Shown here: positions 1 to 64,000 of the stretch, piece after piece
How the letters are laid out: every line of letters begins with the position of its first letter
How positions within the stretch are numbered: the stretch's first letter is position 1
Assembly (NCBI GenBank): GCA_002189035.1
Contig: NEEC01000004.1
Span: 3,410,001-3,474,000 of the forward strand
DNA: 64,000 nt
Source: Utricularia gibba
Taxonomy: Eukaryota; Streptophyta; Magnoliopsida; Lamiales; Lentibulariaceae
Reading direction: 5' to 3'
Translations under genes and position numbers: made by a program
The notes under the pieces: generated by a model
What the model saw: only the letters and a program-made list of their open reading frames with translations
The model's database searches: none
What the model was told of the DNA's origin: nothing

Positions 1-235
1 ACCGAGTCCTGAGTTCTGCAGACGTCGGTTACTTTCTACGCCTGCTATGTGATCTCGCTTTTCAGATATTGGCCGCCTGCTCTGCCGTAATTCGGCCGCT
101 TTTCATACTGTGCTATACAGCCACCGCTGTCAAATTTCTGACATATATCGGCCTGTCGACTGGTGCTATCTTGTCAGAGCTGCTTTTGGCGACCTTTTTG
201 GAGCCGATTATCCTTAACCGATTTATACCCCATCA
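1..235 (-). repeat. 3' LTR of the Gypsy element, truncated by window edge
   Basis: This stretch aligns without gaps to 5393-5627. I count 29 mismatches in 235 positions by eye (about 88% identity), of which about 25 are transitions, mostly C/T and G/A, as expected from decay of methylated cytosines. The LTR terminus is the CCCATCA at 229-235 (TGATGGG on the minus strand). Next to it, at 236-250, the minus strand is purine-rich (GAGGGGCTGAA) and fits a polypurine tract. Confidence 0.85.
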
Positions 236-457
236 TTCAGCCCCTCTGATTTACCGACATTGGCTGATCCAAGGCAAGTCGGTGGATCAGAATTATGACT
301 ATACTGATTTCGGGCATACCGCTTTTCTATGAGTAGGTCTCAAATCGATTCAAAATGATTTCTTCGCCATGCGTTGCTTCCTGGGCACGCCACACTTTTT
401 TCCACTCATTCTGGGCACTCCAAACAATGTGCCGTTTCGCCTTCCGAATACCTCCCT

Positions 458-465
458 TATAAATA
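458..465 (+). promoter_or_regulatory. Candidate TATA box of the antisense gene in the Gypsy element
   Basis: TATAAATA sits in a C-rich context on the plus strand, that is, opposite to the element's gag-pol sense. It lies 288 bp upstream of the ATG at 746 that may start the antisense protein. A TATA match alone is weak evidence; the support is its position ahead of a coding-like, apparently spliced stretch. Confidence 0.4.
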
Positions 466-745
466 CGCCTTTTTTTCGTCATTTCTCCCCTTTGCTTTCT
501 TTGTTCTTTCGTGAAGTTTCAGCGCCGTTCGTGCTTTGTCGTGTTCGCCGCCGTGTTACTCATCGGAAACCGCAAGTCCTTCTGGTATCTGTAGTTTCTC
601 TGCATCTTTCTCACATTCCTGGGTTAGTTATGCGTTCCGCTGGATTTTTGAAACCCTCTTCTTCTCATCCTAATCCCTCCACGGGTTTCTGCTCTTCGTT
701 CGTCCCCTTTGCAACTTCCTCCCCCTTTCAGTTCTCGAAAACGAA

Positions 746-2620
746 ATGGGCAGAAGATCTAGCGCACTGAACATCCTGCAATCCACTCCAAATATTTAAT
801 TCCGGAAGAATATATCATTTCTCAAACTAGGGATGGTCAGATTCCTTGGGGATCTGGGGAAAGGCCTCTTCCCCGTTTTAGTCTCCCCATCCCCATTGCC
901 TATTTAGAAAGCGGCCTCCGATTTCTGCTCCATCCTCTACTTGTTCAGTTTCTTCATATGTTTGCAACCCCCCTCTATTGCCTAGCCCTGAATTTGATCT
1001 TCTACTTTATTGCCTTCTTGTTCTACTCGGCGGGTATGGATCTAACAATGACCTCGATGGTTTTTTTTTTCAACTCTTCAAAGTTGCAGTCAGAAAAGCT
1101 AAGTCGCTGATGCATGAGCGTGCTCACTTTCAATTTCACCAGTTCGAAGATCATCCCGATTTCATCGTTAAACCTCCCGATACCCATCATGATTGGTGGT
1201 CTTCCTTTATTTGGGTGGCTCCCCCCATAGGAGCTAGATGGAACTTCCCGATTAAGCCTCCTGGTCCCTTTGAGGTTAAACCATCTGGCCGCTTTCGCCC
1301 TTCTAACGATTCTCGAAGAGATGTGTATCGGAGGCTCAGCGAATGCTCTGTGAAATACGAGTCCCAGTCACATTCGGGGGGGGGGGGGGCATGGTCCGAT
1401 TTCATCATTCCCCCCGGTTCTGAGTTAGAATTTTGTCATCTCTTTCAATCTCCACCCAATATCCCTGTTATTTCTGGTACACCTCCCACTTCTGATTCGA
1501 TAAATCCATTTCCCTCAGATCTGGTTCCCGAATCTTCTGTTTGCCCTTCGCCTCAAAAGAAAAGAAAAAGAGTTAAGGTTCACACACAGAAACCTTCTAA
1601 AAGGCACAAAGGTAGTTATGTTCTGCCACCCTGAATTGTAATGCCTTTATCGTGTTTCACCGCCTTTCCAACTTTCGCATGCAGCTGAAGAGATGGTACG
1701 ACGGAGTGCCCTGGAGGACTCAGTAATGGCCCGTTTCTTAGTTGAGATGCAGAGGATGTGGGTGCCCGAGGTGACCTCTTCCGCACAGGTTTGTTTTTCC
1801 GTATATTGATTTCAAATTCCCGAGTCTGACCCATTTCATTTCTTCCTCTAGGCCGGTTTTCCAGAAGTTCAGCCAAATGCTGTCGATTTGACTGTGGAAG
1901 GAGGCCGGGTAATTGGGGTTCCTGAGATTTGGGAAAAGGAAGCTGTCTCCCTCGCCAACACCTGCCGAAAGTCCAGCTCTCGGCGTGAGCCCCTTTTTCG
2001 CTAGCGCCTCCACATCGGCTCCTCCGAACGATGCAGAAAGGGGTTCTGATCCACCGATTGAGATAAGGGAGGATCCTGCCCCTACCACCGTCTTCTTTTC
2101 CACCGGAGCTGAGAAAGGCCTTAGAGGAGACGACTTCGAATGTCTCGGGAGCTGAGCCCGAAATTATACTCGAGGGGATTTGGCAGGTATTTCTCTTCTT
2201 TCCCGAGATTATACATATTCGGATACCGATTTGATGATCTTTTTCCCAGGTCTTCTTTCCAAGGGAATAGGGTCCACTTCAGAGGAAGTTTCTCAGCTCC
2301 GAGCTCAGGTTGCGGCACAGGATGCCAGGATAATGTCGTTGGGAGAGTAAGGGAGCGTGCTGAGGAGTATTCTTGGGAAACGTACCCATTGGAAGAAGAG
2401 TAACAAAACCTAGTCGGTGAGATGGGGAAGGCGATCGACGACGCCAACTCCGAAAATGAGAGTTTTAAAGTGCGTTTCGAGGAGGCGGAAGTAGAGTAAA
2501 AGCAGGCCAAGGATCGCATTTCGATCGTGGAAGCAGAGTTGCTTAATCAAGAGGCATCTCGGGGGAAGCTTATTAAAGACTTCGTGAACTCGGCTTGCTT
2601 TTTCGAGTTATCAGATATCT
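746..2620 (+). pseudogene. Antisense, apparently spliced gene inside the Gypsy element (degenerate)
   Basis: The plus strand has a broken coding region running against the element's sense. Recognisable pieces are 978-1634 (218 codons; W-rich central part, then P/S-rich and a basic KKRKR tail), 1690-1788 (motif MVRRSALEDSVMARFLVEM), 1852-2186, and 2250-2620, which reads as a coiled-coil-like E/K/A-rich region (SQLRAQVAAQDARIMSLGE, then KAIDDANSENE). Two 63-bp intervals look like introns with GT..AG ends and pyrimidine-rich 3' ends: 1789-1851 and 2187-2249. Joining across the second does not keep the frame cleanly, consistent with decay. It resembles the 'putative gypsy-type transposon' proteins annotated in many plant genomes, which have an N-terminal W-rich domain and a coiled-coil tail. 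Function unknown. Confidence 0.55.
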
Positions 2621-3199
2621 ACGCAGGAGATTTAATTGGTTTGCTTCTATACCAACAGCGACAGCAATTCAGCTGAGAATTCGAGCTGTCAATCATGGAT
2701 CTGCGCTTCGATAGGATAAACCGTAGATTTAGTCCCAACCTTCTAATAGTTTTCTTTGAGCAATACAGCACAAGTCGCAATAGAAATCCCAAGGAGCCGA
2801 ATATGAACAGTGTAGTGGCAAAAGATGAGTCCAAAAGTCTGAAAAGGAGTACACACAAAATCCAAAGAATGAAACAGTATGATTTTGGACAAAAAGGGGG
2901 ATAAGATGAAGAGAGAAGGTAGATCTCCCCATTGGAGACTCATGAAAGCTTTCTCGAGACGGTTTTCTGGGGGGAAAGTCACAGAAGAACCATGGAGGAC
3001 GAAGAAGAAGATTTCAGCTACACTTGAACTTTTTGTTTATCAGGAAAACTATTTCTAATTAGGAATAGATTAAGCTTTCAGCGTGGACTGTTTATCATCT
3101 TCTATCTTTGTTGCACAACGACATGAACATGTTCTGGTTACTAGGTTATGAAAATGTTTTTCAGAGCCAAGATGTATTTCTCTATCACTGTGTACCGAG
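2621..3199. other. Unassigned interior of the Gypsy element
   Basis: Between the antisense gene and the RT fragment I recognise no conserved protein in either orientation. On the minus strand the RT similarity stops abruptly near 3200, so this segment probably marks the edge of the internal deletion that removed the rest of pol, or a later filler insertion. Confidence 0.5.
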
Positions 3200-3480
3200 T
3201 TTCGGCAAGGGGTAAGGATCTCTTTCATAGCAGGCGTTGAGGTTGCTGAAGTTGACACATATCCTCCATTTTCCACCGGGCTTCGGGACGACAGCCGGGT
3301 TGGCTACCCACTCAGACTATTGAATCTCCTTCACATAGCCGACTTCCATGAGCTCCCTTATTTTCTCTTTGATAATTCGGCCGCTGCTTTTGCCGGACCA
3401 GTTTCGCCCCCGAGTATGTATCAATACGATGCTCGGTGATAGATCAATGGATGCCTACAAAGTCTGCCGCTGCCCAATGA
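3200..3480 (-). pseudogene. Reverse transcriptase fragment (Gypsy pol)
   Basis: The minus-strand translation gives the N-terminal part of a Ty3/Gypsy RT: ITEHRIDTYSG, then RQKQRPNYQRE, IRELMEVGYVKEIQ, a stop, SEWVANPAVVPKPGGKW, RICVNFSNLNACYERDPYP. This is the familiar stretch leading into the first RT catalytic block. At least one frameshift (near 3365) and one in-frame stop (near 3325) break it. The YxDD catalytic block is absent, so it is a remnant. It follows the end of gag by less than 100 bp, leaving no room for a protease domain. Confidence 0.88.
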
Positions 3481-3547
3481 TCTCTTCCGTGCTTTCCCAT
3501 ATTCATCGATTTCGGTCCCCCCAGATATCACATGGATTTCCCGAACT

Positions 3548-4611
3548 CTACGGTACATCCTGTCCTCTGTCGGGGTTCAGTCCCCTGCTAGCACTCGGGG
3601 TTTCCCTTGTTGATTTTGAGGGGAATTTTGGATACCGGTTACCCTCATTCCTCGGACATTCGTTATGTCCCATGTTCCGTTCCGCTATTGGCGTAGGATT
3701 TCGCGTCGTGTTATTTGTCCCTCTGCCAGCATGATATTGTTCAACCATCCTTCTCATTATCCGGCAATCGACTGTATTGTACCATGTTGTCTTGTGTATT
3801 TCACAATAGACATCCATTCTAGTTGGTTCCACCTGATATACTTCACGGCGTTTATTCGGCCGGGGGCCCGGATAGGTTGTGTTTCTTGTTGTGAGACCGG
3901 ACGGATTTCTAAACGGCTTTTCATTTTGGCCCTAAGGTCGTTGTCAACTCGGATGTACTTGATGATTTTCCTTAGCAATTCTCCGAGATTCTTCGGTGGG
4001 GACTTAGATAGACTTTGTCCTAGTTTCGACGTTTCTAGGGCCCGCTTCATTATTTCCACCCTTTCCTTCAAATCCAATTGGACATCATGTGCTAGGCAGT
4101 TAAATCGATCGATGAATCTTCTCAAGCTCTCTTTCCTGTGGTCATACCGAATAGAATACAGTGCTGCCTTTGAGGGTGGAGCTTTGATGTTGATAGCATA
4201 TTAGGTAGTAAAGAGCAACACCAGCTCCCGATAGGATCCCACACTGCATGGTTCCAACTGCTTAAACCAAGTCTTTGCTCCCTTTTGGAGCGAGCAAGAG
4301 AATAGCTTACATTTCATGGCCTCCGAATGCCGGACCGTGCCCATCCTCATGTCAAAATCGGTCACATGAGATATGGGGTCTCCTTTTCCATCGTACGTGG
4401 GCAGTCCATCGGGGGCTCTAAATCCCCTCTCTGGCTCTTCCCGAATTAGCTCATCCGAGAAAGGATCAAAGCGCAACGCTGGGGTTCCTGCTGCTCCTTC
4501 AACACTACTCTTCAGGGCTAGGTTAATATTGGCCAGAACGTCCCCTCTTCCACTGCAAACATTCTGATCAAAGGCATCCCTGAAGCGCCTACTCTCCCTT
4601 CCTCTTGGCAA
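3548..4611 (-). pseudogene. Gag of the Gypsy element (Retrotrans_gag)
   Basis: Two minus-strand stretches give a plant Gypsy gag. 4611-4201 contains PFSDELIREEP, then LPTYDGKGDPISHV and KGAKTWFKQLEPCSVGSYREL, the typical Retrotrans_gag motif. 4125-3757 continues with RRFIDRFNCLAHDVQ, and an overlapping frame (3832-3548) has YCEIHKTTWYNTVDC, matching the C-terminal region ahead of the protease. A break lies between 4201 and 4125 and a frameshift near 3800. In an intact element it would form the capsid. Confidence 0.85.
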
Positions 4612-5072
4612 TGTCCGTATGCCGATAAGTCTTCGTCTCTCACAAATCTAGTCTAGTTCCCTCTTTAGCTCTTCTTCCCTTTTTTCCATGATTTCGCCAG
4701 TCGCATTTTCCCAATCCATTCCCGGTTCATAGATGACTTATTGTGCCTCTTTCTTCATAGCATCTCCTCCTCGGTTTCGGATTCGGTCTCCGTGTCTGGG
4801 GGGTATTCCGGAATCAGGGGTTGTTTTTCCGCTCGTGGTGTGGTTTCGGGTGTCCCCTTCTAGGCGTTGGAATTCAACCCCGAAGGTGCCCTAAAGTCGG
4901 AGAGGATTTCCGTTAGAAGGGCCTTCAGTTGCTCCCTGCTGGTGATCATAAGACCGGGGTCTTGTACGCCGGCGCTTCCTTCGTGGACCGAGTTGGTGGC
5001 TGTGCTATTTGCCGCCATGATCGATGTTTAGTGAGCGGTTTCTGTCGATTTCTCGAGTGGGACAATAGATCT
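4612..5072 (-). other. Gag N-terminal region and leader of the Gypsy element
   Basis: On the minus strand this lies between the PBS and the recognisable gag. It carries no long uninterrupted ORF; short E/D-rich stretches look like a decayed gag N-terminus. No other feature is visible. Confidence 0.5.
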
Positions 5073-5090
5073 GCCCCACGGTGGGCGCCA
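5073..5090 (-). other. Primer binding site of the Gypsy element
   Basis: Read on the minus strand from 5090 the sequence is TGGCGCCCACCGTGGGGC, eleven bases inside the inferred LTR end at 5102. Plant Gypsy elements commonly begin their PBS with TGGCGCC, complementary to a tRNA 3' end GGCGCCA. I do not assign a particular tRNA. Confidence 0.75.
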
Positions 5091-5101
5091 AAATAAGTCT
5101 T

Positions 5102-5627
5102 TGTTAAGGGTGAAAATCGGAGTCCGAGGTGGAACCGATTTTCGGGTTACTAGTGCAGCTGGAAATACCACACCTATTCGTGCTTCTTTATGATTCGCTC
5201 GATTCGACCAGCAAAAATAAAAGTGAACGAAGATTTTTACGTGGAAACCGCCAAAGGGCGGAAAAACCACGGAGCTATCGGAGAAAATGGGGTTACTAGA
5301 CGGAGATAGTGAAGAAAGGTACAAGTTGAGAGGCTTCGAGTTGAACCCTTTCTCCGTAATGATATCTTCTATTTATAGAAGAGGTCGATCTGACCGAGTC
5401 CTAAGTTCTGCAGAAGTTGGTTACTTTCTATGCCTGCTATGTGATCTTGCTTTTCAAATATCGGCCGCCTGCTCTGCTGTAATTTGGCTGCTTTTCAGAC
5501 TGTGCTATATGACCACCGCTGCCAGATTTCTGACGTATATCGGTCTGTTGACTGGTGTTATCCAGTCAAAGCTCTTTTTGGTGATCTTTTTGGAGCCGAT
5601 TATCCTCAGCCAATTTATACCCCATCA
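5102..5627 (-). repeat. 5' LTR of the Gypsy element
   Basis: Complete LTR of about 526 bp. On the minus strand it begins TGATGGGG at 5627 and ends CCTTAACA at 5102, giving the usual TG..CA ends. Its first 235 bp align without gaps to window positions 1-235. The bases just outside (5628-5632, GTCTT) would be one copy of the target duplication, but the partner is off the window. Confidence 0.8.
5370..5377 (-). promoter_or_regulatory. TATA box of the Gypsy LTR promoter
   Basis: TATAAATA on the minus strand, about 250 bp inside the 5' LTR start, in the expected U3 region. Confidence 0.6.
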
Positions 5628-6590
5628 GTCTTGAATTATACGAAATTTTTAAAACCTCTATATAAATTTATAATCTCATTTTAAACCTAATAATTAAACA
5701 ATTAATCTCACTGCAATACCTTTATTTAAATTCATGTAAATTAAGTTCATTTTATCACATTCTTATCAATAAAACACTACCTAAATATTACTACACCTCA
5801 ATCAATTAAAAAAAGTGATTTAAAGAATCACTTTTAACTCTTTAATGACTTTTACAAGTTGATTTTTTTCTTTTAAAAATGATTGCATCTTTGAGATGAG
5901 AAGGGCTGAATTTGCAATCTCAATAACCTAAAACCTACATGGTGGCCAAAGTCGCATGTCGTTTGGGATGTGTATCACATGATTTTGTGATGCAATATAT
6001 TTTATTTAATATTTTGTGAATATTTAATGTCGTAAAAACTATTTATTTTATATTATAAAACACAAAAAACTTACCTCAATAGACTAAGTATTTATTTATA
6101 TCAAAATTTTAAAATTTTCATCAACATATATTTGTCATATATATATATTATTTTATAAAAAAAAACAGAATTATATTATATTAAAAATTTCGAAATTGGA
6201 GAATAAAATAGATTAACTGTTGCTTAAAAATATGTAAAATTATTTAAAATTATAATATATTTTATACTGAAATTTAAATGATGATTTTGAATAAATAAAA
6301 ATGCATATTAATATGTTTATTAAAAGTATTAATATTAATTTGTGATAATGTTAAACATTGAAGTATTTTGCAAATGAGTATATGCAAATTATAAATATGT
6401 TCAAAATATAAGGTATTTTACCAATAAATTTGAAAATATTAGATACTTCACTAATTCCCCCTTTGTTTTTACATCAATCATAAAATTCATCATTTTGTAT
6501 CATTTGACTTGACTAAGTTTCTAAGAACTAGTGATTTTCTTTTTTTATGTATAGATCAAACTACAAGAATTTCAACCAATAATGAACTAA
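5628..6590. other. AT-rich spacer
   Basis: Very AT-rich sequence with no sustained coding frame on either strand. It could hold the left terminus of the MuDR-like element that follows, but I could not match a terminal inverted repeat. Confidence 0.5.
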
Positions 6591-6599
6591 TATTACTAA

Positions 6600-9500
6600 A
6601 TATTAGAGAAAATCATTATCCTGAAAACGATGACCTTAAAATTCCAAATGTAGAACCAACTGACAAACCAATATCTCAGTTGCCTGATCATCTAGACATT
6701 CATACACTTGACCATCCCTTGAAATTTTTGGAATTAATATCTTACCTTATGGAACTGTTCTTGATGTGATTGGATGGAGTGTTGAAGTTAATATTGATGA
6801 TGTTGTTCCTCCATCACTGAGCAATAATCAATTTCTCTGGAGTGATCTTATACCCAAACAATGAAGTTGAAAAGGGAATACAATTTTCAGATAGACAGAG
6901 TTTGATTGATGTTGTCACTTTATATCATTTATTGGTTGCGAAACGAACTTTTTATGTTGATCTTATCGTTAATGAACCACACATGGGATGTTACACATGC
7001 ATTAGCGAGTTCTCATGTGAATGTTTCACTCAAATTTATTGCACAATGGTCGAAAGCTCATCTTATAGGCACTTACACTGCAAATGATGTGAGAAGATTT
7101 ATGAAACCAAAGTGGGATTACGACATTACATATTGGCTTGTATTGACATGTCTAATGTGTGCTTATGAGTTGTAATATAGCTCATGAGAGTCATCAACAA
7201 GAGAACTTCCTAAATATTTGATAGAGACGCAACGTGCAAATCCGGGTGCCATCATTAGATGGTGATGCGTGTCGTTTCCACAACAAATTTAATACTTTTA
7301 AAACTCATAAAACACAAAAACATAGTACGGGTGTCGAACACAAGGAGTTGTTTTTGAGTGAAAGGTGAGGCACCCTGAATACAACTGTCACGATTTGTAA
7401 ACGGTTTTGAAGATAAAAGGTGTGAGAAACGTTGGTGATGAAGCTTGAGTAAGGGAATAAGGGGATTTTGAACAGACAACTAAAATAAACGTAAGCGATG
7501 AACCTTAAATAAAGTAAGTGTTCCTGGGCTTGGAATCCTATCCAGTTATGTTCGCTGCATCTTTACTCTTCTCTGGTCCTCTCGAGTACTCGGTTATAGG
7601 AGTAAGGAATTGCCTACCCTCCCTTACACTCTCTTGCAAGAAGGCACGGGAATAGCCCGATGTTGCTCCTCCTTGGACGAACGTGAGAATAAGAGGTCCT
7701 GCCAGCGTACCCTCACGGCCGAATTGCGCGCGTGTGCCCGAGTGTTGCCAATGACCCAATGAGTCCAGATACGAGGTCACTACCTGTCCATTGATCCTAA
7801 GGTACGGCCACAGACAAAACGTTGTCTTCCTCCTACCAAAAGGGCTCGAGTTGGTGCTTTCCACCTTGCTCCTTTCCAAAATCCGCGGGTAGTGATCAGC
7901 TAACCATGAACCTTGAACAATGGGACTGTTACAGAAAGACAACATAGTCGCGCGAAGACATACGAAACCCGTTCGGATTCAGAGAAAATGTGAAGATAAG
8001 CTAATGATACATAGATTTGGGGGTGTTCCAACCCAGAAACGGAAGCTTCTAGCCGCGAACGACCATACAAACTAAAGGAAACGAAACAAGGTTCTAGAGA
8101 GAAGCTAGAGGAAAATTCATCTAGAGAGAAAAAAAAGGGAAAACTAAATTGAAGGTAAAAACTAAACTTGTTTGAACAGAATTGAACTTTATTGAGAGTC
8201 TGAGATTTCATGTCTCTATGATTCTGCTGAACTTGGGATGACTTGCAAGCAACATCTGACACTGGTACGCTAATGATGTTGCCTGTCAGAGACTCCCGTG
8301 TTCCGCACATCAAGGCTCATGATTAGGTGTCTGCAGTCTTCTGGAAATCAAGGGAATGTCAGCTCGGGAAAATCCAATTTGTCGCCATCAAATGCCATCT
8401 TTCTCTCACTTCCTGCCACGTGTGCGCCTTTAGAAAAACTCAATTAAAACTAGTAAAATTAATAGATAAAATACAAGATTTAGGATAATTACTCTAAACT
8501 AGATAAAAACCCAAATCTCACATTATAGACTCATAATTAGACACTTCTAATTACATTTAAACATAAAAACAACCTAAGAAATAATAAAAAAATAACACTT
8601 AACAGATGGCAACATAATATGGGTGAAAATTGACAACTATTGCTACATAATTTGTTTTGAGTATTTGGACTTACCATTCAAGCATTTCAATATTGTTGAC
8701 CAATATTATGCATTGATGCAACACATCTTCACAGTTGGTATGGATACAAATTGCTTGTATGTGTTACTATTGATGCAAATAATTGTGTTTGTTCCATAGC
8801 ATATGCCTTTATGCCAAAAGAATCTAGGGATGACTGAGCTTGGTTTCTTCAACAACTTAATAAGAATGTTGTTCAAGTACGTCGAGATGTCTGTTTCATA
8901 AGTGATTGAGGACCATGACTCATAGCAGAATATAAAGCATATTCAGTGAATTATCGATGGTGCATTTTCCACATTCGTAAGAATACAGTAAATCATATAG
9001 GATCAAGATCATCAAGTATTTCTAATTTAGTCAGAAAAGCAGTCTTTGCAACAACAAAGCGCAATTAAAATATGGTGAAATTATCACATGCATATGGACT
9101 TTTGCAAACAAGGTTTCATTGTAAATTCTTAATCGTAATAATTGACATGCGCATGCTCAACTCTAATATATGAAAACTAATGAAAAACCAAAGAAAACGA
9201 AACTAAATCCCAAAAGGCTTATGATTACTTTGTCGATATTGGTAAAGAAATGTGAATTCTACTTTCTAGTCTTGGAAGAGCTAGGTATGTGATAAATTTA
9301 TTAATTATAAATAACTAATTTTTTTCATAATTACATTTGATTTTTTTTTTATAAGCATACTATTATGACAACAAACCACATAGAAGTAATGAATCGGTTT
9401 TACACGATGTCTGATGTCATTCTCCAATGCAAATAGCAAAGGTATATGACAAGATAATTATACTTGTATCTACTAAAAGAACAATCGTTAAGTACAAATT

Positions 9501-10500
9501 CATGTCCAATTTACTTTTGAAAAAGATCGAGAATACTTTGAATAATATAGAGAAGCAGCATGTCAAAGATATTCACAATGCATACTATATGGACGTTGAG
9601 TAAATGATTTGTAGAATAAAATATTACAACAAATACAGACACTTTAATATACAACCTATAATTCAAGGAATCTTATTATTCATGTTACATCGATGGGAGC
9701 CATTCAACTTCCACATTCAAAGTAGATGTCAGCATAATGAATGTGAATGTGGTATTTGGCAACTCCACATGTACACATGTTATCATGCACAAGAGGTAAT
9801 TTTGTATTTTTTTAATTATATATTATTGATTTTATCTCACAATATTTAAATATGTAGACTCATCATCATGTGCAAATCAATCCTTGGGATAAGGCGTCCA
9901 TTTATTTTAAAATTTCCACATTGATGGATACACATGCAACCCAAGTTTATCTTTTACAAGATGAGAAAGATTAGGATCTAGCATTATTTATTCTTTTTTT
10001 TTATCCATCTCATCTCTGAACTAAGGTTGGGCGAGATATGACTATACGATATAAGGGTCCAATTGATTTCCAAACGTCACGGAGACATGGCCATCAAACA
10101 CAACAGGTACGTGATCTTGAAGGCATTTTTACACAGAATCCAGAAATATCTCAATCAACTCGAATATGTTCAAATCATACTAAAAATGATAATCCACACA
10201 CACTCAAGATGATACTCAATCAATAGGAAGACGCCATCCTCAAACTAGAAGTATGCTTGATGAGTTGGACACAAGATAGGACACGAATTTTCTATCTAAT
10301 AATATCCAAGTAGGGCAAAGTTCAAAATTTCGACATTCATCATATATGGGGATATCATCAGCTCCTCTTGTTCCTACAATTCACATATGTAGATATTCTT
10401 TATCAGATGTCTCACAATCAGTAGGACTTTCGTTGATACTTGGTTTAAATCCATCTGAATCTACATCAAGATCAGCTCGGTAGTTTACTTCTCTACTTCG
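6600..10500 (+). pseudogene. MuDR-like (MULE) transposase pseudogene, split by a solo LTR
   Basis: The plus strand shows a decayed Mutator-like transposase in order. N-terminal region at 6840-7190 (FSDRQSLIDVVTLYHL; IAQWSKAHLIG). ELPKYLIETQRANPGAIIRW at 7201-7262. After a 1342-bp insertion the catalytic region resumes at 8605: VFGLTIQAFQYC, YGYKLLVCVTIDANN, SIAYAFMPKESRDD, AWFLQQLNKNV, CFISD. The C-terminal SWIM-type zinc finger CECGIWQLHMYTCYH is at about 9740-9785, and a basic tail follows at 10030-10220. Several stops and frameshifts break it and no intact frame exceeds 90 codons, so it is dead. Terminal inverted repeats were not located. Confidence 0.85.
7263..8604. mobile_element. Solo LTR (1342 bp) inserted in the MULE transposase
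   Basis: The insertion begins TGATGCGTGTCG and ends ACACTTAACA, the TG..CA ends of an LTR, and is bounded by the 5-bp direct repeat GATGG at 7258-7262 and 8605-8609. Removing it and one GATGG rejoins the MULE reading frame (IIRW then QHNMGEN), so the boundaries are well supported. It contains no gag, pol or PBS, hence solo LTR. A diverged relative with the same 3' end lies at about 16050-17340. Sense orientation is unknown. Confidence 0.85.
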
Positions 10501-11220
10501 TAGGGTTATTCCACATTTTTTGCATTCAAAATGTAATAATAATAATTGATAATGTTTTATTTAAAATAATTATGAATTCTGTTTAATTTTTGTTGTATTG
10601 TAAAAAGATTGAAAATTTTGATTTTATTTTTATGAATTTCATTTAATATTAATTAACGTTACATAATATTAAATTATTTGATAATTTTTTAGTATAAAAT
10701 AAATATAATGAATAGTAATAAAAAATATGTCAAATATGAACTTTTTAAAAATGAACATACCATTTTATTTTTATTCAACTAGAATAATATGATTATTAAA
10801 GTTTGAAATATTATTAATTTTTATTATAAATATTGAAGATAATAATTTTAAGATATATATTATTTCAAATATATTCTAACTTTATTGTAATAATTGAAAA
10901 TAAATTCTAGTTCATAATATATAATATTTTTTAAAATTATAAAACTAATAAGTGAAAATATTAAATGAAGTTTAAAAATTAATTTATTTTAAACTTTAGA
11001 TATTTTACAAAGATATCAATAAAAGTATAAGTAAATTACAAATAAGATTACAAACTCAAGTACTTTACAAATTAAATGGGTCTACGTGGCTTTCTAGTTG
11101 CCACATTATTTTCACTCGTGGTGCGGTGTAGTTTATTAGAATTATACCCAGTCAAAAATGGTTTTAGAAATCTATCCAATGTATGTGAGTATGTGTGAAA
11201 TCTACCCATTTTTCTTTTTT
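10501..11220. other. AT-rich spacer
   Basis: Strongly AT-rich DNA with no coding frame I can support. A short GC-richer patch at about 11080-11140 may be the end of the MULE, but no partner at the left end was found. Confidence 0.45.
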
Positions 11221-11525
11221 TAAATTTTTTAGTTAATTTATGACAAATAAAATTAATGTATTTTATTCATTTCTCAATATAAAATGATATTTGTAATAAT
11301 TACAAAAATGATGTTATAAAATTTTGATATATCATATATGATACAATAAAAATTGATATATATATGATATTTTGATTTTAATACTCTTATTCATACAAAA
11401 ATTTCAATTAAGTTAAATTAATTGAACTTTAAATTTTATAAAAATATATAATTTTTCATAAATTGAAATCGAACCCTTAATCCATAGGTTTAATAAAAAA
11501 AACACCAATTAAGCTATGTGTATAT
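11220..11525 (-). repeat. tRNA-like (SINE-like) repeat, copy 1
   Basis: On the minus strand TAGCTTAATTGGTG (11516-11503) resembles a tRNA D-arm / pol III A box and GGGTTCGATTTC (11476-11465) a T-arm / B box, about 40 nt apart as in tRNA. An AT-rich tail runs down to about 11220 and is similar to the tail of the copy starting at 20038. This is the pattern of a tRNA-derived SINE, although the tail ends are not defined. Confidence 0.55.
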
Positions 11526-11828
11526 ATATTAAAAAACTGCACGAGCATAGGTTTGTAATGTATACACGGCCGCCGCATATGTGATTCATTTTGTATAAAT
11601 TTATGAATATAAAGATAATGAATATTACCAATAAAAAAATAATATAATAATCTAAATATTATAACATTATACATAAAATTTACATATAATAATATAGTAT
11701 ATAATGTATTATAAAAAATATGTGACTATAAATTAAATTACATCATTTTTTACTCTTATAATATATATTATACAATAGCATGATATATAACATCTAAATA
11801 TAATACTTATTATGGCTAGATATTATTA

Positions 11829-12015
11829 TTGTGTGGTTAAAAATTAGTATATGTAAATAATTCTATATGTGACTATAAATTAGTATATATAGATATTATT
11901 ATTATTTGATTTTAAATTAGTATATTTAAATAATATCATTATGTGGCTATAAATTAATATATTTATATATTATTATTATATGGTTATAAATTAGTATATA
12001 TAGATATTTATATCA
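11829..12015. repeat. AT-rich tandem repeat, about five 37-bp units
   Basis: Units begin near 11831, 11868, 11904, 11941 and 11979. Each has the pattern GTGGtTATAAATTAGTATAT followed by an ATTATTATTA run, with several substitutions per unit. A decayed minisatellite; no coding potential. Confidence 0.65.
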
Positions 12016-12179
12016 TACTAGTATATAATATATATTATTAGAACACAAAAATCATGTAATCTAATTTATAATCATATAATTTTTTCATATTTAAATATAT
12101 TGTGTAAAATTAGTTATAGAGAAATGAAAATATCTATAATTTTAGCTATACAAGGATAATGAATGCAAGTTATTGCAAT

Positions 12180-12440
12180 AAGCATTACAATCAAAATTCT
12201 GATTTTCTGGGCTCGAATAGCTATACTTTTATGAGTTCAATCCGCTATACTCTCCATACGAGTACAACCCACTAATTTAGTAACTAAATCAAAGGATTTA
12301 GCCAACTAATACACCAAAAATCATATTTTCTCTAATCAAATAAAAATACTTAAAACTATCAAATTAACAATTAAACATAATTAAAAATTTGTGATTTTTC
12401 ATATCCTAAAACATGAAAATTTGTGTGTTATCAGTATTAG
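12180..12440 (+). repeat. LTR-like fragment, related to 42645-42785
   Basis: The 3' part (12290-12432) is similar to 42656-42783, sharing ACTTAAAACTATCAAATTA-like sequence and the stretch CATATCCTAAAACATGAAAA followed by a TTATCA or CTATCA end. Both probably belong to one LTR family. No coding sequence. Confidence 0.55.
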
Positions 12441-12559
12441 TAACTATATATTTGGTATAATCTTATACTTCTATCCATAATGTTTTTCTTATGAAAATGT
12501 AAGTAACATTCACAAGGTGCAAGAATTATTTTACAAATTAATTATCTAAGGCCTTACAA

Positions 12560-13045
12560 CAATGTCATCAAAGACTATCATTCGCCAAAAATCCATCCAA
12601 GTTGTATAAACATTGGAATCATACCATACCACATGCATGTGTGGAGATATATGACCACTCGGCGCAAACCAAGACAAGAAGGAAAGATTTTCCTAGTATG
12701 AGTAAAGTATGGTACATGCACATGTAGAAAGTGAAAAAATTTTGGGGTTCCATGTTCACATGCCCAACAAGCTTGCAAGAAACTAGAAGTTAACTCACAA
12801 GTATTCATCAATCCTCTATTTTCACTTGAAAGGCAGATTAATGAATATCATACGCAATTTCAATCATTGTGGGCAGAATTTCAATGAGCATCCTTACCAT
12901 TAGAGCTGGTGCATGATCCATCCCAGAAAAAGCCAACCAAGTCGGGTCAGAGAAGAACTATTCAATCTTCAATGACAATGGATATGGGACGAACAAGACG
13001 AAGTTTGAGAAATAATCAAGGAGTTGTATCACCGATGCAAGACAT
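12560..13045 (+). pseudogene. Second MuDR-like transposase fragment (SWIM zinc finger and C-terminus)
   Basis: On the plus strand, across stops and frameshifts, one reads a MULE SWIM finger (KWKNFGVPCSHAQQACKKL) followed by VFINPLFSLERQINEYHTQF and a basic tail (KKPTKSGQRRT, MGRTRRSLRNN), the usual order at the end of MuDR-like transposases. It differs from the SWIM finger at 9740-9785, so it comes from another element. No catalytic part is nearby. Confidence 0.75.
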
Positions 13046-13737
13046 ACACTCAAGTCAATTGATAACATATAAATTTTCCTATTTTTAAGATAAAAAATTA
13101 TGTTTTTGAATCATGTTTTAAGTATTTATCTAATTGTTTTAGTGTTTTACTAAAATTTAGGACATGATATGATTTTGTATGTTAAAAAGCTAAATCAAGA
13201 TTTAACCCATTCCATATTATTAACACTTTTTCTATTCCAGAAGCAAAGTTCTCAAACATGGAAGAGATAGAAATTTCATGAAAATAGAGATTTAAAAAAA
13301 TGGACAGCATTAAAAGAGGTGACATAATGCATTGTTCTACTACCCGTAGTCAGCAGGTTCAGACCAAGAACAGTACGGATGTTAGTAACAATGTAATAAC
13401 TTTGAAAAATGGAAAAAAAGAAGTGAAGATATTTTTGGAGAGAGAGAGAAGCAAAAAAAACATGACTAGACTCCAAGAGGCAGAGAGGAAACACGAAGGA
13501 AGAAAGAGATGATTTTCCGGAAGAAAAATCTTAAATGTGAATAATAAGTACCGTAACCCAGTTTCGCACTACTGTTCTATGCTGTGAATAGTAGCAAATG
13601 GAAACAGAACACTTTATTTGCTTAATTTGCTCAACACTTTACTTTCGTTTACTACTTTTTTCACAATGTTTGGGATATTCTCTTCAATTTATGACTATGA
13701 AATTTTACTTAATTTTCCATACATTAGTAACTATATC
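13046..13737. other. Spacer, nothing assigned
   Basis: No conserved coding sequence. A short imperfect inverted repeat at about 13570-13600 (ACTACTGTTC .. GTGAATAGTAGC) is similar to one near 42260-42285, suggesting scraps of the same LTR family. Confidence 0.4.
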
Positions 13738-14006
13738 TTAGGGATGCTTTAGCACATCTCCAATCATAGACGGATGGACTATTAGTAAAATAATTTTCAT
13801 ATCATTATTTTATTTTATCAAATAGTATTCTTTTACTTATTAATAGTTCATCCGTCCCTTATACAATAATATACGATCATTGTAGGATTTAAACTTATTA
13901 ATAATATAAATCAATTTATTAATAAAAGAAGAATGTCATAAAAAAACTGCATTAATAAAAATATAGAAACAAAATACAATTTTCATCATTGACTCCCAAA
14001 CCTAGC

Positions 14007-15180
14007 TCAAATATGTTCAACTAAATCATTCTTAAGTCGCTGATGCATAATGTAATCTTGAGATTGAGCTATTCGAAGAAGAAATGAATTCATGTTGAGC
14101 TCTACATTGGAATGGAATATTGGTTCCTCAACTCTCACTTGATCATATTGAGCTTCAGCATTAGCAACAGGAATAGTATGACTTTCATCTTCAACAATCA
14201 TATTATATAGTATAATGCATGCATACATAATATCAGCAAGTGTGTCTCAATCCCACACTCTTGCCAATAGCAAACTAACTTTGTAATATACTAAAAGCTC
14301 GTTCCACATTCTTCCACGTGCTCTCTTGGCGTTTAGCATACTCTTTCCTTTTGGAACCTTGGGGTAGTGTGATTGATTTCACAAATATAGGCCAATCAGG
14401 ATAAATGCTATTAGTTAAATAATATCCAAAAAAATACGTGTGCCATTCACTTTGAATTGAACTCTTGGGGAAATACCGTGATGAAAATCTTATAATAAAG
14501 GATAATGAAATAATATATTCAAATCATTATTTGAGTTTGGCATTCCAAAGAAGGCATGCCAAATCCAGATGTTAGCAGAAGCAACAGCCTCTAACATCAA
14601 AGTTGGTTTTCGATGGTGTCCACATGAATATAATCCTTGCCATGCAATAGTAAAATTCTTTCATTCCCAATGCATACAATCTACACTACCAAACATGCCA
14701 AGAAATCCATAAGTCTCCTCAAAGGTTAGTAAACGTTGCATGTCCTTCACAGTTGGAGCTCTCATGTATTGCTCCTCAAAATTTAAGCGAATGCCTAAAA
14801 CAAAATGATGTAGGCACTCGAGTGCAGTGGTCTCCCCTATACGTATATACTCATCCACAAAATCAGCAACTACACCTATATGCTATCATATGAATAGCAG
14901 TTGTGCATTTTTGGAGGCTTGAAAAACTTACCCGACTAGTAGCATCAATTTTATCTTGAAAAAAAAGATCAGAGTGTTGGAGAGCATTAACAATCCGTAG
15001 GAATAGAGGACATCACATGCGAAATCGCCTCCAAAATATGTATTCATTATATGTAGATTGATTCAAAAAATAATCTTGATATAACCTAAGCATGACCAGT
15101 TTCACATTCACGCTCAATGTAACGACAAGATGCTAGACGTTTTTGAGATCCTTCTTCACCATTTACATAATTATTTAAAA
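14007..15180 (-). pseudogene. PIF/Harbinger transposase (plant transposon protein) pseudogene
   Basis: Minus-strand pieces in order: RYIERECETGHA near 15110, QDYFLNQSTYNEYIFWRRFRM and FLRIVNALQHSDLFFQDK (15070-14940), DEYIRIGETTALECLHHF and RAPTVKDMQRLLTF .. FLGMFGSVDCMHWE (14858-14661), WQGLYSCGHHRKPTLMLEAV and NIWIWHAFFGMPNSNND (14650-14530), ending with MYACIILYNMIVEDE (14228). This is the plant transposon protein (DDE) domain of Harbinger transposases. Stops after FRRM-like and DATSR-like motifs and a frameshift near 14520 make it non-functional. Confidence 0.88.
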
Positions 15181-15639
15181 TATGATTGTATCCTACTTGA
15201 GCTATCCCTTCAAAGTCCATCATAGCACCTGAAATGAAGAATAGAAAGTTTGGATGATTTATGAAAAGAGATAAAATATAAGTGTAGAGACACAAATATG
15301 ATAAGAATCACATAGTCTTTTATAGATTCAATTTGTAAATTATGTTACTTTAAAATATTTTATAGCTTTAAAATATTCTGCACCTTGAAAATATTCTATA
15401 GCTTTAAAATATTCGATTTTTTATATTATTATATAACTTTAAAATATTCCATTTTTATATTATATGCAATTCTAACGTATTTTTCAATGAAAATAGTAAT
15501 TTTATAGATACAAAATATATTACTTGTACATAAAACATAATTTTTTTCCTACATAAATACAATACAAAAACTAAAAGTAGTAAATTGGGTCTGAATTACT
15601 TAAACCATCTCCCAAGTTCACAACATATTCAGCACCTAC

Positions 15640-17690
15640 TTGACTATGATCACTTTGTATTGTTTCAGAAGCAGTAGAATTCATATTTGATAGAAATTGC
15701 GTCATGTCTATTCATTGTTGCGTTGTACAAGTTACTTTGCTCAATGGTGCAATCATCCAACTTTAGAGAACAGAGCTTCTTAACTTCCTTTAATGTTTGA
15801 AGTTCATTATACCTATCCCACACTCTAGTTTAAGATTGAAAAGCATCCTGTAGTCCAGCAACATGTCCAATGTATTTACTGAGTTCTAAGTCTGGGTTAG
15901 TTTAAATCCATAGGACGCACATCATGTTGTGTCTCTGGAGTTTCCATTTCTTTCTCTACTTCATTCTCATTACGTCTTTTCTTGCCTGAATTCTTGTTTC
16001 CAAGATTCATGGATTTTCACATAAAACTAATATAAACAAACTTAAACAAACACTGTTTTCCACTTTGGTTCCTCAACAAATTTTAATTTAGAAAAACATA
16101 AAACAAAATGAAATGTAGTATGAGCATCGATCTCAAATAGTTGAGTTTTACGAAAAATGTTTTATAGAAAACTTTTACAAATTGTCATGGGTTTGTAAAA
16201 TAGGGTTTTTGAAGTATATAAATAAAAGTTACAATGCAAGTAATGGACCTTGAATAAGGATTGCAGTTCTTGGAAAATGGATTTTGTTTCCTTCTTTTGT
16301 CTATACTTGCATCACCTTTCATTGATTCCTTCCGAATAATTGGTTATAAGAGCAAGGAATAGCCTACTCTCCCTTACACTCTAATTGGCAAGGAGGCACA
16401 GGAATAGCCTCATGTGATTGCCGTCGATTGCCTTCAAAACCGAATTGTGTGAGTGTGCCAAATGTTTTCAATGATTAATGCTCTTCACTCTAATTGCCGT
16501 CGATATGAGGTCACTATCTGTCCATTGTCACGGTACCCTCAGTCACAAAACATTTGCTACTTTTCTCAAACTGGAAAGGGTTGGAGATGGTGTTCTTCAC
16601 CTTGCTCTTCATCAAAATCCGTAAGAAGTGGCCTACTACTTATGGACTATGATTAGAAGTCGTTACAGAAAGACTGCAATAAGACGCATGGAAGTATGCA
16701 AAATCCGAAAAAATTTCAGTAAAGAGACAAGATTAATGCTCGAGACATGAAAGTAACTTCATCTATTCCTATAAACTAAGAGTTTTAGTCATGAATGGCT
16801 ATGAAAACAGAAAACGAAATAAAAAGCTAAATTGTTCTTCCTCCCTTAAAGGAGAGTAAGAATCAAAAGTTTTAAGTGCCAAGAGAAAGTGTCAAGAGTA
16901 CGAAAAAAAGTGTTCTAAATTGGTTTTATCTCACTTTCCACGTGCATTAACTCTTCCTACACCCCGTCCATCATTCTTTGTGTCTTGCGTGGACCAATAG
17001 TTTTCTCATACGTGCAAGTAAGTGTCTAATCATTGCTACAGAGTCTGACATGTTGTAAGTCAAAGGTCTTGAATAGTGTCAGTCTTCCGTCCACAATTGT
17101 TTCAAGTCGTGTGCAAGGCACGAAACGTCAGAGTCTGGTTTCCTACGACCACTCCTCGATTGCCTCCTGGCATTTGGGCTGAAAGTACACAAAAAACAAA
17201 GCAAAATATGTACAAAATAGAAAAATAAGATTTTTCTAAAAAAATCAATTATTTATCAATATGACTACTAATTTGGATGAATTAATATTAGATTACCACC
17301 TAATAATACATAATAAACAATTAGAAAATGACACTTAACATCCTTTCTCAAAATTTCCCAACAGCCCAAATAACCAAAATCCTTCTCTATCTGTTGCTTG
17401 AAGAGGGTTGCAGCATCACGTTTATAGTCATGTTCATTCATTCCACTTGTTGCCCTACCTGAGACCTGACTATAACAACCAGCAAACTTTTGGACATCTT
17501 AATTCAAGTTGCTCCATTTTTTCCTCAAAGCATCAATATCACGATGTCTCCCAACTCCTGTATCAGAATAATAAGTAGCAACTCTTGCCTAAAACGAGTC
17601 TACCTTCTGCGAATTTCCACTTATAGGATCAATAATAGCATTCAACCAAGCTGAAACTACCCAAAAAACATCTACAATAATGATAACATA
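15640..17690 (-). pseudogene. Harbinger ORF1, Myb/trihelix-like DNA-binding protein, interrupted
   Basis: The N-terminal half (17690-17345) reads VVSAWLNAIIDPISGN, RVATYYSDTGVGRHRDIDAL, RKKWSNLN, stop, DVQKFAGCYSQVSGRATSGM, then AATLFKQQIEKDFGYLGCWE, the Myb/SANT-like domain of plant Harbinger ORF1 proteins. The C-terminal half (16010-15640) has a basic KNSGKKRRNENEVEKEMETP stretch and a K/E-rich helix-like tail. The LTR at about 16050-17340 lies between the two. ORF1 normally recruits the transposase to the element ends. Confidence 0.75.
16050..17340. mobile_element. Second, diverged copy of the 7263-8604 LTR family, inside Harbinger ORF1
   Basis: Order and content follow the LTR at 7263-8604. 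Shared landmarks are the AAGGAATaGCCTAC stretch with CTCCCTTACACTCT (16355-16382), GATATGAGGTCACTA-like with TGTCCATTG (16503-16530), CACCTTGCTC with CAAAATCCG (16598-16622), CGTTACAGAAAGAC (16660-16673), and the 3' end ACACTTAACA at 17331-17340. The left end is unclear and no target duplication could be matched (TCCTT follows the right end), so the left boundary is approximate. Confidence 0.7.
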
Positions 17691-18759
17691 AATATCATAA
17701 TATAAATACAAAACAACCAATATTCTACTTAGAGCTACAAGTGATAAAGTAGTATTAATTGAATCATAAATAAATATATGGTAATCATATCACGTCAATA
17801 ATTCTATCCTTCAAAGCTACCAAAAATGATTTAATTAACCTCATACACAAACAAATTTACAAAACTAAAACTACTTATGTATACAAAACAAATTTACACA
17901 ACCACTAAATAATCATTTAATCAACTTACTACAAATACTCATAAATTGACCATTTACTTGAAAAAAAAATCAAAACATCTACTCCATACACAAACAATTC
18001 AAGAAAGTTATCTAAAAATGATTTAACCAATTTTATACAACTACTCACAAACTGAATCATTTACTTGAAAATTAAAAATAATTCATATTCAAACAATTAC
18101 AAAAAAAGTGCCAATAAATCATTTAATCAACTTCTTTCAACTACTCATAAAATGAATTATTTTCTTAAAAACTAACATTGCTTCTTTATACAATAAATCT
18201 AAAAAACCACCTTGAATCATTAAATACATTTACCTCAATTGCTTTAGTGAAACTTCCAATTAAATATTAGAGTCACTTGTCTATAGTAGCCAAAGGTCTT
18301 TCGGATGAACAAAATTTATTCCGTGAATGAGAAATCCTAGATCTGTAAGTACAAGTAATAAAGCATGAAACACAATGTAATTACAAACTAAAATGTCAAA
18401 GAATAGAAATCAAAGAGAAGCCCAAACCATCATCGATTCAATATCATTGTCTACACTTGGATAGGGTTTTGAAATATATTGGGTATAGATCTGAGAAGAC
18501 AATTTTTAGGTGGAGAAACAAAAATGGTGCCAATAAAGAAGAAAGAAGTGATTAGTTTGCGGGAAAAGAGTGGTATTTGTCCGATGGATGTTCGACGGAA
18601 GTTTTCGTGTTGAAAAGGGTGGATGCATAAAAAAAATTTATAACTATGAATAGACAGAAATAAAGGAGGATGGACAATTAATAATGGTACGACATCGTTT
18701 TGTACGCCTATTGTTGAAGATGCCCTTAATATATAGCGTGGTGGTGTGGGGTTAAGGTC

Positions 18760-19400
18760 CATCGGAGATTTGATCATTGTTTCTTAACAATTGTTTCTAT
18801 CATTCCTTGGATAGATAAAAGGGGGGGGGGAATAAGTAGCTTCACAATTTCGATGTTTGATTTAAAGTTGGACTAATAAATCAAGATGGAGACAGTAGGT
18901 ATTAGTCCAAGGTAGAACCAATATAACCGAATAGACCTAGTTCTATATACTTTGCATGCGGGTAGATTTAATTGTGAAATTGGTGATAATATTGGAGACT
19001 ATCTTAACGAAAAACATGATGAATGACCTAGATAGACTTAGGTTATTTGGATTTGTGAGTATATGAGCATAGTAAATTAAATTAGACATCTTAGCATCAT
19101 ATCATCTGCATACCATTGATCTTAGTATTACTTTATATTAGAACCAGTATATGTTATTGTCAGCATTGAGACTTAATCTTATTTAGTGAACTTACCTTCT
19201 ATTGTTAGTTTGAGCTTAGACTAAAAACACCATTTATTCAGAATTCTGTATCTTCTAAAATACTTTATAAGCACCAGCTCTTTATGATCTATCTCAAATT
19301 ACATTTTACATTTTGTGTTTAATTTGTATTTTATAAGGATTAGGGATTATAAATTTATTTGATACAATTAAATAGCATCGGAACATCTAGTCAACCCATA
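18760..19400 (-). repeat. LTR-like repeat, inverted relative of 41440-42055
   Basis: The reverse complement aligns over about 600 bp with 41440-42055. Examples are TAGTCTAAGCTCAAACTAAC, TAATCCCTAATCCT .. ATACAAATTAAACACAAAAT, and AAGCTACTTATT followed by a C/T run. It begins within about 50 bp of the right end of the Harbinger element. It contains a G10 run at about 18823-18832. No coding sequence is visible. Confidence 0.6.
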
Positions 19401-19719
19401 GGTCATCGTGATTCGATACCTAATAATTTATTTCATCGAAAAAAATAAAAGTTATTGTATTATAGAAATTGTTTAACATGTTTTTTTATGAATTTCGAAA
19501 AATTAAATATTTCATTGATAAGGTTGATGAGGGATAATTAATTAAATAACATGATTTAAAAAATTTATTGATATATAAACTTATTTGATATATATTAGTC
19601 AAATATCTTAATTTTATTTTTTTATTTTTTAAATAATATTACTTTTTGGATATCATATTTTCATAATAAACTATATCATACTTTTATTTATAAAGAATAT
19701 AAATATAAACTTATATATG

Positions 19720-20280
19720 CATATATATAATTAATATTTCGAATTAATATTTTTTTCATATAAAAATTACAATTAATGAAAATGAATTGAAATTTCAATA
19801 TTTTAATTACTTATTTCAAGTTTTTTATTTTCTTTTTGAATTAATTTGAATTTTATAAAAACATATAATTTATATCGAAGTGGAATCAAACTCTTAAGTT
19901 ATGAGTTAAAAAAGCACAAAAATATCAATTAAGCTACAAACATTTCAATTGTTATATAACACAGATGTGGCTTACACTATTTACTACATGGGCATGGGTT
20001 AATCATAAAGCATATGTTATTTTAATATGTATTTGTATAGTTTAATTGATATTATTGTATTTTTTAAATCCTTAAATTAAGGGTTTGATTCCAATTCTAT
20101 ATAAATGATATGTTTTTATAAAATTGAAATTAATTCAAAAAGAAAATTACAAACTTAAAATAATTAATTAAAATATTGAATCTTTAATTAATTTACATTC
20201 ATTTTATGAATATTAATACAAAATCAAAATATCAATTATACATATATCAATTTTTATTGTGTTAATTATGTGATACAAAT
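19720..20280. repeat. Foldback made of two head-to-head tRNA-like (SINE-like) repeats
   Basis: The left arm (about 19950-19720, minus strand) and right arm (about 20030-20280, plus strand) are inverted copies separated by about 80 bp. Each arm starts with an A-box-like TAGCTTAATTGAT or TAGTTTAATTGAT (19936-19924; 20038-20050) and has a B-box-like GAGTTTGATTCC or GGGTTTGATTCC about 43 nt on (19893-19882; 20081-20092). The AT-rich tails then align for 150 bp or more (TTTTTATAAAATT, AATTCAAAAAGAAAAT). Either two SINE-like insertions in opposite orientation or a true foldback element. Confidence 0.6.
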
Positions 20281-20289
20281 AAATGATAC

Positions 20290-21000
20290 GCAATATAAAT
20301 TTAAAATAAATAATCGATTCAAAATATTCCAAATAATTATATGATGTATAATAAAAATTTAAAATAAAAAATATTCATTCAATCAAAATAAGACTTAAGG
20401 ATCGAATACATAATACAAATTTGAAAAAAAATAACATTTGATACAAATAATATATAAAGAATCAATGCATAATATAAATTTAAAAGAAAATTAATATATA
20501 TTTGATTCGGTGAAAATCCTTTTTTCTTTGATGTCATATTTTTTTTTTATTTTCAACTCATATATCTATTTTATTTATTTATATACTTTTTATAAACATA
20601 ATTTTGTTAAATATTGTAAGTCATTATTTTTATATTGATAAAGAATTAAAATACAATAATTTTAGTTATTGAAATTAATAAAAATTAAAAAATAATAATA
20701 AGGGGTAATTTTTTCACATACAAACCCACAGGTTATATTTCTTAATTAACTTTTTGACAGTGGGTATGTTTGTAAACAACCCGGTGCATTCACGCTTTTA
20801 AGTTCATGAAATTCAAATATGGTATTGATGTCTTTTTTAAAACGGTATTACTGCTACGCTTGGAAGGTTATAATATGTATTATTTCATGAAATTCAAATA
20901 TAACATACAAAGCCTTTTTTTTTTAATAGAGAAAGAAACATTGTTGCTATTATTGCTGCTCTTGGATGCATACACGGACAACTTGCAAAGAAAAAAAAAA
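20290..21000. other. AT-rich spacer downstream of the FCLY gene
   Basis: AT-rich, with no coding frame I can support. The part next to 21006 should contain the 3' UTR of the minus-strand gene; a poly-A/T-rich tract lies at 20990-21000. Confidence 0.5.
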
Positions 21001-21005
21001 GCAAC

Positions 21006-23151
21006 TCAGAGGTCTGCCTCCCAATAAGGTGAATCTCTACTGAACAAGCTTCCCAGTTTTACTGGAGAGGGGTTGTCGTGAGCTGATAGCCGTGAAAGGA
21101 TTAGGCGGGCGATGTTCTCTGCAGCCACGGCACTTGTCTCGATGGTGCTAGCAGCGTTCTCAAAGGCATTGATATAGTAGAGATGTTTCCCATCTAAGAT
21201 GAAGGGAGCATACTCCTCCGGTGCATGGTAATGAGGATAGGCACCCCAGTTGATTCTGATGGTCTCCTCTCTTACACTGCAAAAGAAGAGAAACAGTTCA
21301 GAAAAATGAAGACACATTTTTCCTTGTATGTATGTGTGCATGCCATTTTATCTTGTACCTAAACGCATCGTCCAGCAAGGAGTCCAGCATAGGTTGCCGG
21401 GAGAATATCTTGTATGTATTGTCTTTCTCATGCTGCTTAAGGATGCTGATGCTTGTGAATGGTATATCAGCAGATTCTAGAGTGCCCACCAAATCGGGGA
21501 TGTCTGAAGAAGCATCCAAATGAAAATATGCCTGATCAAGAAGCAATGAAAATTTCAGTAATAACTCATAGAGCATGATCCGATAACATGATATGTTGTA
21601 CTCACCGGATTTAATAGTCCCTTAACGAATGTTGCATGTGTATGTTGTAGCTTTCGGGGAGGCAATGATATCTCTGGAGCAAAATGGATGTTAACCTCAT
21701 CCAAGGGTGTAGCGACCACAGCTATATCACAGTTGTAGCTGTTCCCTGTTGATGAATTCATCTGGTAGAAGTCTCCTAGGAAAGATATTGATTCTATTTC
21801 CTCATGAATATGAAGCTCGACGTCCGATCGATTGATCAACCCAGCAGCCAGCTGCCAGTTTCCCCCTCGACAGCCCATAAGCCACTTCCAGACCCAGCCA
21901 GAGAGACAGCACCAGCAAGGCCACTGATGTTCACACTCTGCCCATAATTTATTCTCGTAATGACCTGAAGAGATTAAATGGTGATGATACCAAGGAGGGA
22001 GAAACCGTTATCTAGGAAAATAAAAAAGAATATCTTACAGTAACAAGCTCTTGAATGAGCAAAGGACTAAATCGAAGTTCCATAGATGCCTCTCTTAATG
22101 TTGTCTTAGTCAAATTGTGAAGCCCTGCCCAATGAAGCATTCCTTCCACGGTATCAAAAACAGGACGGATTTTAGGACTTTCATAGTATCTCAGGAAATC
22201 ATTGACTGTCACCTACAGTTAACAGACATAGCCATATCATCACCAAGAACTACAAAGTAAAATCGAATACTCATAGTGTATGACCAAAACACATATTCTG
22301 TCACCTGGGTATTTAAAAATGCTAACAAACACATCAATCTTGATGTACTACGACTAGGAATGAGCATCTCAGCTGCACAATCAGTAAGTTCATGAAGAGG
22401 TAGAAAAAGAAAAGAATAGTCTTCATGATTTGCATGTGAGCAGCATCATTTAACCAAGACTTTGATCTATACAGGCTGAAATATTTGCACATTCATCGTT
22501 TGATCGAAGCTCATGCAAAATGGAAACAGATTTTACATTAGCTAGATACTCGAGCCCAAAATATCGAGAATTCCAGGTATGATCAATGGCACCAAATACG
22601 GGTAGCGAATAAAGACCCAAAGGTTGAGGGGTATGTACCTCGATGAATCTGTTCATCCGCAAAAGAGATAGGAAACCATATCTCAGCATCAGCACAATTG
22701 AATTAGCAATTGACACCAGTGTTTTGATAATCCACAACTTGGAGTTGGAATTGATAGACTTGTAGACAAATTTCTTCCCATCCCAAATCCCGAGCGACAG
22801 AGAATCATCCGCGTGCTTAGGGTATTTCACTTTGAGGTCAAGATACTTGGTAAAATTCAAGGCATGGTAGTTCTTGGGATGCAGGATGGAGCCTCCGGCC
22901 TCGAAAGTGTCCCCTGCTATGGTGACCGTGGCGGTGCGGCCTCCGACGACAGCGTTCCGTTCAAAGACGGTAATCTTCCCTAGTACTCCGGGTTCCGAGT
23001 ATTGCCGGAGAAAATGAGCTGCGGAAGCGCCGCCGATGCCACCGCCCACTATGCAGACCGTGTGGAGATGGGCGTTGGAGAACTGAAGCGGGAACAGAGC
23101 AGTAGACAGTAAGAGGATGATGGTCACACTCAGCCCTCGGCCTTCCTTCAT
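21006..23151 (-). CDS. FCLY: Farnesylcysteine lyase / prenylcysteine oxidase-like (5 exons, one frameshift)
   Basis: A FAD-dependent thioether oxidase of the prenylcysteine lyase family. It oxidatively cleaves farnesylcysteine, released when prenylated proteins are degraded, to farnesal, cysteine and H2O2. In Arabidopsis, loss of FCLY raises ABA sensitivity. Exons (minus strand): 23151-22639, 22212-22039, 21964-21606, 21531-21359, 21276-21006, all with GT-AG introns. They total 1490 nt, or 496 codons plus stop if one missing base is allowed; the Arabidopsis protein is similar in length. An N-terminal hydrophobic segment at residues 8-25 fits a signal peptide. The Rossmann motif VGGGIGG is at 35-41, the acidic E64 follows the second strand, and GGR is at 70-72. 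Oddity: in exon 3 the C5 run at 21862-21866 is one base short, shifting the frame at about codon 262 (after GLWAVEG). All downstream exons remain conserved and in phase with each other, so I suspect a sequence error. Confidence 0.9.
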
Positions 23152-23159
23152 TGCTCCTT

Positions 23160-24330
23160 CCCTCTACCGCGGAACCTCAAACCGTTGACTTAAGCATCCA
23201 TCGTCTAATTCCCAGCATCAGATGAGGCTCTGGTGCTTTGCCGGGTTTTTAGGGCAGGTGGGATGGGCAAACTTAAACTAGCTTTTTAGTAAAATAACCC
23301 CATCCCAAAAATTGATTAACCAAATAGCATTATTTTGTAACTTTTAGTAAACTATATTTTTTAAAATATTTTTTTGTTAAATAATTCTATTTTTTTCTTT
23401 ATATTATATAATATTATATTTTACATAAAAAATTAATTAATTTTATTCATAAAAATGCAAATACAAATACACATATATATATATATGCAAAAATAAATAA
23501 TTTTTTAATTAAAACTATAATTTTAAGTTTATATGAAACTAATATTAATCAAAATATTAAAAAACACATATATAATTTCTTAATAGAATATTTAAATTAA
23601 TTTTATTTTATAAAGAATATAATTTGTAGAAAGAAAAATGGAACTCTTAACTATCAAATTTAAAGAATACAATTTAGTCAATTAAGCTACAATCATGAAT
23701 TATACATAAATATGTTAGTGTGATATTACTGGGGACGTGAATTATGCATACAATTTTCATATTCTATTTATACACGGTTAAGATTTATGCATAATCTATG
23801 TTTATGTGTGATTAATAACCTTTAGTTTTAAATAATTTTCAGTTAGAAAAATGGCTGTTATCACCATGAAAAATTAGGATTTTATTTGTTGCAATCAGAA
23901 ATCAATTTTATTGAAATGAATCATTTTCAAGTTAAGAGACCAATGTGTTCATAGTCGATTTATGACTTTTTTGGCTTGCAGATTCTTATTATGGTGAAGG
24001 GATTTTATTTTTTGCAATTAGAAATTAATTAAAACGAGGACGATATCTCGTGATTTTATTAATATGTCCTCACTTGTGGTAGATGAATACCATATTATAA
24101 AATAGAAATTACAAAATGAAATCAACCCAAATGTTGATACTTATGAAGAATCAACTTACTAATTTAAATTGAATAAAAATATAAATATAAAAAATAAAAT
24201 TCTTACCATTTGAGATTAGAATGTGTCATTAGCGTTGAATAGTTTCACTCCTCATTTTCTTCAAAACTTAAATCTTCATAGTCCTCTTCATAACTTGATT
24301 CATAATTTTTCTTCATCTTTTTGGCATCAT
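23160..24330. other. Upstream spacer of FCLY and AT-rich DNA
   Basis: The first 100 bp should hold the FCLY 5' UTR and promoter; no clear TATA box was seen. The rest is AT-rich. It includes a tRNA-like repeat near 23630-23695 (separate entry) and an (AT)n run near 23475. No gene is supported. Confidence 0.5.
23632..23692 (-). repeat. tRNA-like (SINE-like) repeat, copy 4, weak
   Basis: On the minus strand TAGCTTAATTGACT (23690-23677) matches the A-box-like motif of the copies at 11503-11516 and 19924-19936. The B-box region is decayed (GAGTTCCATTTTT, about 40 nt on). Tail similarity was not followed. Confidence 0.4.
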
Positions 24331-24334
24331 TTCA

Positions 24335-26322
24335 ATTTTTAAGGCACACGCAAGCTTTCAATGTATTAGGAGCAAGCTTTAATCTTTTTATTGTCAATGT
24401 TCTCCCACTTGCTCTAAATGCACTCTCCGAAGGAACGATTGACACTGAATGAGTAAGAATATATTTGACCGTTCTAGCCAAAATAGGAAAATTTATAGAA
24501 TTTTTATTCCACCAAAGTAATATATCAAAAGAATCATTATCACTCTCTTCCACTATAGAAGTATCGTTATATAACATGTATTCTCTATGAGATAAAGTTA
24601 TAGAAAACTTGTGTACACTACGAACTATAGTAGAGGAATTTATAAAAAATAAACATAAAGTAGAAGGTATAGAACAATAGTATTCACATTAGGATTGAGA
24701 TCATACTCAACTTGATATACATTATACATAGTTTGAATATTAGAAATTGTATCAAACTTCATTTTTGAAATATTAAAATCAGTTTGTTCAAGAAAATATT
24801 TTCCAAACACATCAAGAAGAGTTTTAAAACTTTTTTTCTTTATCCTAGGATCAAGAATTGTAGCAACAATATATAAATAAGAATTTCATAATAATATTTC
24901 AAAAAAAATTTTGAATTTGTGCTATTATTTCATCAAAAGGAGGCAGCTTTGAAAATTTATTAAAAGTATAATAAATTTGAACAAGTTGATTGGAAAACCA
25001 AATATGTAGTTAGATAATAAGAAGTACTTAACAATTTAGTGACGGAATAGAAAACACCAAGCAAATTAGCAAATGTATCAATTATAGAAAAGATTGATTC
25101 ATTTATAATACCACTAAAACCAACAAGGTTTTCACAAAATTGAATCAAAGGCATTTTATAAGGCAATAATGCAGCAAGCATATCATAAGTATAATTCCAT
25201 CTAGTTTTGCAATTAATTGAAAAATGTTTGAATGTAAGATTTTGCTCAGAACATTAGCACTTCAATTTATTCCTTCTTGCATCACAATGCCTAAAATACG
25301 ATATCATTTTATGAAAAGGTCTAATGATAGAATCATCTTTATGCAATTTATCTTGAACACATAAATTCAAAATATAATATACACATCTATTATGAAAAAA
25401 AATTACATCTAATAATGGTAAGAAGTTGGTTTTCAAAAGAGATATAACAATATTATTAGTAGAAGCATTATCCATGAAGATTGCAAAAATTCTAGAAAAA
25501 ATTCTATACTCATAACAAATATTTACAATCACCTTATATAATGAAGATCCGAAATGTGAAGAGACCAATACCTGAAAGTTAATATTTTTTTCTACATAGT
25601 CCAATCATTATCAATCCAGAAGCATGTAATGACAATATAATTTTCATTATTTATATCGGTCCAACTATCACAAGTTAATGAAAATTTAGTAGAACTCAAA
25701 GATTCAAAAATTGGAAATCAATTTTTTCTATAAAATATTGAAATCATTTAAAATAATCTTTATAGATTTTTTACTTGAAAACCCCTTATATGCAATTTGA
25801 GCTTTAGTTTTCATTAATTCAATAAAATCTTCACCTTTCACAATATAAAAAAAAACAACTCTCTTGAATTTAACCAATGAACAAAATAACATGAATATAT
25901 CCAAATCAAAGTAAAAACATTAAATACCCTCCACTAATTTTAAGTTGTGGTTGTTTTGAATTCCTAACTATTTTATCTTTATGATATTTTATCATATGTC
26001 TTTTCATATTTCCAATCCTCCAATTTTTCCATCACCCTTTTTAGAAGTATAATTTTTTTCCATAGTAATTACAAACTACTTTATTAGACACAAATTCATT
26101 CAGATAAAAAGAATTCCACCAAATAGATTTTCTACTACTGGATTGACTACCTAAAACATCACATAAATTGAAACCTAAGTCTTCAGACTCAAGATCTATT
26201 AGTATGTTTTTATTAGACTCTAACTCATGGTCATCATTCATTTTAACATGTAAATTTTCAGAGCCATGGTCATTAGAATCTAACAAATCATGAGGAGCAT
26301 GAAATGTTCTTGAAACAGCCAT
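24335..26322 (-). pseudogene. hAT-family transposase pseudogene
   Basis: Minus-strand pieces in order: an N-terminal region starting at the ATG at 26322 and leading to a BED-zinc-finger-like stretch, VVCNYYGKKLYF (26080-26041); a central hAT part (25604-25254) with IFAIFMDNASTNN, CVYYILNLCVQDKLH and MISYFRHCDARRNKLKC; and the C-terminal hAT dimerisation region (24577-24335) with FDILLWWNKNSINFPILA, ILTHSVSIVPSESAF and SGRTLTIKRLKLAPNTL. This is the order in plant Ac/Tam3-like and RICESLEEPER-like transposases. Stops and frameshifts between the pieces mean no intact protein. Terminal inverted repeats and target duplication were not found. Confidence 0.85.
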
Positions 26323-26499
26323 TTTACCTTTTGTTACTTGATCGAATTTTGGAATCTCTTTCTCAATGGTTTAGCCTTCACCCCCTCAATTTCTGGAATA
26401 TCCATTCTGGGTTATTGAGTGCACAAGCAATTGACAAGGAAATGGAATCGACGATGTCAGTGCAACGATCGGAAATGGAATTGGAGATGTGATGATGGA

Positions 26500-29400
26500 T
26501 GGATTCTTGAGATGAATTATTAGGGATTAGGTAGATGGTGTCACGGTGGTTTGGGTAAAGAGGATTGTAAATATTTTAAATTATAATATAAAAATGTAAT
26601 TATTACAAGAATAAAAAAAATTAAATATATTCATTAATAAATTATGTGTGTATTGGATGGCTTGATAGTATTAATTGTGGTATTCGTGAATACTTTTATT
26701 TAATAATGAATAATAATATTTAAAATTTATAAATTGACCTATCGATGTATAGTTTGAATCATACGAGTTGCAGATTTATTTTACTTGGCCTAACCTATAA
26801 TCTATAAATAATGGGTTTGATCCACAAGTGAGCTCATTACTAGCAAATTGGGTCGGGTCGATAGGTTAGGTTAGCCCATGCCCACACTTAGTCACAATAG
26901 GGTATTAAAACTAATCTAGAACTAGTAAAGTATAAACTCAATTTCCAACAAACACACGTGATGAAATATATTAGATTGAAATTATAGTAAATATAAGGTG
27001 ACACTTTAAGGTTCAATGAATGGAAAACTTCTCACTTATCTCGTTCTAACATGATATGAATTTTTTTTTTTTTTCATAAGAGATTTAAGTCTATCTAAAT
27101 ATTCCACCTAACTTTGGTCTATCTTTAGTTAGATTTTGGTGGATAAATGCATTACTCTTCTCTGCTTCAAGATCTATTCTCGTTGGATAAGAAAAGATTA
27201 AAGGATTTTTGTTACGAACTAAGAGGCAAAGAGTAACCCATCTTCTTCTACCCTAAGTCATCACTTTTTCATTTAGCTACTCATGTAGAGTGAGAACAAG
27301 GTAAGAGGATAAAATAAAAACATACAAACTTTTCCGTGTATCAATAGTCAAACAAAAAAGATGTGTAGAAATTAAACAAAGTAAGTTCACATTGAAAGTG
27401 AAAATAATTTTTTTTGTTCTACCCCCAATCACTATTAGTATTCCATCCATTGTTTCTTGGTACAACCTGTTAAAATGTTTTTCAATTCTTTTTTCTTCTC
27501 CTCTCTTCTGGGTTGTCCCTCCCCCGGAAAAAAAATCCACCTCCATTTTTGCCAAAATCTTCTCGATTTTTTTCTCTTCCCCTCTCCTCATTTCCTTGAA
27601 ATATGGTTGTACCTTATTTCTCCACTTTTTAGTTTGTGTATTAGACTTCCAATCTACCGTCCCTGTACTAAAACAGGGTCTGTTAGACGTGGATATTTGG
27701 GATGTGACTCAAAAGTAATCAATTGTACTCAAGCATACATGATTAGTGTCAGGTAATGATTAAATTACAGATTTAGCCCTAATTTAAAAAAGAGATAAAA
27801 AAATTAAGATAACATTTCTAAAAAATACTATAAGTTACTCGACATCCAAATTTTTAATATAAAACATACAGATTTTTTTACTTAAAAATCTTAAACAGTT
27901 ATGTGTGATCATGTAACTATAAACATGTCTTAACTTTCATTTTATGAAGATATTTTGCTTAATTTTAACATAAGTAGCTATGGTATAAGTGATGTCTTGA
28001 AAAGAAATGAGAGTGTGTTAGCTTAGTTAAGCTTTAAATGAGTAGTATGCTTGTGTATCTTTTCCTAATAAACTAGAGTAGATCTAGGAAGGAAGAAAGA
28101 TAGTACACCTAATAAAGTAATCTAATGTAGAGATAGATCAAAGGTTTGATAAATGATTAAAAATAAACCACAATAAGATGATAAAGATCATTTGAAAAAT
28201 GATGAAAATGTTGTATAACTGGACACTTTGGATAGTAAGATTATTTTACTTGGACCAATCGTAATGAATAAGAACAAGAAGATTAAAGCTACACTTAATT
28301 TTCTACTCAAAAATATTAATTTAGAAGTTGGGTTTAATAATTTACTACCAAAATAGTTCAACTACGTAAAGTTGGATCTACTTTAAAACCCAAAATATCT
28401 CTTTATCTTTGATATGTGTCATTGGACTTGTTAGCCTCTCATTTTTTTTAATTTGAATTTGGTAATGTTAGAGTTCAATTGTAGAATTAAATATTTTAGA
28501 AATGTATTATTGAAAAGATCTTTAGGTTATTTCATGAATATTGTAATGATTTTTTTTTCGTTGAGTACTTAAATATTCTTGATTTATGAAGCTCATGAAC
28601 TTATAATGTCTAAAGATTATCACTTCGAATTCATTCTCATTCTAAAGTGTGGTTTCTAATTTTTTTTTTATAATATGATTATAAAAGATTCATTCTCTTT
28701 AAAATAGATTTGAGCGGATTCCTTTTAAACAGTAAATCTTCTCATATTACTAAGTTGTTAATCTCTTTAAATTAAAGGATCATATCAGTTAAATAATCAG
28801 AGTTTCTCATATAGAAATCAATATGATTAAGTAGACTTAGTTTTAGAGTGGGATACTCTAAGGAGGTTATATGAAAAACCAAGGAATATGAATTGAGCAT
28901 ATGATAAGTGATGTTCGGGTTTAGAGTTTAGGGAGTGACATCCCTTCCACTAATACATTGAAATAAAAGTCACCTTCATGCCTTCTACCTAATGTATGTA
29001 GTCTCCAAACCAAGGCTTATTGGGTGGAAGAAGACATCATCATTTCGGGATATGGTGATGCCTTAGACTCAAATTATATGCTCAACATTTTTTTTTTTTT
29101 TTTTTTTTGGGAAGCCCTCATCTTTTACAACTTTCATATAGTGCTTTCGGACACGTATAACCAACCATAGGATAAGTTCTTTTTTCCTTTTTTTCATCTT
29201 TATGAAAGATGTCTAAGTAGGTATGACGGCATGAACCTTGTACACCTTAGGATTTGAGTTTGAACTATTATAAAAAGTCTTATGGAAAGCAACAATGCTT
29301 CGATTAGTGTTTTCATAAATTCCTTAACCCGCCCATCACCCATCTTTTAATTTCACCTCTCCAACAATTCAAAAATGGTAATGGGTGAAAGTGAGTTCAA

Positions 29401-30200
29401 TTTTTTTTCAAACACGCCAATGCAGGTCACTCGTGGGTCAAAGACTGGTAACCCGCCAACCCATCGGATCAGTCATTAAAAGTATTATTAAATGAATATA
29501 TATATATATATAATTAATATTAATAAATTTTGTTACTCTTTTCCACTCTCCAAATTTTCAGAAATCCATAGTCGTGGAGTTGATAATTTTGAAGACACGC
29601 TACCATCTTATTTTATTGTTTATTATTTGGAGTTGTAGTGGTTAATTATAAAAGTGTTCACCTTCTTATTTTAAATTGTTTAATGCTTGTAAATTTATTT
29701 AATGTATTACTAAATTTAAAACTAAGAAATAAATCATGTTTTTCAAATAATATAAGCTTTTCAAAAAAAAAATCAACTTTTAAAAATAAATTAAAATATG
29801 AAAGATAAGGATTTTGCCTATTTTTATATTCATATATTCCATTTGAAAAACTTTTGAAAGATAATGATTAATATGAATTATGTTTTTAATTCAAATTATT
29901 TATTATTTTTAAAAATTGAAAATTTTTATTTATTTCATAAAATATAGTATATAATTATATATGTATTTTTATTACTTTAAATCAAAGAATAATGGCTATT
30001 TTTATAATAAAAACTGCACAATGTCCACTTTTCTAATACCAAAACAGACAGTGAAGATTTTTGTAAAAGAGGCGGGCGGAGTTGTAGTGATGTTAGAGTA
30101 TTAAATGAATAATTACATTTACCATATATATTTTGTTGTTAGATTTTGACTATTGACTGCTATGTTAATGAAATAATGAATCTTATTAGCTGCAAATGCC
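26500..30200. other. AT-rich intergenic DNA, no gene supported
   Basis: No conserved coding sequence on either strand. Visible structure: GGGTCGGGTC-type sequence near 26850-26890, which resembles subterminal sequence of hAT elements and could be the right end of the element at 24335-26322; two similar purine-rich segments near 27520-27590; a small inverted repeat (GAGCATAT near 28898 and ATATGCTC near 29078); a poly-T run of about 20 at 29089-29108; ACCCGCC-rich sequence at 29325-29470; and an (AT)n run near 29496-29512. Confidence 0.45.
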
Positions 30201-30217
30201 AAAATAATCATTATTAA

Positions 30218-30400
30218 CCGGGCAAAGCACCCTCCATGAACCAACCGCAAATCCACCTGCCCTGCCGGTCTGAAATAAAAAAAATTGAACCGATGGATGG
30301 TTCCAAAATTATATAACCCGCACCCGCACCCGCGGGCAGTGGGTTGGGTGGAAACTGGAAACCTGCCCATGTACCCTCATCAACACTCCTAGCTTGGATA
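30218..30400. repeat. GC-rich patch with ACCCGC repeats, possible hAT-derived remnant
   Basis: A GC-rich island in AT-rich DNA with CCCGCACCCGCACCCGCGGGC near 30319 and CAGTGGGTTGGGTGG. Subterminal ACCCGC/GGGTTGGG repeats are common in non-autonomous plant hAT elements, so this may be one; no TIRs were identified. Confidence 0.3.
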
Positions 30401-31777
30401 CATAAATCATTGGGTATTTCCCCGCACATGCACTATTCTGAGGAACTGCCCAGAAGTAGAATAGAACCGGTTCTGAGGAAATTAATCACTAATGTTTTTT
30501 TAAAAAATAACATAATGATCCCCCTCCCTCTCCTCTACATTACTGCTAGTAAGATATTACTTGTGGAGAGAAGACCTTGATACGAAGTATGCAAAAAAAA
30601 AGGACCTAGATATATATATATAGTGGTATGGGAAAATATTTCCCTTGGAAGCAAACACCCCAAGCACAGAGTACCCAGAAACAATCTCAAATAAAACTTG
30701 ACAAGTGAAGGAAGTACCTAGAGAGAGAGAAATGCAAAATGCTGCTCATGGAAGAAAGACTGCAATGACAACAAGGGAAGCAAACAGTGAGTCCGGCAAG
30801 GGGCATGCATCACCACTGTAGAGCTAGCTCATCAAGGGTTTAGTGCCCAAGAAGAAACAAACAACAATGTCGATAAACTTTAATGTATCAAGGAAAGGAT
30901 CTCATCTCCCCCAATTGATATTATAGTGTATGATTCCTTTTAATGCGATGGAGAGGAGGATCAACTTGATGCACCTTTAATCCATTCTCATCCATCTCCT
31001 AACTGCACCCACCTTTAATTGCCCTTCTCGGTGCTCACCATCCTTAGATACAATGATAACCACTAGTTGTCTCCAGGGAACCTCTAACTCATCTTTTCAT
31101 ATTATTCTCTCATGTGAACCAACCAACATAAGCAGCAGCATTCTTAGTTTTCTTCTTCTTCTTTTTTTTTTTTATCACAAGCTATACTCGAAAACAACTC
31201 TGAAAATTATTTTTTCAATCATAACAATGAATATTCATCCCCCATTAATTTTCAAATGTATGATTTTGAAAATTAAATTATTTTTGACAAAAAAAAGCAC
31301 AAGATTGAATAACTATTAATCGAATACAACAAATCTTATTGGAATGACGGCTCAATTTCATTGGGCTTCTACCTATTTTATAAGTGAATCCAACTGCATA
31401 ATTTGAGAGAGAGCCAGAGCATGCATGATAAAATATTGGTTAGGACCGGTCATGTAACCGTCGCACTGGATCCCACTTCCCACCCGGCCGATCCGATAAT
31501 TGAACTCTCTCAACCGCGTCAGACTGAAAGCCCTAAACCCTCTTTCCTTCCCCGCATCGCACTCGCATCCTCGCCACCCAGCTTCTTCAATTCAGTTGAC
31601 CGATCCACCATTGTCTTTGCCTTTTTTTCAGTCTTCCTGTCAGTTTTAGTCATTCCTGTCGCCTTCAATCGCGACTTTGCCTGAACTCCGCTCCCCCACC
31701 CCCACACACGCCCAATTTTCTTTGTTTCAGTATATTGCAATTCCAAAACTGTGGGCTTTCTTCCTGCTTTTGCTTAA
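30401..31777. other. Upstream region of MED16
   Basis: No gene supported. There is an (AT)n run near 30611-30623, a GAGAGAGAG tract near 30721, and a C/T-rich segment at 31480-31700 that probably includes the MED16 5' UTR. No convincing TATA box was seen. Confidence 0.5.
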
Positions 31778-34700
31778 ATGAGTAGCAGCACTGCAAATAA
31801 TTCAAACCCCAACTCACATTCCCATCCTTCCCCTAAGGCGCCACTGCCTCAGGAGGAGGAACCCTCATCATCTCCTGTATCTCCCTCGGCTAACAAGTCT
31901 GTGGTTGAAGAGTTCCCCGGAATGGTGGAGAAGCTACAGCTAAATCTCGCTGTTGTGACCACAGGTGATTTCATGGAGGAAGATTCTGCGCGCCCGGAAA
32001 CCGTTTTTTGTATCAAGCTTAAGCAACCATCGTCTAATTTGCTGCATAAGATGAGGGTTCCGGAGCTTTGCCGGACCTTTAGGTTGGTTTTATTCAATAT
32101 TGGCTATCTATCTATAGGTTGTGGGGTAGCTTCGTATTTGAGCTACTGTGAGCTAAAAGGATAATTTCCAATTTTTTTGCGCTTATGGTTATGGTAAATT
32201 GTGTGATTATCACCTAAGAATCTTGTCGTCTGTTATCAATTGCTATATGTAGTTGAAGATGAGTTAGGTTTCAGTGTATCTTTATGGGGTTGGGGAGTCG
32301 ATCCTATTCTGATCACTTCGAGAGTCATTCCACATTTGACATGCTTTTTCTCTTGATTTCATTTGAGGCTTATTTCTTGTTTTGTTTTTCTGTTCCTATG
32401 TTTGATTATACGTGCTAAAGGGTTGCTATTTTATAGTGCTGTTGCTTGGTGTCCAAAGTTGAATGCCATAGCTTGTGCATCAGAGACGTGCGCCAGAATT
32501 CCAAGGTAAGATAAGCGTTTTATCATGGCCATTTTTCCTGGTTCCTCAATGCATGACGTAAGAATCTTAATCCCTCTGGCATCATAGTGTTTAATTTAGG
32601 GTTTATTTAGGAGACATTATGAGGGTCAGGTGCTTTGAGTTTTGGAAACTGACGCCCCTTGTATGCCGTTTCCTCATAATTTAATGTTACCGAAATCATG
32701 CAATGCTAAATAATTTCCACTCATTATTCTGTCTGAAGGTCAGAATATCAATCGGCATAAATTTTATAATGATTGACAGTCTATGGAACTGTGTCAAGAA
32801 TCACAATCAGATTGGCTCGTTCATTTTTTGAAGTGATGAATGACTTCTTATATTCTTGTGTAACCATGAAAATTATGATGCTCTTTTTGTTTTTTTCATT
32901 CCAGTTCAACTACAAACCCCCCATTTTGGATCCCCATACATATTGTCATCCCCGAGCGGCCAACTGAGGGTACGGTTTTCAATGTCACTGCAGGTAATGT
33001 GCAATTGTGGTACATTACAATTGATGGCGAAGTGTATTACGGTTTAATTGATGGCATTTTTCTTAATCCTTTTTCTGTGATAGATTCGCCCCGTGATTCA
33101 ATTCAGTTTATAGAGTGGTCTCCTATTTCGTGCCCACGTGCATTGCTTGTAGCCAATTTCTATGGCCGAGTAACCATTTGGACACAGCCTTCCCAGGTGC
33201 ACTAGCTTTTATTTGTTTTATTGTTTGCAATATCAAATAAGTCGATAATTTTTTTTCCAATTTTGCATGACATGTGTATTTACCTTCTCCATCATCAGGG
33301 GCCAGTGAATCTTGTGAAGGACGCCAGCTATTGGCAGCTTGAATACCAGTGGAGACAAGATATTGCGGTTGTTACAAAATGGCTGTCTGGTGTTTCTCCA
33401 GTATGTGGTTTTCCTTTGTTTGTTGAGATGATCAGCTTGAGTTTATATGCTGATTTATATTGTCATAAATAGTACAGGTGGCTATCTTCTAGGTCGACTG
33501 GTTCAGGAAAGATGACACTTGCTGAAAAGTTTCTTTCACAGCAACCATACGTTCCAGGTTCTATTTTTGCTATATCTATCCCTTATCCACTCTCGGAAAA
33601 TTGGTCGTTATCACTATTGAAATGCCTGCATTATTTTATTAGTTTTGTGTTTCAAGTTATCGTGTCAAGTGCATTTACATTAATCATTGTGTATCCCATA
33701 AAATCAAAGGCAGATACGTTTTTTGTATATTCAGTCTTTAGTGTCGATATGTTTACTTTTTCAAGTACATTACCATGGCTTTTTTATCCTCGATAAACGG
33801 TCCTCAATGCACAGTTGTGATCTTGATTGTTTCTTATGCATCACAATATAAGACAACTTTTATTGGAAAAGGTTTTCTTGTTTCAATCTGGCATGTTTTT
33901 CTGCTGATTATTTTCTCAAAGAAGTGTTGTTTTTGAAAATGTGATCCTTGCATAATTGAATGGAAATTTTTGCTTATTAGTATCCCATCAGCAAGTTTGG
34001 TTGTCTTATACAGTGTCATGACTTTAATTTTGCTATTTACCATTCTTGTTGCAGCTGGTTGGCCAAATTTTCTTTGTGTCTGCACTGTATTTTCGTCAGG
34101 CTCTGTTCAGCTTCACTGGTCTCAGTGGCCACCTAATAAGAATGGTTCACAATCCAAATGGTTTTGCACTAATAAGGGTCTTCTGGGTGCTGGGCCGTGT
34201 GGAATAATGGCTGCTGATGCAATTATTACTGACTCAGGAGCATTGCATATCGCTGGTGTTCCTATTGTTAACCTTTCCACTGTTGTTGTTTGGGAAGTCA
34301 TGCCTGGCCCTGGGAATGGTTTTCATGTGACTCCAAAGGCAACTGTTTCTAATGAAGCTCCACCATCACTTAACCCACCTTCTTGGAATGGGTTTTCCCC
34401 ATTAGCCGCATATCTGTTCAGCTGGCAGGATTTCCTTGAATCAGAATCAAAACAAGGGAGAAAACGGACAGAACAAGACTACTGTGACATGGTGGCGCTT
34501 CATTGTTCTCCAGTTTCAAATTTTTCAGCGTATGTGAGTCCTGAGGCTGCGGCCCAATCAACAGCAGTCACAACATGGGGTTCTGGTGTTACTGCTGTTG
34601 CCTTTGATCCAGCCCGTGGTGGTTCTGTGATATCTGTTGTCATTGTGGAAGGTTCTCTCAGATAATGTTTTTTAAGCCCAATACATTGATAAGATCTTTC

Positions 34701-37700
34701 TAGAACGTTGAGTTGGTATACCATCAAGTTTTTGTTCTGGAATGTGTTGGCCCATGACTTTGATAACTGATTTATGTTTCCTTGTTGGCCATTGAAAATT
34801 TTTGAGACTGAACTGTATGCATCTGCGGTGATAGAGATGTTATCGCATTTAATATTTAGAATAAGCCTGCCCAGTTTCTGTGTTGCATTTCACTGTACTC
34901 AAATTTGGTCTCCCTTCATACAAACCCTAGGAAGTTTTTTTTTTTTTTTTTCTTATGCACTCTCTTTGCTGGCCTGCTTTCCTTTTCAATTTTGATGGCT
35001 TATCTTTGTGTATGCAGGGCAGTATATGTCTCCATATGACCCTGATGAGGGCCCTTCAGTCACAGGCTGGAGAGTGCAACGCTGGGAATCTTCTGTTGAG
35101 AATGTTGTTATCCATCCGATATTTGGAAGCCCTGGTTCAAACTTCAACATACAAGCACCCAAACAAACAGTGTGGGTGAGTAAGGTTATAAAATGCATTC
35201 CGACATCAAACTGCTTTTTCAAGTTTCCTGGAGCAGCAGTTTCACCAATCATGGATGGGAAGAGTCCTGAATCTAGTATTGAAAATGTTAAAAGTGTCAG
35301 TTTTGATCCATTTGATCTGCCTAGTGACATAAGAACTCTTGCTCGAATTGTTTATTCTGCTCATGGAGGTGAAATTGCTGTGACTTTCCTACGAGGTGGG
35401 GTTCACGTTTTCTCCAGTGCAAGTTTCAGCTATGTAGACAGCTACCAGATTAACTCAGGCGCTGCAATAGCTACTCTGGCTTTCTCATCTACCAGTTGCT
35501 GCTCAGCTTCCGTTTGGCATGACACTAATGAGGATTGTACTGTGCTTCAAATTGTTCGTGTTCTTCCCCCACCAATTCCTTGTGGTGAAACAAAAGCTAA
35601 TTCTGCAACTTGGGAACGGGCTATTGCTGAAAGGTAAGAAAAGTAACCACAACAGGAATTTAAATTCTTGAAACTGAAGTGATATGAGATTTTCTATGTT
35701 AATTCGGGTGGTTCACAACTCTCAGTTGGCACATGACAGATTTTGGTGGAGTCTTTTGGTTGGAGTTGATTGGTGGGATGCAGTTGGCTGCACGCAGAGT
35801 GCAGCAGAGGATGATATTGGTGAGGATTTTTTTGCAGTTGGTATCTGACAGATTATGGTGAAGTCTTGTAATACCAAAACTGCTTTTGTAAATTATGTGA
35901 AGCATTCACTCATTCAGTACTTTTTAAAATGCACTTGGTTGACTTTCTCATCATATCTTTTTCGAATTTTACTGGCTTTCTTTCTGTCGCTTTGAGAAAC
36001 CCATCCAGTTGTAGAGTGAAGAAGAACAAACAAGTCAGGAACTATCTTATTTTATTTTTTCTATTTTCTAGAAGCTATGATTGTCCCTTCTATCCTTGTT
36101 TTCTGTGGGGCTTGTTGCATATTCATATTTTTTTTTTCAGTTTCACTTGGCAGTGTTATTTCTGTTTTGGATGCTGATTTTCATTCGCTTCCTACTCTCC
36201 AGCATCGGGAGCAGTATGGACCTGTGAGTTGGCTTCTATGATAATCTCATGGTTTTCTCGTTTTCCTCTCTTGTGAAATCTGTTTTGAATTTTCAAAATT
36301 TGGTACTGCAGAGTTTGGACCGGATAAAATGCAGGCTGCTGGAAGGTACGACAGCTCAAGAGGTCAGGGCTATGGTCCTCGATATGCAAGCTAGGTTGCT
36401 ACTAGGCATGCTTGGTAAAGGAATTGAGTCAGCCTTAATAAATCCTTCTGCCCTAATGCAAGAACCTTGGCAAGTATCAGGTGATACATTATCTGGTCTT
36501 GACCCTGAAGCTATGGCAGTTGAACCAGCACTTACTCATAGTATTCAGGTGTATTTATTTGCTTCCTTAGGTTGTGTTTTTTTATCTTCTCCCCTTTGAT
36601 CCCTCGTATTGTATGCACCTCATTTTATGCTCTTTGTAACAGGAATATTCTCTTAAGTTGCTTTTGAATTATGCAGGCTTATGTGGATGCCGTTCTTGAT
36701 CTGGCATCACACTTCATTACACGCTTACGGCGTTATGCTAGTTTTTGCCGCACACTTGCTAGCCATGCCGCCACAGCAGGCACAGGAGGAAGCCGTAATA
36801 TGGTAATGAACACCACACAGAGTACTAGTACCAGCACATCTCAGGGTGAGTTTATCATACAACACGTATTTTCTGAATTTTCAATCTGTGCTGCACTTTA
36901 CCCGTTCTTCCATTATATATAATCTTTACTCTTTCTCTTTCATCTGATTGTAAAAAATTCTTTATCAGGATCTCAAATTGGAAATGCGAACTCCCAAGGT
37001 AGCAGTAATGTGCAAGCATGGGTTCAAGGAGCTATTGCAAAGATTACTGGCACTACTGATGGTGCACCTAATTCAACTCCAAGCAATATAAGTGGTCCTT
37101 CAACGTTCATGCCAATAAGCATCAATACTGGAACCTTCCCTGGAACACCTGCTGTTAGGCTGATTGGGGATTGCCATTTCCTGCAGCGGTTATGCCAGCT
37201 TTTGCTGTTTTGCTTTTTCTTCAGACGAAGCCAATTACCTCGTGTTGCTGGAGCTGCTCAAAGAGGTGTAGATTCATCCATACAAAAGCCACAAACAGGT
37301 GCACCTGGAAAAGCAGAAGATTCCAACTCAGCCTCTGTTAAACTTGCATCAAATGGCACTAAAGCCGATGAAACTCCTGTAACAAGGGGTGGGAATGCCA
37401 GAAGTTCTGACGAAGGTCCAACCAGCAAATCGAGAATAGGTTCTGGGAATGCTGGTCAAGGGTATACTTTTGAGGAGGTAATTGTGCTCCAGATGTAGAT
37501 TTACCTGTCATTTGATTGGGGTTTTTGAAAAAAGGGGAAACCAAGAATAGTTTACCAGATACTTGTGTTGTTTTTATATGCTATTGAAAACTTTCACTTG
37601 GATTCAGGTAAAAGTGCTTTTCCTTATACTCATAGACCTCTGCCGGAGAACTTCTGGATTGCCGCATCCACTCCCAGCTTCTCAGGTTGGGAGCAGCAAT

Positions 37701-38514
37701 ATCCAGGTTCGACTTCATTACATTGATGGAAACTATACCGTTTTGCCTGAAGTTGTGGAAGCTTCTCTTGGTCCGCATATGCAGGTAATAGTTGTTTTCT
37801 AATATCCTTTTCAACATTGCTGCACCGAGGCAAACCTGATCATTTTAACCAGCATGCTTGAATTTACTTTTTCCTTTCTCTACGTAGAATATGCCCCGGC
37901 CCAGAGGTGCAGATGCAGCTGGCCTACTTCTTCGGGAGTTGGAACTCCATCCTCCTGCTGAAGAATGGCATAAAAAGAACATGTTCGGTGGACCTTGGTT
38001 AGACCACCCAGACAATAAATATTTTTCCGATGAAAGTTATAGCAGGTTTTTAAGCTCAGCAGATCTGGGGGGTGTGAGTTCATCACAGAGTGCAGAAGTG
38101 CATAGTGGCGCCCATACATTGTGGCCACGAAAGAGGAGGATGTCTGAGCGAGATGCAGCTTTTGGATTGACTACCTCAGTTGGTCTTGGTGCCTATTACG
38201 GTATAATGGGATCTAGAAGAGACATCGTGACAGCTCTTTGGAAAACAGGCCTTGAAGGCGTATGGTACAAGGTAAGCGCTCGCAAACGTAGCCAGTTTTG
38301 TCGCTTTTTGCATGGATATTTGTAAGGACCCTGTTCAATGATTTGTGCTGTTGGTTTGCATGTTGTGCAGTGCATAAGATGCCTACGCCAGACGTGTGCT
38401 TTTGCTTCTCCTGGGGATGACAAGTCCAGTCTGAGCGAAAAGGAAATGTGGTGGATCAGCCGGTGGGCGTATGGCTGCCCAATGTGCGGTGGGGCGTGGG
38501 TTCGAGTTGTTTAG
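31778..38514 (+). CDS. MED16: Mediator subunit 16 / SENSITIVE TO FREEZING 6 (16 exons)
   Basis: Tail-module Mediator subunit that links transcription factors to RNA polymerase II. In Arabidopsis it is SFR6, needed for cold acclimation (CBF-regulated genes), SA/JA defence and iron responses; nuclear. Exons: 31778-32082, 32437-32505, 32905-32993, 33084-33196, 33299-33400, 33473-33557, 34055-34651, 35018-35633, 35740-35819, 36141-36223, 36312-36548, 36677-36845, 36969-37477, 37608-37784, 37888-38271, 38371-38514. All junctions are GT-AG, phases agree throughout, and the sum is 3759 nt (1252 aa; the Arabidopsis protein is slightly longer). Recognised segments include FCIKLKQPSSNLLHKM, QFIEWSPISCPRALL, WRQDIAVVTKWLSG, GLLGAGPCGIMAADAIITD, YDPDEGPSVTGWRVQRWESS and LARIVYSAHGGEIAVTFLRG. 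A C-terminal zinc-ribbon-like pair has C1206/C1209 and C1241/C1244. The N-terminus is S/P-rich. The gene is intact. Confidence 0.95.
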
Positions 38515-38586
38515 ATTAAATGGCTTGTAGATTGTATCCTGTGCAGTGCAAAAGCACCCATCCTCACTAATTAGATAGAGAGGTGT

Positions 38587-39542
38587 TGTAACGACCCGCG
38601 ACCTGCACCCTAGACGCTAAGGCCATTACCGACACCTAACTTTCAGCATTGGTGTCCCAATCATCATGGAATGGGTTAGGAATGTGATTATGGGTGCATT
38701 CCTCTGCCACACCACCATTCCTGGCACCTGGCAATCCCTGGCGACATCCCTCACTAGATCACTTCGCCATGACTCACCCAACAGCACAAGTAACGAAATA
38801 AAGATTTTAGTAAGCCACAGAATTAAGGTTCCACGCAAGGCGGCAAGCCTAGACTACACATATTCACGAAGTTTCCCATCCCCACGAAGCATCACTACTG
38901 TTCCCACATGTTGCCCTCGCGAGGCATCTCCGTAACTTCTCGTATCAGCATGCTGCCCATCCTAGGCATCTCAGTTGTTCTCCTAATCAGTCCGAACACC
39001 TATCCACGTAGGATCCTACACGTTTGGCACCTCTCCCACTGAGCATAGGCGCTCAACGTTGCCGCCATGACCGTAGTTCGATGGCCCTGCTTATTGCTCG
39101 TGTGACATCTCCACCCACGGCCTCGCCGCGTTGCCATTGGGGGTGCACTCCCCAATCCCACCGTAGCTCACAATGCCTCGATCACACAGCGAGGACTTAA
39201 GGTTTGAGAACCATATCTCCATACACGAAGTTAGCTTCCACCAATCTGTCCCGCAGCGCAATTCAACCGTAAAGCCCTTACCTTTGTGCGGTTTCTGTCT
39301 TCCTCCTAGAGCGGCTGCCGTCTCTCTCAGTTGGTGCCCTCCCACCCAAGGGCTCTAGCCCCTCTACTTATACTTGAAATTAGTCCTATCGGATCCATCC
39401 TAAGCCCGTCGGGCCTACCTGGGAGACACGCAAGCCTAAGGGTTTGTTCGCAAGTACCCTTCCTTTTTAAGGTCAATATCTTGACCCTTATTGTGACTGC
39501 ATCCTTGCCACTGTTCTGAGGGTCTGGGTCGGGGGTGTTACA
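38587..39542. mobile_element. GC-rich solo LTR (956 bp) just downstream of MED16
   Basis: It begins TGTAACGACCCGCGACC and ends GGTCGGGGGTGTTACA: TG..CA ends with an inverted TGTAAC/GTTACA terminus. Outside lie GTGT (38583-38586) and GTGT (39543-39546), a 4-bp direct repeat that fits a target duplication. It contains no coding domains, PBS or internal region. It lies 72 bp after the MED16 stop codon and is much richer in GC than its surroundings. Confidence 0.75.
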
Positions 39543-39546
39543 GTGT

Positions 39547-40007
39547 AGGTCTAAGCCCTCCTTCACGTGCTGCCTGCATGCAGCTAATGTGTTTCTTTAG
39601 ACCATCACCTTGAGCTTTTCATCTATTTGAAGTTTAGAGTGAATTTCAAATCAAAGATCCATGTCAATAAAATTGATTAACTAGCTGTTTTGTTCACGTG
39701 ACCTAGAACAGTGTTTTGAAAATTTTTTATAGTTTTTTTTTATTTTTTAAAAATTACTTTTGAAAAATAAAAATAATTGATAAAAGTAGAAATAAATTAT
39801 GAATGTTCTAGAAAATTGTAAAAATAGATGTAGAATTATTTTTCAAATAACAAGAATTTTCTATAAAAAAGTTCTTTTACATAATTTTGAGTATTTTTTA
39901 AAATAATATATAAATTTAATAAACATAAATTTTTCAATATTAAATAATATAGATTCATGAATCATCATCCAAAGTAAGTTTTTAAAATAACAAAATAAAT
40001 TAATCTC
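39547..40007. other. Spacer with AT-rich inverted-repeat-like sequence
   Basis: 39547-39700 may be the original MED16 3' flank. 39720-39920 is A/T-rich, and its sequence (ACTTTTGAAAAATAAAAATA) resembles the reverse complement of about 42990-43020. It could be one end of the Harbinger element that follows, but no target duplication was established. Confidence 0.35.
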
Positions 40008-40951
40008 TTCCATGATAAACATTCCAAAATTGATTACGAATTACATCTCAAATGCTTTCCATCGAAGTAGTTTGTGGTGTTGCTTCAGTGTCTTCAATTG
40101 GATCATCATCAGTTTAAGGCAATGTATGTTGGTATTCAATCAAATCATGTCTATCATCTTCTATATTAACTTGTCGAAGAAAGTTATGAATAGCCATAGT
40201 TGCAGCTACCAAATGCACTTGATGTCGCAATTTCAAGTTGCAAAGCATGTCATTCACAATATGAAATTGTTTTTTTCATACACCGAAAGCCCTTTCAATG
40301 GCTGAGCATAGTACTGAATGTCGATGGTTGAATAACTCTTCCGTGATAGCATGTTCTATGATATGGTGCCATATAACCTATTGTGTTGGCAAACCCAACA
40401 TCAGTCAAATAACATTTACTTGGAGTTAGATATGGAAAGTTATCTTCATCATTCTGTAAACATTCCATCAACATCCTACTATCATGTGTGATTCCCTCGT
40501 AACACGCTGCAACAAAGATGAACCTCATATTAAAATCACATACAGCGAGGATGTTCTGAGTTGGCAATCCTTTATGTCCAATTTAACGTGTTTTATCTTC
40601 AACATGAATGCATGCTTTTATATGAGTCCCATCAATGGCTACCACAATACCTTGAAAAAATGGGAAAAAACAAGACTTGTACCTAATATATAAGGGAATC
40701 TGTGTAAAATCTCTTCCTAGTGATATCCAAATAGATGTCATTCGACAACATGCTTTCAAAACACCCTCATACCACCTTATCCCATACCACCCTATCCCAT
40801 TAATTTTACTCAACCTCTTGTATAAACTCCAATAATCTCGAAGGCTATTCCATCTATTCTTGAGTTGAGTCATGTCAAATGTATAGACTTGTGTATTGTT
40901 GATTTTCTTTAATAGATGGCCATACGTTCTTCGTAAAGAACGTGTTTCCAA
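40008..40951 (-). pseudogene. Second PIF/Harbinger-like transposase, with SANT/Myb-like sequence abutting the DDE domain
   Basis: 40951-40583 starts with a SANT/Myb-like segment (VYTFDMTQLKNRWNSLRDYW .. GIGWYGIRWYEG) and runs in the same frame into FFQGIVVAIDGTHIKACIHV, the first catalytic Asp region of a DDE_Tnp_4 (HARBI1-like) nuclease. 40567-40295 continues with TQNILAVCDFNMRFIFVAAC, YEGITHDSRMLMECL and YLTDVGFANTIGYMAPYH. 40290-40008 gives an AFGV-type helix and a C-terminal tail (ATMAIHNFLRQVNIEDD). A stop near 40570 and another near 40295 break it. ORF1-type Myb and transposase are normally separate genes, so this is either an internal deletion that joined them or a decayed fusion. Confidence 0.8.
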
Positions 40952-41440
40952 AATTACCTTTGTTTATCTCATCCATGGCAACTTGAAAGTATATTTATGT
41001 GGTAGGTAAATCTCAATTGAATTTTTTTGTTATAAGCTTTCTTGGTTGTGTGTTAGCCAATGTATCACCTCTTTTTTTCCTTTGAAGTTTGTTGGCTTCA
41101 TTAAATTTCCTAAAACATCATAGATACATATCAATATTTTCATTCAAATTTATCTAGTAACCATAATAATAAATTAGGAGAAAAGTAAAAGCATTGTATA
41201 GAAGCAAGGGTAAAAAAAAAGTTGAAAGCTTTCTAAATTCAAGAAAAGCAACGACTTTCCAAACACATCAGGACAATTTTGTAGTGTAGCTGCAGCAATA
41301 ATGAAAATCCATTTCATAGAATCTACACGATCGAGAAAAAAATGGAGATGATACTGACTTAAAAAAAAACAAACCTCCTTTCTCCAATCTGCCACTTTGT
41401 TAATCATCACTCATAAACAAAAATTTCCTAATATCGTTAC
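40952..41440. other. Spacer, nothing assigned
   Basis: No conserved coding sequence. It probably belongs to the flanking or interior DNA of the Harbinger-like element. Confidence 0.4.
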
Positions 41441-42785
41441 AAAAATATAAATCTTCGTATCAAATAAAATTGTAATCCCTAATCCTCACAAAATACAAAT
41501 TAAACACAAAATCTAAAGTGGAATTTGGGATATCACAAGGAGTTTGTACTTGTTAAGTATTTTAGCAGATGCAGGTTTCAGAATAACAGTAGTTCTTTAG
41601 TCTAAGCTCAAACTAACAATATCAAGCAAGTTCAATGAACAAGTTAAAGTTTCAACGTTGAAAATAATAGATATTGGTTCTAATACAAAGTAAGACTAAG
41701 ATGTCTTAAGGGTATGCAGATGATGTGGTATTAAAGTTTCTAATTTAATCTACAAAGTTTCTATACTCAGAACTCCAAATAACTTAGATCTACCCAAGCC
41801 ATTCATCATATTTTCTGTAGAGATAGTCCTCTAATATCATTACCAACTTCGTAATTAGATCTAGTCACATGCAAAATATATAAAATTAGATCTATTTGAT
41901 TCTACTTGTTCTACCCTGAACTAATACCTATTGTCTCTGTCTTGATTTGTTGGTGTACTTCTAAATCAAGCATTGGAATTGCAAAGCTACTTATTTCACC
42001 CTTTAGATTTACCTATGAATTGATAGAGACAAATTCTAAGAAACAATGACAAAATTTATTATAAACCCTAGCTTTACATTACCATTCTATTCTTCAATAC
42101 ATTCCCTAAAGCTTAGCTACTCATGTATGGAAGTTAAAACATGATAACATTAAAATGAAGCAGTGAAAATATCAAAAACATCTTGAAAGAATTGGTCATA
42201 GAATCTAAAAACATTCAACAAATGAAAGTAAAACAGAAATGATTTTAATTTCCGTCTTCTACTGTTCACGGTCCGGAACAGTAGCATTGGACTGGGTCTT
42301 GATGTTCGTTCTTCACGTTAAAGGTTATTCTCCAAAAAATCGTTCTTGTTCTTCCCTCTGGTTCAATGTTCGTCGTCTTGTTGGGGGAGAGAACCCCTCA
42401 TGTGTTGTTGCTGAAACTACTTGATCTTGTGATTCTCTCTCCTCATGATTTTTCTACTTTCTTACTTTCTAAAGTAAGTACAATTTATGATACCACTAAT
42501 GCTCTTACTTTTGACTTGCAGTCTGCTATGATAGAAGTGCACTCATTGACTTTTGCTCCTCTTGCTATATGGTGACTTGCACGAAGTCTGTGTCTTTCCA
42601 TGATTTTGGGATTTGTTGTTGAATTCGCAATTGGGTTAGAACATGGATTTAGTCCACTAACACAAAAAATCACATATTTTCTAAGTTATATAAAAATATT
42701 TAAAACTATAAAATAAGCAACGAAAACATGATTAAAAACCTATAATTATCATATCCTAAAACATGAAAATTTATGTGCTATCAAT
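41440..42785 (+). repeat. LTR-like repeat (probable solo LTR), about 1.3 kb
   Basis: The left half (41440-42055) is the inverted relative of 18760-19400 and the right end (42656-42783) the direct relative of 12290-12432. Together they suggest a single LTR family for which this is the most complete copy. It ends CATATCCTAAAACATGAAAA followed by TTTATGTGCTATCA. It contains CTACTGTTCACGG .. CCGGAACAGTAG, a short inverted repeat near 42260-42285. No exact target duplication could be fixed, so the ends are approximate. Confidence 0.55.
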
Positions 42786-43506
42786 CACTAATGGAAAAGA
42801 AAGGATAAAAGAGCAGTATGATGACGAGAAATCCTTTTAAAAATACTTTTAAAAAGTTTAACATAAAAGTAAAAATTATATGAAAAAGTAAATCATGTCT
42901 TATTTTTTCAAAAATTATTTTTGTAGTATAATTTTAAAATTATTTTTGATAAAATTACTTTTATAATTGATATTATTTTAAAACAAAATTATTTTTATTT
43001 TTTGAAAAGTAAAAATATACTCTAAAAATTTTAAAAAAAAATTTGGAAATTTATTGCACTTGATTGATTAATACTAATTGTACTCTTGGTTTAAAAAAAA
43101 GAATGGAATGGCAAATACATCAAATTATGAAATCTCGGGGTTGAAAAGAAGCAAAATGATTTACTTCCCAATGTGAATTGAGATGATTTCCAGTGAACTG
43201 CAATCTCTCAGCAAAGGAAAACTTCTTCTCTATTTTTCTGTGTAGAATATCAAGCCCACAAAAACTGCACATCCACCCAAAAAAAAACAAAAAAGATACG
43301 CCATGAACGGAAGAGTATATTTAACAATAAGCCTCTCAGCGCACAAACTGTTGTGTCAAGACTTGGACTCAGCCGTGAAAATTTGTGGCATTTCCAAATC
43401 CTGACGAGTTGTGCATCAAATTTTGCACTCCAACCATACCTGTACCTTGTACAGCCATCACTTGAAGTTTCGGTTGCCTGACAGAGCAGCGAGGATATGA
43501 CGGATT
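42786..43506. other. Spacer including the 3' flank of the VAL gene
   Basis: 42830-43070 is AT-rich with ACTTTTnAAAA-type repeats, possibly the right end of the Harbinger-like element. 43100-43506 should contain the VAL 3' UTR, which is less AT-rich. No gene supported. Confidence 0.45.
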
Positions 43507-46500
43507 TCAACTATCAAGAATCCAGAGCTCTTCCTCACGCTCTGGCTTCATGTTCAAATCAATCAAACTTTTCATTGGTGAACTTGAAGATCTTCCACCA
43601 GCAGCTTCATCATGATAGCATTTCCTGTGATCTTCTTGAATCATGTTACTCGTTCCATTTTTGACAGGTTCACTTCCTCGTTGATGATGAACCTCCTCCC
43701 TTATCTCCAGAAGGGTTCTTGACTGATGAAGCTTCGACGAGCAACAGACAGCACAATAACATGATTGACCATGGTTGTAACCTTTTTCCATCGGAGGTTG
43801 ATACCAGCCGGATTTGTGACTCGGATGTCTTGTTGACCTCACACGTTGAGCTGGAACAGAATCTCCCTCGCACTGGGTTTCCATATTTGCGAGTTGATTG
43901 GACCTTTCTGGAGCTAAAGAGACACCAGAAGTCCGTTCCAAGTTATTTTGTTCTTTTCTTGGATAATCTGCACAAAATCAAGAAAAAAAATGACCAACAC
44001 GTCTGAGAATCTACGAGTGCCAGGGGGAGAAAAGAAGAACCTTTTTCAGTGACCCCTATCATTTCTTCAAGTTTTTCCCTTGGTATCTCTTCAGCAGCTG
44101 AACAAAGGGATCTGATATATGAAGAGGAAAAAAAGCCTTAACTTCAGCAAAGATGAACATAATTATGGCACAAAAGGGCTGGTAATGACTTATTCCTCCA
44201 TTTTGTCCAACCAATTCTCACATCATAAATTGTGATTTTATACCTAATTTCGTGCATTCCAGAAGATTAAACAAGTCCCCGCAACCCACCAAAGAACAAA
44301 CCTGATGCATTATTCTCATGCATGCGTAACTTCACAAGAACTAAAGATCATATTCCATAAGATGGCATATAATAGCATAGCCGGCAATAACAACCTGCTA
44401 GAATCCCATGCATTCTCCGAACATATCCATCCTGAAGGAAGGATGGCCTCTGCAGGAACTTTGCGCCACTTGCAGCATTGTTCACACTCAACCCACAAAA
44501 CGTTCTCGCTTGAAGAGAAAGAAAAACTGGAAGTTATGACTTAAAAGACATTTCTAAATAGGAATTTACAGGCTGAGGGAATGATTTTGAAACATTTAAG
44601 GAAAACAATTACCCAGAATGATCTGTTCCAGGAATAGTAGGCCTCCCAATAACCAAGGGGTCTCCCTGGACAATAGATCAAGAATCTTGAGAATCAACTT
44701 TATGAGCGAAGTTTACAATGGGAAAAAATATGGCCACCTGAGGTCTGTGGCAGAAAGCAGACAAGCTATATCTATGCTTGTGGAAAGATTACTCAGATGG
44801 ATTCTAAGCATTCAAAATACTCTAGACCAGTTTCAACTGTTAATACATGTGAAAGCTCGTATGTGAAATCCAGGAGAATCAGTTATATTGCCACACCATT
44901 TCCTGAGGTCAACCCTCCCTCGGAGTTTTTCAAGGGGAAACAAAGAACAATTGATCATCTAAAATCTGATGCCTCTAATTCAACAAATGCATTTAAAAAA
45001 ACAAACTTTTTTAACACATGCCTATTGAAAAATACTACTCACAATTTCAATAACCACTCCAGAAGACCAAGTGTCTGCATATATTTCTATCTTTTTAGAA
45101 TGTGGATAAAAAAAGACATGCATCAGGATCCAAATGCAAAGAAAGAAAATAAACTGAAAGATAAGAGATTCCATCCATATGCAGAACAAAGGCTAAGAAA
45201 CTCTAGTTTGAAGCCAATTGTACCTTGAATTCTTCAAATTCGTAACCCTCTACGACAAAAATAGAGGGAACAACTTTTGAAGGAGGGCGCATTAGTTGCT
45301 GAGCTTCCTTCAATGTGAAACTTAACGTATTATCTGTTTCCATTGGAAGGCGCCTATTATTAGCATTGGAATTCCTACTCTTTTTCTTAGCATGAATTTG
45401 AGTGACATCCTCAAAAATTTGCTCTGCCAATATGAAAATATTCATATCTTAGGTACCACTTTTAGGAATTCCTATCTCAGAGTTTTACCTCTGATATGAA
45501 CACATTCACTGAAATCCACCTCCGTTTTTCTTTCTAGTAGTATCATTACCTGAAGCGAGTGTATCAGCTGATACCATTGTATGATAAGCTCCCTAGAAAA
45601 CAAAAAGTCTTATAGTAAGCCATGCCTTTTTGTAGCCAAAAACTGAATATAACTGTGTAAGTATGAATCCTCCACTTTTTATACTACCATAATGAGCATG
45701 CACATAACAAAGGCTTCAGTTAACGTGGCCATGCCATGGTCATAACATTGATGGGAAGTTTTGATTCTTAAACTCGTGTATTCTAAATGATTCCAATATC
45801 AGTTTCAAAAAAATTGCATATGGAACCTTTCCAGCTGAATGTATTGCTGCTGTCTTTCTGCCACCCATGATCAGTTTTCCTTCTGGCTCCAGCCTGCTAA
45901 AGATCACTGAAAAAAAAAAAGCAACATGTTTTAGAAACTCTGTTGAATTCGCACAGCAATCATTTCAAGTTTATGAAGATGCAGCAAATTCATGTTTCTT
46001 TAAAGAGAAATTAAACAAGTTCTGCCTCCATAAAATTCTTGGGTCGTCATAGATGACAAATTGGGCTGGGAAACATTAACAGACAACTCAAGACAATAGT
46101 GGATCACAGCCTGCACATAGGACAGAAGAAAAAAGAATGCTCAAGACAAAAACTAAAGTCAACTTGAAACATGGAATGCAGAATACCTATATCACCAGCT
46201 TGTAACTGCAGTGATTGAATGCAAGGATTGATTCCTTCCAGGACATACATCCTGCTGTTGTTATTGGGCCAAAACCGGAACTGGAATATCCACTCCCTCC
46301 CCTTCACATCCATAACCTTCAATGGCAATCCCTCTGGACAAGTAATTGGTGGAAAATAAGCCTGTTTCATACCATGTTATACATATATTATTTTGCGTGC
46401 CAGGACTTGAATGTTGAGGTAGAGACGTTCATCTAAACAGCAAGCAAATTGACAGATAATCAGTAAATCCCTTGCATTGGCTTCAAATTTTAGGCCCTGA

Positions 46501-49302
46501 GAAGTTAAGTTTACTGTAAAATAGTACAATAAACTTCTATTGCTAGAACACAAATGTTCAGATCCTAGAGTTACTAGAACAATTAAACTAAAGCCTGGTT
46601 ATCATTAGAACGTGTACACATCTAAAGCCCATAAACATAATATGAAGTCTGACCATATTATTTTTTGGTGTGATCCCACGCCTACCAATAGAACCATAGA
46701 TAACAATTCCAAAACGGAATGGAGCAGTAACCGCACATGAACATCACTTAGAACGCATTGCAAGAAAACAGCAATTTAAATGGATGGAGCCACTGGACTA
46801 AAACTTGAAAGTTGGGAGAAATGTTGATTTAGTCATAAATTTAAGTGCTTAAACTAATACTTTTCCTTTTTTCAAAAAATCATGATACGGCTCCTTAAAA
46901 TCAGGAACTTAATATAAAAAAGTAAATGGGGCTAAATTGAAATGTTTTTATGACACTAAAATGCGATAGTCATTTTTGAAGAAACAAAGCAGGACTAAAT
47001 TGAAACATTTTGCTAAATTTTAAGGATGAAATCAAAATTACAACTAAAACAATGTACAACTACTGAACAATTACTCACCTCTGCACATTTTTTCGGTAGG
47101 ACTAAGCGCCCAATACGTCCTGCATCACTAGCACTCAACATTTTCTCAAACAATGGGGTTAATTTTGCCCTGGAGAAGGAATAAATAATTGCTTTTGCAA
47201 CTAACTCCAGGGAATGCTATCCTAGTCATTTTGTGAAAATTGAAACAATGAAAAAGAAATGGAGTTCCATGTGTTCCTTCTTCATGATAATTCTTGAGAA
47301 AGTTATAAATAGGAGTACAGCAATAACATACTTGTCAGAGATATGCTGGAGTGACTTTTCTGTCATTTCAAGACCTTTTTGAGGAAGAAAAATACTTTGG
47401 GTCCCTCCATTTCCCCTTTCAACATCTCCAGATGCAACTAGCTGACTATCCTGCTTTCCTGATTTTGACATTAGTCTAATTTCTCGATGAACCATTGCAA
47501 ACTGAGGATCATCCTTTTCAGATTTTGGCAAGGTGTTCGAGGACACATATAAAGGTAAGGAATCATTTGATACAGGCAACATTTTGGAACTGGTTTCCAA
47601 GGACCCAGGTTGCTCCTTCATTTCTAATCCTAAAAGGTTAAAATTACCCAAATGAGCTGATAGCATGAGTATGCAGCAGGCAACATATACGTATATAAAA
47701 GAAAACTATACCAAAGTTCCCAAAAAGGTAAACTGAGCCGATTTTCAGCTTTCCATTTTCTAATCTTTCATATGGAACTCCTTGTTTCATGCCACACGAA
47801 GAAGTAGCATGCTTCTCACAAGAATGGTTCCTGTCAACGTCACCTAACACATCAAAGCCGAAGGGTTGTTTTCCCTTCACATCAGAATCGAAATTGGACT
47901 GCCTGAGTAAACTAGGTGCCTGACGCCATGGTAATGAACCAGATCCAGCAATTTGACTCCAATTATTTACAGAAGTGTCCTTCAATCTTTCAGGTAGAGA
48001 AGGAATGAAATGTGAAGGTGGTGGCCAGGCTGGATTTGGCGTCTAAAATTTTAGAGGTTCAAAGATAAGCAATTGAAGAAAAGAAAACACCAATAACTGA
48101 GTGCACATAACAGAGAGACACGAAAATATTGATACAACAAAACACATTTTACATGCAAAACTTAACAACGAGAAACAAAATGGAATCTGTCTAGAAAGCA
48201 CTTACTACTAAGAGCAACACAGAAAAAACCGAAATGTGAATAATGCTGTTTGCATTGCTAGAGTTAGTAGATGTAACCATTAAAATTATAAGACGCCATT
48301 TGGGGAGAGGCAAACAACATCTTTAAAAGCCATGCATAAGTAATCACAGGCCTATTTCATCAAAAAAATACTTAGTGCAACCAATGATACTGACGAATTG
48401 CCATTTTTTTAGAAGTAACATCCATCAAGTTGAAGCATAATTCAAAAAAAAAAAAAAAAACCATGAAACCAAGAGGAAAAATGGGATGAAGTAAAAAAAA
48501 CACAAAAATCATAACAAAGCCATTTGAAAAGTCATAAAACTGGAAAGGTTCCGTACCAAAATATAACTTTTTCTTGCACATGTTAAGCATTCTATACCTC
48601 CTGCATCCAATAGCACAAACATATGGAATGAAACTATGCATCCGCAATGTATTTTCTGCAACAAAAGAAGGCAACAAAAGAGGAACTATGCGTGTTAGAA
48701 GATTTCTAAGAACATGTCACGAATATTCCACTGCATTACCTTTCCACAAGATTCACAACATCTCCACCCAGAATCACTCGAATGGAATGTTTCGCAGAAC
48801 TTCCCATCTTCGTAAGCAGTACTAGAGAATAAATCATTTTGTTACACCAGTCAACATAAAACATTCAGATATAGGTATCGAAACAAGTCAACTGGCAATC
48901 CAAGTGCAGCGATGTATGAATGTTTCAACATGCATCGTATTTCAATTCAAATGCACCTCTACATTTGGGAAACCATAAATGTGTGCCTTGATAATAAAAG
49001 AAAATTTTCCGTTTTAATAAACAACTCAACAGGAACTGGGCCCAATCAAATATTCAAAGATCCAAGCTATTCCGCAACGTGAAGATCAAACTAGAGACAC
49101 GCTTTTTTTCACCTACGCAACAGTTGAAAGACAGAAGAGTCTGCCCAGCGGGTAATGCATGGCATACGAGAGCAGAGACTTACGCGCAGCCATCACAAAG
49201 ATAGGCGCAATCGCCAGTTCGACGACGCCAGCCTCTCCTGAAGGTGTCAGTGAGCACTTTACAGTTAGAGTTGAAACAGGGCTTCATCGTCTCCGAAGAC
49301 AT
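43507..49302 (-). CDS. VAL: B3-domain transcriptional repressor, VAL1/2 (HSI2/HSL1) type, 14 exons
   Basis: Nuclear repressor of the embryonic/seed maturation programme. Family members bind RY elements through B3 and recruit Polycomb and histone deacetylase. Exons (minus): 49302-49184, 48821-48740, 48655-48557, 48042-47712, 47629-47332, 47169-47079, 46361-46187, 45906-45827, 45592-45550, 45423-45224, 44665-44613, 44508-44395, 44111-44041, 43967-43507; 2217 nt, 738 aa, phases consistent. Domains: N-terminal PHD-like Cys-rich region at residues 8-100 ([29 protein letters not shown]); B3 at about 315-420 ([49 protein letters not shown]); zf-CW at about 525-560 ([14 protein letters not shown]); C-terminal EAR-like LIDLN at 720-724. 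All four modules argue for VAL1/VAL2 rather than the shorter VAL3. Intact. Which paralogue it is cannot be decided by eye. Confidence 0.93.
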
Positions 49303-51015
49303 GGCATACCGAAAACCCCAAAGAATGAAAAGTAGCCGAAGCGCAGGAAGCGAACAGTTTTCAAAGAATACGGAATGCCATTATTAGCAATTGAAAGTTG
49401 ACAATGGAAACCCTACAGCCAGGTTGCCCACATAAAAAGAAGGAGAAGGAAAATGTAATCATGACGGAGAAGAAAGTAAAGGTGCAGCAATGGGAAGAAG
49501 CGATTTTGGAGTGGAGAGACCCAGCACCAGCAGCAGTACAAAAGAGAACTCCGCTATGCTATGCTGTGCTACGCAGTGCTGGGCTGGGTGTGTGTGAGAG
49601 AGAGAGAGCCTGTGATGGTGCCGGAGTTTCCACTTTTCAGGACCCCAAAGGTTTCAAACTTTTATTATTATTTTATATTATTATTATACGCACATGCATC
49701 ATACACACACGTTACGGGTCGGGTAGTTTATACATAAATATATAATACAATTTTAAAATCAGATACTATGTTAGTATATATAAAATAGTTGGAAATTTAA
49801 TGGCTATAAATTTTAATATTAATATAAAATGTATCTACAAATTTAAAATTTACTTCGAAAATACTTAATATATACATACAAAGCTCATTGCATATTCTTT
49901 ATTAAATTAATTCATGATAAAAAAAATCATTTTATAGGGAAAAAAAAAAGAGATTCGTATCAAGAATTTTTTTTCCCTAACGAATTTGCTCACATGAAGA
50001 TTCACCATATGTGTGAGTGAGTGTATTTAGATGGATTTGTATATTTAGTCATTTTTCATAGGTATTTTACATTTGAGTTTCTTTTTCTTCGATTGATTTA
50101 GAGAGAATTTTATTTAGATATAATGTTCGGTGTTAGGAAAATATATTTGAAATAAATATAAATATTTAAATATATTTAACATGATTAAGCAAAATTCTAT
50201 ATATATTGATCAAAAAATATTGTGTATATATATATATATTTGAAATACAATATTATAAAATCCATCCACTATTCAAAAATTTTATCGCATTTTTAAATTA
50301 TATTTAATGTAATAAAAATACATTTTTAATTATATTTAACATAAATATAAATATTTAAATATATTTGATATAATTAATAAAAATTGTACGTATATTTGAA
50401 ATAATATATATATATTCTTTAGCAAATGACAATTTTAATATCATTTCCTCTTTTTTTTGCATTCAATTGCATACATTGACTTTTAAAATTGGTACAATTA
50501 ATCTCCATTGTTTAATGAAAATAACATAATTATTCCTCATTGACATATTTAATCCTAATATTTTGATATATCGAATATATTTAGTCTTCAATTGTTTTAC
50601 TTTAATCATTTTTTATCGTCATGTTATAAATACCAGTTATAATTGATCTTTAATATTTAAAATTTGAATAATCTTGATCCCTATTTACTATTGTGTTCAT
50701 AATTTGATAAATTAGTCTCCATTTTTTTGGATCTAAGTGTTGACCATCACCCGTCGCCCATCGCTCCTGGTCAGCAGTGGTCGGTAACGATTCGATCGAT
50801 AATAATAAAATTGAATTAAGAAAAAAATTAGAATTTATAATTAAGAATCAATTATTAATATAAATAGTAGAAGCTATTTTCACACGATTATAACACAGTT
50901 AATATCAATTATAAATGACCTTGAAACAATGAAAATGAAAACACAATTCATACCGACAAATTATATCATTTAAACAAAAAGTTGAAATTATTCCCATACT
51001 TTTCCCTTTTTTTTT
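49303..51015. other. Intergenic: VAL promoter side and PRD1 3' flank
   Basis: 49303-49620 is the VAL upstream/5' UTR region, GA-rich, with a GAGAGAGAGAG tract at about 49598-49608. 49650-51000 is AT-rich with no gene; an (AT)n run lies at about 50225-50238. A GC-richer patch near 50750-50790 is unassigned. Confidence 0.5.
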
Positions 51016-54000
51016 TCAAAATAACCTATTTACACTCGAGTGTCCCGAACTTGTTGAGGCGCTTTCATCCACACGCTTGATGAATGAGTCTACTTCCTGT
51101 AGCAGTTGTGTCCTCCAGTGAGACCTCTGCTTGTGACGCCGTGGGCGCGACAGAGCAGACACCATGCTGAATAGAAACCGGCGGACGCCGGCGGCGGCAT
51201 CCTCTGCGCTTTCTGCTGCTCTATCAGCATCATCCTCCCTGATGATATCTCCATTCTGGACATCATCATCATACGCACGTCTCCGCCAGGCCTGCAAAAC
51301 GCTATCCAGAATCAACGGACGAAGCAAAGAACATGCAAGGTGTGCGCTTGTCTGTCTCACATGGAAAAGTCTGCAAAGCTCAGAAATATGTGCGGAGTTC
51401 AGATGCCCAAGTTCCATTAGTCTTCGGAATATGATCACCAACTCGATGCTCAGGCTGCTAGGAGTCATGTTCTTGATGATGTTTCTGACGCAGGAATCAC
51501 CAAACAGCAGGATGATCCATCCAGGGACTTCACTCAACTTCATGAAGGCAGCTGCAACGCCTAGAGCAGGCTCGTAGTGAGTGTTGGATGATTTCGGTGT
51601 CAGAGTTGGAGTGACTAGATACATCACAAGCTCTTCGAAGACCACACGCAACCAGATGTCATGTTGGGTTATCAATGATGTGTTTTCCAGATCCTTCATG
51701 GAAAGCAAATATGATAGGCATCGAGAACAATTCATTGCAACTCTGGTATCACTGTAGAATATCATGCCTCCAAGAACAGATGAAATAGATAGAAGATAGC
51801 CATCTTTGAATTTCAGTTCAGATGTCTCTGTGTGTGATATCCATGCAAATAGTTCCACGAGGCAAGAAGATGCAACTAGTTTGACTGATGGGGGCCAAAA
51901 TACAACAGCTTGCATAATTCATGGACACGAATGCAAATATTGCATAAAGGAGCCATGGCAACTTCCTCATCAACGAATGCTTGGAGGTCAACAACATCTG
52001 ATAGGACAGCTCTTAAGCTGTGACCCAATGAAAGCTACTTGAGGATAAAGGAAAACGACAATAAAAAAAAGAATATTCATAATACCTTCTTATGGAGAAA
52101 AAGAGTAACACGAGAAAATGAACGAGAACTTCCCCTGATCTTGCACCCTTTTCCCCATTAAACAAAGTAGATCCCTTTGATAATGCATCACAAACAGTAG
52201 AATCAACAGCCACTGCCAACGACGAATTCAGAAAGATGGTTTTACACGCTTCTTTTAGCACCCCTGCAGTTGAATGGTGCAAAATCAGAGAAAGGACCCC
52301 AGTTGCTACGGAAGCTTCTTCATTCCACCCGTGTGAACTCGCATTTGAAAACATGTATTCCAACAACTGCCGAGTCGATATATAATAAAAAATAAAAATA
52401 AAAATAAAAATAGAAAAACTACTTGCATGAATAGGAAGAATACAAGGCAAAAGTCGCCACCTTTTTTAATATCCCGATCCAAGATCCACTATTGGAGATC
52501 AACTTAGACTGGACTGATTTTAATAAAATGAACATAAACTGAGACGTGGCTGCAAATAACTCTTGGAAAGAAGATAATGAAATGTTAACAATGTCACCCA
52601 GCACTGCATCAATACCATGCATAAAGAAACGATCAGCAGCACCTGGAGCAATGTCAACTATACTTTTGCATATTTTGACAACCGAAATTATCTCATAATT
52701 TTGGTTAGCTTCTTCCAATAGATCTCTCAATAAGCATACAAAAATAAATGCTCCGAAGTTGCCATCTGATCTAACCAACTCAGCAACTACATCCAAATCC
52801 ACTTCTTTAACCGCTTTAAGGCAATGTTCTCCATGAATGCCAACTGTGTTGCATTTGCAAAAATTCAAGATCTGGGAAGATAAGGGTAGGCATAGTTTTT
52901 CTTGTTGCATCATCCATCTCAGTGATATGAAATGGATCTTTGAAGAAAATAAATCCCAGTCCGCTGCATACAACAGCTCAAAAAGTGTACTTTCAGCTTC
53001 AGGGCTATATGGTATTTGGCAACTCGCCTCTGCAAAACCCCTATACAGCCCATAGAGATTTACTATCACGTCTGCTGTGATGACGTTTGAAGCATCACGG
53101 AGGAAATCACTCAAGTTCAGTAGAATAAATTGCTCCAATGAAGCTAGCACCAAGTTGTCATCAGCAACCCTTCCAAAAAAGAAAGAAATTGAAAGCTTCG
53201 TAATTAACAGAAGCGAATGGCATACGAGATGTTGTAGTAATATTAGCAAGAAAATATACCTGTCATCATAAAGTGAACTTAAATAGAGCAGTAAAAGGAC
53301 TGCTGATTGGCAAGTGTACAGTTCTAGATTATGATAACTCTTCTGACCGAGAAGGAATAGTAAATCTTTAGGGTCAGATGGCAGATGAACAGCCGCATCC
53401 TTAATTGTTTTCCCATATTCAGAACCCAGAAGCACATCTGTAAGGGAATTGAAACTCAGATAAACCATTAATTTCATTTTATTCGAGGGAAACAAGCCCA
53501 AACATCCAAAGGAAACACTAAACCACGACGATGAAACTACATCCTCAGCAAAGCTCTTAGTATGAGTGTTGGAATCTTGAACCAGCATGAAAATGAGAGT
53601 TTCAATCAGTCCCAAGGCAAAAGCCTCCTCTTCCAACTCATTTACTTTCAGAATGAACCAAGGTAATATCTTTAATTTGAAGATATTCAAAATGAAAGGC
53701 TTTAGTTCACTCACTGAAGAGGTAAGGCATACGTTTTCTAGCCCATATGCATAAGCTTCCTTCAAAAGGTACAGAGAGTGCAAAATTTGGTCCATGGTTA
53801 CAAAAGCACATTTCGTGCATGTTGAAACAACAGACGCCAATGTGTCTTTGATTACTGCAACCAAGCTTGAATTTCCATGAGACGATGTGCACTTCATGAT
53901 AGCAACAAGCAGTGAACAGGATAGACTGAATGTCTCGGGAAGAATTTCAATATTGTTACTAAACATTCCTGCCAAGATGCTGCTTATTTCTTCACTTGTG

Positions 54001-56354
54001 CTTGAAGACACCAACCCCGGACTATTCAATACAAAACTTAAAACAAGCTTCAACAGAGGGCAGTGCATAGGGTGCAAAGAAATAGTAGCTACATAATGCA
54101 GGATGGGAATCAGAGTTGAGAACCCTATAGCAAGTCTTGGTCTAAAGGATTGTTCAGCAGAAGATAACAGAACAAGAAGCTGAATTGCAGAATTGGCAAT
54201 TGGATCTTTGTTTCCTAGATATCAACAATACAGAAAAGGTAAAAAGAAAAAGATAGTGAAAGAATACACTGTTAACATGCGCATAAAACAAATTGAGTAT
54301 CCATAATAGAAATGAAGCGGAAGAAATTTCAAGGATTATCAATCAGACAGTATCGACTAACAAGTACCCATTACATTCAAAAAAGTTTGTTATTCACAAA
54401 TTCAGACTCATAGTAAATGATAGGTAAGTGGGCATTTGATATAACAATAATTGTTTGATACCACCAGGAAGAGATTATGAGCAGCATCTATTTGATACAA
54501 CAATTACAGAAAACACAGCACTTATTGAGAAAAATGGACTAGCACCAGGAAAAAGCTGGGCTGGGAAAAATCTTACTGATTACATTTGTAAGACACTTAC
54601 CAGATAATCTCAGTACTTCAAATATGTAATCTGCAACATCCTCCTTTATGAATACATTAAGTTCATTCTCTGAGGACTTTGCCCCAGATAGGTACATAAA
54701 CACTAAGTCCAGCATGGCTGTCTGAACTTTAGTGTCAGAAGAAAGGAGGGGCCCCTTGACTGCTTCTGCAAACAACACATCCAAATGGCGTCCATCCATG
54801 TCAGATTCTGTCATTTGCGTGAAATTGCCACCAACGAAGCCATCTATACTCCCGGAAGTTTTTGAGTTTCCACTCTGAAAGAGCCCCTTCCTAGCCAATA
54901 CCATTAGAAATGCTGCAAGACAATAAGAAGTTGTTTTAATAGATACGTAAGCACAAGGATGACCTACATGCACATTTTCAACTTCATCATGAAATAATCA
55001 ACAAAGAAATCTCCCACTTAATTCTAGGATGCAAAGTGATATTTGCCCTGTCGTCACTCATGAGTAGATGAGAGAAATGAAAGTTTCTTATGTGTTTAAC
55101 GCTGAAAAAGATATCATGCTTCGAATAAATGAGTAATGCCGGAGAAAGAAAAAGATCGTTGGACTGAGATTTCTGAACAATATAAAATAAAAGATCAAGG
55201 AGAAGAAATTAACCGATGCAATTGAAGCGAACATCATCACTTTGGCTTTTCACGAGGATTTCAAGTGATAGTTCGAAAATCTTAGGGAAGTATGATACGA
55301 AGCTATCTGTGGCACTATCATCCACATATGTGAAGCACATGAGTGATAACCGATACAAGACAAACAAAATCTCCCCTTGAATCTGATCACTACATTTCAA
55401 TGGAATTAAATGTATAAGCATTGCTTAAGGAAACAAAGATTAACAACTTACTCAAACATTAGATTCACTTACTTCGACAACTGGAGGCCGGTAACAAGAC
55501 TGCAAAGGAGGCCATCTTTGTTTTTTATAGAGTTGTACGCATCAAAATGATCACCTTCCTCCAGAAGGACCCCAAAGCAGTGGATCTGCGATCCGAGATA
55601 TGATATAACAAACATGGACAGAGAAATAACAGTGGTGTAACAATTACTTATTGTTCGCAAGTTGCCATCGCTGGAGTCAATGATATTCACTTGACTATCA
55701 TCTCCATCAATTTACAAATTCGAAAGGAACCCTTCAACACGGCTGATGCAGTAGGAACACAATCAATGTCGTGGCAAATAATTAACAATCATCTCCCAAC
55801 TGCCCAAATCTTAACAGTCTAGTTATGCATAAAAATACTCCCATTGCAAAAGCAATACCAAAGCAATACAAAGACGAATAAGAAAGAGAAACCATCCGTA
55901 AAATTACCATGTAAAATTGACGACGGCTCCAACCCAACGAACCACTAGAAAGCCAATCCGAAACTCTAGCTACGAATTCCTTGTAAATTTCCGAATTTCC
56001 GTTGCAGTTGGAGGCATCGCATAAGCGTTGGATCATTTCGATGGTTTGCTTAGCGATAGGCTCATCGTCGAAGTTGGATAAGACATGAAGAAGAGGAGAA
56101 ATAAGTAGATGAGAGTGCATGGCGAGAAGAGAATGGAGGAAGTGGGGCTGGAAAAAGGCTTGAGAAAGCTGCGATAGAGCGTAGGAGACATGCACGGTGG
56201 GCGATTTCGGGTTGTTCAGCAGATTCGAAAAGCAGAGGAGGCAGATGCTGCCGCCCTCCGCCGTGGGAATGACGAAAATGCTCCGGTGGCCTTGACCGCA
56301 GGTTTCCGGCGGCATCGCCAGCGGTGATTGGCCGGCACCCTCGATAGAGTACAT
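51016..56354 (-). CDS. PRD1: PRD1, meiotic double-strand-break protein (8 exons, one frameshift)
   Basis: Plant homologue of mouse MEI1, required with SPO11 for meiotic DNA double-strand-break formation; nuclear, meiocytes. Exons (minus): 56354-55908, 55585-55473, 55389-55214, 54912-54601, 54214-53260, 53169-52461, 52366-52086, 52017-51016; GT-AG throughout. They total 3995 nt, or 1331 codons plus stop if one base is restored, close to the Arabidopsis length. Recognised segments: TAEGGSICLLCFSNLLNNPK, SPTVHVSYALSQLSQ, SGSLGWSRRQFYM, QIQGEILFVLYRLS, DVLFAEAVKGPLLSSDTKVQ, DVADYIFEVLRLSG. Start chosen at 56354 because it places QGHR about 20 residues in, as in relatives; an in-frame ATG at 56426 would add 24 residues. 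No named domain; helical repeat-like. Oddity: the G5 run at 51890-51894 is one base short, shifting the frame at about codon 1039; the remaining roughly 290 codons are open and homologous in the next frame. Confidence 0.92.
52384..52412. repeat. AAAAAT microsatellite in PRD1 intron 6
   Basis: About four and a half AAAAAT-type units in the intron between exons 6 and 7 of PRD1. Confidence 0.7.
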
Positions 56355-56426
56355 CTGTCCCGCGTGAAAAAACAAAAAAAAAAAAAGGGCAGAACTCCTC
56401 CAGTATGGGGGCGGCAGAGGAACCAC

Positions 56427-57230
56427 CTGATCATTAGAATTAGAAGCAAGGTGGTGGTATTAGTGTCAGGTGCATTAAGTTTGCACTCTAACCTATTTTC
56501 AAATTTTGTTTGAAAATTATATAATATTTATCTAACATTTTCAAAATACTTTACGTTAATATTCGATTTATAAAATAAAACATAAAAAATAGAAATACAT
56601 AAAACTTAATCTTTAAATTTTCAAATCATAATACTAAATCTGAAATTTAAAAATTCTATAGTCTAAAACTTAAATCTTAAATCTTAAATCCTTAAATATT
56701 AAATCGTAAAAATAGTCTAAACTTTAAATCTTAAACTCTAAAATTTAAATTTAAAATCCAAAACTAAATCCCAATCATGAAATCCTAAACACTAAATAAG
56801 TAACCGTACAAAATTGTGAAACCTTAAACCCTAAATCATTAATTGTAAAAACTAATCATAAATTATGAAAACTTAATATATAATATTCCTAAGTTATAAA
56901 TACTAAATATTAAACTTTAAAATTGAACCCCTAAATTTTAAATCCAAAATTATTATTAATAACATAAAAACCGAAAAAACCATAAAAATAGGGTAAAAAA
57001 AGGGTATATTTTAGGGAACAACTTTCAAGATTCATATAAATTACTGGTGTTGGTGACAAAATCGACCAAAATTATTTAGAAGATTGTCTCCGTACATATC
57101 ATTGAAGCAGGAAAAATGCATTGGTTTGAATGTTGAAATGGGGGTGGTCGTAAAATCCGCACACGAAGAGCAAGGAATCAGGGGCATTGATAAGGATTCT
57201 CCCCACACAAGGCAAGGCAGGTAGCTCCTC
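56427..57230. other. PRD1 / small-peptide intergenic region with telomere-like degenerate repeats
   Basis: From about 56640 to 56960 the plus strand is a run of degenerate CTTAAATC, CTAAAAC and CCTAAA units, reminiscent of the plant telomere repeat CCCTAAA heavily mutated. The end of this tract is copy A of a direct repeat (separate entry). No gene seen. Confidence 0.45.
56860..56965 (+). repeat. Direct repeat copy A (106 bp) upstream of the small-peptide gene
   Basis: Nearly identical (about four differences and a shifted A/T in 106 bp by eye) to 57943-58048. It starts AAATTATGAAAACTTAATAT and ends ATTATTAATAACAT. Confidence 0.8.
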
Positions 57231-57233
57231 TTG

Positions 57234-57240
57234 TATAAAT
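57234..57240 (+). promoter_or_regulatory. TATA box of the small-peptide gene
   Basis: TATAAAT lies 42 bp upstream of the ATG at 57282, in a CTCTTG-TATAAAT-TTCC context. This implies a very short 5' leader, or a start codon further in. Confidence 0.5.
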
Positions 57241-57281
57241 TTCCACACCCCGGAGGTGTATTTCATACATATTTGATCTCC

Positions 57282-57741
57282 ATGGCCAAGACAGCTGCAG
57301 TTGTTTTCGCAATCTTGGTGTTCATCATGGCGGCGCTGATCCCCAAGGTGAGCTCTGTTTTCATGAGAATGAGAATCACTCTTCTTTCTCGTCGTCTATG
57401 TAATCAGATCAATGTGCCACTTGATAGATAGATAGATAGATAGAGGGATCAATTTTTCTGTTTTCTTTTCTTTTCGTTTATACGGAATGCGGGGTTTCAA
57501 ACCCAAAAACATCTCCCTCCCAGATGAGTAGGAGAGCAATGCAATTAGGGCGTAGATCACTGAGATATTGGTGGTGGTGGTTGTCTTTTTTGAAGGTGCG
57601 GCTGCGGCTGCGGCAGCATCATCGCCGAACAGCAACAGGAAGATTTCGGGGCCGGTGGGAGAATCGAAGCGTGTGATTGAGATCCACCCAACTCCCTACG
57701 GGACGCCGTTCCCATGGCCACCAGTCCACCACCACCCCTGA
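57282..57741 (+). CDS. Probable small secreted peptide precursor (2 exons, splice uncertain)
   Basis: Exon 1 (57282-57347) encodes MAKTAAVVFAILVFIMAALI and PK, a typical signal-peptide or membrane segment, then GTGAGC. The last exon ends at the stop 57739-57741 and reads, in one frame, an Ala run (AAAAAAASS), then SNRKISGPVGESKR, VIEIHPTPYGTPFPWPP and VHHHP. The exact acceptor is unclear. AG at 57554-57555 keeps exon 1's frame but adds a hydrophobic ITEILVVVVVFFEG stretch; AG at 57594-57595 needs a different donor to keep the frame. The predicted product is 70-85 residues: a signal peptide, a basic linker and a Pro/Tyr/His-rich tail. That layout fits plant secreted peptides, but I recognise no named family. 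No homologue was checked. Confidence 0.5.
57423..57443 (+). repeat. GATA microsatellite in the small-peptide gene intron
   Basis: Five GATA units within the putative intron. Confidence 0.85.
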
Positions 57742-57942
57742 TCCTGACCTGAACAACAACTTTCCCCCGTCGAGCTGATTACAATAAAGTTCCTCTGTCG
57801 GGGGATTCGCATCGCCGTCTTCTTCTGAAAGCGCAGAGCCCTGTGCTGGCTGTCCTTGCTTTCCTTATCCTTAATATTAATATGTTCAGGTTGTGACTTG
57901 TGCAACAAGAACATGCGTTTCATCAACATCCAACCATAACTT

Positions 57943-58048
57943 AAATTATCAAAACTTGATATATAATATTCCAAAGTTATAAATACTAAATATTAAACTT
58001 TAAAATTGAACCCCTAAATTTTAAATCCAAAAATATTATTAATAACAT
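57943..58048 (+). repeat. Direct repeat copy B (106 bp) downstream of the small-peptide gene
   Basis: Partner of 56860-56965 in the same orientation, about 1.08 kb apart start to start, enclosing the small-peptide gene and its TATA box. Confidence 0.8.
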
Positions 58049-59024
58049 GACAAATAGAACAAAATGCAAAGAATAACTTATTTTCCGGTAATTTACAAAT
58101 CTTTGTTATGGTCAATTTTTATTGTTCTTAGATGTTTAATGAAATACATGAAAACTTGTAAAAGGAAATTAAGGGGATGAGTGACATTAAAATGGGTAAA
58201 TCTTAACTCAATATATAACTAGTGAAGATCATCACAGCCACAGGCCATACCCCTCCCACTTATACTTGTGTGTAATCTTAATTTTTTTTCCTTTGATTTT
58301 TAATCTAAATTTACCAAAAGAGCAAAATGTCAGTTATGCTTTTTACAATAAATTAATTATATATTCTTGAAATTACATAACATCAATTTATTCTAATTAT
58401 CTTTTTCGAAAAAATATTCAGTCATATTTTATTTATGACACCGCTAATTTTTAAATTTTGATAGTATTTGATTTATAGGGATAGAATAATAAAATTGGAT
58501 TTAAAAAATTACACATGTTTGGTAAATAATTAATTATATATTGTAGGTGAATATGGGTATATTCTGTTGGATATTGTTTTTAAAAAGGAAAAAAAAAAGA
58601 ATCAGATATATACGATCTCACATGACATAAATAGGGCGCCCCCCGTCCCGTCTTATCCTATCCATCTCCGAGGATTGTGGATAAATACAAACAAATTAGA
58701 TGACGCGGAAACGAGGTCACGTGCATTTACGCCACCCCCCGATGCACCGCACTTTCTTCTTTAATTCCAATAAATAAAGAAATATTATACCACCGGGATT
58801 TATGGTCAAAATCAAATTTATCCTAGAAAGGATATGAGCAGGAAAATCTCCCCCTAATTAAATAAATTATTTAAAAATACATATTTACATACATATATAC
58901 ACACATACATGCGTATATGGATGTATCCCTTGCAACGGGGATATGATCTGCTCCTGGGGCCATATCCTATCTATCGAATATCAACTTTGTGCGTATCTGT
59001 AACCGTGAGGGACGTCGCCACGCC
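58049..59024. other. Upstream region of the STP gene
   Basis: AT-rich to about 58600, then mixed. No coding sequence supported. 58600-59020 probably contains the promoter. Confidence 0.5.
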
Positions 59025-59032
59025 TATAAATA
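59025..59032 (+). promoter_or_regulatory. TATA box of the STP gene
   Basis: TATAAATA in a GC-rich context, 90 bp upstream of the ATG at 59115. The C-rich ACCCTTCCCCC that follows fits a plant transcription start region. Confidence 0.65.
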
Positions 59033-59114
59033 CCCTTCCCCCAAAACACACTCTCCACCTTTTCGCCTTCTTCTACAGATTTTCCTTTTCGGGTGGGTAG
59101 CTAAGGCGACACAG

Positions 59115-60978
59115 ATGGCCGGCGGTGGTGGCTTTGGAGACCTTCCTCAGGCCGGGAAAGGCTATCCCGGAAACTTGACCCAGTTCGTCATCGTTACTTG
59201 CGTCATTGCTGCCATGGGCGGTTTGATTTTCGGCTACGATATTGGGATTTCAGGTTCCTTGTTCGTTTCTGTGTTTCGGTTATTAAAGGGTACACAGTGT
59301 CGATTGGCGGATTGATTTTTTCGATTACAGGAGGTGTAACGTCGATGGATTCGTTTCTGAAGCAGTTCTTCCCATCGGTGTACCATAGGGAGCAGGCGTT
59401 TACCGAGGATACTGTGCACGCTGTTAATCAGTACTGCAGATTCGATAGCGTTACCTTGACGCTGTTCACTTCTTCGCTGTACTTAGCGGCGCTGGTATCC
59501 TCGCTCGTGGCCTCGACGATTACTAGAAAACTCGGGAGGAAGCGGTCCATGCTTTGCGGTGGCTTGCTTTTCATGATCGGTGCCTTGGTGAATGGTTTCG
59601 CTCGTGCGGTATGGATGCTTATCACTGGCCGGATTTTCCTTGGGTTCGGCATTGGTTTCGCGAACCAGGTAAAAAGCCAAGTCCGGATCTTGTTTTATCG
59701 TACATGCTGTTGCGAGGACGTCCGAGTATCGGCGCTTTTTTGTGTTTTGTTTTTTCGTTTTGGAATCTGATATGTGAAATGCGGGGTATCCCTTGGTTCT
59801 GCAGTCCGTGCCACTGTATCTCTCAGAGATGGCACCATACAAATTCAGAGGAGCACTCAACATTGGGTTTCAGCTCTCCATCACAATAGGCATTTTGGCT
59901 GCAAATCTCTTGAACTACGGATTCGCCAAGATCAGTGGGGCTGGGGTTGGCGTCTGAGTTTGGGAGGCGCCGTGGTGCCGGCCCTCATCATCACCTTTGG
60001 CTCTTTGATTCTCCCAGAAACACCGAACTCGTTGATCGAACGCGGCGACGTAGAAGTTGCCCGAGAAAAACTGAGAAAAATCAGGGGCGTCGTTGATGTA
60101 GACCAAGAGTTCAATGACTTGATAGCAGCGAGTGAAGCTTCAAACAAAGTGAAGCACCCATGGAGAAACCTTCTTCAGAGACGATACAGGCCCCATCTCA
60201 CAATGGCGATCGCCATCCCATTTTTCCAACAGTTCACCGGCATAAATGTCATCATGTTTTATGCTCCTGTTCTTTTCAGAACAATTGGGTTTGGAAGCGA
60301 GGCCTCTTTGGCATCTGCCGTCATCACCGGCGCCGTCAACGTCTTCGCAACCGTAGTCTCCATATACGGCGTTGATAAATGGGGAAGAAGGTTCCTGTTC
60401 CTCGAAGGAGGCATTCAAATGCTGATCTGCCAGGTATCCATCCAACATTTACACCCATTTCATTGATTAGACAAATTCCCAGAAAGCATTTGAAATCCAA
60501 ACTCGTGTGTTGAATTCACTCACAGATCGTGGTGGCGATCTGCATCGGCTTAAAGTTCGGGATCAATGGGAACCCAGGGGATCTACCCAGATGGTACGCC
60601 ATTTTGGTGGTGCTGTTCATCTGCGTGTACGTTGCAGGGTTCGCGTGGTCATGGGGCCCTCTCGGGTGGTTGGTTCCCAGCGAGATCTTCCCTCTGGAGA
60701 TTCGATCTGCGGCCCAGAGCATCAATGTGTCAGTGAACATGATCTTCACATTCATCGTGGCCCAGGCCTTCCTAACAATGCTGTGTCACATGAAGTTCGG
60801 ATTGTTCTTGTTCTTCGGCTTCTTCGTGTTGGCGATGACGTTCTTCATCTACTTTTTCCTGCCGGAGACGAAGAACATTCCGATCGAAGAGATGGCGGTG
60901 GTGTGGAAGCAGCACTGGTTCTGGTCGAGGTTCATGGCGGACGAGGGTGGGGACCTGGAGATGAACGTCAAAGCATGA
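59115..60978 (+). CDS. STP-type hexose/H+ symporter (4 exons, one frameshift)
   Basis: Plasma-membrane monosaccharide/proton symporter of the plant sugar transport protein family (major facilitator superfamily, 12 membrane segments). Exons: 59115-59253, 59331-59668, 59805-60433, 60526-60978. They total 1559 nt, or 519 codons plus stop with one base restored, the usual length. Motifs in order: [19 protein letters not shown] (from residue 35), [125 protein letters not shown]. Oddity: G4 at 59937-59940 is one base short, shifting the frame at about codon 204 (after AKISG); the rest of exon 3 and exon 4 are open and conserved. Which STP it corresponds to is not decided, so no symbol is given. Confidence 0.93.
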
Positions 60979-60990
60979 TCTGGACTCTGG

Positions 60991-61008
60991 AGTAGTAGTA
61001 GTAGTAGT
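60991..61008 (+). repeat. AGT microsatellite in the STP 3' UTR
   Basis: Six AGT units starting 12 bp after the stop codon. Confidence 0.9.
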
Positions 61009-61019
61009 CGTCATGCATT

Positions 61020-62790
61020 CGGCGCTAATTAATTACTTAGGTGGATAATTATTATGTCTTTTGGTTTTATCATACTTTAGAGTATTAGCAACTTTTGTTC
61101 CTTATACGGTGTGCGTTGTCTGGATGATTTTAATTCTATGATATTCAGTGTCGCAATATTATCATTTTTCTTTTTTTGACAAGACATGGAGACGACAACC
61201 ACTGGGTTGAGGTTGGAAACGCGCCGTAGAGTAGAATGAATTATCAAGGAAAGGGGGTGACCGGGTCACGAGGCAAGGCATGTGTCACGTGATATCTGCT
61301 TTTGAGGACCGCCGCGTTTCTTTGTCATTGTCACATACCTTACACTTTTATTTCATGCCTAGCTTTAATTGGGAAAATACCCCCTACAAAAAACATAAAT
61401 CCCAAAACCTTGAACCTCATTCGTTAAAACATACAACTGTGAAATATAAAAGGAGAAGGCCGCTTTAATTGGGAAAATACCCCAATTCAATTATCTTAAA
61501 CTTCTAAATTCATGGACGATTTAAATATAATGAATTTAATAGAGAATCACTTACCTACAACATATACTTATCTGGAGAGGAAGGTAGATATTACTTCATG
61601 TTGAAGTACATAAGTAACAATTATATGAAAATTTAATTACTTATTCAATCATACATTGGCTTTCATTAACATGCATACCTTCATGATAACAAATCATGTT
61701 GAATACATAAATAATGTTTTTATGCTCAACTTGATAACAGTCATTTTTTTTTTCATTGTTTAGGTTGTAAAATCAATATATTTAATAATAAAACTACGTG
61801 TTTTATGTTTGATTTTTTATAAAATTAATGATAATTACATTTTGTGTGTAAAAATGGATTAAATCTATGATTCAGTCCACCTTATGTTTTCTAATGTTTG
61901 CATATATGATAACAGGAGGGTTATAGGATAAATTAGGTTTACTTTAAATGTATAAAATGGACAAAGTGCATCATATAAGGAGGTGACCAGAGAGATTATT
62001 CTAAACGACAACACTTTGTAAGTTCACAACAAGAATAATACAGAAGTTAGGAATAATAGACACTTCAGAAAAGTGAAAGAAACAAAAATGATGGAAGATA
62101 TTTTTTGAAAGTATGATATTTTTCAAAAAAAATTATTATTTTAGAATGCATTGATTTTGGAAGAGATATAAAATCATATTTGTATCTATATAATTTACTT
62201 ATATGTCAAATTCAGGAGTTGTTATAATGTTGTTTATATTATGCATATTTGAAGCAAATTTTAAATATTTAAGTACATTTGATGTTAATATTAAATTTTT
62301 AATTCACTTTTTTAATTGTTTTTGTCATATGCACATAATTAATATACATTTTAAAAAAATTGTTAAAATCACATTTGATGTAATAAAAATGAATTTTTAA
62401 ATATATCTAGAGTAAATATAAAAAAATAGATATATTTGATGCAATTAATAATAAAGTGAAATACCTTTCATTTTAATTACCACACTGAGACGTCAGCTTT
62501 GATTATTGCTTTTTTTTTTCAAGAAAATTAGCAAACAACTTCACCTTAGTAACGAATTTTTAATTATTATTATTGTGGATTATAACTATAATTTCTATGG
62601 TTTTTTTTTGTGTTCTCAAAATGGTACTGCATAAGTATCAATGACCGTCGGCTGCCTATTTATTTGAATATATATTTTTATATATAATGTATGTAGGTTT
62701 ATGGAGGGAAGGAGGTGGAGAGGATAAGGTTCCTGGGAATTCAGTGTGGCGCAAGCTTCTTGAATCTTTTCAAACCCCGCGCTCCTTCCG
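61020..62790. other. Intergenic, AT-rich
   Basis: 61020-61200 is probably the STP 3' UTR and flank. A 20-bp CTTTAATTGGGAAAATACCC occurs twice in direct orientation (near 61363 and 61463). The rest is AT-rich with no supported gene. Confidence 0.5.
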
Positions 62791-62793
62791 CCC

Positions 62794-62800
62794 TTTAAAT
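62794..62800 (+). promoter_or_regulatory. TATA-like box of the RNR2 gene
   Basis: TTTAAAT, 59 bp upstream of the ATG, preceded by GC-rich CCCCGCGCTCCTTCCGCC. S-phase genes often carry E2F sites of the TTTSSCGC type in such positions; no exact match was seen here. Confidence 0.35.
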
Positions 62801-62858
62801 CCACCCACCGGAATCCCTCACCATCACCATTTCGAATTTTGAATCACTCGATTCAGGA

Positions 62859-63848
62859 ATGCCTTCCCTTCCTGAGGAACCCCTCCTTGCCCCAAACGCA
62901 GATCGCTTCTGCATGTTCCCAATTCAGTACCCTCAAATCTGGGAGATGTACAAGAAAGCAGAAGCCTCCTTCTGGACGGCGGAGGAGGTCGATCTGTCTC
63001 AAGATCTCGCTCACTGGTACTCTCTGACGTCTGACGAAAAGCATTTCATCAAACATATTCTAGCTTTTTTCGCCGCCTCCGACGGGATCGTGCTCGAAAA
63101 TCTCGCTGCCAGGTTCATGAAGGAGGTCCAGGTTTCGGAGGCTCGCGCGTTTTACGGCTTCCAGATTGCAATTGAAAACATCCACTCTGAGATGTATAGT
63201 CTTCTATTGGAAACTTACATCAAGGATTCTGAAGAAAAGAGCAGGCTCTTCCGTGCTATTGAAACCGTTCCTTGTGTCGAGAAGAAGGCGACTTGGGCCC
63301 TTCGTTGGATCGATGGTTCTGAGTCGTTCGCAGAGAGGCTACTGGCTTTTGCCTGCGTGGAAGGTATATTTTTCTCGGGAAGCTTCTGTGCAATATTCTG
63401 GTTGAAAAAGAGGGGTCTGATGCCCGGGTTGACCTTCTCCAATGAGCTCATTTCCCGGGATGAGGGTTTACATTGTGACTTCGCTTGCTTGCTCTATAGT
63501 CTGCTTAAAGTGAAGCTTAGTGAAGAAACGGTGCACGGGCTCGTGGCGGATGCAGTGGATATTGAAAGGGAGTTTGTTTGTGATGCGTTGCCGTGCAGGC
63601 TGTTGGGAATGAATTCAGAGTTGATGTGCCAATACATAGAGTTCGTGGCGGATAGATTGTTGGTTGCATTGGGGTACAAGAAGCTGTACAATGCACAGAA
63701 CCCCTTCGACTGGATGGAACTCATAAGCTTGCAGGGGAAGACAAATTTCTTCGAGAGGCGAGTTGGTGAGTACCAAAAGGCTTCTGTTATGTCGAGCTTG
63801 AATTCAAATGCAGATGCCGATGACTTCAATTTGGATGAGGACTTCTAG
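62859..63848 (+). CDS. RNR2: Ribonucleotide reductase small subunit R2, TSO2-like, intronless
   Basis: Small (radical-bearing) subunit of class Ia ribonucleotide reductase, which with R1 makes dNTPs for DNA synthesis and repair; cytosolic. The single 990-bp exon encodes 329 aa, near the length of Arabidopsis TSO2, which is also intronless. By analogy with mouse R2 the di-iron ligands are D75, E106, H109, E168, E202 and H205, and the tyrosyl radical is Y113 (in [11 protein letters not shown]). Conserved blocks: [36 protein letters not shown]. The C-terminal FNLDEDF is the R1-binding tail. Nothing is missing. The start at 62859 gives the family's short N-terminus; an out-of-frame ATG at 62839 is not used. 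Confidence 0.97.
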
Positions 63849-64000
63849 TTCACATGATCCGTCCTGGTTGGCATCAGCGTGTTGTCTACTTTTCCTAGTT
63901 CTTGTATGCAAAAGCTGCCTGTCATCAAGTTTGAACAGCAATGGAGATGCAAACATGTCTTTGAGCAGGCATCTTCTTCATGTGTTTACTTGTAGATGCT
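63849..64000 (+). other. RNR2 3' UTR region
   Basis: Non-coding sequence directly after the stop codon, running to the window edge. Confidence 0.6.

Follow-up and report, generated by a model that had tools for sequence, protein, structure and literature searches.

Recurrent one-base deficits in short G/C runs of a Utricularia gibba assembly very probably reflect consensus errors

We examined a 64,000-nucleotide stretch of the Utricularia gibba assembly GCA_002189035.1 (referred to here as the window; positions 3410001–3474000 of contig NEEC01000004.1, our C413), in which three unrelated genes appear to be broken by one missing base each. A previous inspection of the letters, referred to here as the sequence-only reading, had placed every deficit in a G/C homopolymer, regarded the genes as otherwise complete and proposed a systematic error of sequencing or assembly. 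The question raised by this locus is whether the genes are broken in the plant or only in the assembly. The window also contains a hAT transposase region and a ribonucleotide reductase gene, which are listed with the other features in Table 1.

In the STP gene, exon 3 is split between two adjacent frames, the upstream part ending in KISG and the downstream part starting with WRLSLGG. The Pfam family Sugar_tr was matched at profile positions 123–165 in one frame and at 170–330 in the next, without a gap. With the junction residues entered as X, the PDB comparison gave an end-to-end alignment over the junction with Sugar transport protein 10 (6h7d, E 3.6e-89). Splice phase alone leads to the same result: exons 1 and 2 (139 + 338 = 477 bases) and exon 4 (453 bases) are in phase 0 while exon 3 has 629 bases (3 × 209 + 2), and one base is therefore missing. 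Both the profile match and the splice phase thus uphold the proposed deficit at the G4 run.

The FCLY gene gave a similar picture. Pfam Prenylcys_lyase was matched at positions 94–125 and then, exactly contiguous and one frame over, at positions 126–222. Exon 3 is 359 bases long with a phase-0 border at either end and would therefore need one more base to be divisible by three, an argument that is independent of homology. The one-base deficit that had been placed at the C5 run is accordingly retained. A PDB search with the FCLY stretch gave no match. No second lesion was seen in either STP or FCLY, where the downstream parts were in frame and had strong matches to Sugar_tr and 6h7d, and to Prenylcys_lyase, respectively.

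The third gene was named PRD1 by the sequence-only reading, a name without Pfam support as a Pfam search of the gene returned no family. The frames on either side of the switch are open and adjacent (coding-strand letters: TTTTGGCCCCC), and the downstream frame has 0 stops over 845 bases, whereas the two remaining frames have 15 and 21. The deficit had been assigned to the G5 run at 51890–51894. The frame does shift there with both sides open, but the assignment to G5 in particular is ambiguous; judged from the local letters, the missing base may with equal possibility belong to the C5 run of the coding strand or to the neighbouring T4 run. The description of the downstream exons as open, conserved and in phase agrees with the family matches in STP and FCLY and with the open downstream frame of PRD1.

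Table 1. Positions of the genes, frame changes and other features discussed in the text. Positions are those of the window unless a contig is named.
Feature	Position	Strand	Basis
STP-type hexose/H+ symporter gene, four exons, exon 3 one base short	59115–60978	+	Exon borders and phases; Pfam Sugar_tr on both sides; PDB 6h7d match
G4 run, STP frame change, one-base deficit	59937–59940	+	Frame change read directly; profile 123–165 then 170–330
FCLY-like prenylcysteine (farnesylcysteine) lyase gene, exon 3 one base short	21021–23151 (lower end approximate)	-	Exon model; splice phases of exons 1–3 and start of exon 4; Pfam Prenylcys_lyase
C5 on + strand (G5 on coding strand), FCLY frame change	21862–21866	-	Prenylcys_lyase 94–125 then 126–222, adjacent frames
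Multi-exon gene, named PRD1 by the sequence-only reading	51016–56459	-	Long open frames
PRD1 frame change: G5 on + strand (C5 coding), then CC, then A4 (T4 coding)	51890–51900	-	Stop counts per frame on either side; local sequence
hAT transposase C-terminal dimerisation region	24332–24688		Dimer_Tnp_hAT, E 7.4e-17
Ribonucleotide reductase small subunit, complete, intron-less, without frameshift	62799–63848		E 1.5e-116
GRAS gene L061	C375 near 1.928 Mb
GRAS gene L062	C142 near 1.759 Mb
GRAS gene L063	C2 near 1.408 Mb

A genome search found each of the three sites as a single copy in the assembly. Because there was no second copy for direct comparison, the proposal of a consensus error was tested elsewhere in the genome. 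A census of run lengths within the window revealed no clear shortage of G/C runs of 5–6, which is uninformative on its own. The assembly (100,091,633 bases, 100.1 Mb, in 516 contigs) was surveyed by family profile searches and in selected stretches. We chose the KCS, GRAS and BAHD transferase families as their genes are often intron-less. Their match tables contained many neighbouring pairs in which the profile was continuous and the frame changed, with an overlap or gap far below intron size. The switches were placed by frameshift-aware alignment to intact paralogues from the same genome, and the counts were tallied by hand; in L060, two events merged by the script were separated by eye. Five sites with unreliable placement were left out of the counts (BAHD L074, L078 and L079; GRAS L069 and L071); the GRAS copies with several lesions, L071 among them, may be true pseudogenes. 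The tables for UDPGT, P450 and Sugar_tr yielded too few switches that could be placed, owing to a short domain match, introns, or scoring that was restricted to the best candidates.

Around 20 intron-less switches were placed in this way, and all but one were net one-base deficits, counting as deficits two that scored +2, an equivalent change of frame. About half (∼10 of 20) were at a G/C run of at least 4 (L060, L061, L062, L063, L066 twice, L068, L070, L072 and L075). In unbroken coding sequence from these families, equally vague placements reach such a run in 4–9% of cases, so that 1–2 of 20 would be expected; at 9%, the chance of 10 of 20 is ∼3 in a million. Approximately seven further switches were at a G/C run of 3, one of them tied with an A run of 3, and the switches in L065 and L073 had no run above 2. 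None of the ∼20 placed switches was at an A/T run of at least 4, even though runs of this kind occur more often than G/C ones in that coding sequence. Across the whole analysis, runs of 3–7 were among those affected, and the effect is therefore not confined to long runs. The KCS gene L029 has a second event ∼700 bases downstream of its deficit, a one-base gain outside a clear run, which is the only clear gain.

By a rough count over GRAS, KCS and BAHD, roughly one-fifth of ∼100 intron-poor genes surveyed have an intron-less frame switch, in keeping with the prediction that automated annotation will cut many genes of this assembly short. The suggested check for frameshifts in G/C runs, carried out over these families, returned one-base deficits in all three and on many contigs.

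The assembly holds redundant contigs, with small ones (C376 and C316) being near base-for-base repeats of parts of large ones (C413 and C412). The 29.6-kb C376 repeats part of the window's own contig (C413, 5.38–5.41 Mb). Over 16,472 aligned columns (16.5 kb), the two copies differ by 5 substitutions, one 39-base indel and 12 single-base indels. All 12 single-base indels are in homopolymers that are at least 3 long in the longer copy; eight are in G/C, and several are in runs of three C or G. C376 carries 10 of the 12 deficits, eight of them in a stretch at its end, and the two in C413 are C7 to C6 and T9 to T8. Where C316 was compared to C412 over 4.1 kb, there was 1 substitution and ten gaps, all in C316, of which three were single-base G/C losses; the GRAS frame spans 412 aa in C316 but 615 aa in C412. 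The A/T runs that differ between duplicate copies are mostly long (8–10), with one of 4. Two copies of a P450 region also disagree: the frame is 341 aa long in the one that has G4 and 372 aa long in the one that has G5, so that in coding sequence the longer frame accompanies the longer run. Duplicate contigs reveal a disagreement; which copy is correct is not told by the disagreement alone.

Both tests thus favour an error of the assembly, because in each the events are single-base, in homopolymers and rich in G/C, and because deficits exceed gains among the frame switches. The systematic homopolymer error that had been proposed predicts this signature, which was seen in the frame switches of other families and at the twice-assembled loci alike. 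We conclude that the three lesions in the window are very probably consensus errors of the assembly, and that the living plant almost certainly carries intact STP, FCLY and PRD1 genes.

Replication slippage in homopolymers occurs as a real mutational process, and a small plant genome may have lost many genes. The window could on these grounds contain three independent pseudogenisations by slippage in G/C runs, too recent for further lesions to have accumulated. A group of GRAS paralogues speaks against this. L061, L062 and L063 each lack one C in a shared conserved stretch that leads up to TFRLTGIGPP, with current runs of C5, C6 and C4, respectively, and in each the frame is open on both sides. 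We take L061 and L062 to be DELLA-type from the motif DELFGVLGYK, which both contain; L063 is a relative in the GRAS part. Going by the shared stretch, a single sequence context miscalled each time would explain all three, whereas three independent real lesions there are hard to credit. The deficit also recurs in roughly one-fifth of the intron-poor genes surveyed, and run length is the main difference between nearly identical duplicate contigs. In addition, slippage prefers long runs, yet runs of 3–5 are affected, and further downstream lesions are absent in STP and FCLY, as judged by frame and family match. We therefore consider independent pseudogenisation, which had already been thought unlikely given three lesions of one type, to be very improbable.

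A strong bias of the plant itself towards base loss in short G/C runs, with many genes truly frameshifted or rescued in some other way, has a slightly smaller chance of being correct. A further step down in probability is the idea that the assembly caught minor haplotypes or heterozygous frameshift alleles, with most gene copies intact. The 39-base indel and the few substitutions might indeed make C376 and C413 haplotypes, but between haplotypes substitutions should dominate, and here 12 single-base homopolymer indels, several in runs of three C or G, stand against 5 substitutions. Homopolymer runs can be slippery for ribosomes, and programmed or tolerated frameshifting could restore the frame in the cell, but the affected genes are unrelated, share no slippery heptamer or conserved position across families and differ in run length between duplicate copies of one gene, and this is the least credible of the explanations.

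Under the favoured explanation of consensus error, the consensus was probably called from noisy single-molecule long reads and only incompletely polished with accurate ones. Homopolymers, and short G/C runs in particular, would at times be shortened by one base, and such a loss in an exon would shift the frame and make an intact gene look truncated. The process behind the genome-wide pattern would also have struck the three single-copy sites. We infer that the source was PacBio continuous long reads assembled with HGAP/Quiver; a published PacBio HGAP assembly of U. gibba has 581 contigs, an N50 of 3.4 Mb and 88x coverage (PMC5793159). In a literature search, no paper that reports homopolymer errors in this U. 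gibba assembly came up. In raw PacBio reads, homopolymers of all four bases are over-represented (PMC7671305), and raw-read statistics alone therefore do not predict a G/C deficit.

These results amount to a quality warning and are of low biological interest. Gene calls on this assembly would list STP, FCLY, PRD1 and the three DELLA-type genes as broken or absent, and DELLA genes may be missed by annotation as all three read as broken. Claims of gene loss or pseudogenes, family counts and protein sets drawn from the assembly are affected, and calls of a pseudogene or a lost gene made from it require read support.

We regard what is seen here as a consensus error of a recognised kind and not as biology. 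In long-read assemblies, residual indels break annotated proteins unless the assembly is polished with accurate reads (Watson and Warr 2019, cited in PMC9985148 and PMC8337076); from such false truncation our case shows no difference of substance, with the platform here inferred. In a Quiver consensus, false frameshifts have been documented where nine G follow one another, and the same source recommends considering whether the sequence further down is intact (PMC4853030), as was done in this analysis. The two cases are alike in their single-base errors in G-runs, false frameshifts and intact downstream frames. They differ in that the U. gibba runs are only 3–7 long and that the errors are apparently common across a whole plant genome.
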